DNA from: Pontiellaceae bacterium B1224 | GTDB taxonomy: Bacteria > Verrucomicrobiota > Kiritimatiellia > Kiritimatiellales > Pontiellaceae | NCBI GenBank assembly: GCA_029432815.1 | Contig: JAROBA010000010.1 | Location: 1 to 64,000, forward strand | DNA length: 64,000 nt | Direction of reading: 5' to 3' | In this document: in pieces, positions 1-64,000 of the stretch | How the letters are laid out: every line of letters starts with the position of its first letter | How positions within the stretch are numbered: position 1 is the first letter of the stretch | Translations under genes and position numbers: made by a program | Notes under the pieces: generated by a model | What the model saw: only the letters and a program-made list of their open reading frames with translations | What the model was told of the DNA's origin: nothing | Databases searched by the model: none

Positions 1-303
1 TGCTTCGCCAGCGGATGAGCTATGTATGGGATCGCTCCGAGCTGCTGACTCACCTTTCCATGAACCAGACCGCCGAGGGGCTTGTCCCCGCGTCCGCTCG
101 ATCCGCGCATCCGAGCGCCGGAGCCCGCTGGAAGCGGTCGGTATGCCAATGTGCCGCTAGCTTCCAGCCTGCTACGCGCACCGCATCCCTTGGTTCCGAG
201 CATTGGAACACATCCCTAAGGAAGTGCCTTTGTATCCGGAGTTGACAGGGACAGAGTATGAAAGTAAAAGGATGTACATAAAAGCGTACGTACGGAGGCG
301 GCC
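1..303. other. Gene-free left edge
   Basis: I find no recognisable protein here; the frames that stay open give low-complexity, Arg/Ser/Cys-rich translations typical of non-coding GC-rich DNA. Visible structure: an inverted repeat GCTGGAAGC (127-135) / GCTTCCAGC (160-168), and a near-copy of the window-wide palindrome at 194-208 (TTCCGA-GCA-TTGGAA). A TTGACA hexamer at 242-247 could be the -35 box of the toxin-antitoxin promoter. The stretch may be the tail of something lying left of the window. Confidence 0.4.
242..299 (+). promoter_or_regulatory. Toxin-antitoxin promoter/operator
   Basis: TTGACA at 242-247 is a consensus -35 box; no good -10 is visible. TGTACA (273-278) and CGTACG (285-290, within the longer palindrome CGTACGTACG) are 12 bp apart centre to centre, and the second abuts the Shine-Dalgarno GGAGG (294-298). 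The E. coli yefM-yoeB operator is known to have paired palindromes with TGTACA cores, so autorepression by the antitoxin is the natural reading. Inferred from arrangement only. Confidence 0.5.
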
Positions 304-564
304 ATGTCCACAATTACCGCAACAAATGCCAGAAAATCTTTTTTCGACTTGATGAAGGGCGTTAACCAGAAACACGAAATCTATCACATCAGCCATAAAG
401 ACGGCGCAGCCGTTTTGATGTCAGAAGAGGAATTTGAAAGCCTGCAGGAGACGCTCGACCTTTTATCAGCTAAAGGATTTCGGGAAGATTTTGATCGAGC
501 CCGAAAAGAGGTAGAGACGGGGGATACCGTTTCATTCGATGATGTTTTCGGAGAGCCGCAGTGA
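304..564 (+). CDS. Phd/YefM-family antitoxin
   Basis: An 86-residue protein with the layout of the Phd/YefM fold. The N-terminus (ITATNARKSFFDLMKGV) is the usual DNA-binding, dimerising part, followed by 'GAAVLMSEEEFESLQETL', the family's 'vlvs..ey..l.etl' region. The acidic, probably disordered C-terminal third would wrap the toxin. The ATG is preceded by GGAGG at 294-298. The stop overlaps the GTG start of the downstream toxin, so the two are translationally coupled. Expected role: neutralise the toxin and repress the shared promoter. Family call is strong; the exact partner type is inferred from the neighbour. Confidence 0.85.
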   Translation: MSTITATNARKSFFDLMKGVNQKHEIYHISHKDGAAVLMSEEEFESLQETLDLLSAKGFREDFDRARKEVETGDTVSFDDVFGEPQ

Positions 565-815
565 AATACGAGATCCGGTTTTCGCGTCAGGCCGAAAAGG
601 ATATCAGGAAACTCACGCCGAAGCTGAAACAAAAGCTCATGGATATTCTCAGGAACCAGATCGCGGTCGATCCCTATTCAGGGAAGGCCCTCATTGGTGA
701 TCTTAAGGGGTATTATTCCGTCAGGCTTAGTTATCAGGATCGGGTGGTGTATTCCATTGAAGATGATAAATTGGTGGTCTACATCATCCGCGTCAAAACC
801 CACTACGGAGACTGA
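561..815 (+). CDS. RelE/ParE-superfamily (YoeB/Txe-like) toxin
   Basis: An 84-residue basic protein starting at GTG within the antitoxin stop (GTGA overlap). It shows the RelE/ParE pattern: 'FSRQAEKDIRKL' (helix 1), 'GKALIGDLKGYYSVRLSYQDRVVYSIEDD' (central beta sheet with the usual L-x-G-x-x-S-x-R-l run) and the C-terminal 'VYIIRVKTHYGD'. The terminal H-Y pair sits where YoeB-type mRNases carry catalytic residues. If it follows YoeB, it cleaves mRNA at the ribosome; a ParE-like gyrase role cannot be excluded from sequence alone. No downstream gene lies within 100 bp on this strand. Confidence 0.82.
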   Translation: MKYEIRFSRQAEKDIRKLTPKLKQKLMDILRNQIAVDPYSGKALIGDLKGYYSVRLSYQDRVVYSIEDDKLVVYIIRVKTHYGD

Positions 816-934
816 TGTCAGGTCAATCCCGTAATCGGGTGGACACTGAGGACAGGGTCCCTCCAGTAAAAAAATCTGCGTTCATCTGCGCACTCTGAGG
901 GTAGAAAAATGCAGATGATCATTAGATCGCAAGA
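816..934. repeat. Spacer with 'ATCTGCGTTC' tandem words
   Basis: The 119-bp gap between the toxin stop and the convergent HAD gene contains ATCTGCG-TTC-ATCTGCG (874-890) followed by a diverged third unit (CACTCTGAGG). It is built on the same CTGCG word that makes the longer hairpins at 8867-8939 and 45517-45545. No open frame or clear terminator is seen. It looks like a short intergenic word repeat rather than a gene. Confidence 0.4.
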
Positions 935-1822
935 TTATAGCTTCCACGGCGGGGTGCCCGGCAGGAGGGCTTTGAATTCCTGGATGAGCTTTTTCTGATA
1001 GTCCTCGGAAAAGCCGCCGTCGAGAAAGCGGTCGTAGGCTTCGTCCATAAACCGTGCCCAGCTTTCGACTTCGTGGCCGGGGTTAATCGGAAAAAAATTA
1101 CAACCGATGGCATTTGCTGCGGCCATATCGCCGGGGGCATCGCCCATCATGAGAATGGCGTTGGCGGGATAGCGGTCGACGGCCGACATGGTGAAGTGAT
1201 CCACCTTGCTTCCGAGTTCCGGTCCGGCGATGACGGAAACGTATTGCGCGAGGTTGTCGCGATACCAGTCTTTCAGCAAGGCAACGGCCTGCGTTTGGGA
1301 AATGACAATGGCGTCGGAGGTTTTCTGAATCCGCTGAAGGGCGGCTTCCACGCCTTGGAACGCCAGCGGATCGATCATGTTTTTGTCGATGTCTTCATTA
1401 AGCGCAACGCTCCAGGCATAGGCCTGCGCCAAAATCGGACTTCCGGTTCGGTCGGCTTCCGCCTTTATCGTGGCATTACTCAGCGGCAGCCCCGAATCGC
1501 AATAGACGTGCAGATCGGCGGGATCGGGAATGGTTGCTTTGTCGCGGGCTTGTGGCCAGTCGTGTAGCAGTTCAAAGGTTTTACACAAGCCGAGGAATCG
1601 GTTCAGCCCGCGGTAGGTGGAATAGAGATAGGTGAACTCGGCGGCCGCCCGGACTTCCGACTCGATGGCTTCGAGACCCCAGTTTTTGATGATGGCGGGG
1701 TGAAAGTGGTCTTTCTGCTTGGCTTCCATGGTATCGAACACGCAGCCGTCGGAATCAATGCCGACAAAGGTTCCAAACTTCGGAAGAAAATTAATCAGGT
1801 CGTCTCTAGTAAATTCTCTCAT
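935..1822 (-). CDS. HAD-superfamily hydrolase
   Basis: A 295-residue HAD-type phosphatase candidate. Motif I is 'VGIDSDGCVFDTM' near residue 20, keeping the two aspartates of DxD (D-S-D) for nucleophile and general acid. Motif II is probably 'AIVISQTQ' near 170. Motif IV is 'ILMMGDAPGDMAAA' near 230, with the D...D metal ligands. A helical cap of about 130 residues lies between motifs I and II, as in C1-type HADs, but the protein is longer than phosphoglycolate phosphatase. Its start is 7 nt from a copy of the window's palindrome (1830-1844), whose GGAA half sits where the Shine-Dalgarno would be. Substrate unknown. Confidence 0.8.
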   Translation of the reverse strand: MREFTRDDLINFLPKFGTFVGIDSDGCVFDTMEAKQKDHFHPAIIKNWGLEAIESEVRAAAEFTYLYSTYRGLNRFLGLCKTFELLHDWPQARDKATIPDPADLHVYCDSGLPLSNATIKAEADRTGSPILAQAYAWSVALNEDIDKNMIDPLAFQGVEAALQRIQKTSDAIVISQTQAVALLKDWYRDNLAQYVSVIAGPELGSKVDHFTMSAVDRYPANAILMMGDAPGDMAAANAIGCNFFPINPGHEVESWARFMDEAYDRFLDGGFSEDYQKKLIQEFKALLPGTPPWKL

Positions 1823-1829
1823 AATCAGG

Positions 1830-1844
1830 TTCCAAGGGTTGGAA
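1830..1844. repeat. Palindrome copy, centre GGG
   Basis: Perfect arms TTCCAA/TTGGAA. Between the HAD start (7 nt) and metK; GGAA may serve as the HAD Shine-Dalgarno. Confidence 0.95.
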
Positions 1845-1989
1845 ACAGTATTTCAGGTAAAGCCGTAGAATTAGGTATGCCGTTATAAAAGGCTATATTT
1901 ATTAACGATTTTTGTAGATCTGTTGAGGAGGGTTCGTTAGATTCCGCAACTATATTCATAAATCCGAATAAACGAATAGAGGTATAAAA

Positions 1990-3177
1990 ATGAGTAAAAT
2001 TCGCGTAGACCATGTTTTTACATCCGAATCGGTGTCTGAAGGACACCCGGATAAGGTTTGTGACCAGATTTCCGATGCCATTCTTGACGCCTGTCTTGCG
2101 CAGGACTCTAAAAGTCGTGTGGCCTGCGAAACCCTGACTACCACTAATTTAGTTGTGAATGCCGGCGAAATTACCTGCGCGGGCTGGGATCAGATTGATC
2201 CGGATACGATTGCCCGCGAGGTTGTTCGTGATATCGGTTACGACCGTGAAGAGCTTGAGTTTTGTGATCAAACCTTTGAATACATCAACCGACTGCATGG
2301 TCAGTCGCCGGATATTTCGCAGGGTGTGACGGAGGGTGAAGGCCTGTTTAATGAACAGGGCGCGGGCGACCAGGGCATGATGTTCGGCTATGCGAGCAAC
2401 GAAACCGAAGAACTTATGCCTGCTCCGATTGCGTACAGCCACAAGCTGCTGGATGAACTCCAGAAAATTCGTAAGGCCAAAACCATTCCTTATCTGCGTC
2501 CCGACTCTAAATCTCAGGTTTCTATTCGGTATAAGGATGGGAAACCCGTCGCCATTGATACGGTCGTGATTTCGCATCAGACCGATGATGTGTCGCTGGA
2601 GCAGATTCGTGAAGACCTGGTTAAGGTGTGTAAAGACGTTCTGGCACCGACCGGCCTACTTAAAGATGACACCGAATATTTCATCAATCCGACCGGCAAG
2701 TTTGTAATCGGCGGCCCGCACGGCGATGCCGGTCTGACCGGACGTAAGATCATTGTGGATACCTACGGCGGCGTCGGCAGCCATGGCGGCGGGGCATTTT
2801 CCGGAAAAGACCCGTCGAAGGTTGACCGTTCAGCGGCTTACTATTCGCGCTATGCCGCGAAAAATATTGTGGCCGCCGGACTGGCTGACAAGTGCGAAAT
2901 TCAGGTGGCCTATGCCATTGGCGTTCCAAAACCGCTGAGTATCAACGTGGATACGTATGGTACCGGTAAAGTTGAAGATATCCTGATCGAAGACGTGCTG
3001 AAATCCGGAAAGATCTTTGATTTCCGTCCAAGCGCCCTGATTGCCGATCTCGGCCTGATGACCCCGAACGGATGGAGTTATCGCGAAACGGCTGCCTATG
3101 GCCACTTCGGTCGTTCGCAGTTCCCGTGGGAAAAGACGGACAAGGTGGATGCGTTACGTAAAGCGCTGAATCTGTAA
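1990..3177 (+). CDS. metK: S-adenosylmethionine synthetase
   Basis: MetK makes S-adenosylmethionine from methionine and ATP. The 395-residue length is typical. Visible signatures: '[20 protein letters not shown]' at the N-terminus, '[12 protein letters not shown]' near residue 122 (ATP/methionine loop), '[20 protein letters not shown]' near 240, and '[19 protein letters not shown]' near 265 (phosphate-binding). It starts at ATG after AGAGGT. It is a single-gene unit: a palindrome copy begins 5 nt after the stop and an intrinsic terminator follows. I looked for a SAM riboswitch in the 167-nt leader and saw none I could support. Confidence 0.98.
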
Positions 3178-3182
3178 TTTTG

Positions 3183-3197
3183 TTCCAAAGTTTGGAA
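3183..3197. repeat. Palindrome copy, centre AGT
   Basis: Perfect arms. Starts 5 nt after the metK stop and abuts the terminator. Confidence 0.95.
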
Positions 3198-3233
3198 AAC
3201 GCGTTGCCTGCTTGGTCGGGCAGCGCGTTTTTT
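3198..3233 (+). terminator. Rho-independent terminator of metK
   Basis: AACGCG-T-TGCC (3198-3208) pairs with GGCA-G-CGCGTT (3219-3229), giving a GC-rich stem closed by a 10-nt loop and followed by a T-run to 3233. It starts directly after the palindrome copy at 3183-3197. Confidence 0.85.
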
Positions 3234-3303
3234 GTGTCCTGTCTTGATGTACAGATCGGTGCGCGTATAGTGGTCTGATACTTTTTTAACCTCGAACTCA
3301 TTT

Positions 3304-4485
3304 ATGGCGAACAAACGAAAAGCTGAACAACTCGAAACCTATCTGCTGAGCGTCATTGACGGATCGGAAAAAGGTAAACGCGCAGCCACACTTCGTGTGC
3401 TGATGAAAGTGCTTTCCTGTATTTTTGCGGCGATTGTTCAGGTTCGTATACAACTGTACAAGCACCGTATTATTCGCGGGAATACACTGGGTTGTCAGGT
3501 GATCAGTGTGGGTAATCTGACGGTGGGCGGAACGGGTAAAACGCCGGTGGTGGAAGTCTTTGCGCGCAATCTACAGCAACAGGGCCGGAAAGTGGCCATT
3601 TTGAGCCGTGGCTATAAAAGTAAAGAAATGTCCTTCCGCGAAAAGATGATCCAGCGAATCACGACCGGAAAAATTGAGACGCCGCCTCGTGTGGTTTCTG
3701 ATGGGAAACGGTTGCTGCTCGATTCATGGACGGCCGGCGACGAGCCCTATATGCTGGCATCCAACCTTCCGAAAGTTGCCGTGGTGGTGGATAAAGACCG
3801 CGTGAAGGCCGGGAAATACGCCATCAAGGAATTGGGGTGCGACACGCTGATTCTCGACGACGGTTTTCAATATCTGAAAGTCGGGCATCGTCTTGATATT
3901 GCGTTGGTGGACAGTACCAATCCCTTTGGATTTGGCCATCTGTTGCCGCGCGGCCTGCTTCGTGAGCCGATGCGGAATATTAAACGTGCCGGCTTTATTT
4001 TTATCACAAAATGCAGCGATGGAGGCGATCCGGAGCTGAAAGAACAGTTGCGTCGCCTGAATCCGGTGGCCGAAATTTCTGAGTGCCGCCACGCCGCGAA
4101 ATATCTGAAAGAAGTGTTCGGCGACGAAACCTATCCGCTTGAAAAACTGAACGGCATGAAGATTGCGGCGGTGTCCGCCATCGCGGTGCCGGAAAGTTTT
4201 GAAAAGGCGCTGGAAGCCTTCGGTGCTGAGCTGGTTTACACCCGTCGCTTTGCCGACCATCACCGTTTCTCGCAGCAGGAAATCATCAACACCATCAACT
4301 GGAGTATCAAACGCGGGGCGGAAGCGATTCTGACCACCGAAAAAGATGCCGTTCGTTTTCCGTTTGTCGACCGCCGCGATATTCCTGTGATTTATATGCG
4401 TGTTGAAATTGAAATGCTCAGTGGCGAAGAGGAATTCATGGACTGGATTTCCCGTATATGCTTCAAGAGCCCCCGGATCGACTGA
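3304..4485 (+). CDS. lpxK: Tetraacyldisaccharide 4'-kinase
   Basis: LpxK phosphorylates the 4' position of the lipid A disaccharide on the inner face of the cytoplasmic membrane. Seen: an N-terminal hydrophobic helix (about residues 33-48), a P-loop '[16 protein letters not shown]' near 70, 'ILSRGYKS' near 100, and '[14 protein letters not shown]' near 180, the family hallmark. The 393-residue length is slightly above average because of extra N-terminal residues. Its stop overlaps the start of waaF (TGATG), so the two are co-translated. It implies a lipid A-containing outer membrane. Confidence 0.93.
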
Positions 4486-5453
4486 TGCCGAAGCGGATCC
4501 TGATTATCGGACTCAACTGGATTGGCGATGCCATTATGAGCATGCCGGCTGTTCAGGCCTGCCGGGCCGAGAACCCAGACGCTCATATTGCCTTGCTGGT
4601 TAAACCGTACCTTAAGCCTATCTGGGAAATGCATGCCGTGCCGGATCAGATTCTTACATTGGATAAAATGGGAACCACCATTTCCAAGGTACGGGAATAT
4701 GGTTTTGATACGGCCTGCATTCTGCCGAACTCTTTTCGATCTGCATTGGTTCCGGCATTGGCGGGAATTCACCGACGGGTCGGTTTTAAAGGTGATCACC
4801 GGCGCTTACTGCTCACCGAGGTGGTTCCGGTTGCGGGGGGGCATCAATCGAACGAGTACTATCCGATTGTTGCGCCGGAATCGGTCGGCCTTGTGAAAGA
4901 ACTACCAGAATTGAATATTCCGGAAACCGCCTTCCAAACCTTGGAAACCAAGTTTCCAAACCTTGGAAAAAACTACGCAGTGCTGATGCCCGGAGCGGCA
5001 CGCGGCGCTTCAAAAATGTGGCCGCTCGATCATTTCGAACGGCTGGCCCGCATCGTAATGGAGCAAACAGATTTGGAGCTTGTTTTTGCCGGCGGCGGCG
5101 GAGATTCCGCCGCTTGTGAAGCGCTGTGCAGAACGCTGGGCGGTCGCACGCAAAGCGTGGCCGGGCAAACAAGCCTGCAGGAATGGGCGGCTCTTTTGAA
5201 GGGAGCGTCCGTAGCTGTAGCGAACGACAGCGGGGGTATGCATCTGGCCGCCGCCGTCGACACGCCTGTGGTGGGAATTTACGGGATTACCGACCCTGAA
5301 AAAACAGGGCCGCTGGCCCGCAGATACCGGGTGGTGCAAAACAGCAGTGTGAAAGCACGCGATATTTCCCGAAACTCCGAACGGGCGGCAGAAGCGCTAG
5401 CCTCTATTTCACCGGATCAGGTTTTCAACGCGGTTCAGGAACTTCTGAAATAA
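4485..5453 (+). CDS. waaF: ADP-heptose:LPS heptosyltransferase II
   Basis: A GT9-family glycosyltransferase that would add heptose to the inner LPS core. I place the start at the ATG within the lpxK stop (4485, '[15 protein letters not shown]'), not at an upstream in-frame codon (4458) inside lpxK, because the family begins with this beta strand and the overlap is a typical coupling. Seen: 'WIGDAIMSMPAVQ' (acceptor side), 'LMPGAARGASKMWP' and 'VANDSGGMHLAAAVDTPVVGIYG' (ADP-heptose site). Two complete palindrome copies at 4932 and 4954 lie in the linker between the two Rossmann domains, encoding FQTLE and FPNLG. Confidence 0.9.
   Translation: MPKRILIIGLNWIGDAIMSMPAVQACRAENPDAHIALLVKPYLKPIWEMHAVPDQILTLDKMGTTISKVREYGFDTACILPNSFRSALVPALAGIHRRVGFKGDHRRLLLTEVVPVAGGHQSNEYYPIVAPESVGLVKELPELNIPETAFQTLETKFPNLGKNYAVLMPGAARGASKMWPLDHFERLARIVMEQTDLELVFAGGGGDSAACEALCRTLGGRTQSVAGQTSLQEWAALLKGASVAVANDSGGMHLAAAVDTPVVGIYGITDPEKTGPLARRYRVVQNSSVKARDISRNSERAAEALASISPDQVFNAVQELLK
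4932..4946. repeat. Palindrome copy, centre ACC
   Basis: Perfect arms, inside waaF, read as FQTLE. First of a tandem pair. Confidence 0.95.
4954..4968. repeat. Palindrome copy, centre ACC
   Basis: Perfect arms, 22 bp after the previous copy start to start, same centre, read as FPNLG in another register. Confidence 0.95.
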
Positions 5454-5459
5454 GAGAAA

Positions 5460-5487
5460 GAGGCGGTCGCAGGGGAACGACCGCCTC
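5460..5487. terminator. Hairpin downstream of waaF
   Basis: GAGGCGGTCG (5460-5469) pairs perfectly with CGACCGCCTC (5478-5487) around an 8-nt loop, 6 nt past the waaF stop. There is only a weak T-stretch after it, so it may act as an mRNA 3'-end stabiliser or a weak terminator. Confidence 0.55.
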
Positions 5488-5574
5488 CAGGTTTTGCAGA
5501 GGGAAAAGGAGAAAAGAAAACCCTCTGTGCGCCTCAAGTTCGTAAGGTCAGACGTTTCTTTCTCTTTTTTGTTC

Positions 5575-5608
5575 AAAAAAAGCGCCCGAAAACTTCCAGA
5601 CGCTTTTT
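5575..5608 (-). terminator. Rho-independent terminator of carB
   Basis: Read on the minus strand, AAAAAGCG pairs with CGCTTTTT across a 16-nt loop (5577-5584 with 5601-5608) and ends in a seven-T run. It overlaps the palindrome copy at 5607-5621, which begins 8 nt after the carB stop. Confidence 0.6.
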
Positions 5609-5621
5609 CCAAGGGTTGGAA
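5607..5621. repeat. Palindrome copy, centre GGG
   Basis: Perfect arms. 8 nt past the carB stop, touching its terminator. Confidence 0.95.
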
Positions 5622-5629
5622 GCCGCTGT

Positions 5630-8600
5630 TTAAGCGTGATATTCCTGAATCGATTTCACATTCCAATCGTTTTTCGAAATGTACTTAATCGCTTTAACCG
5701 ATGCTTCTGCGCCGGACCGCGTGGTAACAATCGGCAGACCGCGCAGAATGGCTTCTGAACGAATCTTGATTTCATCCACACGGGCCACCGGTCCGCTGGG
5801 GGTATTCACCAGCAGTTGAACACCGTTCTCTTTCATTAGATCGATGACATTCTTGCCATCTTCGGAAAGTTTATGGGTCAGTGTCACTTCCAGACCGGCA
5901 TTATGAAGGGCCTGGGCCGTGCCTTCGGTCGCGACCAGACTGAAGCCGAGTTCAACGAACTCTTTTCCAACGGCTACGATCCAATCTTTATCGCGATCCT
6001 TCGCGCTGAGAAATACGGCGCCTTCCGTCGGCAGCACCTGTCCTGCGGCCACTTCGGCTTTCCAGAAGGCCAGCTCGAAGTTTTTATCAATCCCCATCAC
6101 CTCGCCGGTCGATTTCATTTCCGGGCCGAGGATCGGGTCAACTCCGGCAAAACGGTTGAACGGGAACACGGCTTCTTTAACGGCAAACCATTCAATCTTC
6201 GGTTCGAAACCAACCATGCCCAGTTCTTTCAGGGTTTTACCCATAGCAATCTGCGTGGCGAGATTGGCCATCGGAACATTGGTGGCTTTGGAAACATACG
6301 GCACTGTACGGGAAGCACGCGGGTTGACTTCGATGATGTAGAACTCATCTTCTTTAACCGCAATCTGGGCGTTCATCAGGCCTTTCACACCAATTTCCAT
6401 CGCCATGGCCGTACAGGCATCTTTAATGCGGGCCACCATTTCGTCAGAAAGGGTGTAGGGGGGGATCGAGCAGGCGGAGTCGCCGGAATGAATACCGGCT
6501 TCTTCAACGTGTTCCATCACGCCGCCGACATATACATCCGTGCCATCGCACACGAGATCCACGTCCACTTCAATGGCATGTTCCAGGAAGCGGTCGATCA
6601 GCACCGGATGATCCGGGCTGGCGGCAAAGGCCGCATTTACAAATGGTTCGAGTTCCTCTTCTTCATAGGCCACCATCATGGCGCGACCACCGAGAACGAA
6701 AGACGGACGAATCATGACCGGGAAGCCGATTTTTTCAGCAATCACTTCTGCTTCTTCAAGTGTGACAGCGGTGGCGGATTCCGGTTGTTTGAGTTCCAGT
6801 TTATCCAGCAGCTGGCGGAACAGTTCGCGGTCTTCTGCGGCCGCAATGGATTTCGGCGAAGTTCCAAGGATTGGAACGCCGGCTTCCAGCAGACGGTCGG
6901 CCAGATTGAGCGGAGTCTGTCCGCCCATCTGAACAATCATGCCGAGCGGTTTTTCCGCTTCGTAGATATTCATCACATCTTCAAAAGTCAGCGGTTCGAA
7001 ATAGAGTTTGTCGGAGGTGTCGTAGTCGGTTGAAACCGTTTCCGGGTTGGAGTTGACCATGATGGCTTCATAGCCCATTTCGCGCAACGCTTTTACGGTA
7101 TGCACGCAGGAATAGTCGAATTCAATACCCTGTCCGATCCGGTTTGGGCCGGACCCGAGTACAATCACACTCTGCTTATCGGTTTTACGGGTTTCGTCCA
7201 GATCGCCGTAGCAGGAGTAAAAATAGGGGGTTGATGCTTCAAATTCGCCGGCACAGGTATCGACCAGGCTGAAAACCGGGATGATTCCCAGTTCTTTTCG
7301 CAGTGCCCGGATATCATTTCCTTTACACCCGCGTAGTGCAGCAATCTGCTCATCGGAGAATCCGTTTTTCTTGGCATATTTCAGCAGGTCATAATCCAGC
7401 TCAGCGGCATCGATCAGCTGCTTTTCAATTTCAACAATCTGAAGAATCTGATCGATGAACCACGGATCAAGATGGGTCATTTCCTGAACCTTCTCGAGCG
7501 TGTATCCTTTCTTGAGGGCCACTTTGATGGCAATCGTGCGTTCCGTGCAGGTCGTCAGCAGATAATTATCCAACTCGCCAATCAGCTTGGCTTCCGCTTT
7601 CAGGTCCAGTCCGTCGACGCCAATTTCCAGGGATCGGAAGGCTTTCTGGAGCGATTCCTTAAAGTTACGGCCGATCGCCATGGTTTCGCCGACTGACTTC
7701 ATGCTGACGCCGAGGGTTGGATTGGCCGATGGGAATTTTTCGAAGGTGAAGCGGGGGAGCTTCGTGACAACATAGTCAATCGACGGCTCAAAACAGGCCG
7801 GGGTCTCTTTGGTGATGTCGTTGGGCAGTTCGTCGAGCGTGTATCCGACCGCCAGCTTGGCTGCCAGTTTGGCAATCGGGAACCCGGTTGCTTTGGAAGC
7901 GAGGGCCGAAGAACGCGAAACGCGCGGGTTCATTTCAATCACGGCCAGTCGGCCGGTTTCCGGATGGATGCAGAACTGTACGTTGGAACCGCCGGTTTCA
8001 ACACCGACGATGCGCAGTACCGCCAGCGACGCATCGCGCATGATCTGGTATTCACGATCGGTCAGCGTCTGGGCCGGAGCCACCGTGATGGAGTCGCCGG
8101 TATGAATGCCCATTGGGTCCATGTTTTCGATGGCGCAGATGATGACGGCATTGTCTTTTTTGTCGCGCATCACTTCCATCTCAAATTCTTTCCAGCCGAA
8201 TACCGATTCTTCGAGCAGGACTTCCGTCGTCAGACTGGCCTTCAGTCCGCCTTCCGCAATTTCCATCAGCTGTCCCATATTCTGGGCAATGCCGCCGCCG
8301 GTTCCGCCGAGTGTGAACGACGGACGAACGATGATCGGGAAATCCAGTTCTTCTGAGGCAATGCGCTTAGCGTCTTCCAGGCTGTGACATTCATAACTGC
8401 GCAGCGTTTCGATGTTTATTTCCGCCATCGCCTGTTTGAAAAGATCCCGTTCTTCGCCGCGCATGATGGCGTCGTATTTTGCGCCGATCATTTCCACGCC
8501 GTATTTTTCAAGAATACCCTGTTCCACCAGTTTCATGGCGGTGTTCAGTGCGGTCTGACCTCCAAGGGTTGGAAGAATGGCATCGGGCTTTTCTTTGATG

Positions 8601-8833
8601 ATGATCTTTTCAACCGCTTCGGGTGTGATCGGCTCGATATACGTCCGGTCGGCCGTGGCCGGATCGGTCATAATCGTGGCGGGGTTGGAGTTGATGAGTG
8701 AGATCGTGTATCCCTCTTCGCGCAGTGCTTTACACGCCTGTGTTCCGGAATAGTCAAACTCGCAGGCCTGGCCGATAACAATCGGGCCGGATCCAATGAT
8801 TAGAATGTGATGAATGTCTTTTCTTTTGGGCAT
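5630..8833 (-). CDS. carB: Carbamoyl-phosphate synthase, large subunit
   Basis: CarB makes carbamoyl phosphate from bicarbonate, ammonia and two ATP for arginine and pyrimidine synthesis. At 1067 residues it is full length. Two homologous ATP-grasp halves are seen: '[22 protein letters not shown]' opens the first and '[20 protein letters not shown]' the second, each with 'RPSFxLGG' loops and '[18 protein letters not shown]' / '[18 protein letters not shown]'. The C-terminal MGS-like allosteric domain starts at about residue 930. Palindrome copies at 6862 (PILG) and 8560 (PTLG) fall in conserved loops. On this strand the order is carA, guaA, carB, which is unusual. Confidence 0.98.
6862..6876. 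repeat. Palindrome copy, centre GGA
   Basis: Perfect arms, inside carB, read as PILG on the minus strand. Confidence 0.95.
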
Positions 8834-8866
8834 ATTATCTTCCTCAACGGCTTAAATAAAAATATT

Positions 8867-8939
8867 CCTCGCAGAGGCGCAGAGTTCGCGGAGCAGAAAA
8901 TATGAAAAAACTCTCTGCGTACTCTGCGGCTCTGCGAGG
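8867..8939. repeat. CTCTGCG-word hairpin between guaA and carB
   Basis: The left arm 8867-8893 (starting CCTCGCAGAGGCGCAGAG) is nearly the reverse complement of the right arm 8913-8939 (ending GGCTCTGCGAGG), with a loop of about 19 nt. Each arm is itself a run of CTCTGCG-like words. A related single arm occurs at 45517-45545. It lies in the 125-nt gap between the guaA stop and the carB start and could form a strong RNA hairpin there. Confidence 0.65.
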
Positions 8940-8958
8940 TGAAAATCCATGTTCAGTG

Positions 8959-10506
8959 TTACTCCCACTCGATGGTACTTGGGGGCTTGGAGCTGATGTC
9001 GTAGCAGACCCGGTTGACGCCCGGAACTTCGTTAATGATCCGGTTGGAGATGGAGTCCATGACTTCGTACGGCAGTTTGTACCAGTCGGCGGTCATGCCA
9101 TCGCGACTTTCAACGGCGCGGACAGCTACCACACTTTCATAGGTGCGGTCGTCGCCCATCACGCCGACCGTCTGGATCGGGAGCAGGACAGCAAAATATT
9201 GCCAGACATCCAAGTGGTTCGGCATTTTCATGATTTCTTCGCGGACGCGCAGGTCGGCCTGTTGCAGCACTTCGATGCGCTCGGGGGTGATGTCGCCGAT
9301 GATGCGGACGGCAAGACCCGGGCCCGGGAAGGGCTGGCGGTCGACGACGTAGCTCGGCAGGCCCAGCTCGCGGCCGACTTCGCGCACCTCATCTTTAAAG
9401 AGTTCGCGGAGCGGTTCCACCAGATCAAATTGCAGATCTTCCGGGAGGCCGCCGACATTGTGGTGGCTCTTGATGGTGGCAGACGGGCCGCCGATGGGGG
9501 AGACGGATTCAATGACGTCGGGATAGAGCGTGCCCTGACCGAGGAATTTAACCTTGTCGCTGAGGGCGCGTGCTTTTTCTGCAAAAACGTCGATGAATGT
9601 GCCGCCGATAATTTTCCGCTTTTCTTCCGGGTCGGAAATGCCTTTCAGTTTACCGAGGAACAGTTCACCGGCATGCGCAACGATCAGATCTATACCGAAG
9701 GCGCGCCCGAACAGATCTTCAATTTCTTCGGTTTCTTTGTGGCGCATTAGTCCGTTGTCGACATACACGCAGTGCAACTGGTCGCCGATAGCTTTGTGGA
9801 GCAGGGCGGCTACTACTGAGGAGTCGACGCCGCCGGACAGGCCGAGCAGCACGTGGTCTTTACCCACCTGATTCTGAATCTGTTTGACGGTGTTTTCGAT
9901 GAATTTGGACATTTCCCAATCGCCGGAGCATTTGCAGATGGTGAACGCAAAGTTCCACAGCATTTCTTTGCCCTGCGGGGTGTGGACCACTTCCGGATGA
10001 AACTGAACGCCGTAAATATTGCGGTCGAGATTCTGAATGGCGGCGAGCGGGCAGTTGTCGGATTCCGCAACCACTTCAAAGCCTTCCGGCATATTTTCCA
10101 CTTTGTCCCCGTGGCTCATCCAGACCTGGATGTCGGGCGCGAGTCCTTTAAAGAGCGGGGAGTCCTTTTTAATGGTCATCATGGCTTTGCCGTATTCGGC
10201 TTTGGCACCGCGATGCACTGAGCCGCCAAGGAGCTGCGAGGTCAGCTGCATGCCGTAACAGATTCCAAGGATTGGAAGCCCGAGGTCAAACAGCGCCGGG
10301 TCGCATTTCGGTGAATCTGCGTCGGGCACACTGCACGGGCCGCCGGAAAGAATGATGCCTTTCGGGGCGCGCTTCGTGAGTTCTTCTGCGGATGTGTCGA
10401 AGCGGATGATTTCGCAGTAGACTTTCTGCTCACGTAAACGACGGGCAATCAGCTGTGTGACTTGGGAGCCGTAATCAAGGATGGCAATCCATTCGGGATG
10501 ATTCAT
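8959..10506 (-). CDS. guaA: GMP synthase (glutamine-hydrolysing)
   Basis: GuaA converts XMP to GMP using glutamine and ATP. The 515 residues hold three parts in the usual order: a class I glutamine amidotransferase with nucleophile Cys in '[13 protein letters not shown]' (near 83) and the His/Glu pair in '[10 protein letters not shown]' (near 170); an ATP pyrophosphatase with PP-loop '[15 protein letters not shown]' (near 225); and a C-terminal dimerisation domain ending '[14 protein letters not shown]'. The start overlaps the carA stop by one base (TAATG), so it is co-translated with carA. The palindrome copy at 10263 encodes the PILG just before the catalytic Cys loop. Confidence 0.98.
10263..10277. 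repeat. Palindrome copy, centre GGA
   Basis: Perfect arms, inside guaA, PILG before the catalytic Cys. Confidence 0.95.
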
Positions 10507-11603
10507 TATTTATTTTCCTTCATTAAGTCGATGAACTCCTCAAAGAGGTAGAACGGATCGTGCGGGCCGGGGGCGGCTTCGGGGTGATACTGCACGCAGA
10601 AGAGCGGCTGTTTTTTATGTTTCAGTCCAGCGACCGTATTATCGTTAAGATTGAGGTGCGTGACTTCGGCGACTTCCGGATTGACCGTGTCGGCATCAAT
10701 ACAGAAGCCGTGGTTGTGCGATGCGATTTCCACTTTCGTGGTGCGCAGATCCTGAATCGGCTGATTGCCGCCGCGATGACCGAACTTCAGTTTAAAGGTG
10801 TCGGCCCCCAGCGCGCGGCCGAGCATCTGGTGCCCAAAACAGATTCCAAACATTGGAACTTTGGATTCGATCAGTTTTCCGACCAGAGCGGTGGTTTCCG
10901 GAGCGCCGGCTGGATCGCCGGGACCGTTGGAGACAAAAATACCGTCGTGGTTGGCGGCGAGAATATCTGCCGCATCAGAGGTGTTCGGGTAGACCGTGCA
11001 TTCGCAGCCGAGGTTTTCGAGAATACGAAGCTGATTCAGCTTAATGCCGCAGTCGATGACCGCTACCTTATAAAGAGCATCTGCTTTTCCACCTTCGGGC
11101 CAGACGTATGCTGAATCGATGGAAACCTCGGATGCGAGGTCGCGGCCAATCAGTCCTTCAGAAGCCTTCGCCTTGGCGATGAGACTTTCTTTATCTAAAT
11201 CTTCGGTGGAAACCACGCACTTCATTGCGCCTTTGTCGCGAATATGCAGGGTGATCGCACGGGTATCGACATCATCGATGCCGATTTTTCCGTTTTCTTC
11301 CAGATATTCGGGCAGTGATTTGGTTGCGCGCCAGTTGCTGTACATTCGTGAACATTCGCTCACTACCAGGCCCTGTGCAAAAATTCCGCGGGATTCCACA
11401 TCTTCGTCGTTGATGCCGTAATTGCCGATAAGCGGATAGGTCATGGTGACGATCTGGCCGTGATAGGAGGGGTCGGTCAGGATTTCCTGATAGCCGGTCA
11501 TGGAGGTATTGAAGACCAGTTCGCCGTAAAACTCGCCGGATCCGGCAAAGGCACGCCCCTCAAAACAAGTTCCATCTTCGAGTGCTATTATTGCTTTTTT
11601 CAT
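10506..11603 (-). CDS. carA: Carbamoyl-phosphate synthase, small subunit
   Basis: CarA hydrolyses glutamine and channels ammonia to CarB. It has 365 residues. The N-terminal CPSase domain begins '[18 protein letters not shown]'. The amidotransferase domain carries the nucleophile in '[19 protein letters not shown]' (near 250) and the His-Glu pair in '[13 protein letters not shown]' (near 340). A Shine-Dalgarno AGGA precedes the ATG. It is the first gene of carA-guaA-carB. A palindrome copy (10844-10858) encodes the PMFG of the nucleophile elbow, parallel to the copy at the same structural place in guaA. Confidence 0.98.
10844..10858. repeat. Palindrome copy, centre ACA
   Basis: Perfect arms, inside carA, PMFG before the catalytic Cys. 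Confidence 0.95.
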
Positions 11604-11709
11604 TTGTTTTCCTGTGGATTTCCGTCGTTTCAGGACATTGTTTTTTCAAAATTCGGAGTATCATCCATGTCCGATGCTTCCCTTGCAACCCTTTATAATG
11701 GGAAATGTT

Positions 11710-11724
11710 TTCCAACCCTTGGAA
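11710..11724. repeat. Palindrome copy, centre CCC
   Basis: Perfect arms in the gap between divergent carA and the HAD-fold gene; a TATAAT lies 11 bp to the left (11694-11699). Confidence 0.95.
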
Positions 11725-11832
11725 ACAGGGCTTTCAGACCGATAAATAGGGAGTTGACCTAATCGATTAAGCTCCATACACTACGCGCTCATTTTTTTAA
11801 AAAGAAGCTGTTTACCAAGGAGAAAGTATACC

Positions 11833-12525
11833 ATGAGCGCTGAAGCAAAAAAGACCAGCACAACCCACGCCCTGATCTTCGAACTCGAATATGTTGCCGC
11901 AAAGACGCGTGCCGTTGAGTTTGCATCGATCCAGAGCGCTGCAAAAACAAAAGGGGTTGAACTTTCTCCGGTGGCCTATTCCCGGTCCACCATGTCGCCA
12001 CTGCATCGGGCAGCCGTCACGGATGTGCTGCAACGGGCCGGTAAAAAAACCGATGCCATTGAAAAAGCTGTGGCTGAAGTGGATAAAACGGTTGCAAACT
12101 ATTGCGAAAACGAAGCCGAGTTGGATGCCGGATTGGCAAAACTGATTAAGGCCACGCAGGACCGCGGCATTCCGGTGATTGCCTTTACTGCATTACCGGA
12201 AGATATTGCGAAAAAGCTGATGGCGAAACTTGGTTTGGATGCCCTGGGTGTTGAGCTGTTGATTCCCGAGGAAGTGAAAGATTCCTTCCCGCGTGCGGAC
12301 GACTGGCTGAAAATGCTGAAACAGTGCAATAAAGAACATGCAACGTTGGTGGCCGTGGTTTCTTCCCAGGTCGCCTGCAAAGGTGCTTTGACCGCCGGTG
12401 CGGCTTGCATTGTGGTGCCGGATGAATACACGGGTTTCCAGGACTTCAGCGGAGCCAAGATGGTGCTCGACTCCCTCGAAGACGAAAAGCCCAACACTAT
12501 TCTCGATCTCACGCTGCGGATGTAG
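11833..12525 (+). CDS. HAD-fold protein with altered catalytic acids
   Basis: A 230-residue protein with Shine-Dalgarno AAGGAG at 11817-11822. The opening strand 'THALIFELEYVAAKTRAVEF' aligns by eye with HAD motif I (family form 'vifDmDGvl.dt'), but both catalytic aspartates are replaced by Glu (F-E-L-E). 'IPVIAFTALPEDIAKKLMAKLGL' resembles the motif II strand and helix, and 'CKGALTAGAACIVVPDEYT' the late strand of phosphoglucomutase-like HADs, without the GD..ND metal motif. It is probably a non-catalytic binding or regulatory homologue. It stands alone between divergent carA and mazG, with a good terminator. Confidence 0.5.
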   Translation: MSAEAKKTSTTHALIFELEYVAAKTRAVEFASIQSAAKTKGVELSPVAYSRSTMSPLHRAAVTDVLQRAGKKTDAIEKAVAEVDKTVANYCENEAELDAGLAKLIKATQDRGIPVIAFTALPEDIAKKLMAKLGLDALGVELLIPEEVKDSFPRADDWLKMLKQCNKEHATLVAVVSSQVACKGALTAGAACIVVPDEYTGFQDFSGAKMVLDSLEDEKPNTILDLTLRM

Positions 12526-12545
12526 TCAAAAAGTTTGCAGTTAAC

Positions 12546-12576
12546 GGCGTTCCTCTCTTTGGAACGCCTTTTTTTT
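12546..12576 (+). terminator. Rho-independent terminator
   Basis: GGCGTTCC (12546-12553) pairs with GGAACGCC (12561-12568) across a TCTCTTT loop, followed by eight T. The arms contain TTCC..GGAA, a degenerate form of the window's palindrome. Confidence 0.92.
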
Positions 12577-12590
12577 GATTGGAGAAATGC

Positions 12591-13385
12591 ATGTCAAAAG
12601 GCAGCGAAGCGATGGAGCGGTTGTTGGGCGTGATGCGGAAGCTGCGGGCGCCGGATGGGTGTCCGTGGGATATTAAGCAGACACATGAATCGCTGAAATC
12701 GGATCTGATTGAAGAGGCCTATGAGGTGATCGACGCGATCGAAAGCGGGAATTCTTCGGAGCTGGAAGAGGAACTGGGCGATCTCCTTTTACAGGTGGTG
12801 TTTCATGCCCAGATTTCTGCGGAGGCTGGTGAGTTTGAATTCGATCAGGTTGCCGATGGGATCTCCGATAAACTGATTCGCCGCCACCCGCATGTTTTCG
12901 GCGAGGTGAATGTGGCCGATGCGGATGAGGTTCTGCAAAACTGGGATGCGATCAAAAAGACAGAAAAGCAGGGGGAAGGCGAGGCACCGAAATCTATTGT
13001 TGCCGGTATTCCAAAACATCTTCCCGCACTGCAAAAAGCCCATCAGGTTCAGAAGCGGGCGGCGCGGGCCGGCTTTGACTGGGATAATATCGATGATGTG
13101 TTTGCCAAGCTGCATGAGGAGATCGATGAAGTGAAAGAAGCGATCTCGCGAAATCATGCTGAGGATATCCGTGATGAGATCGGTGATCTGCTGTTTTCGG
13201 TGGTGAATGTCAGCCGGTATCTGGGTCATAATCCGGAAGAACTGCTGAACCATAATATTAAAAAGTTCGTGTCCCGTTTCCAATATGTGGAAGATCAGGT
13301 CCACGCTTCCGGAAAGGGTTTTTCTGCATTTACACTCGAAGAACTGGACCGGTTCTGGGATCAGGCGAAGTTGAATAATCTTTAG
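12591..13385 (+). CDS. mazG: Nucleoside triphosphate pyrophosphohydrolase MazG
   Basis: MazG hydrolyses (d)NTPs to monophosphates, a house-cleaning activity. I place the start at ATG 12591 ('MSKGSEAMERLLGVMRKLR'), 6 nt after GGAG. Two tandem all-alpha MazG domains are seen. The first has 'CPWDIKQTHESLKSDLIEEAYEV' and 'EEELGDLLLQVVFHA', the EExxE...ExxD metal signature. The second has 'LHEEIDEVKEAI' and 'DEIGDLLFSVVNVSRYLG'. Length (264) matches E. coli MazG. It lies just upstream of the SUF cluster but is separated by a regulated promoter region, so is probably not co-regulated with it. Confidence 0.95.
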   Translation: MSKGSEAMERLLGVMRKLRAPDGCPWDIKQTHESLKSDLIEEAYEVIDAIESGNSSELEEELGDLLLQVVFHAQISAEAGEFEFDQVADGISDKLIRRHPHVFGEVNVADADEVLQNWDAIKKTEKQGEGEAPKSIVAGIPKHLPALQKAHQVQKRAARAGFDWDNIDDVFAKLHEEIDEVKEAISRNHAEDIRDEIGDLLFSVVNVSRYLGHNPEELLNHNIKKFVSRFQYVEDQVHASGKGFSAFTLEELDRFWDQAKLNNL

Positions 13386-13406
13386 CAAACACCCCTATGT
13401 GGTAGT

Positions 13407-13529
13407 CCCAAATTTAAATTGGGTCTAAATAGTACTAAATTCGATAATAAAGGCTTGCGCGGGTTCCGCCTTCTGCTACGGTGTCTTCCAATTAAGACTA
13501 AATAGGTCTACTATTTTGAGGCGGTACGA
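13407..13529 (+). promoter_or_regulatory. SUF promoter with repeated CTAAATAG operators
   Basis: Between mazG and rrf2 the word CTAAATAG occurs twice, at 13425-13432 and 13498-13505. The second is inside AGAC-N7-GTCT (13495-13509). An inverted repeat CCCAA-N7-TTGGG (13407-13423) lies beside the first. A weak promoter TTGCGC (13455) - N16 - TACGGT (13477) lies between the two copies. Rrf2 proteins such as IscR bind dyads of comparable size, so autoregulation by the adjacent gene is likely. Inferred. Confidence 0.5.
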
Positions 13530-13925
13530 ATGTTGCGGATTACAAAGATTACAGACTACGGGTTTATTTTGTTGGCCCATATGGCAAATCAGGATCAGGA
13601 GCTATTGCATAATGCGAAAGATTTGTCGGCCGCAATCGGGATTCCGCTTCCCACCGTTAGTAAGGTGCTTAAGATTTTAACGCAAGGCGGAATTCTTAAA
13701 TCACACCAAGGCAGTAAAGGTGGTTATACGCTGGGAAAACCGGCAGCAGAGATCACCGCCGCTGAAATTATTGAAGCGGTCGAAGGCCCGGTGGCCATCA
13801 CAGATTGCTCAAGTGCAGAAGGGTGTGAACGCAATTGTGTCGTCAGCTCAAGTTGGCAACAGGTCAATACAGCTGTAATCGGCGCACTGAGCGGGCTTAC
13901 GCTCGACGACATGTCCCACGGGTAA
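13530..13925 (+). CDS. Rrf2-family Fe-S cluster regulator of SUF
   Basis: A 131-residue Rrf2/IscR-type repressor. The N-terminal winged helix starts 'MLRITKITDYGFILLAHMA' with recognition helix 'LPTVSKVLKILTQGGILKSHQGSKGGYTL'. Three cysteines follow in 'TDCSSAEGCERNCVV' (C-x5-C-x3-C, near residues 91-101), the probable Fe-S ligand set of IscR/SufR-like sensors. It is the first gene of the SUF run, with two likely operators upstream, so it probably senses Fe-S status and represses the operon. The closest named group I recall is the 'SUF system Fe-S cluster assembly regulator' family. Confidence 0.9.
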   Translation: MLRITKITDYGFILLAHMANQDQELLHNAKDLSAAIGIPLPTVSKVLKILTQGGILKSHQGSKGGYTLGKPAAEITAAEIIEAVEGPVAITDCSSAEGCERNCVVSSSWQQVNTAVIGALSGLTLDDMSHG

Positions 13926-13944
13926 AACTAAAATTTATTAAAGC

Positions 13945-13965
13945 CTCATACACGTGCATGAGGAA
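13945..13965. repeat. Small inverted repeat at the sufB start
   Basis: CCTCAT-ACACGTGC-ATGAGG: six-nt perfect arms around a CACGTG core, covering the GTG candidate start of sufB. It could mask translation initiation or simply be a protein site. Short, so modest support. Confidence 0.35.
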
Positions 13966-15447
13966 ATGGTACCAAAAAAGGCTGATATGAAAATTGAAGA
14001 TGAAAAATCATTCGATGAGCTGACAGATAAGGAATACAAATACGGTTTTGTGACCGATATTGAGTCCGACAGTCTGCCACCGGGATTAAATGAAGATATC
14101 GTACGTGCGATTTCAAAACGCAAAAACGAGCCGGAGTGGCTGACTGAGTTCCGGTTGAAGGCGTATCGTCACTGGCTGACGCTGGAAGAGCCGAAGTGGG
14201 CCAAGGTTGAATTTCCTCCGGTCGATTATCAGGCCCTCAGCTATTATTCGGCGCCCAAGCAGAAAATCGATGCCCCGAAAAGTTTGGACGACGTCGATCC
14301 AGAGCTGCTTGCCACCTATGAAAAACTGGGCATCCCGCTGGGTGAACAGGAAGTTCTGGCTGGTGTCGCCAATGTTGCGGTTGATGCGGTGTTCGATTCT
14401 GTTTCGGTGGCAACCACCTTTAAGAAAAATCTGGAAGAGCTGGGGATCATCTTCGGCTCTTTTTCCGAGGCGGTGAAAGATCATCCTGAGCTGGTTAAAA
14501 AATATTTGGGCACGGTCGTTCCCTATAAAGATAATTATTATGCCACGCTGAACTCTGCGGTATTTTCGGATGGATCGTTCTGTTACATTCCGAAAGGCGT
14601 GAAATGCCCGATGGAACTATCGACCTATTTCCGCATTAACGCGGCAAATACCGGTCAGTTTGAACGGACACTGCTGATTGCTGACGACGATGCAAAAGTC
14701 AGCTATCTCGAAGGATGCACCGCACCGCAACGCGACGAGAATCAGTTGCATGCAGCGGTGGTGGAACTGGTGGCTCATGAAAATGCACAGATTAAATATT
14801 CCACGGTTCAGAACTGGTATCCCGGCGATAAGGATGGCAAGGGCGGCATTTATAACTTTGTGACCAAGCGCGGACATTGCCGTGGAAATAATTCCAAGAT
14901 TTCCTGGACGCAGGTAGAAACCGGTTCAGCGATCACCTGGAAATATCCGAGCTGTATTCTGAAGGGCGACAATTCGGTGGGTGAATTTTATTCCGTTGCG
15001 GTGACCAATAACCTGCAGCAGGCTGATACCGGAACAAAAATGATTCACATCGGCAAAAACACCAAGAGTACGATCATTTCGAAAGGGATCTCCGCCGGGA
15101 AAGCCCAGAACAGCTATCGCGGTATGGTGAAGGTGGTTGAGACGGCGGAGAATGCACGCAACTTTTCACAGTGCGATTCGATGCTGATCGGCGACCAATG
15201 CGGAGCCCACACGTTCCCGTATATTGATGTCAGCAACCCGACGGCACAGGTGGAGCATGAAGCAACTACCACCAAGATCGGTGAAGACCAGATTTTTTAC
15301 TGTAACCAGCGAGGTCTCGATACGGAAGAAGCCGTGACGATGATTGTGAACGGATTCTGTAAGGAAGTATTCCGCGAGCTGCCGATGGAATTTGCGGTCG
15401 AAGCTCAGAAACTGCTGGGCATCAGTTTGGAAGGATCAGTTGGTTAG
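13954..15447 (+). CDS. sufB: Fe-S cluster assembly protein SufB
   Basis: SufB is the scaffold core of the SufBCD complex. The body matches the family: '[34 protein letters not shown]', 'LPQ'-less central beta-helix with '[29 protein letters not shown]', '[27 protein letters not shown]' and '[18 protein letters not shown]'. The length is about 497 residues if the GTG at 13954 is used. ATG 13966 and ATG 13987 (after AAAGG, '[12 protein letters not shown]') are equally possible starts. It is the first structural gene after rrf2. Confidence 0.95.
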
Positions 15448-15453
15448 TTTGAT

Positions 15454-15525
15454 ACAGAATGATTATGACAGAATAATTTCCGATCAGCGGATACGACAGC
15501 AATCATTCTGTCCTAATTATTCTGT
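15454..15525. repeat. CAGAATGATT paired-word hairpin (sufB-sufC)
   Basis: The left arm 15454-15478 (ACAGAATGATTATGACAGAA...) and right arm 15501-15525 are imperfect reverse complements, each made of two near-identical words, ACAGAATGATT and ACAGAATAATT. The same architecture recurs at 19673-19747 in this operon. Probably an mRNA hairpin between sufB and sufC. Confidence 0.7.
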
Positions 15526-15549
15526 AAATATTTTATTGGAGAAAAAAAC

Positions 15550-16308
15550 ATGGCACTACTTGAAATAAAAGATCTGCACGCGAGTGTGGCGGATAAGCCG
15601 ATCCTTAAGGGGATCAACCTGACAATTAAACCCGGCGAGGTTCATGCGATCATGGGGCCGAACGGTTCCGGTAAAAGTACGCTCTCGAATGTGCTGGCAG
15701 GGAATGAAGCCTATGTGAAAACAGCGGGGCAGGTTTTGTTCGATGGTCAGGATATCGATGATCTGGCTGCTCATGAACGTGCCTGTGCCGGAATGTTTCT
15801 GGCCTTCCAGTATCCGGTTGAAATCGCCGGCATCAGCAATATGTATTTCCTGAAAGCGGCTGTGAATGCAGTACGTAAATATCAGGGTAAGGATCAACTG
15901 GATGCCATGGACTTTCTGGATATGGTTGAAGATAAAAAGAAAATCGTAAAGATTCGTGATGATTTGCTGGAGCGCGCCGTCAACTCCGGTTTCTCCGGCG
16001 GTGAAAAGAAGCGTAACGAAATTTTCCAGATGGCGATGCTTGAACCGAAACTCGGTATTCTCGATGAAACGGATTCCGGTCTTGATATCGATGCGTTGCG
16101 GATCGTAGCCGACGGTGTTAATGCGCTGCGTTCTCCAGACCGCGGTTTCCTGGTCATTACGCACTATCAGCGTCTGCTTGACTACATTGTTCCGGATCAC
16201 GTTCATGTATTGGTTCACGGACAGATTGTGAAGTCCGGCGGCAAAGAACTTGCGCTCGAACTGGAAGACGAAGGCTATGCCTCCTGGGTCGACGAAAAAG
16301 GCGCCTAA
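15550..16308 (+). CDS. sufC: Fe-S cluster assembly ATPase SufC
   Basis: SufC is the ABC-type ATPase that drives conformational change of SufB-SufD. It has 252 residues. Walker A is 'MGPNGSGKSTLSNVLAG' (near 38), then the Q-loop 'LAFQYPVEIAGI', ABC signature 'FSGGEKKRNEIFQMA' (near 150), Walker B 'LGILDETDSGLDIDALR' and H-loop 'LVITHYQRLL'. The ATG follows GGAG at 15537-15540. The 102-nt gap after sufB is occupied by the paired-word hairpin. Confidence 0.97.
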   Translation: MALLEIKDLHASVADKPILKGINLTIKPGEVHAIMGPNGSGKSTLSNVLAGNEAYVKTAGQVLFDGQDIDDLAAHERACAGMFLAFQYPVEIAGISNMYFLKAAVNAVRKYQGKDQLDAMDFLDMVEDKKKIVKIRDDLLERAVNSGFSGGEKKRNEIFQMAMLEPKLGILDETDSGLDIDALRIVADGVNALRSPDRGFLVITHYQRLLDYIVPDHVHVLVHGQIVKSGGKELALELEDEGYASWVDEKGA

Positions 16309-16340
16309 GCTGGTTTCGAATCACGAATAAGGAATTTCGA

Positions 16341-17528
16341 ATGCTGAATGAATTAAGAAATAAAGCCGAGACTGCTTTTAAAGCGAACGGCTTCCCGACC
16401 ACCAAAGAAGAGCTCTGGCGCTTCACGGATGTCTCCCGCGTGGCTTCTGCAGAGTTTTCCAATGATTGGAAAACCTCCGATCTGGAGTTCCAGCCATTGG
16501 ATAAAATTACGGTGGTTTTTGAGAATGGAAAACTGTCCCGCGAAAAATCAAATTTCGACGATCTGCCGAAGGGCGTTTGTATTGGTTCGATTCTGGATCT
16601 CGTAGATCCAAGGATTGGAACGTTGGCGGATGCTCAGAGTGCCTTCGTGTCCTCCAATACAGCTTATTTCAGCGATGGTGCTTTTATTGAAGTGACCGAT
16701 GGAACCAAGTTTGAAACGCCCATTCATCTCGTCTTTCTGGCCGATGTTGACGGGGCTGCATTTCATCTCCGCAATTTTATTTCGGCCGGCGTTGATTCTG
16801 AAGTCACCGTGATTGAAGAATACATCGGTCAGAGCGGGGCAACCTACTGGACGAATGTGGTGACGGAAGCGTTTGTTGCCGATCAGGGTTTTGTGGATCA
16901 TTATAAGGTGCAGCGTGAGAGTGCAACTTCTTTCCACTTCCAGACCCTGGAAGCGCATTTGGGCACGGGATCCGTTTTCAGCAACCATGCTGTCACGTTT
17001 GGTTCAGCACTGGGCCGGAATGATATTCGCGGCAAGCTGACCGGTGAAGAAGGCGAGGCGATCTGCAACGGACTTTATCTGCTGAAAGACAAACAGCATT
17101 TTGATACGCACATGTTTATGGATCATGCGGTACCGAAGTGCAACAGCCACGAGCTTTACAAGGGCATATTGGATGACAAATCGCGCGCGGTTTTCTGCGG
17201 TCGAATTCTGGTTCAGGAAGATGCTCAGGAAACGGATGCCATTCAGTCGAACGGAAATCTGTTATTGAGTCGTGGCGCAAAAGTAAACACGCTGCCGCAG
17301 CTTGAAATTTATGCCGACGATGTGAAATGCACGCACGGTGCAACCATTGGTGAGCTGGATGAAGTTGGTCTTTACTATCTGCAGACGCGAGGCATTGATC
17401 CGGTGAAGGGACGCGCGATGCTGACCTTCGCTTTTGCCAATGAAGTGCTTGACGAGGTGAAGTGCAAGGTCGCAAAAGCGTATATTGAAGGGCTGGTTCA
17501 TGAATGGTTGGAACAGGTTGAAAAATGA
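16341..17528 (+). CDS. sufD: Fe-S cluster assembly protein SufD
   Basis: SufD pairs with SufB in the SufBC2D scaffold. The 395-residue protein opens with the family's 'FPTTKEELWRFTDVS' and has a right-handed beta-helix core. The conserved C-terminal block reads 'LLSRGAKVNTLPQLEIYADDVKCTHGATIGELDEVGLYYLQTRGI', containing the Cys-Thr-His interface. Its stop overlaps the sufS start (ATGA). Palindrome copies at 16457 (SNDWK) and 16606 (PRIG) fall in the variable N-terminal part. The 32-nt gap before it consists of CGAAT-type words. Confidence 0.95.
   Translation: MLNELRNKAETAFKANGFPTTKEELWRFTDVSRVASAEFSNDWKTSDLEFQPLDKITVVFENGKLSREKSNFDDLPKGVCIGSILDLVDPRIGTLADAQSAFVSSNTAYFSDGAFIEVTDGTKFETPIHLVFLADVDGAAFHLRNFISAGVDSEVTVIEEYIGQSGATYWTNVVTEAFVADQGFVDHYKVQRESATSFHFQTLEAHLGTGSVFSNHAVTFGSALGRNDIRGKLTGEEGEAICNGLYLLKDKQHFDTHMFMDHAVPKCNSHELYKGILDDKSRAVFCGRILVQEDAQETDAIQSNGNLLLSRGAKVNTLPQLEIYADDVKCTHGATIGELDEVGLYYLQTRGIDPVKGRAMLTFAFANEVLDEVKCKVAKAYIEGLVHEWLEQVEK
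16457..16471. repeat. Palindrome copy, centre TGA
   Basis: Perfect arms in sufD, read as SNDWK. Confidence 0.95.
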
Positions 17529-18757
17529 CCAATTCGGCTCAGTATAACATCAAGGCAATCCGTAACGATTTTCCAATCCTTGGAAGAGAGATCTTCGGGA
17601 AACCGCTGGTCTATTTGGATAATGCCGCTTCGACGCAGCATCCGACTCCGGTGATCAATGCGGTTAAAGATCTGTATGAACAGAACTATTCAAACGTGCA
17701 TCGCGGCGTACATACGCTCAGTCAGGAGTCGTCGAACCTCTATGACGATGCGCGGGTGAAAGTGCGCGGCTTCATTCATGCCGCGTGTGTTCATGAAGTC
17801 ATTTTTACGAGCGGAGCAACCGAATCGATTAACCTGGTGGCGCAGTCCTATGCCCGGCCAATCCTGAAAGAGGGCGATGAGATACTGATCACCCACATGG
17901 AGCATCATTCCAACATTGTGCCCTGGCAGATTGTATGTGAGCAGACCGGCGCCACGTTGAAAGTGGTCCCGATTTCCGATAGGGGCGAGCTGGAAATGGA
18001 TCAGTTCCATGCCATGCTTTCCGAGAAAACCAAACTGGTTTCGGTCGTCCATGTTTCCAATGCGCTGGGTACCGTAAATCCGGTGAAGGAAATTATCGAT
18101 GCGGCGCATGCCATAGATGTTCCCGTACTCGTTGATGGAGCTCAGGCCATTCCGCATATTCCGGTTGATGTTCAGGCATTGGATGCCGACTTCTATGTGT
18201 TTTCGGGGCATAAGATTTACGGCCCCACCGGCATCGGTGTTTTATACGGAAAAGAAAAACTGTTGAATGCCATGCCGCCTTATCAGGGCGGCGGCGATAT
18301 GATCCTTTCCGTCAGTTTTGAAGGCACCACCTACAATCAGCTGCCGTACAAGTTTGAAGCCGGAACACCGAATATTGCCGGTGTCGTCGGTTTGGGGGCA
18401 GCCATTGATTACGTCAATAAAATCGGGCTCGCCACCATTGCTGCGCACGAAAACGGGCTGCTGGCTTATGCCACATCTAAACTTCGGTCGATTGACGGGC
18501 TGCGGATTATCGGCGAAGCCGATCAGAAAGCGGGCCTGATTTCCTTTGTGCTGGATGCGGTTCACCCACACGATATCGGTACCATAATCGATGGTGAAGG
18601 GGTGGCCGTTCGAGCGGGGCATCATTGCGCGCAACCGGTGATGGAACGTTATAAGGTTCCGGCAACAGCGCGCGCATCGTTTGCCATGTATAATACGTAT
18701 CAGGAAATTGATGTGCTGGCTGAAGCCATTAAGAAAACAATCGACATGTTTAAATAG
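17525..18757 (+). CDS. sufS: Cysteine desulfurase SufS
   Basis: A class V aminotransferase-fold PLP enzyme that takes sulfur from cysteine for cluster assembly. It has 410 residues. Seen: 'VYLDNAASTQHPTPV' at the N-terminus, 'HMEHHSNIVPWQ', 'VLVDGAQAIPHIPVDVQ', the PLP lysine in 'DFYVFSGHKIYGPTGIGVLYG' (near 228), and the catalytic cysteine loop 'VAVRAGHHCAQPVMERY' (near 365). It is coupled to sufD by a 4-nt overlap. A palindrome copy near the start (17571) encodes PILG, normally part of the family's 'DFPIL' opening. A second copy lies 3 nt after the stop. Confidence 0.97.
   Translation: MTNSAQYNIKAIRNDFPILGREIFGKPLVYLDNAASTQHPTPVINAVKDLYEQNYSNVHRGVHTLSQESSNLYDDARVKVRGFIHAACVHEVIFTSGATESINLVAQSYARPILKEGDEILITHMEHHSNIVPWQIVCEQTGATLKVVPISDRGELEMDQFHAMLSEKTKLVSVVHVSNALGTVNPVKEIIDAAHAIDVPVLVDGAQAIPHIPVDVQALDADFYVFSGHKIYGPTGIGVLYGKEKLLNAMPPYQGGGDMILSVSFEGTTYNQLPYKFEAGTPNIAGVVGLGAAIDYVNKIGLATIAAHENGLLAYATSKLRSIDGLRIIGEADQKAGLISFVLDAVHPHDIGTIIDGEGVAVRAGHHCAQPVMERYKVPATARASFAMYNTYQEIDVLAEAIKKTIDMFK
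17571..17585. repeat. Palindrome copy, centre TCC
   Basis: Perfect arms in sufS, read as PILG. Confidence 0.95.
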
Positions 18758-18760
18758 GAC

Positions 18761-18775
18761 TTCCAAGGATTGGAA
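18761..18775. repeat. Palindrome copy, centre GGA
   Basis: Perfect arms, exactly 3 nt after the sufS stop and 19 nt before the sufU start. Confidence 0.95.
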
Positions 18776-18794
18776 GAGTAACAGGGGAAAATAG

Positions 18795-19244
18795 ATGGAA
18801 AACCTGAGAGAGCTATATCAGGAGGTCATTCTTGACCATAATAAGAATCCACGCAATTTTCGGAAGATAGAAAATCCAGATGGTTTTGCGCACGGAACGA
18901 ACCCGCTGTGCGGGGATCAGATTGATGTTTATCTGATGATTAAGGACGGTATTATTGAAGATGTCTCTTTCGAAGGAGCAGGCTGTGCGATCTGCACCTC
19001 ATCGGCCTCGATGATGACCTTGGCTTTGAAAGGCAAAACTGAAGCCGACGCTGAAGCGCTGTTTAACAGTTTTCATCACGCGCTCACGGAAGAGGGCGAA
19101 TATCCCGAAGACGTGCCGCTCGGAAAATTGAAAGTGCTGACCGGCGTGAAGGATTATCCCGTTCGGGTGAAATGTGCAACGCTCGCCTGGCATACGTTTG
19201 ATGCGGCGCTGAAGAGGCTGCAGGGCGAAGTAACAACTGAGTGA
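18795..19244 (+). CDS. sufU: SufU-type sulfur acceptor / Fe-S scaffold
   Basis: A 149-residue IscU-fold protein of the SufU kind found with SufS. Metal ligands are visible: Cys in 'GTNPLCGDQIDVYL' (near 39), Cys pair in 'GAGCAICTSSASMM' (near 66), and Cys in 'PVRVKCATLAWHTFDAAL' (near 128). SufU proteins of this type accept the persulfide from SufS through a zinc-bound cysteine. The length matches Bacillus SufU. A Shine-Dalgarno AGGGG precedes the ATG. The palindrome at 18761 fills most of the 37-nt gap after sufS. Confidence 0.93.
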   Translation: MENLRELYQEVILDHNKNPRNFRKIENPDGFAHGTNPLCGDQIDVYLMIKDGIIEDVSFEGAGCAICTSSASMMTLALKGKTEADAEALFNSFHHALTEEGEYPEDVPLGKLKVLTGVKDYPVRVKCATLAWHTFDAALKRLQGEVTTE

Positions 19245-19318
19245 CGATTGAAACGTGAGACGTGACTGCTTATGTCGTCAGCAAACTATGCACGCCTCAC
19301 TAATCACGGATCAACTTT

Positions 19319-19672
19319 ATGTTTGGAATGAAGAAGAAAAAAGAACGCTTTAAGCTCGAAGAGCACAACCCGGAACTGCACAAGCAGGTCATTCGCTCGT
19401 TGCGTATGGTTTTTGATCCGGAGATCCCGGTGAATGTTTACGATCTGGGTTTGATCTATAATCTGGATATTGACGAAGATAACAAGGTATATGTGCGGAT
19501 CACGCTGACTGCGCCGAACTGCCCGGAAGCAGAACGTATTCCGGGGAATATTCAGAATGCGGTTGAGTCTACAGAAGGAGTCTCCAGTGCTGATATTGAA
19601 CTGGTGTTCGATCCGCCCTGGACGCGGGACAATATGTCGACCGCGGCCTTGCTGGCGCTGGGACTCATTTGA
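19319..19672 (+). CDS. MIP18/DUF59 family Fe-S assembly factor (SufT-like)
   Basis: A 117-residue single-domain DUF59 (MIP18) protein: 'LHKQVIRSLRMVFDPEIPVNVYDLGLIYNLDIDEDNKVYVRITLTAPNCPEAERIPG', with the conserved DPEIPVN-DLGLIY and the Cys in 'TAPNCP'. In SUF operons this family is called SufT or PaaD-like and is implicated in Fe-S maturation of client proteins. It lies between sufU and mrp, which itself begins with another DUF59 domain, so the two may interact or be redundant. The short basic N-terminus (MFGMKKKKERFKLEEH) looks like an added tail. Confidence 0.88.
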   Translation: MFGMKKKKERFKLEEHNPELHKQVIRSLRMVFDPEIPVNVYDLGLIYNLDIDEDNKVYVRITLTAPNCPEAERIPGNIQNAVESTEGVSSADIELVFDPPWTRDNMSTAALLALGLI

Positions 19673-19747
19673 GGCAGAATAATTTATAGGCAGAATGATT
19701 TCCTGCTCGCGGAATAATTAATAATTCTGCCTCCAAATCATTCTGCC
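19673..19747. repeat. CAGAATGATT paired-word hairpin (before mrp)
   Basis: The left arm (GGCAGAATAATTTATAGG, then CAGAATGATTT) and right arm 19719-19747 (AATAATTCTGCC, then AAATCATTCTGCC) form a two-part inverted repeat around a short GC loop. It uses the same words as 15454-15525. It occupies the sufT-mrp gap. Confidence 0.7.
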
Positions 19748-19771
19748 CGACTTACCATATGAGAGGAATAC

Positions 19772-21130
19772 ATGATTACTGAAGAACAGGTGCTCGCTGA
19801 ACTGAGCAAAATTATCGATCCTGACTTTAACCGCGACATTGTTTCGCTCGGTTTTGTTCAGAACATGAAAATCGAAGGCGGCACCGTTTCATTCATTATT
19901 GAGCTGACGACTCCGGCCTGCCCGCTGAGTCCGGTTTTCCAGAAGCAGGCCATTGATCTGGTGGGCGATCTTCCGGGAGTTGAACAGGTGCTGCCGACGA
20001 TGACGGCCCGGAAACGCGGCGACCGTAAAATGTCGGCCGAAGAGAGCGGACTGAAAGATGTGAAATATATTCTGGCGGTCAGCTCCTGCAAAGGTGGTGT
20101 CGGTAAATCAACCGTGGCTGCGTTGCTGGCGAAAACATTGGGCGCGCGCGGTGCAAAAGTCGGCCTGCTGGATGCGGATATTTACGGACCTTCGGTGCCG
20201 ACCCTTTTTAATATGCACGAAGCCGGGGTTCGTGCAACGGCCGATCAGAAACAGTATGTGCCCAATGAAGCTGACGGGATCAAATTGATGTCGTTCGGTT
20301 TTCTGATGGGCGATGGCCCGGCCGTTATCCGCGGGCCGATGGTTTCCCAGTATATCCAGCAGCTGCTACATAATGTGGCGTGGGGGGAACTCGACTATCT
20401 GGTGATTGATATGCCGCCGGGCACCGGCGATATTCAGCTGACTATTTCGCAGTCGGTCCAGATTGATGCATCCGTGATTGTGACAACACCGCATCAGCTT
20501 TCGCTGACGGACGTCCGCAAAGGCATCATGATGTTCGATAAGGTGAATGTGCCGGTTCTGGGCGTTGTGGAAAACATGGCTTACTTCATCTGTGATGGAT
20601 GCGAAAAGAAGCACTACATATTCGGGGAGTCCGGCGGTAAAGAGCTGGAAGAACGTTTTGGTCTCGAAACCCTGGCTGAACTTCCAATCACTGGAAACCT
20701 GAGCGGTTCGCTGGATGCATTGGCGGAAAGTGGACTTGCAAACGAAACCACGGATATCATCATCCGCACGCTGGGCAAGAAACTGGCGGACAAAGTGGAT
20801 CGTCCTGAAGTCAGTCACGACGCCAAAACAATTACACTGAGCTGGCCCGATGGCGAAACCGTTACCGTTTCCAATGCTGCGTTGCGCCGTGCGTGTAACT
20901 GCGCCCTTTGTGTCGACGAAATGACGCGCAAACCGTTATTGGATCCTAAATCCATTCCGTTGGATATCCATGCGCAGAAAATCGAACTCATCGGAAACTA
21001 CGCGGTGATGGTCGACTGGTCCGATGGTCACAACACCGGTTTCTTTCCGTATTCGGTCTTCCGGGATCTGGAAAAACAGGCAAATGAAACGGCTAGTGGT
21101 TGCGGTTCCGGTTCGTGTGGCTGTAAATAA
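19772..21130 (+). CDS. Mrp/ApbC Fe-S cluster carrier ATPase (DUF59-ParA-DUF971)
   Basis: A 452-residue P-loop carrier that delivers Fe-S clusters. Three domains are seen: an N-terminal DUF59 (1-85, 'IIDPDFNRDIVSLGFVQNM'); an Mrp/NBP35 ATPase with deviant Walker A 'VSSCKGGVGKSTVAALLAKTL' (near 108), 'LLDADIYGPSVPTLF', and cluster-binding CxxC in 'MAYFICDGCEKKHYIFG' (near 270); and a C-terminal DUF971 (about 355-435, 'LSWPDGETVTVSNAALRRAC') ending in a Cys/Gly-rich tail 'GCGSGSCGCK'. The DUF59 and DUF971 fusions are recurrent in this family. The start is supported by GAGAGG. It is the last gene of the SUF run. Confidence 0.93.
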   Translation: MITEEQVLAELSKIIDPDFNRDIVSLGFVQNMKIEGGTVSFIIELTTPACPLSPVFQKQAIDLVGDLPGVEQVLPTMTARKRGDRKMSAEESGLKDVKYILAVSSCKGGVGKSTVAALLAKTLGARGAKVGLLDADIYGPSVPTLFNMHEAGVRATADQKQYVPNEADGIKLMSFGFLMGDGPAVIRGPMVSQYIQQLLHNVAWGELDYLVIDMPPGTGDIQLTISQSVQIDASVIVTTPHQLSLTDVRKGIMMFDKVNVPVLGVVENMAYFICDGCEKKHYIFGESGGKELEERFGLETLAELPITGNLSGSLDALAESGLANETTDIIIRTLGKKLADKVDRPEVSHDAKTITLSWPDGETVTVSNAALRRACNCALCVDEMTRKPLLDPKSIPLDIHAQKIELIGNYAVMVDWSDGHNTGFFPYSVFRDLEKQANETASGCGSGSCGCK

Positions 21131-21145
21131 ACGGATCGCTATTAA

Positions 21146-22000
21146 TCAGCCATTGGAAGTTTGCAGCCGGTATTGATGGGGATGAATCCCGTGCTTTTTC
21201 AGCTCGGGAATCAGGGCTTTGCGAATGTCGTGTCCCAGCATCCAGCCTTCTGCGGGCGAGGTGGCCCAGGCCGTTATCATGCACTTAACGGCCTGTTGGG
21301 CCGTTTCGACCACCCAGAACCGTGGCTCTTCCGTATTGTAAAAGAATTCACTTTCTTTCGGGGTTTCAATCGCAATGCTTTCCACGGTTGCAAGGTCCGC
21401 TGCATAGTCAATCCAGAATTCAACGATGACCCAGCGGTCGTTATCGTGCAGCGAATAGTTTACAAATTCCTTGGTCATCATGGAGCTGTTTGGAACAACA
21501 TATCGTAATGAATCCCAGCGCTTAATAATGCAGTGCGTCAGGGTGACATCTTCAATGACGCCGTACGCATCATCCACGAGCGCCGTATCGCCGATGCGGG
21601 CCAGCTTGCTGTAACACAGTACCATTCCGCAGATCATATTTTCGATAAACGGTTTGGCGGCGATGCCGATTATAACCGAGGCCACCCCCATGATAACCGG
21701 GAAAAGGGTGGGGGACATATGGCGAATAAACGGAAACAGGGCAACGGTCGTTCCGACCGTGAAAATGGTGAGTAAGAGCGTCCAGCGTGTAATGCTGAAG
21801 CGCGACTCCAACCGGCTGATCTGCTGCTTTTTCAGATTTTTCCGAGAATTATACTGCTGCGGTACAGGCTCAGGAATGCCGGTTTCGCGCAGGCGCTCTG
21901 TACGCTTTTCCTGCAGTTGTCTCAGCTTGCGAGCCGCAAACAAGCAGAGCAGCAAGGTCAGGAATAATATGATGAGGAGATAGATAATTTTCTGCGACAT
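21146..22000 (-). CDS. MscS-family small-conductance mechanosensitive channel
   Basis: A 284-residue membrane protein. An N-terminal TM helix (5-23) is followed by a basic linker, two more TM helices (about 71-120), then the MscS beta domain: 'IARIGDTALVDDAYGVIEDVTLTHCIIKRWDSLRYVVPNSSM' and a C-terminal alpha/beta region 'VEFWIDYAADLATVESIA'. The length equals E. coli MscS. Such channels release solutes on hypo-osmotic shock. Its place beside the ectoine operon and behind the MarR gene (12-nt gap, same strand) fits an osmotic-stress locus. Confidence 0.88.
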   Translation of the reverse strand: MSQKIIYLLIILFLTLLLCLFAARKLRQLQEKRTERLRETGIPEPVPQQYNSRKNLKKQQISRLESRFSITRWTLLLTIFTVGTTVALFPFIRHMSPTLFPVIMGVASVIIGIAAKPFIENMICGMVLCYSKLARIGDTALVDDAYGVIEDVTLTHCIIKRWDSLRYVVPNSSMMTKEFVNYSLHDNDRWVIVEFWIDYAADLATVESIAIETPKESEFFYNTEEPRFWVVETAQQAVKCMITAWATSPAEGWMLGHDIRKALIPELKKHGIHPHQYRLQTSNG

Positions 22001-22012
22001 AGGCTGAGGTCT

Positions 22013-22558
22013 CTACGCCCGTTCATTTTCAGGGGGCGTTTCCGGAATTTTATCGGTTGGAATTAAGTTGCTGGAAGCTTCCAGATGCCCGGCCCCCATG
22101 AGTTCAACAATGCGCTCCAGCGAAAGTGCAATGGCGGCCTGCTCAAGTTCGGGAAGTGCTTGCAGGGCATTGGAAAGCTGGTCCTGTAAAAGGGCCGGAG
22201 CTTCGTTGGCCTGAATGATGCCGCTTTCGGTGAGTTTCAGAAAAACCTTCCGCCGGTCTTTTGCATCGCGCTCACGCTGAATCCAGCCCTTGGCTTCCAG
22301 GCGGTCGATAATCCCGTTGACAGTACTCATGCCGAGATCCACATCCTTGGCCATCTCCGACTGGGTCATCACTCCATGCTTTTGCAGGCTGTAGAGACAG
22401 ATCATCTGTGGTGCCGTTATTTTGTAATCCTGATTCAGTTTTTTGGAATGGATGTCAACCGCGCGAATGATGCGCCGAAGCGATTTAAGCACCCCAATTC
22501 CATATTTTTCAAAAAAGTCGGATGCTTTCTGTTTGTTCAGGTTCTGTGAATTTGTCAT
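22013..22558 (-). CDS. MarR-family regulator, probable EctR
   Basis: A 181-residue MarR-type winged-helix protein: dimer helix 'LKSLRRIIRAVDIHSKKLNQDYKITAPQMICLYSL', recognition helix 'MTQSEMAKDVDLGMSTVNGIIDRLEAKGWIQRERDAKDRRKVFLKLTESG' with the family's D-x-R-D-x-R wing. It is transcribed away from ectABC. EctR in methylotrophs is a MarR protein that represses ectABC, so the same role is inferred. CTAGGT words between the two genes are candidate operators. Co-oriented with mscS. Confidence 0.88.
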   Translation of the reverse strand: MTNSQNLNKQKASDFFEKYGIGVLKSLRRIIRAVDIHSKKLNQDYKITAPQMICLYSLQKHGVMTQSEMAKDVDLGMSTVNGIIDRLEAKGWIQRERDAKDRRKVFLKLTESGIIQANEAPALLQDQLSNALQALPELEQAAIALSLERIVELMGAGHLEASSNLIPTDKIPETPPENERA

Positions 22559-22800
22559 GAAACGATTTCCTACTTGTTAGAATAATACTAGGTAAAAAGA
22601 TTCTAGGTGAAAGCATCTTGTCAGTGCAAGGAGTATCCCCTAGGTTCAATGTTCTTTAGAGGACTAAACCCTACATCGCCACTAAATGAAATAATACATT
22701 CATTAGCCCTAAAAGCAGAAGAATGGTTTTCCAAGTGCACGAAAACCCGGTTTCGCAATCGTCGGAATGTCTCTTTTGGAAGCCACAACCCCAGGAAAAA
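22559..22800. promoter_or_regulatory. Divergent ect/marR control region
   Basis: A 242-bp AT-richer gap between divergent genes. CTAGGT occurs three times (22588-22593, 22603-22608, 22640-22645), the first two 15 bp apart, beside TTAGAATAATACTAGG, a partial dyad (TTAG..CTAG type). No convincing -35/-10 pair was found for ectA. An in-frame extension upstream of ectA to 22723 exists but lacks a Shine-Dalgarno and does not resemble EctA. Confidence 0.4.
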
Positions 22801-23310
22801 ATGAGTATCGCGCAAAAGATTGAATTTGAAACCCCGCAATCTACGGATGGCTTTGAGGTGCATCGATTGGTGCAGGCATGCCCGCCGCTGGATGAAAACT
22901 CGATGTACTGCAACCTACTCCAATGTACACATTTTTACGAAACGAGTATCGCTGCCAGGTTGGAGGGCGAGCTCGTTGGATTTGTCAGCGGTTATGTTAA
23001 ACCTGCGGCATCGGATACTCTTTTCATCTGGCAGGTTGCAGTGGCGGAATCCGCCCGGGGGCAGGGGCTTGCGCGGCGCATGATTCTTGCCCTGTTGGAC
23101 CGTCCGGCCTGTCGTGGAATTAACCAGCTTGAAACCACCATCACCCCTTCAAATACCGCGTCGAGAAATCTGTTTGCCCGGTTGGCGGATACCTTGGAGG
23201 CACCGGTCCGCCTTACTGATGGTTTTGATAAGGAGAAGCATTTTAAGAGTAAACATGAATCCGAGCAATTGTGGCGTATCGGCCCAATCCCTAAAAATAA
23301 AATGAGGTAA
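22801..23310 (+). CDS. ectA: L-2,4-diaminobutyrate N-acetyltransferase
   Basis: EctA acetylates diaminobutyrate, the second step of ectoine synthesis. It is a GNAT fold protein: 'DGFEVHRLVQACPPLDENSMYCNLLQCTHF' is the EctA-specific substrate region. 'FIWQVAVAESARGQGLARRMILALLDRPAC' is the acetyl-CoA loop, and 'ETTITPSNTASRNLFARLA' the following conserved block. I chose ATG 22801 (AGG 8 nt upstream), giving 169 residues, the usual size. It is followed 5 nt later by ectB. Confidence 0.95.
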   Translation: MSIAQKIEFETPQSTDGFEVHRLVQACPPLDENSMYCNLLQCTHFYETSIAARLEGELVGFVSGYVKPAASDTLFIWQVAVAESARGQGLARRMILALLDRPACRGINQLETTITPSNTASRNLFARLADTLEAPVRLTDGFDKEKHFKSKHESEQLWRIGPIPKNKMR

Positions 23311-23315
23311 ATACT

Positions 23316-24638
23316 ATGAAAATTTTTGATGAAATTGAATCTGAAGTACAAAGTTATGCCCGCAACTTCCCGCGGGTGTTCGATAAAGCGCAGGGCGAAT
23401 TTGTTTATGACAAAGATGGCAATCAATATCTGGATTTTCTCGCCGGAGCCGGTTCGCTGAACTACGGCCATAATAATCCGAAACTGAAAGAAAAACTGCT
23501 GGAATATGTGGCACGCGACGGCATTTCTCACAGTCTGGATTTACATACCGAAGCCAAGCGGGAGTTTCTGGAAACCTTTCAGGAAAAAATTCTCCAGCCG
23601 CGCGAACTCGATTATATGGTTATGTTTACCGGTCCAACAGGAACCAACTCGGTGGAGGCGGCATTAAAGGCGGCCCGAAACTATACGGGAAGAACCAACA
23701 TCGTTTCCTTCACGAATGGATTTCATGGAGTCAGTATGGGCTCACTGGCGTGTACCGGAAACTCGCACCATCGCGGTGCGGCGGGTGTCACGCTGAGCGG
23801 CAGCAGTCGCATGCCCTACGACGGCTATATGGGCGATGATCTGAATACGATCGAATACATGGATAAAATGCTGTCCGATTCCAGCAGTGGAATCGATAAA
23901 CCGGCGGCTGCAATTGTGGAGTGCATTCAGGGCGAAGGGGGCATTAACGCCTGTTCGACAGCTTGGTTGCGTGCGCTGGAAAAGGTGTGCCGAAAACATG
24001 ACATGCTGTTGATTGTGGATGATATTCAGGCGGGGAACGGCCGCTCCGGAAACTTTTTCAGTTTCGAGGAGGCCGGTATTAAACCGGATATTGTCACTCT
24101 GTCTAAATCGCTCAGTGGCTATGGACTTCCCTTCGCGCTTGTTTTGATCAAACCGAAATATGATCAGTGGAAACCCGGAGAGCATAACGGCACGTTTCGT
24201 GGAAACAACATGGCATTTGTAACCGCCAAAGCAGCGATTGATACCTACTGGAGTGATGATGCGTTCGAAAAAGAGGTGCAGCGCAAAGGTCTATACATTG
24301 AAAAGCGCCTGAAATCGATTGTTGAACAATACGGGGAAGGCAACTTCACGACCCGTGGTCGCGGCATGTTCCAGGGGATCAACTGCGTGAACGGCGAACT
24401 GGCCGGTCAGATTACTCATGCGGCTTATCGTCAGGGGGTGATTATTGAGACCAGCGGCGCTGAAGATCAAGTGATCAAGTTGTTGTGTCCGCTGATTATT
24501 TCCGAAGAGAACCTGAAAAAAGGGATCGATATTCTGGAAGGTGCAGTACGACTGGTTTGCCGCCGCATTGATGAATTCCCAGAAGAAACGGATTACTTCG
24601 ATGATGTTGTTGTGGAAAATGAGGAGGTTTCCAAGTGA
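23316..24638 (+). CDS. ectB: Diaminobutyrate-2-oxoglutarate aminotransferase
   Basis: EctB makes L-2,4-diaminobutyrate from aspartate semialdehyde, the first dedicated ectoine step. It is a 440-residue class III PLP aminotransferase. Seen: '[30 protein letters not shown]', '[18 protein letters not shown]', '[13 protein letters not shown]', '[24 protein letters not shown]' and the PLP lysine in '[17 protein letters not shown]' (near 268). Shine-Dalgarno GAGG. The stop overlaps the ectC GTG start. Confidence 0.97.
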
Positions 24639-25042
24639 TTGTACGTCAACTGCAGGAAGCTGAAAAAACGGGGCGGCGCATTGTTTCTCCGGATGGAAAC
24701 TGGGAGAGCACGCGCCTGCTCCTTAAAGATGATGAGATGGGTTTTTCATTCCACATCACCACCATTTATAAAGGGGCGGATTTTCGGCTCCACTATAAAA
24801 ACCATCTGGAATCGGTCTATTGCATTTCCGGCAGGGGCGAAGTGGAAACGCTTGGCGATGGTAAAAAATATCCCATCATTCCGGGTACGCTCTATAACCT
24901 CGACCAGCACGATGAACATATGCTGCGAGCCTTCGATGAAATGAAAATGGCCTGCGTATTCAATCCGCCATTGCATGGTAAAGAGGTGCATAACCCGGAT
25001 GGATCGTATGATCTCGAAGCCGAAGCGGTGAAAGATCTATAA
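24635..25042 (+). CDS. ectC: L-ectoine synthase
   Basis: EctC cyclises N-acetyl-diaminobutyrate to ectoine. It is a 135-residue cupin. The start is GTG 24635 within the ectB stop (GTGA), after a strong GAGGAGG. Family blocks: '[33 protein letters not shown]', '[18 protein letters not shown]' (Glu metal ligand), '[17 protein letters not shown]' (Tyr and His ligands) and the C-terminal '[18 protein letters not shown]'. The complete ectABC set implies ectoine is made as an osmoprotectant; no ectD hydroxylase follows. Confidence 0.97.
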
Positions 25043-25044
25043 GC

Positions 25045-25635
25045 ATGATGGTTTTCGGATTTCTCCTGTTTCTTGGCTTTTTTACGCTGATCGGTTTAAG
25101 TTCCGTCCTGAAAAGCCGTGGAACAAAAAAGGACTACTATCTGGCCAGTAGCTCCATTCCGCCTTCGCTGGTGGGTCTTTCCGCCGTTGCGACAAACAAC
25201 AGCGGTTATATGTTCATCGGAGTAATCGGCTACACCTACGCAACCGGGCTGGCTTCGATCTGGTTAATGATCGGCTGGATTGTCGGCGACTTTCTGGCTG
25301 CAACGATGGTGCATTCCAGACTTAGGAAACGCACTGAGCTGACTGGCGAAGGCAGCTATGCAGGTGTGTTGAGCAGCTGGCATGGCGGATCAAGCCCCGT
25401 TCTGCAACGCCTGATTGCGCTCATCGTCGGGTTAACTGTGGCCATGGTCTGGCTGGTTTGGCGGTCCTGTTTTTCGCTCGAATTCCAAGCATTGGAAAAG
25501 CCGCCCGTTGCGATCACTCTGCATAGGATTCACACGTTCGAACCGTACCGCGCGATCTTTTGTCACATGGTCGTATCCGTAAAAAATTCTTTGCTGTATG
25601 TGCTGTTGATAATCGGCACATATGCTGTGTTGTAA
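25045..25635 (+). pseudogene. Truncated sodium:solute symporter
   Basis: The first 145 or so residues are the N-terminus of an SSS-family (PutP-like) symporter. 'LKSRGTKKDYYLASSSIPPSLVGLSAVATNNSGYMFIGVIGYTYATGL' is the characteristic TM1-TM2 region with the sodium-site 'SAVATN.SGYMFIG'. A normal member has about 500 residues and 13 TM helices. Here homology stops near 25470 and the frame ends in unrelated sequence after a palindrome copy (25483-25497, FQALE). It starts 2 nt after ectC, so it was probably a co-transcribed osmolyte transporter now reduced by deletion. A short expressed fragment is possible but unlikely to transport. Confidence 0.75.
25483..25497. repeat. Palindrome copy, centre GCA
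   Basis: Perfect arms, close to the point where the truncated symporter loses homology; FQALE. Confidence 0.95.
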
Positions 25636-25708
25636 TAAATCTATATCCTGAGTTTACATTTTGTAAAAAGCGGCGTAATCAGCATCCCAACAAAAAAGGA
25701 TTTGCCGT

Positions 25709-27244
25709 ATGAATGAAGAAAATCAGGATATCATTGAGCTCCGCCATCTTTGTATTGAAGATTATGTCAGTTTGCGTTCTTCCATGGATAAGGCCTATGA
25801 ACAGGCGGGGTTGGGGTCGTGGAAAGAAGAGGATATTCAGAAGCTGCTCGATCTCTTTCCCGAAGGTCAGCTTTGCATTACCCTCAATGGGAAAGTGGTG
25901 GCCAGTGCGTTGGCTCTGATCATTAATTACAGTGATTTCGGCGACAATCATACCTACGAACAGATTCATGGGAATCATACCTTCAGCACACACGACCCGC
26001 AGGGCGATGTGCTGTACGGAATTGATGTGTTCGTTCATCCCGAATACCGCGGCATGCGGCTGGGGCGTCGGCTCTATGAAGGACGCAAGGAACTGTGTGA
26101 AAACCTGAATCTGCGGGCGATCATGGCCGGCGGCCGGATTCCGAATTATAAAAACCACGCGGCCTCCATGAGTCCCCGAGTCTATATCGAAAAGGTTCAG
26201 GGCAAGGAGATACACGACCCGACCCTGTCGTTTCAACTGTCCAACGGGTTTCACGTCCGCAAGGTGCTGAAGAATTATCTCGAGGGCGATGTGGAAAGCC
26301 GTGAATTTGCCACCCTGCTCGAGTGGAATAATATTTATTATCAGGCCGATCCGAAAGTTCTCAACATGGAGCGCACCGAGGTTCGGGTGGGGCTGGTTCA
26401 GTGGCAAATGCGCCCGTTCCCCAGTGTGGATAAGCTGATGGAGCAGGCGGAATACTTTGTGGATGCGGTTTCCGACTATAAAGCGGACTTTGTTCTGTTT
26501 CCCGAATTTTTCAATGCGCCGCTGATGTCGGCGCACAATCACCTTCCCGAGGCGAAGGCGATCCGCGAGCTGGCCCGGTTCACCGAACCGGTACGCGATC
26601 GTTTTATTGAGCTGGCGGTTTCGTACAACGTGAATATTATAACCGGAAGCATGCCGCAGGTGGCGGAAAACGGGCGCCTGCTCAATGTTTCGTTCCTCTG
26701 CCGACGCGATGGTACCTTCGATTTCTTTCATAAGATTCATCCCACGCCTTCCGAAGTGGAAGCCTGGGGCATGTCGGGCGGCGACACGATTCAAGCGTTC
26801 GATACTGATTGTGGAAAGGTTGGCATCCTCGTCTGCTACGATGTGGAGTTTCCTGAGGCGTGTCGAATTCTGGCCGATCAGGGCATAAATATTCTATTCG
26901 TTCCCTTCCTGACCGATACACAAAACGGTTACATGCGGGTGCGTCATTGCGCCCAGGCCCGGGCCATCGAGAATGAATGCTATGTCGTCATCGCCGGTGC
27001 CGTCGGAAACCTGCCGAACGTAAACAACATGGACATCCAGTATGCCCAGTCGGCCATTTTCACCCCGTCCGACTTTTCGTTTCCGACCAATACCGTGAAA
27101 ACCGAAGCAACGCCGAATACGGAAATGGTGCTCATTGCCGATGTGAATCTGGATCTGCTCAAGGAACTGCATTCGCGCGGGAGTGTCCGCAACCTGAAGG
27201 ACCGCCGCAAGGACCTCTATCAAATCGTCCGCCCCGGCGTCTGA
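25709..27244 (+). CDS. GNAT acetyltransferase / nitrilase-superfamily fusion
   Basis: A 511-residue two-domain enzyme. Residues 1-215 are a GNAT domain: 'LYGIDVFVHPEYRGMRLGRRLYEGRKELC' is the acetyl-CoA loop. Residues 225-505 are a carbon-nitrogen hydrolase with the full Glu-Lys-Cys triad: Glu in 'FVLFPEFFNAPLM' (near 270), Lys in 'FFHKIHPTPSE' (near 345) and Cys in 'VGILVCYDVEFPEA' (near 380). The fusion is recurrent in bacteria, but its substrate is unknown to me; an amide or N-acyl amine is the natural guess. It lies downstream of the ectoine genes with its own AAGGA. Confidence 0.88.
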   Translation: MNEENQDIIELRHLCIEDYVSLRSSMDKAYEQAGLGSWKEEDIQKLLDLFPEGQLCITLNGKVVASALALIINYSDFGDNHTYEQIHGNHTFSTHDPQGDVLYGIDVFVHPEYRGMRLGRRLYEGRKELCENLNLRAIMAGGRIPNYKNHAASMSPRVYIEKVQGKEIHDPTLSFQLSNGFHVRKVLKNYLEGDVESREFATLLEWNNIYYQADPKVLNMERTEVRVGLVQWQMRPFPSVDKLMEQAEYFVDAVSDYKADFVLFPEFFNAPLMSAHNHLPEAKAIRELARFTEPVRDRFIELAVSYNVNIITGSMPQVAENGRLLNVSFLCRRDGTFDFFHKIHPTPSEVEAWGMSGGDTIQAFDTDCGKVGILVCYDVEFPEACRILADQGINILFVPFLTDTQNGYMRVRHCAQARAIENECYVVIAGAVGNLPNVNNMDIQYAQSAIFTPSDFSFPTNTVKTEATPNTEMVLIADVNLDLLKELHSRGSVRNLKDRRKDLYQIVRPGV

Positions 27245-27260
27245 TTTGTGGAATCGGCGC

Positions 27261-27275
27261 TTCCAACCATTGGAA
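27261..27275. repeat. Palindrome copy, centre CCA
   Basis: Perfect arms, 17 nt after the GNAT-nitrilase stop, before the rhomboid-like start. Confidence 0.95.
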
Positions 27276-27295
27276 CTTTTCTTTACCGTTCGTCA

Positions 27296-28087
27296 ATGGA
27301 TTTGATATCAAAACTTGAGAAGCGTTTCGGTTCGTGGGCCATTCCTCATCTGGCCCTCTACATTATTGGAATTCAGGCAATCGGTGTGGTGTTGCTGCTA
27401 ACGAATACAGCGGATAGAAACGGACTGATTCTATATGGGAGCGGTGTGCTGCATGAGGGGGAGTGGTGGAGGTTACTCTCTTTTTTAATGTACCCTGCCA
27501 CTACAAGTCCGATCTTCTTATTTTTCGTTTTCTACATTTTTTATATGATCGGAAACGCATTGGAGCGCCAATGGGGAACGTTCAGGTTTAACCTATTCAT
27601 TTTGACAGGTTATTTTTTGACGGTTGCAATGGCTTTTATCAATCCGGGGGTTGTGATTACCAATACCTATTTCTTAGGAAGTGTATTTCTCGCCTTCGCC
27701 ACGCTGTTTCCCAATATCGAATTCAGGCTGTTTTTTGTCTTACCTGTTAAGGTCAAATGGCTGGGCTGGCTTACTGCCGCTATGTATCTTTTAGCCCTTT
27801 TTTCCTCGTCAAAAGGGTCTGTTGTTCTCATCGGCAATAAACTTTGTATTTTGGCTGCGTTTACCACGTATCTCCTGTTCTTTGGCAAAGGGTTCCTGAG
27901 GAGCTTAAAAGCGGGGCAGCGCCGTAAAGCGTTTGTTGCGGAGCAGGTGGCGGCAAGCGAACAACCCCGCCATGTCTGCAAGGTTTGCGGCATTACTGAT
28001 AAGAGCGATGATCAGATGGACTTCCGCTACTGCTCAACCTGCGGTGATTGTTTTTGCGAGAAGCACATAAGTGATCATAAGCATTGA
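27296..28087 (+). CDS. Rhomboid-like membrane protein, probably inactive, with C-terminal zinc-binding tail
   Basis: A 263-residue protein from ATG 27296; an in-frame GTG at 27248 would add 16 residues but has no Shine-Dalgarno. About six TM helices are seen. 'GEWWRLLSFLMYP' and 'IGNALERQWGTFRFNLF' match the rhomboid WR and GxxxExxWG motifs. The catalytic GxS and His are not found ('YFLGSVFLAFATLFP'; the last TM lacks His). The C-terminus 'CKVCGITDKSDDQMDFRYCSTCGDCFCEKHISDHKH' is a Cys/His-rich zinc module. Probably a pseudoprotease adaptor. Its stop is 3 nt before the ATG of the lipid-transport operon. Confidence 0.6.
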   Translation: MDLISKLEKRFGSWAIPHLALYIIGIQAIGVVLLLTNTADRNGLILYGSGVLHEGEWWRLLSFLMYPATTSPIFLFFVFYIFYMIGNALERQWGTFRFNLFILTGYFLTVAMAFINPGVVITNTYFLGSVFLAFATLFPNIEFRLFFVLPVKVKWLGWLTAAMYLLALFSSSKGSVVLIGNKLCILAAFTTYLLFFGKGFLRSLKAGQRRKAFVAEQVAASEQPRHVCKVCGITDKSDDQMDFRYCSTCGDCFCEKHISDHKH

Positions 28088-28089
28088 TC

Positions 28090-29235
28090 ATGAAAAAGGG
28101 AGGTTCCAGCAATCAGGCTTCATGCACCGGAGAGCGCTCCGGGGGCCAGCTGAATCTCTCTATTTCCGGGCATCTGGATGCTGACACACTCACCGGACTT
28201 TGGTCTGAAGTTCACGGGATCCTCGAGCAACGAGGAATCGATTCCATTTGTGTTGAGGGTTCGGAAATCAGTTATTGCGATGGAGCCGGTGCCGCGTTGC
28301 TGGTTTATATTCGGCAGGTGGCACTGCGCCTGAATGCTGCTGTTGAATTCCAGGGTTTGGAAGATGATGTTTCTGAAATGCTCGATCTATATCCTCCCGA
28401 AAAGCTCGCGGAGGCTCAGCAGCAATCTCCTAAGGGCGGGCTCAGCGATTTAGTCGTAGAAATGGGGAAAGCAACCTGGGATGCTTTGGCGGGCCTTAAG
28501 GAACATATTGCATTTATGGGCGAGCTGGTGGTGGGTCTGGTGAGGGCCGTTATTCATCCTGCGGGCTTACGGGCGAAAGATTTTTTTCTCATTGTCGAAG
28601 CATGCGGGCCGCGGGCGCTTCCAATCATTGGAATGCTCGGTTTTCTGGTGGGTTTGATTCTGGCCTTTCAAGGGGCCGTACTGATGGCCCAGTTCGGAGC
28701 AGAAATCTATATTGCTGATTTTGTCGGAAAATCTGTGGTGCGGGAACTGGGGCCGCTCATTACAGCCATTATCGTGGCGGGGCGCACAGGATCCGCCTTT
28801 GCTGCAGAAATCGGCACGATGAAGGTGAACGAGGAAATCGATGCGCTGTCTACGATGGGGCTGGATCCGGTTCGTTTTCTGGTGATCCCGCGGGTGGCGG
28901 CGGCCACGTTGATGACGCCTTTGCTGGCAGTGATCACCAATCTTTTCGGGATCGCCGGCGGAGCGGTGGTGATGACCGGGATCGGCTTCCCGTTAATCAC
29001 TTATGTGAATCGTGTTTTGGCGATTGTGACGTCCACTGATTTTATGGGTGGCTTATTTAAGGCATTGATCTTTGGATTGCTGATTGCATCATCGGGTTGT
29101 CTTTGCGGACTGCGCACCGGTGAGGGAGCAAGTGCGGTGGGAAATTCAGCCACGCGGGCTGTTGTGAGTTCTATTATCATGATCGTGATCGCAGACGGTA
29201 TTTTTGCTGTGCTGTTCTTTAAGCTTGGGATTTAG
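28090..29235 (+). CDS. mlaE: STAS-MlaE fusion: lipid ABC transporter permease
   Basis: About 381 residues from ATG 28090. Residues 1-115 are a STAS domain ('GGQLNLSISGHLDADTLTGLW...YCDGAGAALLVYIRQVA'), the role of separate MlaB in E. coli. Residues 135-381 are an MlaE permease: 'LIVEACGPRALPIIGMLGFLVGLILAFQGAVLMAQFGAEIYIADFVGKSVVRELGPLITAIIVAGRTGSAFAAEIGTMKVNEEIDAL', the family core. It acts in the inner membrane in phospholipid traffic to or from the outer membrane. Palindrome copies at 28348 (FQGLE) and 28619 (PIIG) lie in the STAS domain and the first TM segment. Confidence 0.92.
   Translation: MKKGGSSNQASCTGERSGGQLNLSISGHLDADTLTGLWSEVHGILEQRGIDSICVEGSEISYCDGAGAALLVYIRQVALRLNAAVEFQGLEDDVSEMLDLYPPEKLAEAQQQSPKGGLSDLVVEMGKATWDALAGLKEHIAFMGELVVGLVRAVIHPAGLRAKDFFLIVEACGPRALPIIGMLGFLVGLILAFQGAVLMAQFGAEIYIADFVGKSVVRELGPLITAIIVAGRTGSAFAAEIGTMKVNEEIDALSTMGLDPVRFLVIPRVAAATLMTPLLAVITNLFGIAGGAVVMTGIGFPLITYVNRVLAIVTSTDFMGGLFKALIFGLLIASSGCLCGLRTGEGASAVGNSATRAVVSSIIMIVIADGIFAVLFFKLGI
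28619..28633. repeat. Palindrome copy, centre TCA
   Basis: Perfect arms in mlaE, read as PIIG in the first permease helix. Confidence 0.95.
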
Positions 29236-30021
29236 ATGAAGGACGAAACTATAATAACCGTGGATAATATGACGGCCCGATACGGCGAACGGCTCGTGCT
29301 GGATGCCCTGTCGTTTACGGTGAATCGTGGGGAAATATTCGTAATTCTCGGTGGTTCCGGTTGCGGCAAATCCACCTTGCTCAAGCATATGATCGGATTG
29401 TACGAGCCGGCTTCCGGGGATATTCGAATTGGTGATATCAGTGTGGTTTCCGCAGATGGTGCGGAGCGGGATGCATTGATACGGCGGTTCGGCGTGATGT
29501 ATCAAAGCGGAGCACTGTTCGGATCGATGACCCTGCTGGAAAATATCTGCCTGCCGCTGGAAGAATTTACAGACCTTGGAAAAGAGGCCCGCGAGTTGAT
29601 CGCCCACATGAAACTGAGTTTGGTCGGGTTGGCTGAGTTTGCGAATCTGATGCCCTCTGAAATCAGTGGAGGAATGAAGAAACGAGCGGCGATTGCGCGG
29701 GCCATGGCGCTGGATCCGGAAATACTGTTTCTCGATGAACCCTCGGCGGGTCTGGATCCAATCACGGCTGATGAATTGGATGAGTTGATTGTGCAATTGT
29801 CGCGCACGCTCAAAATTACGTTTGTCATTGTGACGCATGAGCTTCCAAGTATATATAAAATTGCCGACCGGGTCATTATGTTGGATGCCCGCACCAAGAA
29901 GATTGTTGCCGAAGGAAATCCTGCTGACCTTAGAGGAAACCATGAGGATGAGTGGGTGAGAAATTTCTTTAATCGAAAAAGCCAGTCAACCGGTAGAACG
30001 GGAGAAGACGATGAGCAGTAA
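29236..30021 (+). CDS. mlaF: Lipid ABC transporter ATPase MlaF
   Basis: A 261-residue ABC ATPase directly after mlaE. Walker A 'ILGGSGCGKSTLLKHMIG' (near 38), Q-loop 'VMYQSGALFGSMTLLENICLPLEE', signature 'MPSEISGGMKKRAAIARAMA' and Walker B 'EILFLDEPSAGLDPITADELD'. The 'SGALFGSMT' and 'SGGMKKR' forms are characteristic of MlaF/Mce-type ATPases. It overlaps mlaD by 11 nt. Confidence 0.95.
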   Translation: MKDETIITVDNMTARYGERLVLDALSFTVNRGEIFVILGGSGCGKSTLLKHMIGLYEPASGDIRIGDISVVSADGAERDALIRRFGVMYQSGALFGSMTLLENICLPLEEFTDLGKEARELIAHMKLSLVGLAEFANLMPSEISGGMKKRAAIARAMALDPEILFLDEPSAGLDPITADELDELIVQLSRTLKITFVIVTHELPSIYKIADRVIMLDARTKKIVAEGNPADLRGNHEDEWVRNFFNRKSQSTGRTGEDDEQ

Positions 30022-30880
30022 ACCCCATTATTTTGCAATCGGCATATTTGTGATTGCCGCCACTGCACTCGGACTGATTGGTGTGATTTCCATCAGTTCC
30101 GATGCCATGCGCTCGCCTAAATATTTCATGGAAACGTATGTGGATGAATCGGTGCAGGGAATTGATGTTGGAACTCCATTTAAGTTTCGGGGTGTGAAGG
30201 TTGGGAATGTCAGCGAAATCGCGATGGTCTCAACCGTTTATGATACAACGAAAACGTATGTCATGATTCGGGTTGCACTGGATGATCAGGATTTGCTGAA
30301 AGATCAGGAAGTCTGGAAACGCCAGTGTCAGGAAATGGTGGCTAATGGATTGCGATTAAAACTGGTCCCTCAGGGCATCACCGGCCTGTCATTTCTGGAA
30401 GCGGATTTTTTTCCTGACACCGATCTGGCACCTCTTCCTATTGATTGGAATCCGAAATATACCTACATCCCATCGACTCCGGCGATGCTTACCCTGCTGA
30501 GCCGCTCCATTGAACGGCTGGCGGCAGAAATCAACCTGATCAATATTCACACCATCGGTGCGGATGTGGAATCCATTACGAGCAATCTTAATCTTACGGT
30601 CAGTCATATTGAATACATCACGCGAAATGCGGCGGAAGTATCGGATGAAGTGATCGCCAATGTGCGCAATGCTTCCGGCAATCTTCCGGGCATAACCTCG
30701 AACCTCAGCTCATCCATTACTCTGATTCAGGATGTGGTTGAGGGTTCAGATGAAGATCTGGACGAGATTATGCAGAACCTTCGCTACATTACCGACGATA
30801 CGAAGGAACTGATTCGTATGATTAAGCGCTATCCAGGCATCCTGCTCACCGAGCCGCCGAAAAAAACTTTAAGCAAGTGA
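30011..30880 (+). CDS. mlaD: MCE-domain lipid-binding protein MlaD
   Basis: A 289-residue periplasmic subunit anchored by one N-terminal TM helix ('FAIGIFVIAATALGLIGVISI'). The MCE domain follows (about 38-115): 'YFMETYVDESVQGIDVGTPFKFRGVKVGNVSEI' and 'LRLKLVPQGITGLSFLEADFF'. The C-terminal third is a long helical, probably coiled-coil region 'SITSNLNLTVSHIEYITRNAAEVSDEVIANVRNASG', longer than in E. coli MlaD and more like PqiB/Mce1 forms that build a tunnel. Confidence 0.9.
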   Translation: MSSKPHYFAIGIFVIAATALGLIGVISISSDAMRSPKYFMETYVDESVQGIDVGTPFKFRGVKVGNVSEIAMVSTVYDTTKTYVMIRVALDDQDLLKDQEVWKRQCQEMVANGLRLKLVPQGITGLSFLEADFFPDTDLAPLPIDWNPKYTYIPSTPAMLTLLSRSIERLAAEINLINIHTIGADVESITSNLNLTVSHIEYITRNAAEVSDEVIANVRNASGNLPGITSNLSSSITLIQDVVEGSDEDLDEIMQNLRYITDDTKELIRMIKRYPGILLTEPPKKTLSK

Positions 30881-30890
30881 GGAGCAGAGT

Positions 30891-31517
30891 ATGAAAAAGA
30901 AGAATCAACTCATTCTAACCTTCGTGGGAGTTCTTGCGTTAGTGACCTCCGGATGTGTGAATCTATGGCAGGATAATCTGGATATAAAGACGTATGTGAT
31001 TAATGCATCCAGAGATCAACCAGCGGCCGAAAAACCGCTGGCAGATAAACTGTGGATCGATACCGTGGTGGTTCTTCCTCCCGGAAATTCCCGGAATCTT
31101 ATTTTGAAGAAAAGTGATGTGGAATATGAGACGAGCTATTATACGGAGCTTCTCATGTCGCCATCAGAAAATTTCCGAAACATATTCTATACCTGGTTTT
31201 CGGGTAGCGGGCTCTTCAGCGATGTCACTCTCGCAGATCGAAGCGAAATGACGCATCGGCTTGCGGTGTCGGTGATTAATTTTTATGGCGATACGGTTGA
31301 AAAGAAAGCGGTACTTAAAATCAAAGTAACGTTGTTTGATGAAAACACCCGGGGAATCCGGGTGCTGAGTTCGAAGGATTATCTGCAGGAAATTGATGTT
31401 GCTGACACATCGGCAGATGCTCTCATCAGAGCCTATGACAGGGCGATTAAAAAGATCCTGTCAGACTGCGAGATAGAGCTGATTTCGGCATTGAAAAAAT
31501 CAGCAGCGGTAAAATGA
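30891..31517 (+). CDS. ABC-type lipid transport auxiliary lipoprotein (PqiC-like)
   Basis: A 208-residue probable lipoprotein: signal peptide with lipobox 'ALVTSGC' (Cys near 22). The body has the ABC-transporter auxiliary pattern: 'KTYVINASRDQP...LADKLWIDTVVVLPPGNSRNLILKKSDVEYETSYYTELLMSPSENFRNIFYTWFSGSGLFSDV', as in PqiC/YmbA. In such systems it sits at the outer membrane and docks the MCE tunnel. It ends the mlaE-F-D-lipoprotein run (10-nt gap, AGGAG). The Mla naming of the operon is by domain; a Pqi-like role is also possible. Confidence 0.85.
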   Translation: MKKKNQLILTFVGVLALVTSGCVNLWQDNLDIKTYVINASRDQPAAEKPLADKLWIDTVVVLPPGNSRNLILKKSDVEYETSYYTELLMSPSENFRNIFYTWFSGSGLFSDVTLADRSEMTHRLAVSVINFYGDTVEKKAVLKIKVTLFDENTRGIRVLSSKDYLQEIDVADTSADALIRAYDRAIKKILSDCEIELISALKKSAAVK

Positions 31518-31752
31518 TCATAGCGGACATTTCGTATTTCATGAGGCTGTTTCCGGTGGACGGTGCAACGACCTGGAAAGCCTATATCCGGAAAATAACG
31601 ATTGTGGACAAACTTCCGTAATCGGTGAACACGTCATCTGGTGATGAGCCGGAAAATGTGAGCCGTTTCCGGCAGTACCTTTCTTTAAAATACGTTGATC
31701 CCTTGCTTGGCTCACGGTAGATTCAACCTCAAATCATTGATTCGGAGGAAAT
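31518..31752. other. 235-bp spacer without a visible gene
   Basis: No open frame, strong hairpin or palindrome copy was seen. The words CCGGAAAAT and CCGTTTCCGG recur loosely. CGGAGG at its right end is the Shine-Dalgarno of the next gene. Confidence 0.3.
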
Positions 31753-32655
31753 ATGTCAGTAAATCAGGCTGTAATTTTTACGAAACCCATTCACCACCTT
31801 CAGCTCGATCTAACCCCGGAGCGACTCGATGAACTGGCGCGAGACTTTTTCAGTTCCAAAGGTTTTTCGTTTGTGTTCACCAAACAGGTAACCGGATCTG
31901 AACTTGCAGCACGGGATGTGATCAAACAACATTATCTCATGTACAGCAAGGCGGCCTGTGCGGATCAGATCGAAGTTTCCGAGGAAGGAAAAAAACGATT
32001 TGAGACTGCTTTCGGGAAAAGGTGGGTTAGAGAATTCAAGGCCGGGAAAATTAAATCTACAGCTGAACTGCTTCAGGAAAAAAAGCTCAGTGTTCATCAG
32101 CTTTTTAATCGATGGAACGGTCTCTTTGGGGCCGGTAAAACTGCAAAGCTTCAGGATGGACTCATTATGGGCCATCTGGTCGATCTGGATGCGTATTGTG
32201 TCAACGCCTTTTATCCCTCGATGGAAGCCAATTTTTATCATTCCGACACGCGCATATATTACTATGTAGTCGAGTTTGATTCAGCAAAGGTCTCCTGGAA
32301 AGAATTTAGAAAATCAATCCTCGGTTCGACCAATGCAATGAATGCGGTTCCGGAAAGCTTCCGTGGGCAGCTCTATGCGGAATATCCCGTTCCTTTCCCG
32401 GGACGGGATAATTTTGTGCACGGCAGCGCCGGGCCATTTGAAGGTTTTGTCGAACGGATAATTCATGAACCGGACTTTGAGATGACCTCTAATCCCGTTG
32501 GAGCATTCCTCTCAGATAAAGGAGTTTCGCTCGATTCGTTCAGCGAATGGAAGTCCCGGCAAAGCATTACGCAGTTGGGGGATCTGTTTGATGAAACGGA
32601 AGAGAAGAACACCGATGAAGTGCTTCCGATTCTGAAACGCGTTGACTGGGAGTAA
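31753..32655 (+). CDS. Nucleoside diphosphate kinase-like protein with large insertion
   Basis: A 300-residue protein that keeps the NDK ends but is twice the usual 140-150 residues. N-terminal 'VIFTKPIHHLQLDLTPERLDELARDFFSSKGFSFVFTKQVTGSE' resembles NDK 'aiiKPda....g.ii.rfe.kGf.iva.k...'. 'RKSILGSTNAMNAVPESFRGQLYAEY' matches 'lmGaTnp..a.pgtiRgdf'. 'GRDNFVHGSAGPFEGFVERII' matches the active-site 'gRN.iHGSDs.e.a..Ei', with the phosphohistidine kept but Asn-Asp changes around it. About 100 extra residues sit between. The match is by eye. Function unassigned: an active NDK, or a divergent phosphotransfer protein. Confidence 0.55.
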   Translation: MSVNQAVIFTKPIHHLQLDLTPERLDELARDFFSSKGFSFVFTKQVTGSELAARDVIKQHYLMYSKAACADQIEVSEEGKKRFETAFGKRWVREFKAGKIKSTAELLQEKKLSVHQLFNRWNGLFGAGKTAKLQDGLIMGHLVDLDAYCVNAFYPSMEANFYHSDTRIYYYVVEFDSAKVSWKEFRKSILGSTNAMNAVPESFRGQLYAEYPVPFPGRDNFVHGSAGPFEGFVERIIHEPDFEMTSNPVGAFLSDKGVSLDSFSEWKSRQSITQLGDLFDETEEKNTDEVLPILKRVDWE

Positions 32656-32727
32656 TCTTTAAAGCTGATCTCTATACAGAACAAACCGGGATCATATCTT
32701 CCAGACATTGGAAACTTTTCATCGGGC

Positions 32728-33807
32728 TTAAAATGCTTCTCCGACACTCATATAGAAGCCGCTTTCATCCCCGGTACCCCAGGCATAGTCGAGACGGAAA
32801 TTCATCTTGTTTTCAACGTTCAGCATATACCGTAAACCAAGGCCGCCGCTGGGGTAGAACGTGTCGGATGTCGTGTTTTTAAAACTCCCATCATACAGCT
32901 CAGAGGCTCCGGCAAAAACCACGCCGCCGATCTTTTCCGTAAACCGCACGCGATACTCCGCCTGCAGTGCAATCAGGTTTTCGGCCACATATTTGCCCGC
33001 TGTATAACCGCGTAAATCGCCAAATCTTCCAAGGGTTGAAAGGCCGGAATAGGGCGTTTCAGAAGGTGTAAAACGTCCATATGCACGAAGCGCCAAGACC
33101 TGTTTTTCTACAAAAGACATATACTGATTGTAAAAGCCTTCCGTGATGTAATAGCTCGTGGTGGAACCCCAGCTTTCGGGCACGTCCGTCCAGCTTAGCT
33201 CAGACTGATGGCCGGCGGATGGATAGCGCTGATCATTGCGGGAATCATGCGACACCACACCGCCAAGCTGGCCTGAGGTATTGTCTTCCACATCAGCCAG
33301 CGCAAAATAGGTTAAAGCGGCCGCATTCGGATCTGAATATCGAATGTCCATAAACTGTCCTTTCATACCCAGAAACCAGTCGCCGTATACGCGGCGGTCC
33401 ACCTGAAAGATGAGGATATTAGCCGTTGTGGTAAATTTAACGTTTCCCAGACCGGTCAAATCAAAATCATTATTGATGCGCGGGTTCGCTGTGCCGGCAG
33501 TCACGCGCCAGGTATCCTGCTTCCAGTATGTTTTTGCGAAAAGGCCGAGAAAATAACTGTCGGTGTCGGAATAGAGACCCAGTGCCGAGACCGACGAAGC
33601 CGGATTGTTTGTGGAACCCTTTTCGGTGTTGAAGAAATACATGCCCATCACTCCGCCACCGGAACCGAAAGAAGGATTGGAAACAATCATCGGAGCCGCA
33701 AGCCACGGGCGTTCTTTTTTTGTTTTAACAGAATCGGTGTCATTCGTTTCCGAATATGAAAAAGACGCGAATGTAAGCAGGAAAAAAATGATAGGGGTAC
33801 GTTTCAT
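32728..33807 (-). CDS. Omp85/BamA-like outer-membrane barrel protein
   Basis: The start is ATG 33807 (MKRTPIIFFLLTFASFSYSE, a clear signal peptide), not the upstream in-frame codon at 33855. The mature protein of about 340 residues is a beta barrel of alternating hydrophobic strands with the surface-antigen (D15) pattern: 'GGVVSHDSRNDQRYPSAGHQSELSW', 'LRAYGRFTP', 'LGRFGDLRGYTAGKYVAENLIALQAEYR' (the R-G-Y motif of the L6 loop) and 'YPSGGLGLRYMLN'. No POTRA domains precede the barrel. It may be a standalone barrel or transporter; the substrate is unknown. Convergent with the NDK-like gene. Confidence 0.8.
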   Translation of the reverse strand: MKRTPIIFFLLTFASFSYSETNDTDSVKTKKERPWLAAPMIVSNPSFGSGGGVMGMYFFNTEKGSTNNPASSVSALGLYSDTDSYFLGLFAKTYWKQDTWRVTAGTANPRINNDFDLTGLGNVKFTTTANILIFQVDRRVYGDWFLGMKGQFMDIRYSDPNAAALTYFALADVEDNTSGQLGGVVSHDSRNDQRYPSAGHQSELSWTDVPESWGSTTSYYITEGFYNQYMSFVEKQVLALRAYGRFTPSETPYSGLSTLGRFGDLRGYTAGKYVAENLIALQAEYRVRFTEKIGGVVFAGASELYDGSFKNTTSDTFYPSGGLGLRYMLNVENKMNFRLDYAWGTGDESGFYMSVGEAF

Positions 33808-33889
33808 AAAAAAAAAGCTATCAGCTATTTCTTCCCTTAAAAAGTGACGACTCACGTTATTTTTCCGATTCCCTCATATCCGGAGAATT

Positions 33890-33904
33890 TTCCAATGATT
33901 GGAA
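33890..33904. repeat. Palindrome copy, centre TGA
   Basis: Perfect arms, 14 bp upstream of the icd -35 box. Confidence 0.95.
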
Positions 33905-33918
33905 CTATAGGAGGATTC

Positions 33919-33947
33919 TTGACATTAACAGGACTTTCAAATAGATA
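33919..33947 (+). promoter_or_regulatory. Promoter of icd
   Basis: TTGACA (33919-33924), 17-nt spacer, TAGATA (33942-33947): a near-consensus sigma-70 promoter about 50 nt before the icd ATG. A perfect palindrome copy (33890-33904) ends 14 bp upstream of the -35. Confidence 0.75.
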
Positions 33948-33948
33948 A

Positions 33949-36189
<2,241 letters not shown>

Positions 36190-36210
36190 AAGATCTTCTA
36201 AAAGAATGGC

Positions 36211-36268
36211 TTGAACGGGGGATGGGGCAACCTATAATCCCCCGTTCGTTAAATTATAGGTAAAAATT
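36211..36268 (+). promoter_or_regulatory. leuC leader: promoter or SD-covering pseudoknot
   Basis: Stem 1: GAACGGGGGA (36213-36222) pairs perfectly with TCCCCCGTTC (36238-36247). Stem 2: ACCTATAA (36230-36237), inside the stem 1 loop, pairs perfectly with TTATAGGT (36254-36261), which contains the leuC Shine-Dalgarno. The topology is an H-type pseudoknot with no nucleotides between the stems. Against an RNA reading, TTGAAC (36211) - N16 - TATAAT (36233) in the same bases is a fair promoter. Confidence 0.5.
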
Positions 36269-37669
36269 ATGGGAAAAACACTGTTTGAAAAGATCTGGGA
36301 TAAGCATGTCGTCAAGGAATTGCCTGGCGGTGAAGTGCTACTCTACATTGATCGCCACCTTGTGCACGAAGTAACGAGCCCGCAGGCATTTGAAGGCCTG
36401 CGTTTGAACAATCGTAAAGTCCGCCATCCGGAACTGACCTTTGCAACAACGGACCACAACGTTCCGACCGACAGCCGCTCCGAGATCGTTGATCCGATTG
36501 CCAAGGCTCAGGTGGATGCACTTGAAAAGAACTGTGCGGATAACAACATTACCTTTTATGGAATGGAATCCGATAAGCAGGGCGTTGTTCACATTATCGG
36601 ACCGGAACAGGGTATAACGCTGCCGGGTACCACTGTAGTATGCGGCGACTCGCACACGGCAACCCACGGGGCCTTCGGGGCCATATCATTCGGCATCGGA
36701 ACTTCCGAAGTGGAACACGTTTTGGCCACCCAGACGCTCCGTCAGAAAATGCCGAAACAATATAAGGTGGAATTCAAAGGCAAGATCCCGGCCGGAGTAA
36801 CGGCAAAGGACATGGTTCTCGAACTCTGCGGAGAAATTGGAACGGCCGGCGGGACGGGGTGTGCATTCGAATTCTGCGGCGAAGCCATTGAAGCACTTTC
36901 CATGGAGGGTCGCCTGACGGTCTGCAACATGGCTATTGAAGCCGGTGCGCGCTCCGGACTGATTGCTCCAGATCAGACCACAATCGACTATGTGACGGCT
37001 GAAGACCGCCCGTTTGCTCCGAAAGACGAAGAACTCGAAAAATCCATCGCCTATTGGAAAACACTGTTTTCCGACGACGATGCGAAATTTGACAAGGTAC
37101 TCGTGATCGACGTTGAAAAGCTTGAACCGCAGGTGACCTGGGGCACAAGCCCCGGAATGGTGACGGGAGTAAACGGCGTAGTTCCTCAACTGGACGCCGT
37201 TGCAGAATACGCTCCGGAAGATGTTCGCGCCGCATTGGATTACATGGGGCTCGAACCGGGCATGAAAATGACGGACATCAAAATTGATGCTGTCTTCATC
37301 GGCAGCTGTACTAACGGCCGTATTGAAGACCTCCGTGCTGCTGCAGCTGTGATGAAAGGTAAAAAGGTTGCGGACGGTGTTCGCGTGCTGGTGGTGCCGG
37401 GCTCCGAAAAAGTTCGTTATCAGGCAGAGGCAGAACGGCTGGACCGCGTCTTCTTTGAAGCTGGTGCAGACTGGCGCTATGCCGGTTGCAGTATGTGCCT
37501 GGCCATGAATCCGGACAAGCTCGCCGATAAGGAGCGTTGTGCATCAACCTCCAATCGAAACTTTGAAGGCCGTCAGGGACGCGGCGGCCGCACACATCTC
37601 GTCAGCCCGGCCATGGCGGCCGCTGCTGCGATCAACGGACACTTCGTTGATGTAAGGGAGATCGACTAA
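36269..37669 (+). CDS. leuC: 3-isopropylmalate dehydratase, large subunit
   Basis: LeuC with LeuD isomerises 2- to 3-isopropylmalate in leucine synthesis. The 466 residues match the bacterial type. Fe-S cysteines: '[17 protein letters not shown]' (near 347) and the pair in '[13 protein letters not shown]' (near 407-410). Also '[35 protein letters not shown]' and the C-terminal '[30 protein letters not shown]'. The stop overlaps the leuD start (TAATG). The 4Fe-4S need links it to the SUF genes. Confidence 0.98.
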
Positions 37670-38289
37670 TGGAAAAATTTAATACATTCACGGGTGTGGT
37701 ATGTGCGGTTGACCGTGCAAATATTGATACCGACGCATTGATTCCGAAAGAGCATCTGAAATCCATCAAACGCACCGGCTTCGGTCCGGCACTGTTTTCA
37801 GACTGGCGCTATAATGACGACGGGTCCGATAATCCGGACTTCGCGCTGAATCAGCCGAAAGCGGCCGGGGCCTCGATTCTGGTCGGACGCAATAATTTCG
37901 GATGCGGCTCGAGTCGTGAACACGCAGTATGGGCGGTTGCTCAGCAGGGTTTCCGCGTTGTGATTGCTCCGGTAGAAGGGGATATTCCGGGGTTTGCCGA
38001 CATCTTCTGCAACAATTGCGCAAAGAACGGTATTCTGACGGTTCAGCTTTCAAGTGAACAGGTGGATCAGATTTTTGAAATGGCTGCGGCTGACGAACCG
38101 CTTGAGGCGACGGTGAATCTGGAAGATCAGAAAGTGATCTTCGGCGACGCTGAGTTTTCTTTTGAAGTTGCTCCGGCTGTTAAGGAAAAGCTGTTGCAGG
38201 GGCTGGATGATATTGCCGAGTCGCTACTTTATGAAGGTGAGATTACCGTGTTTGAAACCACGCACAATGCTCAGTTGCTGAGCGCTTAG
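37669..38289 (+). CDS. leuD: 3-isopropylmalate dehydratase, small subunit
   Basis: LeuD, 206 residues, the swivel domain that completes the active site with LeuC. Seen: 'FNTFTGVVCAVDRANIDTDALIPKEHLKSIKRTGFG', 'ILVGRNNFGCGSSREHAVWAVAQQGFRVVIAP' (the GCGSSREHA motif) and 'FADIFCNNCAKNGILTVQLS'. It is coupled to leuC by a one-base overlap. A perfect palindrome copy begins 3 nt after the stop and a terminator follows. Confidence 0.98.
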   Translation: MEKFNTFTGVVCAVDRANIDTDALIPKEHLKSIKRTGFGPALFSDWRYNDDGSDNPDFALNQPKAAGASILVGRNNFGCGSSREHAVWAVAQQGFRVVIAPVEGDIPGFADIFCNNCAKNGILTVQLSSEQVDQIFEMAAADEPLEATVNLEDQKVIFGDAEFSFEVAPAVKEKLLQGLDDIAESLLYEGEITVFETTHNAQLLSA

Positions 38290-38292
38290 ACT

Positions 38293-38307
38293 TTCCAAAC
38301 ATTGGAA
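38293..38307. repeat. Palindrome copy, centre ACA
   Basis: Perfect arms, 3 nt after the leuD stop; a one-mismatch copy forms the terminator stem at 38328. Confidence 0.95.
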
Positions 38308-38323
38308 GAACGTTTACAAGTAT

Positions 38324-38351
38324 AAGCTTCCATTCTTTGGAAGCTTTTTTT
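38324..38351 (+). terminator. Rho-independent terminator of leuCD
   Basis: AAGCTTCCA (38324-38332) pairs perfectly with TGGAAGCTT (38338-38346) across TTCTT, followed by a T-run. The stem itself is a one-mismatch form of the palindrome (38328-38342), 35 bp after a perfect copy. Confidence 0.92.
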
Positions 38352-38365
38352 GTGTATAGGGCCTT

Positions 38366-39472
38366 ATGAAAAATTATCTGACAGCTTCCATTTCCGAGTC
38401 CGCCGTTCGGCATAATATTGCCATATTGCGCGGTTTGATCGGTAACGATGTAAAGTTGTGTCCGGTGGTGAAAGACGATTGCTTCGGGCACGGCATGGAT
38501 ATTCTTTTCCCGGTACTGGCAGAACTAACCGACGGGTTTGCAGTGGCGGCACCTATGGAAGCGCTTGAGCTCCGTAGCAAAGGATATCACGGGTTTATTC
38601 TCTGCTTTCTCTCGGCATATTTCGACGATTTCAAGGTTCAGGATGAACTGGTCTGGCAGGAAATCACGCAGACAGTGATGTCAAATTCTGCGCTGGCCTC
38701 TATTGAGGCATCGGCAAAACGGGTTGGAAAAACGGCGCGCGTTCATTTGAAGGTGGATAGCGGTATGGGGCGGCTGGGTGTTCCCGCAAAGCAGGCGCCG
38801 GATTTGATTGCCGCAATTCGGGATTCCGAATATGTGGAGCTGTCCGGGATCTATACCCATTTTGCTACGGCGGATGAGCGCGATCGGACCGCAACGGAAA
38901 ATCAGCTGGAGCTCTTTAAAACGATCCTCCCGGAACAGGGTAGTCTGACCATTCATGCGGCCAACTCGGCGGCCACCCTCGATTGGCCGGAAACCCATTT
39001 CGACATGGTTCGGATGGGCATTGCAATCTATGGTTGCCATCCTTCGGATCAACTGCACAACCGGGTTGATTTAAAACCGTGTATGTCGGTGAAAGCCAAG
39101 CTGATTGCCGTGAAGCATATGCGTGAAGGCAGTCGTAGCGGATATGGACTTGCTCACGAATACAAACGCGACAGCCGGGTTGGCATCGTCCCGATCGGTT
39201 ATGGCGATGGATATTTTCGCAGTCTTTCCGGTCAAGCGGTCGTCCGTATCAACGGGCGGGATGCTCCGGTGTGCGGGCGCGTTTCAATGGATCAGATGAC
39301 TGTGGATGTAACGGATATTCCCGATGTGAAAGTCGGCGACGATGTTGAAGTCATTTCATCCGATCCGTCCGCGCCGAACTGCGTGGAAAATCTGGCCCGT
39401 CTGGCCGGCACCATTCCGTATGAAATAACCTGCCATCTCGGCCACAATATGCGGCACAGACTGGTGGATTAA
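38366..39472 (+). CDS. alr: Alanine racemase
   Basis: Alr makes D-alanine for peptidoglycan. It is a 368-residue fold III PLP enzyme. The PLP lysine lies in 'CPVVKDDCFGHGMDI' (near 34), where the usual motif is V-K-A-N-A-Y-G-H-G, so two or three positions are unusual. 'VHLKVDSGMGRLGV' and the catalytic Tyr in 'RSGYGLAHEYKRDSRVGIVPIGYGDGY' (near 258) are normal, as is 'GRVSMDQMTVDVTDI'. It is convergent with the following gene by a 4-nt overlap. Together with ald it covers both alanine routes in this window. Confidence 0.93.
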   Translation: MKNYLTASISESAVRHNIAILRGLIGNDVKLCPVVKDDCFGHGMDILFPVLAELTDGFAVAAPMEALELRSKGYHGFILCFLSAYFDDFKVQDELVWQEITQTVMSNSALASIEASAKRVGKTARVHLKVDSGMGRLGVPAKQAPDLIAAIRDSEYVELSGIYTHFATADERDRTATENQLELFKTILPEQGSLTIHAANSAATLDWPETHFDMVRMGIAIYGCHPSDQLHNRVDLKPCMSVKAKLIAVKHMREGSRSGYGLAHEYKRDSRVGIVPIGYGDGYFRSLSGQAVVRINGRDAPVCGRVSMDQMTVDVTDIPDVKVGDDVEVISSDPSAPNCVENLARLAGTIPYEITCHLGHNMRHRLVD

Positions 39473-40026
39473 TCTTTTAATTTTTCAGAGGCGCTTTTGA
39501 AGGCTCCGGCGCAGTCGGGACAGATGCAATGGCTGAATTCCATTTTAGTTTGTTTTTTTAAATAACTATCGATGGATTGCCAATTTCCTTCATCGTCCTG
39601 AATCTTTTTGCAACCGCTGCACATATTGTGAAGTCCGCCCAGCTCCTGAACTTGCGAAAGAACGGTTTGCAGCTGTTCATTGGTTTCCTTCAGTTCCTTT
39701 TCTTTTTTACGCAGCGCTTTCTTTTCGCGGCGTAAATGGCCGATGGAAAGTGCGGTTACAACCTGAAGGCCCAGGTAGGCCGGAGAACTCGCAAAATGCA
39801 GATAATTGGCGGATACAGTGAATTGTTGAAAAATCAGATTTGTTAATGGAATAAGCAGTACGGTGGCAATCACGCCTTGAATGGCCCCTAAAAGCCATGA
39901 AATCAGGCCGACCATTCCGATTCCGAGAATGAAATAGGGTTGATCAGGAGGGGCTAAAAAGCGCAACGCCGCAAGGTATGCGACCAACGCAGCAACTGCT
40001 ATAATAAATCTGATGTATTGATTCAT
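39469..40026 (-). CDS. Membrane protein with coiled coil and Cys-rich GC-x2-C tail
   Basis: A 185-residue protein: three to four TM helices (about 5-95), a charged coiled coil (100-135, 'RREKKALRKKEKELKETNEQLQTVLSQV'), then 'MCSGCKKIQDDEGNWQSIDSYLKKQTKMEFSHCICPDCAGAF'. The tail is the four-Cys module I recognise at the C-terminus of many PAS, sensor and response-regulator proteins ('C..CkkIrdd.g.W..ie.y......fShgiCp.C'). Here it is joined to a membrane domain without kinase or receiver. Probably a metal- or redox-linked signalling part; partner unknown. Confidence 0.6.
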   Translation of the reverse strand: MNQYIRFIIAVAALVAYLAALRFLAPPDQPYFILGIGMVGLISWLLGAIQGVIATVLLIPLTNLIFQQFTVSANYLHFASSPAYLGLQVVTALSIGHLRREKKALRKKEKELKETNEQLQTVLSQVQELGGLHNMCSGCKKIQDDEGNWQSIDSYLKKQTKMEFSHCICPDCAGAFKSASEKLKD

Positions 40027-40068
40027 TCAACCTTCCAAACAACAGGGACCATGAGGCTCCTGATCTTA

Positions 40069-41118
40069 CTATGGATACTGACCAGCAGACGCAAGTGCTG
40101 TGCCAGAATCCATTCCGAACATCAGGTTCATGTTCTGCATCGCGTTGCCGGCCTGGCCCTTCATCAGATTATCAATGTGGGAAATTATCCGCAGGCGGTT
40201 GTTCCGCTCATCCACGTCCACCGTGAGACTGCAGTAGTTTGTGCCCCGGATATCGGCAATACTCGCCGGCGTCGAAGCTCCCTGAACGCGAACGAATGAA
40301 TTGTGCTTGTTATATTCACGATAGATTTCGAGCACTTCGTCCGCTTTTTGGCCATCCAGTGTGGCATAGAGGCAGGACATAATACCGCGGCAGACCGGCA
40401 CCACCTGAGCGGTGAAGGTCATCTGAACATCGTCATCGCCCAGCAGCCCGAGTTCCTGCTCAATTTCAACCACATGCTGATGACCGGCCAGTTTATAGGC
40501 ATTCATATTGTCGTAGCGGTTCGGGTAGTGAAATGCGGCATTTGGCTTTTTGCCCGCACCGGATACGCCGGTTTTGCAATCAGCAATAATACTCTTCGTA
40601 TCAATAATTCCAGCAGCAACCGCCGGAGCAAGCCCCAGTATGCAGCTCACCGCAAAACAGCCGGGATTGCCCACAATACTTTGCGCGGAAGAAATGTCGT
40701 GCAGTTCCGGAAGACCGTAGACGGTTTCTGTCAGCAGTGCCGGCGCTTTATGCACCGGATCCAGTCCGATAAAGTTGGCATATTCCGCATACCGCTCCAC
40801 TGATCCGAAGCGGAAGTCGCCACTGTAGTCGATCACTTTCGCGCCGCGCTCCAGTTCATCTTCCGCGCTTTGCATGCCGACGCCATCGGGCGTGGAGAAA
40901 AAGACCACGTCGTATTGCTCTTTGGTTTTAGGATCCTCGGGCGACACAATCACATCATCGCAAAAGCCGCGCAGGTGGGGAAACACATCGCTCATTTTTC
41001 GGCCGGTATCCGACAGACTGACCAGGCAGCCAATCTCTGTTTCCGGGTGTTTCAACAGTAATTCTGTAATTCCCACGCCGCCATAGCCGCCGGCTCCAAC
41101 CACTTTTGCTTTAATCAT
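40069..41118 (-). CDS. argC: N-acetyl-gamma-glutamyl-phosphate reductase
   Basis: ArgC reduces N-acetylglutamyl phosphate in arginine synthesis. It has 349 residues. NADP-binding start 'VGAGGYGGVGITELLLKHPE' and catalytic Cys in 'SIVGNPGCFAVSCILGLAP' (near 150). 'VSGAGKKPNAAFHYPNRYDNMNAYKLAGHQHVVEIEQEL' and C-terminal 'IDNLMKGQAGNAMQNMNLMFG' are family hallmarks. The start has AGGAGA upstream. Its product line meets carbamoyl phosphate (carAB) at the citrulline step. Confidence 0.96.
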   Translation of the reverse strand: MIKAKVVGAGGYGGVGITELLLKHPETEIGCLVSLSDTGRKMSDVFPHLRGFCDDVIVSPEDPKTKEQYDVVFFSTPDGVGMQSAEDELERGAKVIDYSGDFRFGSVERYAEYANFIGLDPVHKAPALLTETVYGLPELHDISSAQSIVGNPGCFAVSCILGLAPAVAAGIIDTKSIIADCKTGVSGAGKKPNAAFHYPNRYDNMNAYKLAGHQHVVEIEQELGLLGDDDVQMTFTAQVVPVCRGIMSCLYATLDGQKADEVLEIYREYNKHNSFVRVQGASTPASIADIRGTNYCSLTVDVDERNNRLRIISHIDNLMKGQAGNAMQNMNLMFGMDSGTALASAGQYP

Positions 41119-41210
41119 GATGTTTCTCCTGTCAAAAATTGAAGGTCGAAAACCTAAACCACCGAACTATGCGAATCGACACAAAAGTTCATCTATGACA
41201 GCTTAACGCC

Positions 41211-41699
41211 ATGAAGATCGGAATTTTATCAGACACACACGGGAATATTTTAAGTACCACAAAATGCGTGTATGTTTTCCGTGATTCGAAGGTCGGTGCT
41301 GTTTTTCACTGCGGTGACATCGGCTCGTTCGAGGTGCTTTGTTTGTTGTGTAAATTGAATGTTCCCGTGCATGCGGTTTTGGGAAATGTGGATCAGTTTT
41401 CCAATGATTGGAAATATGCACCCCGCCCGAAAGAGCTCCAGCTGCATGGACGGTTTGCAGATATATCCCTGGAAAGCCGCCGCATCGCCTTATTGCATAG
41501 CGACGACAGGGCGGCACGGGACCAGGCGATTCTTTCCGGTGAGTTTGATTTTGTTTTCACGGGCCATACGCACGAACGGCATGACTACACCGTTGGTGCC
41601 ACCCGTTGCATTAATCCCGGTACGGCCGGCCGTGGAGCTCCGAATACCTGCGTGGTGCTGGACATGAGCGATGGGAAACTCACGTCTTACGAATGCTAG
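41211..41699 (+). CDS. YfcE/MJ0936-type metallophosphoesterase
   Basis: A 162-residue calcineurin-like phosphodiesterase. Metal ligands are visible in order: 'ILSDTHGN' (D, H), 'FHCGDIGSFEV' (D), 'VLGNVDQF' (N, D), 'IALLHSDD' (H) and 'FVFTGHTHERHDY' (G-H-T-H). Members hydrolyse bis-pNPP and cyclic dinucleotide-like esters in vitro; the natural substrate is unknown. A palindrome copy at 41399 supplies SNDWK right after the GNxD motif. Divergent from argC and convergent with ald, whose stop region it overlaps by 4 nt. Confidence 0.9.
   Translation: MKIGILSDTHGNILSTTKCVYVFRDSKVGAVFHCGDIGSFEVLCLLCKLNVPVHAVLGNVDQFSNDWKYAPRPKELQLHGRFADISLESRRIALLHSDDRAARDQAILSGEFDFVFTGHTHERHDYTVGATRCINPGTAGRGAPNTCVVLDMSDGKLTSYEC
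41399..41413. repeat. Palindrome copy, centre TGA
   Basis: Perfect arms in the phosphoesterase gene, read as SNDWK. Confidence 0.95.
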
Positions 41700-42790
41700 T
41701 TTCCAAGGTCTGGAAACGCATCTGCAACCGCCCGGCAGGTAATGATGCCGTCACGCATATTCAATGCGGCATTCCTTCCGGAACTTTTTTCCAAAAATCC
41801 ATCGAGCCCTAGATTCGCCAGCTCCCGGCAATAGGCCAACGTGGCATTACAGAGCGCGTGACTGCTGGTGCACCCAACCGCTCCCGGCATATTCGTGACA
41901 CAGTAATGCACCACTTCATCCACCACATAAACCGGACTGCCGTGTGTGGTGGGTTTGCTGGTATCGCAGCATCCGCCCTGATCGATACAGACATCGACGA
42001 TGACGGATCCTTTTTTCATTTTGGAAACCAGCTCCCGCGTAATCAGTTTCGGTGCCAGTGCTCCGGGAATCAGCACGGAACCGATGACCAGATCGGCCAG
42101 AATGGCATAGCGTTCAATGGCATGCGGTTCGCAGAAAACGGTCGTGACATTCGGCGGCATGATTTCGTCGAGCTGCCGCAACCGATCCAGATTAATGTCC
42201 ATGATCGTGACATTGGCCCCGAGCCCCGCCGCCACTTTGGCTGCATTGGAGCCCACTACGCCGGCTCCTAGAATCAGGACGTTTGCCGGAGCAACACCCG
42301 GAACGCCTCCGAGCAGGATACCGCGGCCCATCATCGGCTTTTCAAGAAATTTTGCACCTTCCTGAGCGGATAGCTTTCCGGCCACTTCGCTCATGGGCGT
42401 AAGCAGGGGAAGTCGGCCCAGGTCATCAGCGAGCGTTTCATAGGCAACCGCTGAGATGCGCTTTTCCAGACATTGGAACGTCAGTTCACGGGAGCTGGCA
42501 AAGTGAAAGTAGCAGAAAAGAATCTGGCCGGGTTTCAGCCGGTTCATTTCCTCCGATTGCGGTTCCTTCACTTTCACGATCATGTCCGCTCGTTGGAACA
42601 ACTCCTCTGGAGAATCGACGACTTCCGCACCGACAGACGTGAAATCATGATTGCTGAATCCGCTGCCCAAACCGGCATCGCGCTCAATCAGGACGGTATG
42701 TCCATCTTTAATCAGCAACTGAGCGCCGACCGGCAGCATGGCAATACGATATTCATCGGGTTTAACTTCGCGTGGCACACCAACAATCAT
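41696..42790 (-). CDS. ald: Alanine dehydrogenase
   Basis: Ald interconverts alanine and pyruvate plus ammonia with NAD. The family begins 'MIVGVPREVKPDEYRIAMLP', so I use ATG 42790. In-frame sequence up to 42982 lies inside glpK and has no homology to the family. At 364 residues the length is normal. Seen: 'VLIERDAGLGSGFSNHDF', 'MIVKVKEPQSEE', 'YFHFASSRELT', NAD fold 'VLILGAGVVGSNAAKVAAGLGANVTIMDIN' and 'VDVCIDQGGCCDTSKPTTHGSPVY'. It starts 1 nt after the glpK stop. The last residues are encoded by a one-mismatch palindrome copy (41701). Confidence 0.94.
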   Translation of the reverse strand: MIVGVPREVKPDEYRIAMLPVGAQLLIKDGHTVLIERDAGLGSGFSNHDFTSVGAEVVDSPEELFQRADMIVKVKEPQSEEMNRLKPGQILFCYFHFASSRELTFQCLEKRISAVAYETLADDLGRLPLLTPMSEVAGKLSAQEGAKFLEKPMMGRGILLGGVPGVAPANVLILGAGVVGSNAAKVAAGLGANVTIMDINLDRLRQLDEIMPPNVTTVFCEPHAIERYAILADLVIGSVLIPGALAPKLITRELVSKMKKGSVIVDVCIDQGGCCDTSKPTTHGSPVYVVDEVVHYCVTNMPGAVGCTSSHALCNATLAYCRELANLGLDGFLEKSSGRNAALNMRDGIITCRAVADAFPDLGN

Positions 42791-42791
42791 C

Positions 42792-44279
42792 TTAATTCGC
42801 CCAGTTTTTGCAGCGTTCAACGGCTTTGAGCCATCGTGCGAAGCGGGACTCAGCTTCGTCTTTACTGATTTGCGGTTCGAAGACGCGGTCGACTTTCCGA
42901 ACCTTGGAAATTTCGTCCGGGTCTTGCCAGAACCCAACAGCCAACCCGGCCAGAGCGGCAACCCCGAAGGCGGTGGTTTCAATCAGCTTCGGCCGTTCCA
43001 CCGGCATTTGAAGCAGATCGGCCTGAATCTGGAGCAGAAGATCGTCGGCCGTGGCACCGCCATCCACCTTCAGCGTTTCCATCGGTTGTCCAGAATCTTT
43101 CTCCATGGCCCGCAAAAGTTCCAACGATTGGAAACAGATCGCTTCCTGTGCCGCCCGGGCGAGGTGTGCTTTCCCCGTTCCGCGGGTCAGGCCGATGATG
43201 CCTCCGCGCGCACTCGGATCCCAGTGGGGGGCTCCGAGCCCCGCAAAGGCCGGCACGAAATAGACCCCGCCAGTATCGGGAACCTGAGCGGCAAGCGGCT
43301 GGATATCGGATGAGGATTCAATAATCCCGAGTTCGTCGCGCAGCCACTGAACGACAGCGCCTCCGATAAAGGCGCTGCCTTCCAGGGCATAGCTCACTTC
43401 ATTTCCGCGTTTCCATGCCACGGTCGTTAGCAATTGGTTGGTGGAGGGCACCGGTTCGACTCCTGTGTTTTTCAGCAGGAAGATCCCGGTTCCGTATGTG
43501 TTTTTTGAAGCACCCGGATCAAAACAACCCTGACCGAAAAGTGCGGCATGCTGATCACCGGCGATCCCGGAAATGGAGCAGCCGCATTCGCAAAGGAAGC
43601 GGTCGACCGTTCCATAGATTTCGCTGGAAGAACGAACTTCCGGCATCATATTTTTCGGAATGTCGAGTAGCTCGAGCAGTTCGTTATCCCATTCCAGTGT
43701 GTGGATATTGAAGAGCAGGGTGCGGGAAGCATTGGATACATCGGTGATGTGCTGCTGTCCGCCGGTGAGTTTCCAGACCAGCCACGAATCGATCGTGCCG
43801 AAAGCCAGTTCGCCTTTTTCGGCAACAGCCCGGGCTCCATCGACATGATCCAGAATCCATTTCAGTTTGGTGCCGGAAAAATAGGGATCCAACCGGAGTC
43901 CCGTTTTTTCGGAAAACAGTTTTTCCAGTCCGTCGGCTTTGAGCTTAGCGCAGTAGTCCGCCGTGCGCCGGTCCTGCCAGACAATGGCATTATATACCGG
44001 TTCTCCGGTTTTTCGATTCCAGACCACTGTCGTTTCACGTTGATTGGTAATGCCGATGGACGCGATATCTTCACAGTGCACGCTGGCATGATGCATCGCC
44101 TCATGAGCGGTGCTCTGCTGGGTTTCCCAAATTTCAAGCGGGTCGTGTTCCACCCAACCGGGTTTGGGGTAGTACTGCTTGAATTCCAGTTGCGCAACCG
44201 CGCGGATTTTTCCCGCTTGGTCGAACAGGATAGAGCGGGAACTGGTCGTTCCTTGATCTAGCGCCATAACACATTTCAT
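42792..44279 (-). CDS. glpK: Glycerol kinase
   Basis: GlpK phosphorylates glycerol to glycerol 3-phosphate. It is a 495-residue FGGY kinase. N-terminal phosphate loop '[18 protein letters not shown]', '[28 protein letters not shown]' (glycerol-site R-E), '[25 protein letters not shown]', '[21 protein letters not shown]' and '[19 protein letters not shown]', all typical. It forms a two-gene run with ald. No glycerol facilitator or glpD is next to it. Palindrome copies at 43119 (FQSLE) and 42895 lie in its C-terminal domain. Confidence 0.97.
43119..43133. repeat. Palindrome copy, centre CGA
   Basis: Perfect arms in glpK, read as FQSLE. Confidence 0.95.
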
Positions 44280-44348
44280 GCGTCGGAGTATAAAAAGTGT
44301 TTTGTTGAATAGAAGTTCTAATTCAACTTAAGTCGCCATTTCGCAAAA

Positions 44349-44380
44349 AAAAGGCACCGTGCTTTCGCTCGGTGCCTTTT
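44349..44380 (-). terminator. Bidirectional terminator downstream of purM
   Basis: AAAAGGCACCG (44349-44359) pairs with CGGTGCCTTTT (44370-44380). On the minus strand it ends in eight T. It follows the palindrome copy (44385-44399) that lies 3 nt past the purM stop. Confidence 0.93.
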
Positions 44381-44384
44381 GCGT

Positions 44385-44399
44385 TTCCAGAGTTTGGAA
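44385..44399. repeat. Palindrome copy (one mismatch), centre AGT
   Basis: TTCCAG/TTGGAA, 3 nt past the purM stop, next to its terminator. Confidence 0.85.
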
Positions 44400-44402
44400 C
44401 GT

Positions 44403-45437
44403 TTAGTTGATCAGAACCGATTGGCCGGATCCTTCAACAATTTCACCGACCACGATCGATTGTTGATTGTTGGCTTCCAGGATGGCCTGGGTTTCTGCAA
44501 CATCTTCCGCCGCGACCATTAGAACGTAGCCGATACCCATATTGAATACGCGGTACATTTCTTCGTGATCCACCTGCCCCTGTTCTTCGATGAATTCGTA
44601 GATGGCCGGAGTTTTCCAGGTGGCGCGATCAAACTGGGCATCAACGTTTTTCGGCAGGACACGCGGGACATTGTCATAAAGACCGCCGCCGGTAATGTGC
44701 GCCATACCTTTAACGTTGACCTTTTCGATAACCGCCATCACTTCGTTCAGGTAGCTCTTATGGATCGCCAGCAGCGCATCCTGGAAGGTGACGTCCGTTC
44801 CCGGAACCAGATCCTCCAGCTTTTTGCCGGCCGTTTCAAAGATCACTTTACGGGCCAGCGAGTATCCATTGGTCTGCAGGCCGGTAGAGGGAAGGCCGAT
44901 CATCACATCGCCTTTGCTGATCTTTTCGCCGGTGATTACTTTGTCGCGCTCAACGGTACCCACAATGGTTCCAACGAGGTCGTATTCGCCTTCAGGATAA
45001 AGACCGGGCATTTCAGCGGTTTCTCCGCCGAGCAGGGCGGCACCGTTTTCGCGGCAGGCTTTACAGAATCCGCTGACGACTGCTTCGAAAACTTCCGGAG
45101 CAAGGGAGGCGGTTCCCAGATAATCGAGGAAGAAGAGGGGCTTTGCACCCTGAACCAGAATATCGTTGGTGCAGTGGTTCACCAGATCCTGCCCCACGGT
45201 GTTGTGTATGTTGGCCATGTTGGCCACTTTCAGTTTGGTTCCGACGCCGTCGACACTGCTGACCAGCAGACTGTCTGCGCCCGGGGATTTGAACAGACCA
45301 CCGAAGCTTCCGATTTCGCTCACGACGCCATCGGTATTGGTTGATTTCACATCGCTTTTTATATTCTGAAGCGAGCCCATCATTACATCAATATCCACGC
45401 CGGCTTCGGCATAAGCGGATTTTTTCTTTTCACTCAT
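44403..45437 (-). CDS. purM: Phosphoribosylformylglycinamidine cyclo-ligase
   Basis: PurM closes the imidazole ring (AIR synthetase) in purine synthesis. It has 344 residues. N-terminal 'SAYAEAGVDIDVMMGSLQNIK', 'LLVSSVDGVGTKLKVANM', 'LGGETAEMPGLYPEGEYDLVGTIVG', 'GLPSTGLQTNGYSLARKV' and 'GMAHITGGGLYDNVPRVLP' are family landmarks. Shine-Dalgarno AAGGAT. It stands alone with its own terminator. The purine theme is shared with guaA. Confidence 0.97.
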   Translation of the reverse strand: MSEKKKSAYAEAGVDIDVMMGSLQNIKSDVKSTNTDGVVSEIGSFGGLFKSPGADSLLVSSVDGVGTKLKVANMANIHNTVGQDLVNHCTNDILVQGAKPLFFLDYLGTASLAPEVFEAVVSGFCKACRENGAALLGGETAEMPGLYPEGEYDLVGTIVGTVERDKVITGEKISKGDVMIGLPSTGLQTNGYSLARKVIFETAGKKLEDLVPGTDVTFQDALLAIHKSYLNEVMAVIEKVNVKGMAHITGGGLYDNVPRVLPKNVDAQFDRATWKTPAIYEFIEEQGQVDHEEMYRVFNMGIGYVLMVAAEDVAETQAILEANNQQSIVVGEIVEGSGQSVLIN

Positions 45438-45516
45438 AGTTGCATCCTTTTCTAAAAATAATGCGCGCGATTAAACAGGCATACGCCACTTGAAACAAGT
45501 CTGTTACCTAATAATT

Positions 45517-45545
45517 CCTCGCAGAGGCGTAGAGTACGCAGAGGA
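45517..45545. repeat. CTCTGCG-word element (single arm)
   Basis: CCTCGCAGAGGCGTAGAGTA continuing CGCAGAGGA, the same words as the left arm of the hairpin at 8867-8939 but without a facing arm. It lies between the Nif3-like gene's stop and the purM start. Confidence 0.5.
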
Positions 45546-45550
45546 GATAG

Positions 45551-46342
45551 TTAGCCCTGTTGAATTGGGTCGGCATCGATTACCGAACACTTGATTTCCA
45601 CCGATGCGCCCAGCGCCTTTTTTAGGAGTTTTCCAAAGGTTGGAAGATATCCACGTTCGGTGTTGGTATGTTCGCATAAAATGACGTGTGAGCCACTGAG
45701 GGTGGCGGCAAGCACATTGTGGTGGCTCATCTCGCCCGTGAGGTAGCAATCGGCCTGAATTCCCTTAAACGCATCCGTTCCGGCTCCGGCGCACAGCGCC
45801 ACGGTTTTAATGGGGATGTCTTCAGCCGGTGAGGCAATTCGGACATTCTTCAGACCGAGATATTTTTTAATCCGACTGCTCAACGTCTTCAGTTTAATCG
45901 GTTTTTTCAATTCGACCATTCGTCCCTGACCCGCATCGGTATTTTCCAATGGTTGGAGAACGGAGACTTCGCCTTCACCGACGCCATCGGCCAGCCAGTC
46001 GTTCACGCCGCCGATCACGGAATCCAGCGCGGTGTGGGGGGAATAGACCGCAATGTTTTTCTGGATGAGCTTCATCACCGTTCGGTCATAGGAATTTTCT
46101 GCATTCAGCCGGTTCACCGGACGGAATAGAATCGGGTGATAGGCGATGATCAGATCGGTCTTCGCCGAAATCGCTTCATTGGCCACAGCTTCCGTAAGAT
46201 CAATGGTCAGCAGTACCTTTTTTATATTCTTAGGCTTCAACGGATTAATCAATAGGCCGACATTGTCCCATTCTTCTGCGAGTGAGAGCGGAGCGATTTG
46301 TTCCAGAGTTTGGATTATATTCTGTAGTTTCATATATTTCAT
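45551..46342 (-). CDS. Nif3-like dinuclear metal-centre protein
   Basis: A 263-residue NIF3/DUF34 protein. I use ATG 46342 ('MKYMKLQNIIQTLEQ') because AGGA lies 8 nt upstream; 46351 and 46333 are alternatives. Metal ligands are in place: 'IIAYHPILFRP' (His near 65), 'YSPHTALDSVIGGVNDWLA' (His near 98, Asp), 'YLTGEMSHHNVLAA' and 'VILCEHTNTERGYLP' (His, Glu). The family includes proteins named GTP cyclohydrolase I type 2, but its real function is unsettled. Palindrome copies at 45631 (PTFG) and 45944 (LQPLE). Confidence 0.88.
   Translation of the reverse strand: MKYMKLQNIIQTLEQIAPLSLAEEWDNVGLLINPLKPKNIKKVLLTIDLTEAVANEAISAKTDLIIAYHPILFRPVNRLNAENSYDRTVMKLIQKNIAVYSPHTALDSVIGGVNDWLADGVGEGEVSVLQPLENTDAGQGRMVELKKPIKLKTLSSRIKKYLGLKNVRIASPAEDIPIKTVALCAGAGTDAFKGIQADCYLTGEMSHHNVLAATLSGSHVILCEHTNTERGYLPTFGKLLKKALGASVEIKCSVIDADPIQQG
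45631..45645. repeat. Palindrome copy, centre AGG
   Basis: Perfect arms in the Nif3-like gene, PTFG. Confidence 0.95.
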
Positions 46343-46444
46343 TATGCACATCCTGAAAAACCGGAAAAGGCAAATGTATAAAGCCCATACTTGCCTTAGT
46401 GGTTATATGGATTAAAGTATCTTACACCTAACTAGGAGGAATTG

Positions 46445-46780
46445 ATGAAAAAATGGAAATGTGAAGTATGTGGCTATATCCATGATGGCGATGAGGTTTG
46501 CGATAAATGCCCGAAGTGCGGAGCACCTGCCGAAAAGTTCCAGGCATTGGACGATCAGGCCGCGATGTTGATTGAACGTTCGCGTCATACCAATGCGCTG
46601 CATGCGCAGTTGATTGACCTGGCGCGGCAGATTGAACGGGTTTGCGAAGATGGAATTAAAGATGCCCTCGACCCGGGATGCGTCAAGGTCTTTGAGCAGA
46701 GTCTGAAAGCATCTTATATTCAGATGAAACTCTCCTTGACCGAAATGCAGGGCCACATGAACAAAGGCAAGTGGGGCTAG
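46445..46780 (+). CDS. Small rubredoxin-like protein with helical C-terminus
   Basis: A 111-residue protein from ATG 46445, 5 nt after a perfect AGGAGG. The N-terminus 'KWKCEVCGYIHDGDEVCDKCPKCGAPAEKFQAL' is a rubredoxin-type metal site of the rubrerythrin C-terminal kind (C-x2-C ... C-P-x-C-G-A-P-x-x-x-F), with one extra Cys. Residues 40-111 are predicted all-helical. It could be a small electron carrier or a rubrerythrin-related stress protein, but the di-iron ferritin-like E-x-x-H motifs are missing. A two-mismatch palindrome (46538) encodes FQALD. Confidence 0.7.
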   Translation: MKKWKCEVCGYIHDGDEVCDKCPKCGAPAEKFQALDDQAAMLIERSRHTNALHAQLIDLARQIERVCEDGIKDALDPGCVKVFEQSLKASYIQMKLSLTEMQGHMNKGKWG

Positions 46781-46803
46781 AGAATATCGACTGATGAAGT
46801 AAA

Positions 46804-46838
46804 AAAAACGCCCGGTCGCTGATGCGACGGGCGTTTTT
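46804..46838. terminator. Bidirectional terminator between rubredoxin-like gene and atpK
   Basis: AAAAACGCCCG and CGGGCGTTTTT flank a GTCGC-TGAT-GCGA inner stem (one bulge). A-run to the left and T-run to the right, so it serves both convergent genes. The palindrome copy 46843-46857 lies between it and the atpK stop. Confidence 0.92.
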
Positions 46839-46842
46839 AATT

Positions 46843-46857
46843 TTCCAAGGTTTGGAA
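46843..46857. repeat. Palindrome copy, centre GGT
   Basis: Perfect arms, 3 nt past the atpK stop, next to the bidirectional terminator. Confidence 0.95.
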
Positions 46858-46860
46858 AAC

Positions 46861-47298
46861 TTAGAGGGACTTCTGGATGAAGATCATCACGAAGAGGGCC
46901 ACGGTTTCCACAATACCAAGAACGGTGAGGTAGTTACCAAATCCCTGTCCGGTTTCAGCCAAGGCATCAGATCCGGCAGCGCCGGCTTTACCCTGATACC
47001 AGGCAGAGAAGCCCATGGCGATACCGCCGATGATGCCTGCGCCCAACTGAGCAATACTCGGTTCAGCAGCGTTCAGGATGAAGTTCATGAGCAGCATGCC
47101 GTAAATGGTCTGCGACAGCGGAGCCCCGATGAATACGAGCAGGATGAACGGAGCAGCCTTGCCCTGCAGGTAGCATTTTTTCCATGCGCCGATGCCTGCC
47201 ATGCCTGCGGTTCCGGTTCCCAGTGCCGATCCGATTGCACCGAATCCCAATGCCATTGCTGCGCCCATCTTAGCTGCTTCTATTGCTGTTATGTCCAT
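46861..47298 (-). CDS. ntpK: V-type ATP synthase subunit K
   Basis: The rotor-ring proteolipid, 145 residues with four TM helices (a doubled hairpin). 'IGSALGTGTAGMAGIGAW' is the first hairpin glycine motif, 'FIGAPLSQTIYGMLLMNFIL' carries a Gln-Thr at the ion-site helix, and 'YLTVLGIVETVALFVMIFIQ' carries the ion-binding Glu in the last helix. The Gln..Glu pattern resembles sodium-binding K subunits, but the ion cannot be decided by eye. Last gene of the operon; the stop is followed at 3 nt by a palindrome copy and then a terminator. Confidence 0.93.
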   Translation of the reverse strand: MDITAIEAAKMGAAMALGFGAIGSALGTGTAGMAGIGAWKKCYLQGKAAPFILLVFIGAPLSQTIYGMLLMNFILNAAEPSIAQLGAGIIGGIAMGFSAWYQGKAGAAGSDALAETGQGFGNYLTVLGIVETVALFVMIFIQKSL

Positions 47299-47321
47299 TG
47301 TATTGTCTCCTATTATCGATT

Positions 47322-49124
47322 CTAATTAGTTAAAGTTGTTTTTTTCTTAAAGGGATTGTAGTGAATTCCACCCCATTCCACCCCGGCATGACCCGAGAAT
47401 TCCAGTGTGTTCAGGCGGATGCCGTGTACCAGAATACCCATTGCACAAAGAATGATGTTCAGTCCGTGACCGAGGAACAGGATAAATGCAGCTCCAATTG
47501 CGCCGATTCCTTTAAAGCCGATTCCGATGGCCATCTCATTAAATGCCACGGCAATCGCGAGCGAGGCCGCTCCTACCGCATAGAGACGGACATATGAAAT
47601 AATGTCGACGAAGTTATTGATCAGGTCCAGCGCGAGCGTGACTACGCCGAAATAATCTTTCTGCGTCAATATACTGATCAGAATCAGACCTGCCCCCGTT
47701 CCCAGTACGCTGTAAAGAATACTCGTTGCGAATGGAATCGGCGTACCGATCACCATGTTCAAAACCAGAAAGAACAGCGACCACGTCGTCAGTATCCACC
47801 CTAGATCGCCCAGACAGGCCAAGCTGTTGATTTTGCGGATGAAGTTCCAAACATGTGCAATGGTGATGTGAACAGCTCCGATCACAAAGCAGATGAACAT
47901 AATATTATTTGCTGCAACATCAGCATTACGAAGTCCGGTTTGCTTTGAAAATCCCGTCATAAAGTCGCTGGTAATTGCCTGTAGCGGCGACGGAAGACTT
48001 TCTGTCGGAATCCCGAAATAATTTCCTGTCAAGGCTCCGAAGATCACGCAGCATGTACTCATGATCAACATTAAGTTCAATCCTGGTTGAGCGGCTTCAT
48101 TACCCTTGGTCTTGAATTTACCAAACAAAGTGAGAGCGATGAAGAGCAGGCCATAACCGGCATCACCGATTAGGAATGCAAAAAAGATACTCAGGAAGAT
48201 CAGGAATACGGCGCTGACGTCCAACTCCTTATAGCCCGGTACGACCCCGATCACGTCCAGTACAGCCTGAATGGGTTTAACCCATTTTGGATTACGCAGC
48301 AGCGTCGGAGCGTCATCTTCTGAGGTGACCTCTTCGAGCGTATATCCCCAGCCATAGTCCTTGGCGGCGGCTTCAATATCGCTTTCACGGTCTACCGGAT
48401 AGAATCCTTTCAGATAGACGACCGCGCTGTCTGCACCCATGCCACTTTGAACTTCCAGATAGCGGACGGCATCCGAAGCTTTTCCTGCAATGTCGTCGAC
48501 CAGTTTTTTGTCGCCTGCATATTTCTGGAATTCAGCTTCTGTTGCTTCGAGCGCTTTCGTTTTTTCTTCAATGTGATGCTTAATCTCAACCAGAGATTGA
48601 TCTGGAATGCGAACTTCGTGGGCAGCAAATGTGAAGGCTTCACGAGCAACGGCCAAGGCATAGATGGTATTTTTATCGCGGTTGATTTCCGAAATGGACA
48701 CCCCTTCCGGTGCTTCCGGAGTATCTTTGATCGGCAGGGCATAGAGCTTGGCAACGAGGCCTTCGTTATTTAGCTTCTGCAGTTTACGGGGATCAAAATC
48801 GCCAAACGGGGCAATTCGTTCCTCTTCATGCTGCAACGACTGAAGCGATTCCTTCAGTTCTTTTTCTTTATGAAGGAGTTTCCAAACCGTATCGACCAGT
48901 CGATCCGGATCTTTTCCGGTCGGGTCGGTGTCCGGGCGCGCGGTCAGAACTTCCTGCGCCCGCTGAATATACTGAAGGTGATTGCGTGCCTGCTCCAGCT
49001 CATGTCCTTCAGGTGCTTTCACATGCTGCACGTGAACCACTTTCAGCTCACGGAGTTTGTTCAGCGTCTGCTCCTGTTGCGCACGGGTGCACAGGAGCGT
49101 AAGTTTTTTCATCTTAACGATCAT
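47322..49124 (-). CDS. ntpI: V-type ATP synthase subunit I
   Basis: The 600-residue a/I-type stator subunit. Residues 1-310 are a cytoplasmic arm with coiled coils ('MKKLTLLCTRAQQEQTLNKLRELKVVHVQH' at the start; 'EIKHHIEEKTKALEATEAEFQKY'). Residues 315-585 contain seven or eight TM helices including 'FFAFLIGDAGYGLLFIALTLFGKF' and 'DIISYVRLYAVGAASLAIAVAFNEMA', whose Arg is the channel arginine. It overlaps subunit D by 4 nt. Confidence 0.94.
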   Translation of the reverse strand: MIVKMKKLTLLCTRAQQEQTLNKLRELKVVHVQHVKAPEGHELEQARNHLQYIQRAQEVLTARPDTDPTGKDPDRLVDTVWKLLHKEKELKESLQSLQHEEERIAPFGDFDPRKLQKLNNEGLVAKLYALPIKDTPEAPEGVSISEINRDKNTIYALAVAREAFTFAAHEVRIPDQSLVEIKHHIEEKTKALEATEAEFQKYAGDKKLVDDIAGKASDAVRYLEVQSGMGADSAVVYLKGFYPVDRESDIEAAAKDYGWGYTLEEVTSEDDAPTLLRNPKWVKPIQAVLDVIGVVPGYKELDVSAVFLIFLSIFFAFLIGDAGYGLLFIALTLFGKFKTKGNEAAQPGLNLMLIMSTCCVIFGALTGNYFGIPTESLPSPLQAITSDFMTGFSKQTGLRNADVAANNIMFICFVIGAVHITIAHVWNFIRKINSLACLGDLGWILTTWSLFFLVLNMVIGTPIPFATSILYSVLGTGAGLILISILTQKDYFGVVTLALDLINNFVDIISYVRLYAVGAASLAIAVAFNEMAIGIGFKGIGAIGAAFILFLGHGLNIILCAMGILVHGIRLNTLEFSGHAGVEWGGIHYNPFKKKTTLTN

Positions 49125-49708
49125 GCGCTTTTTCCTTTGGCAATTTTTGAACGGGCAACGGCGGCGGTCTGCTGGTCGCCCATGAAAATGCGGATAACAC
49201 GGATATTTTCCTTCGCTTCCGGAATCTTCACTTTTTCAAAAAGGTTTACACGCTGGGTGGTGGTGCGGAGTTCGTCTCCCAGCAGCCGATGCTGCTCTTC
49301 GAGAATCTGTCGTTCCACGCGAAGCTGGGTGAGCTGTTTCAGCGTACTGATACCCTCATCCGTCCAGGCATCGGTTTCAAAGAGGTTCACGGGAACACTC
49401 TTGAAAACCAGACTCTCCAGGATTGGAATATTCACACCGGCAATATTGCCTTGTGAGGTCTTGAGCGTTTCGAGTTCTGCATACGGACCGAGATCAATCG
49501 GCTCGGAATAGAGCTGAATCCAAGAGCTCAGTTTTGCCCGGGCTTCCTGTTCCTCATCGCGCTTTTCCAGAATTTCCTGATCAAGGCGGCGCATCTCCAT
49601 CTGGAGCTGCTGCTTTTTCAACTGGAGCGTCGGCAGATAGCGCTGAAATCGCTTCAGCGAGTCCCGCTGCGTCTTGAGCTCGTTTTTAGTTAGTTTAATC
49701 TTTGCCAT
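49121..49708 (-). CDS. ntpD: V-type ATP synthase subunit D
   Basis: The central rotor shaft, 195 residues, almost entirely two long antiparallel helices: 'LTKNELKTQRDSLKRFQRYLPTLQLKKQQLQMEMRRLDQEIL' at the N-terminus and 'RVNLFEKVKIPEAKENIRVIRIFMGDQQTAAVARSKIAK' at the C-terminus, the conserved D-subunit end motif. It lies between B and I, as in chlamydiae. Confidence 0.94.
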   Translation of the reverse strand: MAKIKLTKNELKTQRDSLKRFQRYLPTLQLKKQQLQMEMRRLDQEILEKRDEEQEARAKLSSWIQLYSEPIDLGPYAELETLKTSQGNIAGVNIPILESLVFKSVPVNLFETDAWTDEGISTLKQLTQLRVERQILEEQHRLLGDELRTTTQRVNLFEKVKIPEAKENIRVIRIFMGDQQTAAVARSKIAKGKSA

Positions 49709-49747
49709 GTCGTTTGCCTTTGGGTATGGGCAGGTTGCAACCTGCCC

Positions 49748-51043
49748 TTACTTCGGCCAGAACTTATCGGTATATTTGGATGCGATCCCCGTTTCAGCCG
49801 GCTCAAAACAATCGGCGAGAATTTTCCACCCATTGTCGAGCGCTTCTTCAAGCGGCGTGTTCACGGTAATATCCATCATGCTCTCTTCAAACTTTTCACC
49901 GTATTTCAGCAACTTGGTATCCCAGTCGGACATACGGAAGCCCATGGACTGCTTCTCAAGCGTTTCCTTATAGGAGGCATAGAGCTGAATCATAGTATCC
50001 ATGATGGTACGGTGATCTTCGCGGGTCCGATCGTTTACCTGCTGTTTCAGACGAGACAGGGAGCCGAACGGCTCAATACGTCCGTTTTTGAGGTAGAACT
50101 GACCTTCAGTAATATATCCCGTGTTGTCCGGAACCGGGTGGGTTACATCATCGCCCGGCATAGTGGTGACCGCCAGCAGGGTGATCGAACCGCTGCCTTC
50201 AAAGTCAACAGCCTTTTCGTAACGGGCGGCCAGCTGCGAGTAGAGGTCGCCGGGATAACCACGGTTGGAAGGAATCTGTTCCATGGTAATGGCCACTTCT
50301 TTCATGGAGTCGGCAAAGTTGGTCATATCGGTCAGCAGAACAAGTACACGTTTATCTTCCTGCGCATATTTTTCAGCAACCGCAAGCGAGACATCCGGAA
50401 CGAGCAGGCATTCAACCGTCGGGTCGGATGCGGTGTGCACGAACATTACAGTACGGGAAAGTGCGCCGCTTTCATCCAGCATGTCGCGGAAGAAAAGGTA
50501 GTCGTCGTGTTTCAGCCCCATGCCGCCGAGAATGATGACGTCCACTTCGGCCTGCAGGGCAATCTGTGCGAGCAGCTCATTGTACGGTTCGCCAGCCACC
50601 GAGAAAATCGGGAGCTTTTGCGATTCGACGAGCGTATTGAATACGTCGATCATCGGGATACCGGTACGAACCATGTTACGCGGAATAATACGCTTGGCCG
50701 GGTTCACGGACGGACCGCCGATTTCAATCATGTTTTCTTTGATTTCCGGGCCGTTATCGCGCGGTTCACCGGAACCGGTGAATACGCGGCCAAGAAGGTT
50801 TTCTGAGAATGGAATCTGCATTGTGCGGCCGAGGAATTTTACCTTGGCGTCGGTACCAATGCCGCGGCCGCCGGCAAATACCTGCAGGAACACATTTTCA
50901 TTTTCAAGACGAATAACCTGAGCCAGCGAAACGCCAACTGCGGAGTCAACCTGGGCCAACTCACCGGCGATTACATCGTCAGCCTTTACAACGATCACGT
51001 TACCGGTGATCTGTTCAATCCGGTGATAAACTTTATTCTGCAT
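49748..51043 (-). CDS. ntpB: V-type ATP synthase subunit B
   Basis: The non-catalytic nucleotide-binding subunit of the V1 head, 431 residues. '[20 protein letters not shown]' at the start, '[61 protein letters not shown]' without a canonical P-loop (as expected for B), and '[45 protein letters not shown]'. It overlaps subunit A by 11 nt. Confidence 0.97.
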
Positions 51044-52775
51044 AGTCAGAAACCTCCGCGAGCGCTTTAGTCATTTGCTCTTCAATTTTCTTAAATTCAT
51101 CCGATTGGAATTCACTGTTGTTCCAGTCACGGCAGGTCTGCGTGAGTTGCTGGAAGAATGAGCGGGCATCGCCCTTTTCCTTAAACGACATTTTCGTGCC
51201 CAGCAGCTGCAGCAAGCGGTCGAATACATATTTCTGACGCTCAACACCATTGGCTGCATCCGTTTCGTTGAAGGCATTCTGCTGGAGATACGTGGCATCG
51301 ATATATTCCGACTTCATGAAGTTGACGAAGTCATCAATCGAGGTGCCTTCTTCGCCGACCACTTTCATCATCTGGCCGACCTCTGAGCCGTCGCGCAGAA
51401 TCGCACGGGCTTTGGCCACTTTGTCGAGATCCACAACGGAAGGGTATTTGCTCCAGGAATCCAGCGGGTCAATCGCCGGATAACGACGGGCATCGGATCG
51501 GGCACGGGAAAGACCGTGGAATGCGCCGACCACTTTAAGGGTGGCCTGCGTTACCGGTTCTTCAAAGTTACCGCCAGCCGGGGATACCGTTCCGCCGATC
51601 GTAACCGAGCCGCTTTCGCCGTTGTTGAGTTTCACCACACCACCACGTTCGTAGAAGGAGGCGATGACTGATTCGAGATAGGCCGGGAAGGCTTCCTCGC
51701 CGGGAATTTCTTCCAGACGGCCGGACATTTCGCGAAGGGCCTGCGCCCAGCGGGAGGTGGAGTCGGCCAGCAGTAGAACATCGAGGCCCATCTGGCGATA
51801 GTATTCCGCGAGCGTTACACCGGTGTAAACCGACGCTTCACGAGCGGCCACCGGCATGGAAGAGGTGTTACAAATAATCAGCGTACGTTCCATCAGGGAC
51901 TTGCCGGTACGCGGGTCGGTCAGTTCCGGGAATTCGCGGAGCGTTTCCACCACCTCACCGGCGCGCTCGCCGCAGGCCGCGACGATTACGATGTCCACTT
52001 CAGCGTGGCGTGACATGATTTGCTGCAAAACGGTTTTGCCGGCACCGAACGGACCCGGAACACAGAAGGTTCCACCTTTCGCGACAGGGAAGAAGGTATC
52101 GATCGTGCGCAGTCCGGAAGCCATAGATTCGGTCGGGCGGAGGCGTTCCGCATAGCACTTAATCGGCATTTTAACCGGCCATTTCTGCATGATCTGGCAT
52201 TCGCGGGTGTTGCCTTTGTCGTCTTTCAGTACGGCAACGACTTCTTCCACCGTGTAATCGCCGGCAGGTTTAACACTCTCAATAGTCCATTTTCCACGAA
52301 GGTTGAAGGGGACCATGACGCAATGATCAAACATACCTTCAGGAATGGTTCCAAGGGTGTCACCGGCAATAACCACATCGCCCACAGAACACTTCGGTGT
52401 GTAGGACCACTTCACATCGCGGGGAAGAGGATCAAGATATTTACCACGTTGCAGAAAGAATCCGCATTCTTCGGCCAGACGGGGAAGGGGGTTTTGCAGA
52501 CCGTCGAAGACCTGAGTCAGCAACCCCGGTCCGAGTTCTACAGAAAGCAGATCGCCCGTGAACTCAACCGGATCACCGACTTTCAAACCGACGGTATCTT
52601 CAAATACCTGAAGCTCTGCACTGTTTCCGCGGACCCGAATAACTTCCGCTTTTAATTTAAGATCGCCGGCGCCCACGCAGGCGTAGGCCACTTCGTTCTG
52701 GATCACGGGCTGGTTGAATTCAACCTTCAGGAGGTTGCCGTTCACCCCGATAATTTTACCGATGTTTTCGCTCAT
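51033..52775 (-). CDS. ntpA: V-type ATP synthase subunit A
   Basis: The catalytic subunit, 580 residues. P-loop '[21 protein letters not shown]' (near 232), '[23 protein letters not shown]' and '[44 protein letters not shown]', with the A-subunit non-homologous insertion near residues 120-200 ('[10 protein letters not shown]...'). It is the third gene of E-DUF2764-A-B-D-I-K. The V-type rather than F-type enzyme is typical of chlamydiae, spirochaetes and some PVC bacteria. Confidence 0.98.
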
Positions 52776-52818
52776 AGTCTCTTTCCTCTATCCCAATAAA
52801 ATCAATAGACCGCGGCAC

Positions 52819-53364
52819 CTAGGCCTCCGCGGTCTCTTCTTTTTCTGTGTTCGCCGTGATGACGGCTTCAATTTTTTCTTTGCCCACGTGAACGTCCATA
52901 CGATTCCAACGCTCAACAATTTTAAGCTGGATGCCATAGGCCAGCACCTTTTCAAAGCTGAAAGGGTTCTGGCCCACCAGTTCTTCAGCAAGGTTCCACC
53001 GGCCGCGGTCCAGGTGCTGTTCGAGCTCAACCGGGTCGCTTTGAGTAAAGGCATCTTTCACGAAGGCTTCAATTTCGCCAATAAAACCATCGTGCGGTTG
53101 AAGGTATTCCTTAAAGTCAACCCCGAGCTTCTGGCCGCGCTGGCGGGCCGAAGCATTACGGATCTGGCACTCCACATCGTAGAGTTTTTTACAGAGCGGG
53201 CAGGGCGCAATGTCCGGTTCCTGGAGCAGAACTTTGCGAAGAATTTCTGATTCGCGCTCGGTTACCCACTGTGAAGCATTCTCCACATACTCCTCCGTTG
53301 TGAACGGGGGTTCATCCCCGATCTGAAGGTTGGGCAGGCTGGCTACGAGTGAATAGTAGGCCAT
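52819..53364 (-). CDS. DUF2764 family, V-ATPase operon protein
   Basis: A 181-residue soluble protein opening 'MAYYSLVASLPNLQIGDEPPFTTEEYVENASQWVTERESE'. I recognise it as the DUF2764 family, found between subunits E and A in chlamydial and related V-ATPase operons. It is mostly helical with one CPLC ('IAPCPLCKKLYDVE'). By position it may stand in for the C/d subunit or the peripheral stalk, since no C, F or G gene is present in this operon. The role is not established. Confidence 0.8.
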   Translation of the reverse strand: MAYYSLVASLPNLQIGDEPPFTTEEYVENASQWVTERESEILRKVLLQEPDIAPCPLCKKLYDVECQIRNASARQRGQKLGVDFKEYLQPHDGFIGEIEAFVKDAFTQSDPVELEQHLDRGRWNLAEELVGQNPFSFEKVLAYGIQLKIVERWNRMDVHVGKEKIEAVITANTEKEETAEA

Positions 53365-53376
53365 CGGTTACTTCCG

Positions 53377-53985
53377 TTAGTTGGAAATCTGTTCGCGGGC
53401 AATTCCGCTTACGGTCTTGGCGAGTTCCGGACGAAGGAAGGCGGCCAGCGCTTCGGCAACCGCTTCACCGGTGTAATCCAGCGAAGCATTCTTGCCTTCG
53501 AAGGTTATTTTGAATCCGCTGAGAATTTCAGAATCGCTATCCAGTTCAACTGTTTTGCCCGACTGTTTGGCAATATTTGCACAGAGCGCTGTCAGACCGG
53601 CTGCATCCGTTTCGCTAACCGAAACCGTTGCTCCGCCTTCGCCTTGAAGAACGATATCTGTAATCAGTTTCTTGAGCATGTCGCCCGTAAATGCACCGTC
53701 AACCTCTTTACCAAGCGTTTCGGTGACGACTTTTTCGCAACCCTGACCCACCGTTATCAGTAGATCGCGAGCGGCCTGTTCCAGCGTTTTAACCGAACGT
53801 TCTGCAAAGGCTGCAGATTCGATTTCAGCTTTCTTAAGGGTTTCAGCTGCCTTTTGTTCTGCTTCGGCAACGATTTTAGCGGCTTTTTCTTTCGACTTTG
53901 AAATGATTGAATCGGCCTCTGTATTGGCTTTTTCAACGCCTTCTTTCTGGATCTGTTCGATCAAATGCTTTAGTTCTTCGGCCAT
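53377..53985 (-). CDS. ntpE: V-type ATP synthase subunit E
   Basis: The peripheral stalk subunit, 202 residues. A long N-terminal helix with heptad character, 'LKHLIEQIQKEGVEKANTEADSIISKSKEKAAKIVAEAEQKAAETLKKAEIESAAFAERSVKTLEQAARDLLI' (Ala/Lys/Glu-rich), is followed by a small globular C-terminal domain. First gene of the operon. The similarity call rests on composition plus operon position. Confidence 0.88.
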   Translation of the reverse strand: MAEELKHLIEQIQKEGVEKANTEADSIISKSKEKAAKIVAEAEQKAAETLKKAEIESAAFAERSVKTLEQAARDLLITVGQGCEKVVTETLGKEVDGAFTGDMLKKLITDIVLQGEGGATVSVSETDAAGLTALCANIAKQSGKTVELDSDSEILSGFKITFEGKNASLDYTGEAVAEALAAFLRPELAKTVSGIAREQISN

Positions 53986-54018
53986 AGTCTGCTCCGTTTT
54001 TTTGATAAAAGAGTTATC

Positions 54019-54047
54019 GATATATATAGATTGATTTCCTGTTGCAA
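54019..54047 (-). promoter_or_regulatory. Promoter of the V-ATPase operon
   Basis: On the minus strand TTGCAA (54047-54042), 17-nt spacer, TATATC (54024-54019; TATATA two bases earlier), about 35 nt before the subunit E start. A 13-bp palindrome ATGTTTAAAACAT lies upstream at 54063-54075. Confidence 0.55.
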
Positions 54048-54094
54048 GCTCGATTCGTTAAAATGTTTAAAACATGATTGATTTAATAGGTATT

Positions 54095-55030
54095 TTACAT
54101 GAAAGCCATCTGCTTCAGAAGTTGTAATGTAATATTCCCCGTAATTTCAAGACTGTCTGCACTAATATTCTGCAGGCGATCCGCTTCTGTATGCCAATGA
54201 TCATTCAATCCAGGCTTGGAGCCAAACTTAAAGTCAATCAAGTCGATGGAAGGAATGCCGATTTGGAGAAAGGGCACATGATCATCTGTAATGATCGAGC
54301 GCGACAATGTGAAATGATCCCGATATCCCAGCGTATGGGCCGCGTTCAGTGTATTCTGTACCAGATCACTTGTGCTGTTATACGGGATGGTGAATTGCAG
54401 ATCTGGGTCGCCGACCATATCGAGCAGAATCATGGCGCGGATTTTTTTATGATCTCCGGTTTCAACGAGCTGAACAGCCATATGGCGGCTTCCGTGTAAT
54501 CCATCGCCGGGAACATAGCCTGCAATACCTTCTTCACCGTCGAAAAATGCAAAAATAATTCCAAGGTCTGGAACCACCTTGGATTCGCTGATCAGACGCG
54601 CCAGTTCCAGCAAAACGCCGGTGCTGGATCCCGAATCATTCGCACCCTGAAAATCATCAATCCCGGGCATCGTGTCGAAATGCGATCCGAGGATAATCCA
54701 TTCCTTTTTTTTCCCGGGAATCATGCCGATGACATTGATCATCGTTTTTTCACCTTCCGGTGTCATATCGACGAAGGTATTCATTTCAGCATCAACGCCA
54801 AACGTTTCCAATCGTTGGAAAATATGTTTTGCAGCCTTCCAACCTTCGGAAGTCCCGGCATCGCGCGGCGTAAACTGCACCAACGCTTCAACTTCAGTAA
54901 AGGCCTTCTGCCCGTCAAAAGCAGGTAAGTTGGATGCAGTTTTTTCCTGCTGACATCCAACCATTGGAAGTATAGAGACACAAAGTCCTAGAGCAATGAT
55001 ACATTGCGTCCGTTGTGTCTTTGGCTTCAT
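54095..55030 (-). CDS. M28-family zinc peptidase or glutaminyl cyclase-like lipoprotein
   Basis: About 311 residues from ATG 55030. Signal peptide with lipobox 'LPMVGC' (Cys near 26), so probably a lipoprotein. The catalytic domain has M28 ligands: 'WIILGSHFDTMPGIDDFQGANDSGSSTG' (His, Asp bridging, then Asp), 'IFAFFDGEEGIAG' (Glu-Glu), 'ILLDMVGDPD' (Asp) and a late His ('NDHWHTEADRLQNIS'). The D-x-N-D-x-G-S and F-D-G-E-E pattern resembles glutaminyl-peptide cyclotransferases as well as aminopeptidases, so the activity is open. Palindrome copies at 54559, 54806 and 54955; the last encodes the lipobox. Confidence 0.82.
   Translation of the reverse strand: MKPKTQRTQCIIALGLCVSILPMVGCQQEKTASNLPAFDGQKAFTEVEALVQFTPRDAGTSEGWKAAKHIFQRLETFGVDAEMNTFVDMTPEGEKTMINVIGMIPGKKKEWIILGSHFDTMPGIDDFQGANDSGSSTGVLLELARLISESKVVPDLGIIFAFFDGEEGIAGYVPGDGLHGSRHMAVQLVETGDHKKIRAMILLDMVGDPDLQFTIPYNSTSDLVQNTLNAAHTLGYRDHFTLSRSIITDDHVPFLQIGIPSIDLIDFKFGSKPGLNDHWHTEADRLQNISADSLEITGNITLQLLKQMAFM
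54806..54820. repeat. Palindrome copy, centre TCG
   Basis: Perfect arms in the M28 peptidase gene, FQRLE. Confidence 0.95.
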
Positions 55031-55045
55031 CAGAATCACCGAAAA

Positions 55046-56071
55046 TTACTTAGCCGCTGCGGCTTCTTCTTTGGCTTTAAGAATTCGTTCGACGACGGAG
55101 TCGCACATTTCTTTGTCTTCTTTGAGAGCGCGTACGGCGGCATCGCGGCCCTGACCGAGCTGGGTACCATCCATGGAAAGCCAGGATCCTTTTTTGTCGA
55201 TGATGCCGACGTCGATCGCCGCATCGATGACAGAACCGGTGTAGGAGATACCTTCCGCGTAGAGAATATCGAACTCAGCCTGTGTGAACGGGGGAGCCAC
55301 TTTGTTTTTAACGACCTTAACGCGGGTACGGTTACCGTATACCACGCCGGCAGAGTCTTTCAGCTGGCCGATGCGGCGAATGTCGAGGCGGACGGAGGAA
55401 TAGAACTTCAGCGCGCGGCCACCGGGGGTGGTTTCCGGGCTGCCGAACATGACGCCCACTTTTTCGCGGATCTGGTTCGTGAAGATTACGATACAGCGGG
55501 AATGGTTGATGGCCGACACCAGCTTACGCAATGCCTGCGACATCAGACGTGCCTGCAGACCGACGTGCGACTGACCCATTTCGCCATCCAGCTCGGCGCG
55601 GGGGGCGAGGGCGGCCACGGAGTCGACAACGACCACATCCAGTGAATTACTCTTCACCAGTGCTTCACAAATATTCAGTGCTTCTTCACCGGAATCCGGC
55701 TGGGAAACGAGCAGATTATCAATATCGACGCCGATTTTTTTGGCATAGCCCGGATCGAGCGCGTGCTCGGTGTCGATAAAGGCGGCGGAACCGCCAGCTT
55801 TCTGGGCGTTGGCGATGACGTGGGAAACCAAGGTTGTTTTACCGGAAGATTCCGGGCCGTAGATTTCGATGATTCGGCCACGGGGCAGTCCGCCTATTCC
55901 GAGAGCAATATCGACCGTCAGCGCACCGGTGGAAATGGATTCAATATGCTGATTAGCTGAGGCATCGCCCAGCTTGACAATGGCCCCTTCGCCATACTGT
56001 TTCTGAATTTGAGCAACGACTGTGCTGAGTGCGGTTGCCTGATCTTTAGGGGCGTCTTTTTTCGCTGCCAT
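55046..56071 (-). CDS. recA: Recombinase A
   Basis: RecA, 341 residues, strand exchange and SOS coprotease. Seen: '[30 protein letters not shown]' equivalent (Walker A near 66), '[24 protein letters not shown]', '[22 protein letters not shown]' (Walker B), '[50 protein letters not shown]' (L2 loop) and a short C-terminal acidic/alanine tail. AAGGAG at 56082-56087 and a good promoter precede it. I saw no LexA-type box. Confidence 0.98.
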
Positions 56072-56119
56072 GACGGGGGATCTCCTTGGTCTTAAACTTC
56101 TGGTTAAAATGAAGGGAGG

Positions 56120-56147
56120 AATCTATCAAACCCCTTGGGTGTGTCAA
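56120..56147 (-). promoter_or_regulatory. Promoter of recA
   Basis: On the minus strand TTGACA (56147-56142), 16-nt spacer, TAGATT (56125-56120), about 50 nt before the start. A perfect palindrome copy (56158-56172) lies 10 bp upstream of the -35. Confidence 0.7.
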
Positions 56148-56157
56148 CGTAACCCGC

Positions 56158-56172
56158 TTCCAATCATTGGAA
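56158..56172. repeat. Palindrome copy, centre TCA
   Basis: Perfect arms, 10 bp upstream of the recA -35 box. Confidence 0.95.
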
Positions 56173-56294
56173 AAAATGCATTTGAAAGGGTTTTTAAAAA
56201 GAACCTTAAAAAGGCTCGCGTTGAAAGCTGAGTCTGGGATAGTCGCGCGCTTTTAGCAGACACAGGTGCACAGAATTGAAAACGGAATGATCCC

Positions 56295-57908
56295 ATGACG
56301 AAAACAAACAAGCTGTTTAAACTGAATATTGAGCGTCCCCGGAATGTAAAAAACGACATTCTATCCGGCCTGACCGTGGCGCTGGCGCTCGTTCCTGAAG
56401 CAGTCGCATTTTCATTTGTGGCCAAAGTGGATCCGGTTATCGGTCTCTATGCGGCTTTCATGATGGGACTGATCACCGCCATCTTCGGCGGACGGCCCGG
56501 CATGATCTCTGGTGCAACCGGTGCGGTGGCGGTCATCTTTGCTCCTTTAATGATGGAGTTGGCGGTGCCGGGCATTCTTCCGGAAGGAGTAAGCAAAGAG
56601 AGCTACCTTTTTGCAGCAGTCATTTTGATGGGGGTCATACAGATGATCTTTGGTATTTTTAAGCTGGGTAAGTTTATCCGCCTGGTGCCGCATCCGGTGA
56701 TGCTCGGTTTTGTGAACGGGCTGGCGATCATCATCTTTAAATCACAGTTTGAAATGTTTTATGTCGGCCACGGTGAACACTCGCACCTGCTGCCGGCCGT
56801 TGATTTGGTCTATATGGGAGCGATGATTGCTCTGACCATGGCGATCAGCTTTTTCCTGCCTAAACTTACCAAAGCCGTACCGGCCACGCTTGCCGCCATC
56901 GTGACAGTAACCATTATATCTATTGTCCTTCAGAAATTGGGTATTCACGAATCCCGCAACGTACTCGATTTTGTGCAGGGGATGGATCCGACGAAAACAA
57001 CCATTGCGGCCGGACTTCCAACCTTTGGAATTCCGAAGATTCCTTTCAACTGGGAAACCTTCATGATGATTCTTCCCTTCTCTGCGTTGGCGGCCGCTGT
57101 TGGCTTGATTGAATCGCTGATGACCCTGACGCTGGTGGACGAAATTACGGAAACCCGGGGTCGTGGAAACAAAGAATGCAGAGGGCAGGGACTGGCCAAT
57201 ATTGTAAATGGATTTTTCGGTGGTATGGGCGGTTGTGCCATGATCGGCCAGAGTATGATTAACATACGTGGCGGCGGCCGAGGTCGTTTGTCCGGCATTG
57301 CAGCAGCACTTTTCCTTTTGGCCATTCTGCTCATTGCAGCACCGTTGGTGGAAATCATTCCGCTGGCCGCGCTGGTCGGGGTGATGTTTATGGTCGTGAT
57401 CGGTACCTTCGAGTGGTCCAGCCTTCGTTTGTTCGGCAGCATTCCGAAAATGGATATCTTTATCATCATCCTGGTTTCGGTTGTAACGGTGATGCACGAC
57501 CTTGCAATTGCCGTGCTTGTCGGAATCGTTGTATCCGCACTGGCTTTTGCCTGGGAGCATGGCAAAAAGATCCATGCGAACATCATGGTGGATGAACACG
57601 GCACAAAGGTCTACAAGTTGGAGAGCGCTCTGTTTTTCGGTTCCGCTCAATCCTTTAAAGATCTGTTCGATCCATTGAACGATCCGACGGATGTCGTGAT
57701 TGATTTTCAGAAGGCGCGCGTCTATGATCATTCCGCCATAGAGGCGATCAATAACATTACCGAGCGCTATGCCGATCAGGGCAAAAACCTGCATTTGCTC
57801 AACCTGAGTCCTGAGTGCCTTGAGCTCATGGAAAAGGCCGACAACATCATCGAGATCAGCGTGATCGAGGATCTCGACTGGCACATTGCTGACAACCGCT
57901 TGGGTTAA
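56295..57908 (+). CDS. SulP (SLC26) family anion transporter with STAS domain
   Basis: A 537-residue inner-membrane transporter. 'RNVKNDILSGLTVALALVPEAVAFSFVAKVDPVIGLYAAFMMGLITAIFGGRPGMISGATGAVAVIF' is the SulP N-terminal signature including the TM3 anion-site region. Ten to fourteen TM helices run to about residue 420, then a STAS domain (about 435-530, 'VYKLESALFFGSAQSFKDLF...VIDFQKARVYDHSAIEAINNI'). The family carries sulfate, bicarbonate or dicarboxylates; the 'GATGAVAVI' form is common in bicarbonate-like members. Substrate undecided. Confidence 0.92.
   Translation: MTKTNKLFKLNIERPRNVKNDILSGLTVALALVPEAVAFSFVAKVDPVIGLYAAFMMGLITAIFGGRPGMISGATGAVAVIFAPLMMELAVPGILPEGVSKESYLFAAVILMGVIQMIFGIFKLGKFIRLVPHPVMLGFVNGLAIIIFKSQFEMFYVGHGEHSHLLPAVDLVYMGAMIALTMAISFFLPKLTKAVPATLAAIVTVTIISIVLQKLGIHESRNVLDFVQGMDPTKTTIAAGLPTFGIPKIPFNWETFMMILPFSALAAAVGLIESLMTLTLVDEITETRGRGNKECRGQGLANIVNGFFGGMGGCAMIGQSMINIRGGGRGRLSGIAAALFLLAILLIAAPLVEIIPLAALVGVMFMVVIGTFEWSSLRLFGSIPKMDIFIIILVSVVTVMHDLAIAVLVGIVVSALAFAWEHGKKIHANIMVDEHGTKVYKLESALFFGSAQSFKDLFDPLNDPTDVVIDFQKARVYDHSAIEAINNITERYADQGKNLHLLNLSPECLELMEKADNIIEISVIEDLDWHIADNRLG
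57016..57030. repeat. Palindrome copy, centre CCT
   Basis: Perfect arms in the SulP gene, PTFG. Confidence 0.95.
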
Positions 57909-57917
57909 CGAACGTCA

Positions 57918-57981
57918 GTCGAAAGTCAAAGGTCTGCAGGTCCAAAGTCGACTGCTCCATAGAGCGTTTTTGACTTTCGAC
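57918..57981. repeat. GTCGAAAGTCAAA hairpin between convergent genes
   Basis: GTCGAAAGTCAAA (57918-57930) and TTTGACTTTCGAC (57969-57981) are perfect 13-nt arms. The loop holds further related words (GGTCCAAAGTCGAC). It fills the gap between the SulP gene and ppk2, both of which end here, and may act as a shared 3'-end structure. Confidence 0.65.
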
Positions 57982-57983
57982 CT

Positions 57984-58802
57984 CTAATAGATATGCGGCA
58001 CGAAGTTCTGCTCTTCGTGCGGGGGGCGCTTGTAGGAACCATCATCCGCACGTGGCGGAAGTGTGATCGGCTTCGGCGTCAGATCTTCGTATGGAATCTG
58101 GCTCAAGAGGTGTGAAATACAGTTAAGACGGGCTTTCTTTTTATCGTCCGCTTCCACCACCCACCACGGGGCTTTTTCAATGTCTGTATATTTAAACATG
58201 TCGTCTTTGGCTTTGGAATATTCCGCCCATTTTTCACGCGACTTCAGATCCATCGGGCTCAACTTCCAACGCTTGGTGGGATTATCAATCCGGGACTGAA
58301 AACGTTTTTCCTGCTCTTCATCACTCACGGAAAACCAATATTTAATGAGGATGATGCCAGAGCGGATAATCATGCGTTCAAACTGCGGGCAGGATTTAAA
58401 AAATTCTTCGACCTGTTCTTCCGTCACAAATCCCATCACACGGTCGACGCCCGGACAGTTGTACCAGGAGCGGTCGAACAGGGCGATTTCTCCCGCGGCA
58501 GGAAGCTCGGGGACATAGCGCTGGAAATACCATTGCGTTTCTTCCCGTTCGGTCGGTTTTCCCAAAGCAACCACGCGGGCAACGCGGGGATTCAGGCTTT
58601 CCGTGATTCGTTTAATTACGCCGCCTTTCCCGGCTGCGTCGCGCCCTTCAAACAGAACGACCACTTTGAGGCCCTTGTGCTTTACCCATTCCTGAAGTTT
58701 AACCAGTTCAATCTGAAGGCGGGCCAGCTCAGCTTCATAAAACTCGTTTTTGAGCCGTCCGTTTTCTTTGTAGTGTTTTTTATTTATTTTTATATGCGAC
58801 AC
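57984..58802 (-). CDS. ppk2: Polyphosphate kinase 2
   Basis: PPK2 class I, transferring phosphate between polyphosphate and nucleoside diphosphates. I use GTG 58802 ('SHIKINKKHYKENGRL'), 5 nt after GGAGG, giving 272 residues; a TTG 12 nt earlier is less likely. Walker A 'VVLFEGRDAAGKGGVIKRI' (near 54), 'RVVALGKPTEREETQWYFQRYV', Walker B 'ALFDRSWYNCPGVDRVMGF' (usually N-R-A-G-V) and lid 'RIDNPTKRWKLSPMDLKSREKWAEYSKAKDDMF'. It links polyphosphate stores to nucleotide pools. Confidence 0.95.
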   Translation of the reverse strand: MSHIKINKKHYKENGRLKNEFYEAELARLQIELVKLQEWVKHKGLKVVVLFEGRDAAGKGGVIKRITESLNPRVARVVALGKPTEREETQWYFQRYVPELPAAGEIALFDRSWYNCPGVDRVMGFVTEEQVEEFFKSCPQFERMIIRSGIILIKYWFSVSDEEQEKRFQSRIDNPTKRWKLSPMDLKSREKWAEYSKAKDDMFKYTDIEKAPWWVVEADDKKKARLNCISHLLSQIPYEDLTPKPITLPPRADDGSYKRPPHEEQNFVPHIY

Positions 58803-58901
58803 GCCTGCCTCCAATGAATGGTTAAATGATCGATCGCGATTTTAATGTTTGCCTGCAGATGCGTCAAATATCTAAGCAATGAAGCAGGGATCTATGGTGG
58901 C

Positions 58902-59516
58902 TTATTTCAAGATGCCGCGTTTTTGCAAATCGCGAATCACATTGCCGACGATGACTTCCATGTTTTTTTTATCGGAACGATCGTCAAATATACTTTTCCT
59001 GCCACTCCAGACAAGCTGTCCCGATTCGACATCGTATATATTGGTTTCGATCATATATTCCATGTAGCTGTCAACCGAACCCATATTCATCGTCAGAGAA
59101 TAGCCCCAGTCGTAATAGCCCCAATAGCTGTCCGAATAAAGGGATGGCGTATAACCGACGGGTACGACCTGCTGACGCTGTGTTCCGTCCAGTACACTGG
59201 TAACGATCAGGGTGCTGATCTTATTTTCTTTCAGCAGCGATGCGAGCTGATCTTTATCCATTTTTCCAGTGATCCCGTAGTTGGCATGCAGCGATCCAGC
59301 CGGAACATAAGGTAACAGTGCGTTTACAAAAATAGTTTCATATTGCAGGCAGCGGCTTTCGCTGTTGGCCATCGCCAGTACAGAGGTTTTTCCCAGTTTA
59401 TAATCGGTGTACTTGGGGTTAAGCCAGGACTCCTGCTTCGGCGTTGTCATCTGGCAGGAGGAAAGAAGGGTGGCCAGTGCAGCCGCCGAGAGTAAAGTTA
59501 AGAGGCATTTTTTCAT
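58902..59516 (-). CDS. Putative outer-membrane lipoprotein (DUF4136-like)
   Basis: A 204-residue protein with lipoprotein signal 'KCLLTLLSAAALATLLSSC' (Cys near 21). The body has a central 'LKENKISTLIVTSVLDGTQRQQVVPVGYTPSLYSDSYWGYYDW' Tyr/Trp-rich stretch and a closing 'NIYDVESGQLVWSGRKSIFDDRSDKKNMEVIVGNVIRDLQKRGIL'. This is the pattern of small lipoproteins that report 'versions of LPS-assembly-like' beta-alpha folds (DUF4136 and relatives). Function unknown; not obviously linked to its neighbours. Confidence 0.65.
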   Translation of the reverse strand: MKKCLLTLLSAAALATLLSSCQMTTPKQESWLNPKYTDYKLGKTSVLAMANSESRCLQYETIFVNALLPYVPAGSLHANYGITGKMDKDQLASLLKENKISTLIVTSVLDGTQRQQVVPVGYTPSLYSDSYWGYYDWGYSLTMNMGSVDSYMEYMIETNIYDVESGQLVWSGRKSIFDDRSDKKNMEVIVGNVIRDLQKRGILK

Positions 59517-59531
59517 GATATCGTGCTCCGT

Positions 59532-59828
59532 TTATTGTGAGAAAGGGATGTGATCAATTTCCTGAAATTCAGCAACTTCGTTCAGCCATACCTGCTGAAC
59601 AAAAGCCACGTGCTCCGGATGGGTATTGTAGGCATCGTATGTCGACTGATCCGGAAATTCCATGGAAAGCCCGAAATCGAACGAGTTCTTTGGACTGACT
59701 TCTTCCAGTAGTTGGAAATTTCCAACCCCTGGAATGGATGAAAGTGCAGCGGCTTTTGAAAGAAACAGCGCCTCTGCGTCTGAGCCCTTTTTGTGGATTA
59801 ACTTAAAAAATACAGAATGAGTAATCAT
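59532..59828 (-). CDS. Dabb-domain stress-response A/B barrel protein
   Basis: A 98-residue protein from ATG 59828 ('MITHSVFFKLIHKKGSDAEALFLSKAAAL'); an in-frame extension to 59894 is not needed. It has the dimeric ferredoxin-like Dabb pattern: first strand 'HSVFFKL', then 'FDFGLSMEFPDQSTYDAYNTHPEHVAFVQQVW', the family's 'l...f.d...l..Y..hP.H..f' block. Members include stress proteins and small cyclases. Two palindrome copies lie 2 bp apart in the middle (59703-59734), coding PGVG-N-FQLLE. Confidence 0.85.
   Translation of the reverse strand: MITHSVFFKLIHKKGSDAEALFLSKAAALSSIPGVGNFQLLEEVSPKNSFDFGLSMEFPDQSTYDAYNTHPEHVAFVQQVWLNEVAEFQEIDHIPFSQ
59703..59734. repeat. Two palindrome copies 2 bp apart
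   Basis: TTCCAG-TAG-TTGGAA (59703-59717) and TTCCAA-CCC-CTGGAA (59720-59734), each with one mismatch, side by side in the Dabb gene. Confidence 0.85.
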
Positions 59829-60058
59829 GGTTGAAGATAAGACTTGGTTGCCGATGTTCGAATTAAGATGGGAATATATTCCAAATGCTGACAAATCGCA
59901 AATTCTGTTTCTGCAAGAACTCCGCCATGCGTTACCTCAAATTAAATGCGGGAAGCGTCCGACTTCCATCGCGAACCGTGTCCAATTATGTAGCCGGACT
60001 CCGTTCTATCGATAGACATATTGAGCGCAACTAAAATTACTGGGAAGGGTTGGTAACG

Positions 60059-60514
60059 ATGTCAGAAAATAAGAACGTTAAAAAACGGGGGAGTCAGGCC
60101 GGCTTCACCTTGCTTGAAGTGTTGATTGCAATTGCGCTGCTTGCGGCCATTGCCGGGTTGCTCGTCTCCAATCTGGATCGAATTCTGGGCGGCGGACGTG
60201 AACAGGTTGCGCAACTGTTTGTGGAAGAAACACTGGAAACTCCGCTGACAGCCTATCGGGTCAATATGGGGCGCTATCCTACCACCGAGGAAGGTCTCGA
60301 TGCGTTGCTGAATAAACCTTCGGACGAAGCCGTAAACTGGCGCGGTCCGTACGTTAAAAAACTCAATCCCGATCCCTGGGGCTCGCAATATCAGTATCGC
60401 TACCCCGGCGAACACAACGAAGCCACCTACGATCTCTGGTCCTTGGGACCGGACGGCGTTGAAAGTGAAGACGATATTGGCAACTGGGCTGTAGGTTCTT
60501 CAGAAACCGATTAA
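60059..60514 (+). CDS. gspG: Type II secretion major pseudopilin GspG
   Basis: About 151 residues from ATG 60059. Prepilin peptidase site and helix 'SQAGFTLLEVLIAIALLAAIAGLLVSNLD' (G|F with Glu at +5). The C-terminal GspG domain 'VNMGRYPTTEEGLDALLNKPSDEAVNWRGPYVKKLNPDPWGSQYQYRYPGEHNEATYDLWSLGPDGVESEDDIGNW' carries the calcium-site 'D..SLG.DG.E....DI.NW'. It is the first of a run of pseudopilin genes, so it builds the periplasmic pseudopilus. Confidence 0.95.
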   Translation: MSENKNVKKRGSQAGFTLLEVLIAIALLAAIAGLLVSNLDRILGGGREQVAQLFVEETLETPLTAYRVNMGRYPTTEEGLDALLNKPSDEAVNWRGPYVKKLNPDPWGSQYQYRYPGEHNEATYDLWSLGPDGVESEDDIGNWAVGSSETD

Positions 60515-60529
60515 AGTGAATGATCCAAT

Positions 60530-61048
60530 ATGAGGCATTTGCAACAAGCTGGCTTTACAGTGGTGGAGGTGTTTCTGGTAATCACTCTGCTGAGCATCGT
60601 TGCAACCCTGATGATTGTTCCCATTCAACAAATGACGGATAACATTCATGTGCGTCCTTTGGAGGAGACGGTCCTGTCTGTGGTACGAAAAGCCCATATG
60701 GAAGCACGGCAAAGAAATATGCCGGTCGTTTTGCACTATGCCGGCGAAAGCAACCTGCTGGAACTGACCTCTGCGGACGGGATTCTGTTCGAGGAGATTG
60801 ACCTTCGTTTTGCATCGGGTGAGGAGGAGGAAGAAATTCTGAATTTCTACCGCATCCTTCCCGAAGATCCGAAAAATGAATCCGTTGCCTATGAGACGGA
60901 GGAAGAGGTCGTGGATTTCATTGTCTTTCATCCGGCCGGGGCATCAACCCCATTTGCAATTGAGCTGACACAAAAAGATATCCGTTTGGTCATGGATCCA
61001 TTTTCGAGTGAGCCGGTGATACGCGAAGTTGAGGGCCGCGAATCATGA
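60530..61048 (+). CDS. Type II secretion minor pseudopilin, GspH-like
   Basis: A 172-residue protein with prepilin site 'QAGFTVVEVFLVITLLSIVATLMI' (G|F, Glu at +5). After the helix comes a domain with 'VLSVVRKAHMEARQRNMPVVLHYAGESNLLELT', the GspH/FimT pattern of a chain of strands after 'a...A...r..v'. Position between gspG and gspI supports GspH. The C-terminal acidic stretch (EEEEE, near 100) is unusual. It overlaps the next gene (ATGA). Confidence 0.82.
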   Translation: MRHLQQAGFTVVEVFLVITLLSIVATLMIVPIQQMTDNIHVRPLEETVLSVVRKAHMEARQRNMPVVLHYAGESNLLELTSADGILFEEIDLRFASGEEEEEILNFYRILPEDPKNESVAYETEEEVVDFIVFHPAGASTPFAIELTQKDIRLVMDPFSSEPVIREVEGRES

Positions 61049-61554
61049 GGCGGGATGGATTCACGTTGCCGGAAACGGTTGTGGCGATGAGCCTGTTTGC
61101 ACTCGCGGCCACGGTACTGTGCCAGGCCGCCATGAATGCGAATTTGGGGCTCATGCGGTTGGAGCAAAAGGAAGACGCCTATTTAAAAATGGACTGGGTT
61201 CGAGATGCAATTCTGGCCATCACCGACCGTGCGACGATTGAAGAAGGCGGGGAACTTATTTTCCCGCGGCATGTACGCAAAAAGCCACTCGATGATGAAG
61301 AACCCCAACTGGAAGAACCGGACAGTTCCATTCAGGCCACCTGGGAAGCTGAGATCTTTCCAACGCGGGTGCTCGATGTGCATCGGCTTGATATCACGGT
61401 TACAGTCGAACGGGGAGAAGAACTCGCGGAGCCGCAACAGGCTTCCTACTTTGTTTATCGACCCAACTGGTATGAAGAGTCCGATGGTCGCGGCAGCCTC
61501 TTATCTGAAAAAGAGGCCGATTGGGAGCGTCAGCAGCAGCTGCACGGAATGTGA
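61045..61554 (+). CDS. Type II secretion minor pseudopilin, GspI-like
   Basis: A 169-residue protein: 'RRDGFTLPETVVAMSLFALAATVLCQAAMNANLGL' is the class III leader and helix, with Pro at +4 and Glu at +5. The rest is less conserved and acidic. Third in the order G-H-I-J-K, where GspI normally forms the tip complex with J and K. Its stop overlaps the start of gspJ (TGATG). Confidence 0.78.
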   Translation: MRRDGFTLPETVVAMSLFALAATVLCQAAMNANLGLMRLEQKEDAYLKMDWVRDAILAITDRATIEEGGELIFPRHVRKKPLDDEEPQLEEPDSSIQATWEAEIFPTRVLDVHRLDITVTVERGEELAEPQQASYFVYRPNWYEESDGRGSLLSEKEADWERQQQLHGM

Positions 61555-62207
61555 TGGTGCATACGAATCACAGTTCCAATCATTGGAAATCCGGCCTGAC
61601 CTTTCTGGAGCTGTTGCTGGCCGTTGCCATTTCCGGGCTCATTCTGGCGGCTTCGGCACAGCTGATGTTTTCGTTCGGCAACTTTTGGAAACAGACTGAG
61701 CTGGAACCGCGCTTTGAACACCATGTCGAAGGCGTGGTTTCGTTTGTGCAATACTGCCTCGATGAAACGGAAGAGCTCTCGCGTAATCCTGACAGTCCGT
61801 TTGGATGGAAGAAAGCGCCGGACGTTCGCCAAAATGTTATTCAGTTTCGACTCGCCGCTCCACCGCCGTTTTTTGTGACCGATATACGCCCGGTTCCGCA
61901 GGTCGATGGCTGGCTCTATTTCGACGAAGACAAAGGGTTGACGATTCTGTGGCATGTTCCGGAAAAACTCACCGAAGGAAAAAGGGAGATGAAACAGACC
62001 CTGCTTTCCCCGTGGGTTGAAGATCTGGAGCTGGGTTATTTTGATGCTGAAAATAATACGTGGGAGTACGAATCTTCCGCGGACGAAGAATATAAATCAT
62101 CGGGTAAGCCTCCCGGGGCGCTACGTATTGTGTTTAATCAAAATGGGCGGAAAAAGACGCGTAATATCCGTCTGCTCCGCCACGACCGCCATGTACTTGT
62201 TTACTAA
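61554..62207 (+). CDS. Type II secretion minor pseudopilin, GspJ-like
   Basis: From ATG 61554 at the stop of the preceding gene, 217 residues. The leader is 'NHSSNHWKSGLTFLELLLAVAISGLILAASAQLMF' with G|L-T-F-L-E. A perfect palindrome copy (61574-61588) encodes the SNHWK directly before the cleavage site, so the motif makes part of the prepilin leader. GspJ assignment is by order and length. It overlaps gspK by 17 nt. Confidence 0.78.
   Translation: MVHTNHSSNHWKSGLTFLELLLAVAISGLILAASAQLMFSFGNFWKQTELEPRFEHHVEGVVSFVQYCLDETEELSRNPDSPFGWKKAPDVRQNVIQFRLAAPPPFFVTDIRPVPQVDGWLYFDEDKGLTILWHVPEKLTEGKREMKQTLLSPWVEDLELGYFDAENNTWEYESSADEEYKSSGKPPGALRIVFNQNGRKKTRNIRLLRHDRHVLVY
61574..61588. repeat. Palindrome copy, centre TCA
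   Basis: Perfect arms at the gspJ prepilin leader, SNHWK. Confidence 0.95.
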
Positions 62208-63282
62208 TCCATCTGAAAAACGGCGCGAAGGTGCCGTACTGCTGATTGTGCTCGGAGTCATCCTGCTCGCAAGCTGGATGCTGGTGCAGATCATTGCACG
62301 GGTTGGCGAAGAGATGGCTTTGCGTGGGGAAGATGAACAGAACGATGCCCTTCAGGCATCCGCTTTCCAATCCTTGGAAATCACGCTGGGTGTTCTTGCA
62401 GAAATCAAAGTGCTCGATGGTGGCCTCTACAGTCCCGTACAGGGGTGGGGCAATCCATTGGCCTATGCCGGCTTTGCATCCCATGCTGTTTCGAATGAAC
62501 TGGGGTTCGTAGAAGACGACGAGCTGGAGGTTGGGGGCGTCGATGAAATTGTTCCGTTTGCATTTCCTCCCGGTATTCAGGTTGCGGTGGAGCTTCGCGA
62601 TGAATCGGGCCGTTTTCCGCTTAACACGACGTCTGAAGAGCGGTGGAAGTTGCTGTTTGAAGAAATGGAGATTCAGTCTTCCGATGCCGCGATACTGACA
62701 GACAGCCTGCTGGACTGGATTGATGCCGACGATGAAACTCGGTTAAACGGCGCAGAAAACGGAACGTATCAGCGGCGCGATCCCGCCTACCTTCCGGCGA
62801 ATGCGCCGATTGCGAATCTATTGGATCTTCAGTTGATCGAAGGATTCGATCGTCTGTTCTTTGATGAAGAAGGCATTCCGAATGATCTGTACCGTACCTT
62901 TAAGGAGTGCGTTACCGTAATCAATTGTGAAGCCGTGAACCTGAATGCCGCTCATCCGCTGGTGCTTGAGGTGATGGGCGAAGAACTCGATTTTGAACCC
63001 GAACGAATTACCGATTATATGGCCGGTATTGACATGGAACCGGGGACGCTGGATGACAATGTCCTGCGTCCGGGACTCGACGATCCCGACCTGCCAACGG
63101 ACAACGAAGGCGAGCCCCTCGATTTAAGCACAACCAGCCGTTTTCTAACGGTCTACATTTCCGCGATGTCCGGAGGAACGGTCTTTAATCTTTCCGCACG
63201 CCTCGATACAGAGACGCCTTCTGAACATCATATCTATCCGATGACGATTCTGGATTTACAGACGAAAGGGTCAACCCTGTGA
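62191..63282 (+). CDS. Type II secretion minor pseudopilin GspK-like
   Basis: From ATG 62191 ('MYLFTNPSEKRREGAVLLIVLGVILLASWMLVQII'), 363 residues; upstream in-frame sequence back to 62017 lies inside gspJ and is not pilin-like. The leader E-G|A-V-L-L-I-V and the large extra domain with 'RFPLNTTSEERWKLLFEEM', 'LTDSLLDWIDADDETRLNGAEN' and 'VNLNAAHPLVLEVMG' are typical of GspK, the pseudopilus cap that contacts calcium. A perfect palindrome copy (62365) encodes FQSLE early in the mature region. Confidence 0.88.
   Translation: MYLFTNPSEKRREGAVLLIVLGVILLASWMLVQIIARVGEEMALRGEDEQNDALQASAFQSLEITLGVLAEIKVLDGGLYSPVQGWGNPLAYAGFASHAVSNELGFVEDDELEVGGVDEIVPFAFPPGIQVAVELRDESGRFPLNTTSEERWKLLFEEMEIQSSDAAILTDSLLDWIDADDETRLNGAENGTYQRRDPAYLPANAPIANLLDLQLIEGFDRLFFDEEGIPNDLYRTFKECVTVINCEAVNLNAAHPLVLEVMGEELDFEPERITDYMAGIDMEPGTLDDNVLRPGLDDPDLPTDNEGEPLDLSTTSRFLTVYISAMSGGTVFNLSARLDTETPSEHHIYPMTILDLQTKGSTL
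62365..62379. repeat. Palindrome copy, centre TCC
   Basis: Perfect arms in gspK, FQSLE. Confidence 0.95.
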
Positions 63283-64000
63283 CCGAAAAACCATTAAAAA
63301 CAGAAAATAAAACCATTGTTCCAATGACGCCCGATCCGGTGCGATTGGTGCCTTCGGCGCGGTTTATTGTCGAGACGCTGGAACTGCCACCCGGTATTTC
63401 GCCACGCGACACGCCGGGCTTTCTGGAAGGTGAGGTCGAAGAACGATCTCTTTTCGCGCTTGAATCCACGTCGTGGGGCTATATGGAAACCCGAAAAAAG
63501 GGTTCCCCTGTTTCAATCCTTTTGTATTCAGCATTCCGGGATCAGGTAAACGGCGAAAGCGATCCGCATTACGCAGAGCGCCACGCGGTGCTTCCGGGCT
63601 TTGCAGCATTGGTCGGCCGAACCTGGCGGAAGACAACCTGGGTCACGCTGCTGGAACCGGCGTGCGTCACGCTGGTTCGCATTCCGGCTCGTTCCGGAAT
63701 TCCGAATTTTGTGCGCAGTCTGTATGGCAAGCGATTGGATGACGATTTGCTTACGGCCTGGGCTTTGCGCGATACGCTGTTGAATGACGTGGAAGTGTTG
63801 GAAGATGAGTGCATCGAAGAAGGACTGGTTCGATGCAAAAATCCTTCCAATGATCGGAAAGGCGGGGTGGTTTTCCCGCTCGAACGCTGTCTCGCTCCCG
63901 ACGAAAGCTGGAAACGGTTTGGCAGTGGGAAGCTCCTTTCGGAAGCAACCTTACGGGCCGCCGATGTTCGGGATTCGCATTTTCTGAATCAGATGAGAAA
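63279..64000 (+). CDS. Open-ended T2SS gene, GspL-like candidate
   Basis: A frame from GTG 63279 (overlapping the gspK stop, GTGA) stays open to the window end, 240 residues so far. The early part 'RFIVETLELPPGISPRDTPGFLEGEVEERSLFALESTSWGY' looks like the PilM/GspL fold's 'lp......e.eL....pf'. 'NDVEVLEDECIEEG' and 'TAWALRDTLLN' follow. Position right after gspK is where GspL is expected. Assignment is positional plus weak similarity. A one-mismatch palindrome (63845) gives SNDRK. No stop in this frame was found by hand translation. Confidence 0.6.
   Translation, partial: MTEKPLKTENKTIVPMTPDPVRLVPSARFIVETLELPPGISPRDTPGFLEGEVEERSLFALESTSWGYMETRKKGSPVSILLYSAFRDQVNGESDPHYAERHAVLPGFAALVGRTWRKTTWVTLLEPACVTLVRIPARSGIPNFVRSLYGKRLDDDLLTAWALRDTLLNDVEVLEDECIEEGLVRCKNPSNDRKGGVVFPLERCLAPDESWKRFGSGKLLSEATLRAADVRDSHFLNQMR

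What the first reader, a model, noticed from the sequence alone, without database searches (positions are those of the whole stretch)
194..63859. A highly iterated 15-bp palindrome, TTCCAANSNTTGGAA, runs through the whole window
Seen by hand: 26 copies with both 6-nt arms perfect (1830, 3183, 4932, 4954, 5607, 6862, 10263, 10844, 11710, 16457, 17571, 18761, 25483, 27261, 28619, 33890, 38293, 41399, 43119, 45631, 46843, 54806, 56158, 57016, 61574, 62365). About 21 more have one arm mismatch (194, 1771, 8560, 13278, 16606, 20682, 28348, 32699, 33027, 35252, 38328, 41701, 42464, 42895, 44385, 45944, 54559, 54955, 59703, 59720, 63845). Twelve fixed bases predict about 0.004 perfect copies in 64 kb. 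No common flanking sequence was noticed, so it is not a transposed element. Comparable known phenomena are cyanobacterial HIP1 and the Haemophilus/Neisseria uptake sequences, whose density of about one per 1-2 kb is similar. Candidates: DNA uptake or repair tag, methylase target, or nucleoid/segregation protein site. I know of no description of this motif.
Basis: partly seen in the sequence, partly recalled or inferred. Interest (0 to 1): 0.95.

Follow-up and report, generated by a model that had tools for sequence, protein, structure and literature searches.

The report
Class-wide palindrome tag in Kiritimatiellia genomes
Over a thousand copies of one 15-letter palindrome are scattered through this bacterium's chromosome, made by point mutation and kept even at the cost of altering protein sequences, which points to an undescribed genome-wide protein recognition site in the class Kiritimatiellia, perhaps a self-tag for DNA uptake or a chromosome-organising site.

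Summary
TTCCAANSNTTGGAA occurs 26 times perfectly in the window (shuffles 0.01) and 1177 times in the 5.38 Mb genome (reversed control 0). In genes there are 90 copies in 510 kb, against 3.1 after synonymous codon shuffling. Only the 3-bp spacer is enriched. One- and two-mismatch forms are in excess; three-mismatch forms are not. The motif is abundant and patchy across the class Kiritimatiellia (up to 3044 copies per genome) and at chance level in the rest of the phylum.

Copies arise by substitution. Motif-rich relatives keep exactly the synonymous codons that spell the motif; motif-poor relatives do not. The motif also alters proteins: FQxLE occurs 84 times where 2 are expected.

In related families the copies stand in tandem at 31/32 bp (also 22, 52, 63, 84 bp) with a 10.45-10.5 bp period, so they lie on one face of the helix. 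This is strong evidence for a dimeric DNA-binding protein that acts cooperatively.

The binder was not found. An Lrp/AsnC protein was tested and not supported. Best guess: a self-tag of the DNA-uptake-sequence type (copy number and decay track loss of ComEC, weakly). Close rival: a nucleoid-architecture protein. No earlier description was found in the open-access library searched.

The parts
1830..1844 (.). perfect copy, intergenic, near the start of the gene 935-1822(-)
3183..3197 (.). perfect copy 5 bp after the stop of metK (1990-3177), before its terminator-like hairpin
4932..4968 (.). two perfect copies 22 bp apart in a gene (FQTLE and FPNLGK)
5607..5621 (.). perfect copy 8 bp after the stop of carB
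6862..6876 (.). perfect copy in carB, spelling VPILGT; kept by synonymous codons in motif-rich relatives and absent from motif-poor ones
10263..10277 (.). perfect copy in guaA (LPILGI)
10844..10858 (.). perfect copy in the gene 10506-11603(-) (VPMFGI)
11710..11724 (.). perfect copy in a divergent intergenic region
16457..16471 (.). perfect copy in a gene (FSNDWK); a 2-mismatch partner lies 31 bp downstream
17571..17585 (.). perfect copy in a gene (FPILGR)
18761..18775 (.). perfect copy 3 bp after a stop codon
25483..25497 (.). perfect copy in a gene (FQALE)
27261..27275 (.). perfect copy shortly after a stop codon (or inside the next gene, if its GTG start at 27248 is used)
28619..28633 (.). 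perfect copy in a gene (LPIIGM)
33890..33904 (.). perfect copy in a divergent intergenic region
38293..38307 (.). perfect copy 3 bp after a stop codon
41399..41413 (.). perfect copy in a metallophosphatase-like gene (FSNDWK)
43119..43133 (.). perfect copy in a gene (FQSLE)
45631..45645 (.). perfect copy in a gene (LPTFGK)
46843..46857 (.). perfect copy directly after a terminator-like hairpin, intergenic by the refined gene calls
54806..54820 (.). perfect copy in a gene (FQRLE), with a 1-mismatch copy at 54837 (31 bp away)
56158..56172 (.). perfect copy in a divergent intergenic region
57016..57030 (.). perfect copy in a SulP-type permease gene (LPTFGI)
61574..61588 (.). perfect copy at the start of a gene (SSNHWK) in a type II secretion/pseudopilin cluster
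62365..62379 (.). perfect copy in the T2SS protein K-like gene (FQSLE)
59703..59734 (.). two 1-mismatch copies 17 bp apart, intergenic

Best explanation
Shown: the motif is a sharply defined 15-bp (weakly 19-bp) palindromic site of high information content. It is maintained genome-wide by selection or drive at the DNA level, created and lost by point substitution, and evenly spread over the chromosome; in related families it is assembled into arrays phased by whole helical turns. Inferred, very likely: a homodimeric protein recognises it and binds neighbouring copies cooperatively on one face of the helix. Inferred, moderately likely: the protein marks DNA as 'self' in natural transformation. 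In that case the motif is a DNA uptake sequence that accumulates through biased uptake and recombination of motif-bearing fragments, which would explain why thousands of individually unimportant copies are kept even where they change amino acids, and why they decay when uptake is lost.
For: Only spacer 3 is enriched, 49 copies against 0 at spacers 0-2 and 4-12. Excess at 0, 1 and 2 mismatches (161/195/151 against 0.2/4.8/44) and none at 3 (313 against 340); a decline of overrepresentation with mismatch load is described for known uptake sequences (PMC1939737). Orthologues: codon identity at motif codons with unchanged amino acid is 0.68-0.93 in motif-rich relatives (elsewhere 0.55-0.61) but 0.19-0.36 in three motif-poor or decaying ones (elsewhere 0.47-0.52), almost without gaps; carB shows it directly. 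Proteome imprint: FQxLE 84 against 2, 83 of the 84 encoded by motif DNA with at most 2 mismatches. Even spread and peak just after stop codons. Genes next to arrays are diverse. In motif-bearing families 1 of 8 genomes without detected ComEC has at least 50 copies, against 56 of 98 with it (Fisher p 0.023, tallied by hand). The exception, G080, has a decay profile (8/9/21 perfect/1/2 mismatches in 196 kb) next to its relative G079 (73/32/14).
Against: Known uptake sequences are not palindromic arrays, and phasing by 3 helical turns is not a known property of them. ComEC, DprA and PilT are also present in most motif-poor genomes, so a further, unidentified factor is needed. The ComEC association rests on few independent losses, partly in incomplete MAGs, without phylogenetic correction. 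G004 and G024 have ComEC yet show decay. The receptor is unknown, and nothing here shows that these bacteria take up DNA. Two phage-like contigs carry phased arrays.
Confidence: 0.37

Rival explanations
1. Architectural (nucleoid) site: an abundant intracellular homodimeric protein binds the thousands of sites, cooperating on one DNA face, and organises or loops the chromosome or insulates genes.
For: Helical phasing: family f2 Rayleigh nR2 = 29 at period 10.45 (p about 2e-13); f8+f17 nR2 = 83 at 10.5 (p about 1e-36). Tandem triples in 40 of 346 class genomes, control 0. Even spread. No recurrent target gene.
Against: Each of thousands of sites would have to be selected strongly enough to change amino acids. 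Patchy loss within one genus. No clear phasing in the window's own genome (p 0.04; 17, 28, 29 and 31 bp spacings). No binder found.
Confidence: 0.3
2. Operator of a global transcription regulator, for example of the Lrp/AsnC type, that binds phased operators.
For: Intergenic density 5 times coding; divergent regions richest (24 perfect in 16 kb against 7 in 11.7 kb convergent). Two- and three-turn phasing of binding sites is known for Lrp proteins (PMC2995911).
Against: More than half of the perfect copies lie inside genes; the sharpest peak is just after stop codons, not at promoters. The only AsnC protein found in the own genome is conserved with nearly the same HTH in motif-poor relatives.
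Confidence: 0.1
3. Self/non-self tag for a defence or recombination enzyme (Chi-like): motif-bearing DNA is spared or repaired preferentially.
For: Genome-wide even density; phased arrays in phage-like contigs, as if phages mimic the tag; patchy distribution.
Against: Chi sites are not palindromic or phased (own knowledge). The phage contigs may be resident prophages that acquired the motif like the rest of the chromosome. No nuclease was identified.
Confidence: 0.09
4. Target of a DNA methyltransferase or restriction-modification system.
For: Overrepresented palindromes in cyanobacteria (HIP1 and others) accompany methyltransferases (PMC4390886).
Against: A 12-base specified target with a preferred G/C centre, soft flanks and phased tandem arrays is unlike known methylase targets (own knowledge); restriction usually causes avoidance. 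Methyltransferase families were not profiled.
Confidence: 0.05
5. Copies of a mobile or REP-like element.
For: Some arrays in G057 share longer flanks (L025/L029).
Against: No shared flanks in the own genome; orthologous in-gene sites differ by substitution, almost never by gaps.
Confidence: 0.01

Closest known systems
DNA uptake sequences (Neisseria DUS, Pasteurellaceae USS)
   Same: High copy number, gradual decline with mismatch load; also, from own knowledge, location in genes and between genes, patchiness between relatives and an imprint on proteins
   Different: Palindromic, 15-19 bp, phased by helical turns in several families; receptor and uptake not shown
HIP1 (GCGATCGC) of cyanobacteria
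   Same: Palindrome repeated over the whole genome, lineage-wide with exceptions
   Different: HIP1 is 8 bp, contains methylase targets and is not known to stand in phased arrays; this motif has a degenerate 3-bp centre
Lrp/AsnC (feast/famine) binding sites, e.g. Ss-LrpB, FL11
   Same: 13-15 bp palindrome with a short centre (own knowledge); neighbouring sites two or three helical turns apart (PMC2995911)
   Different: Thousands of conserved sites; the lineage's AsnC protein does not track the motif
Chromosome-organising sites (MatP matS, Noc NBS, SlmA, ParB parS)
   Same: 13-16 bp palindromes bound by dimers (own knowledge)
   Different: Tens of sites, against about a thousand evenly spread; no protein known here

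Membership tests
DNA uptake sequence (DUS/USS) | Strong overrepresentation of a short motif, falling with mismatch load | tested here: met
   compare PMC1939737
DNA uptake sequence (DUS/USS) | Copies arise by substitution in coding and non-coding DNA and imprint proteins | tested here: met
   (substitution shown for coding copies; non-coding copies were not aligned)
DNA uptake sequence (DUS/USS) | Competence machinery (ComEC, DprA, type IV pilus) in motif-bearing genomes | tested here: inconclusive
   Present in nearly all, but also in most motif-free genomes; depletion and decay where ComEC is missing rest on few events
DNA uptake sequence (DUS/USS) | Motif-bearing DNA is taken up preferentially | not testable with these tools
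   needs uptake assays
DNA uptake sequence (DUS/USS) | Specific pilin receptor | not tested
   no candidate found
Highly iterated palindrome (HIP1 type) | Palindrome overrepresented genome-wide | tested here: met
Highly iterated palindrome (HIP1 type) | Associated methyltransferase recognising the motif or its core | not tested
   methyltransferase families were not profiled
REP / mobile palindromic element | Copies are insertions with conserved sequence beyond the palindrome | tested here: not met
Lrp/AsnC operator | Sites phased by two or three helical turns | tested here: met
   Families f2, f8, f17; not in the own genome
Lrp/AsnC operator | The AsnC protein or its HTH tracks the motif | tested here: not met
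Regional chromosome site (matS, parS, NBS) | Few sites, clustered in one chromosomal region | tested here: not met
   1177 copies; 10-kb bins Poisson-like

The most novel reading that the evidence does not exclude
Kiritimatiellia use a sequence-specific chromosome-architecture protein that binds thousands of high-information sites on one face of the DNA, and the demand for sites is strong enough to rewrite codons and amino acids across the proteome. No bacterial nucleoid protein with so many such specific sites is known to me.
Probability: 0.27. Interest if true: 0.95.

Novelty: new variant of a known kind. Interest (0 to 1): 0.83.

Why it matters
Genome-wide motifs that accumulate copy by copy are well documented in only a few lineages. 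This one is class-specific, palindromic, helically phased in several families, and leaves a 40-fold imprint on a peptide pattern in proteins. That makes it a natural experiment on how a DNA-level drive competes with protein selection. The species with and without it include close relatives, so the driver gene should be findable. If it is an uptake sequence, it would be the first known to me in the PVC group and would mean self-biased DNA exchange there. If it is an architectural site, it would be a new class of bacterial nucleoid protein. It also distorts codon and motif statistics in these genomes and could mislead motif-based annotation.

Tried and rejected
Lrp/AsnC as binder: single copy nearly everywhere, near-identical HTH in motif-poor genomes; not supported. 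Autoregulation: the few phased pairs in motif-poor genomes lie next to restriction-, helicase- and nucleotidyltransferase-like (SMODS-like) genes rather than a regulator. Recurrent neighbours of arrays: only small groups (they look like sulfatases, autotransporter-like repeats and a PLP-type decarboxylase next to an ATP-grasp protein; not searched against a library), no common target. PilT and DprA as discriminating genes: present nearly everywhere. Known RNA families in the window: none. Mobile element: rejected by orthologue alignments. Mutational artefact or codon usage: rejected by codon-preserving shuffles and by single-spacer specificity. Papers: none with the motif; two Pontiella species papers contain no mention of palindromes.
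Full report
Observation. All 21 one-mismatch copies are right and two more exist. The window's own genome holds 1177 perfect copies in 5.38 Mb; the pattern read backwards gives none. In coding DNA of a 584-kb sample there are 90 copies, against 3.1 +/- 1.7 after shuffling synonymous codons within genes.

Anatomy. Among spacers of 0 to 12 bases between TTCCAA and TTGGAA only 3 is enriched: 49 copies in 184 kb of the own genome against none at any other spacer. In 584 kb of the own genome there are 161 perfect, 195 one-mismatch and 151 two-mismatch copies (order-3 Markov expectation 0.2, 4.8 and 44), while three-mismatch forms are at expectation. Tolerated changes are A to G at arm positions 5 and 4 and changes of the outermost T; the TCC/GGA core changes in only 6 of 195 one-mismatch copies. 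The central base is G or C in 94-99%, and T before and A after the palindrome are preferred. This is the profile of one specific recognition event, not of a compositional bias.

Where copies lie. In the own genome 69 of 161 perfect copies are intergenic, in 12.8% of the sequence, and 90 are inside genes. Intergenic density peaks in the first 10 bp after stop codons (about 8 per kb for copies with at most one mismatch) and is fairly flat upstream of starts. Counts per 10 kb are close to Poisson (variance/mean 1.10), so there are no hotspots. Gene calls were made with a simple script, so positions relative to starts are approximate.

How copies arise. The carB copy at 6862 spells VPILGT. Across 30 orthologues the protein is nearly invariant there, and 15 genomes of the two families, the own one included, have the perfect motif by exact synonymous choice, while motif-poor genomes spell the same residues otherwise. 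For perfect in-gene sites with orthologues in relatives, codon identity at unchanged residues is 0.80, 0.86, 0.71, 0.68, 0.93 and 0.93 in motif-rich G008, G016, G021, G027, G031 and G037 (elsewhere 0.55-0.61), but 0.19, 0.27 and 0.36 in G003, G018 and G004 (elsewhere 0.47-0.52). Amino-acid identity at the sites also drops in those three (0.64-0.67 against 0.81-0.86). Gaps are rare. The numbers of sites per genome are small (1 to 10). Starting from a genome chosen for having the motif biases the motif-poor values downward, but it cannot by itself raise the motif-rich ones.

Imprint on proteins. FQxLE, the frame-0 reading, occurs 84 times in the sampled proteins of the own genome, against 2 after shuffling residues; 83 of the 84 are encoded by DNA within two mismatches of the motif. 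The other frames are enriched too. Rates in relatives go roughly with motif density, with small samples in most.

Phasing. In other families copies stand in tandem. Successive distances in the loci outside the own genome are 31 or 32 bp 213 times, with minor classes at 21-22 bp; most of those loci were selected for such pairs. In family f2, where the stretches were not selected for arrays, the Rayleigh statistic is 29 at a period of 10.45 bp (p about 2e-13). The f8 and f17 stretches, chosen because they hold motif copies, give 83 at 10.5 bp (p about 1e-36). Pair distances within one array are not independent, so these p values are too small, but the phase histograms leave little doubt. The own genome shows no clear phase (p 0.04). 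Tandem triples occur in 40 of 346 genomes of the class, none in the control pattern. Regular whole-turn spacing means that the copies present the same face of the double helix, as for cooperative binding of dimers; Lrp proteins are the documented parallel, with two or three turns between sites (PMC2995911).

Distribution. Searches over 346 genomes of the class and 279 of the phylum show the motif in about a dozen families and at chance level outside the class (at most 5 copies per genome). Density varies steeply between close relatives (76 against 20 per Mb in the sister pair G027/G024; carB tree).

What it does. Thousands of individually dispensable copies that nevertheless change codons and residues are easier to explain by a drive acting on each copy than by a shared benefit. 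Biased uptake of motif-bearing DNA followed by recombination is the known drive of this kind (own knowledge of the DUS/USS literature). In motif-bearing families 56 of 98 genomes with detected ComEC have at least 50 copies, against 1 of 8 without it (p 0.023, not corrected for relatedness; tallied by hand, test). That one, G080, shows a decayed profile beside its relative G079. But ComEC, DprA and PilT are also present in most motif-poor genomes, G004 and G024 decay with ComEC present, and phased arrays are not expected of an uptake sequence. An architectural protein explains phasing better and the imprint on proteins worse. I put the uptake reading slightly ahead, without conviction; that a dimeric binding protein exists I hold at about 0.9.

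Tests that failed. The Lrp/AsnC protein does not track the motif. Array neighbours are diverse. The binder remains unknown.

Noticed in passing
window 8864-8897, 8913-8939, 45514-45547: A second dispersed repeat of the form CCTCGCAGAGGCGNAGAGTNCGCAGAG, present in both orientations; a similar string stands next to a motif array in L038.
   Followed up: no
L178, L179 (IMGVR_UViG_3300035698_006241) and L181 (IMGVR_UViG_3300035527_000387): Contigs with phage portal and protease genes, or Mu-like transposition and terminase genes, carry phased arrays of the motif, in one case (L179 14358-14466) overlapping an open reading frame; they may be resident prophages.
   Followed up: partly
L199, L200, L202 (motif-poor genomes G050, G056, G054): The few phased pairs in motif-poor genomes lie next to HSDR_N, SMODS-like and ResIII genes, which suggests import of defence islands from motif-rich relatives.
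   Followed up: partly
own genome, several contigs: In the window's own genome close pairs favour 17, 28-29 and 31 bp rather than whole helical turns; the reason is unknown.
   Followed up: partly
own genome C22:50001-60000 and C138:30001-40000: 10-kb stretches without any copy (at most one mismatch), possibly recently acquired DNA.
   Followed up: no
window 60050-63282: A type II secretion/pseudopilin gene cluster (T2SSG, N_methyl, T2SSK).
   Followed up: partly
G024 (L259-L260) and G004 (L257-L258): Genomes with few perfect but excess one- and two-mismatch copies, as if the motif were decaying although ComEC is present.
   Followed up: partly
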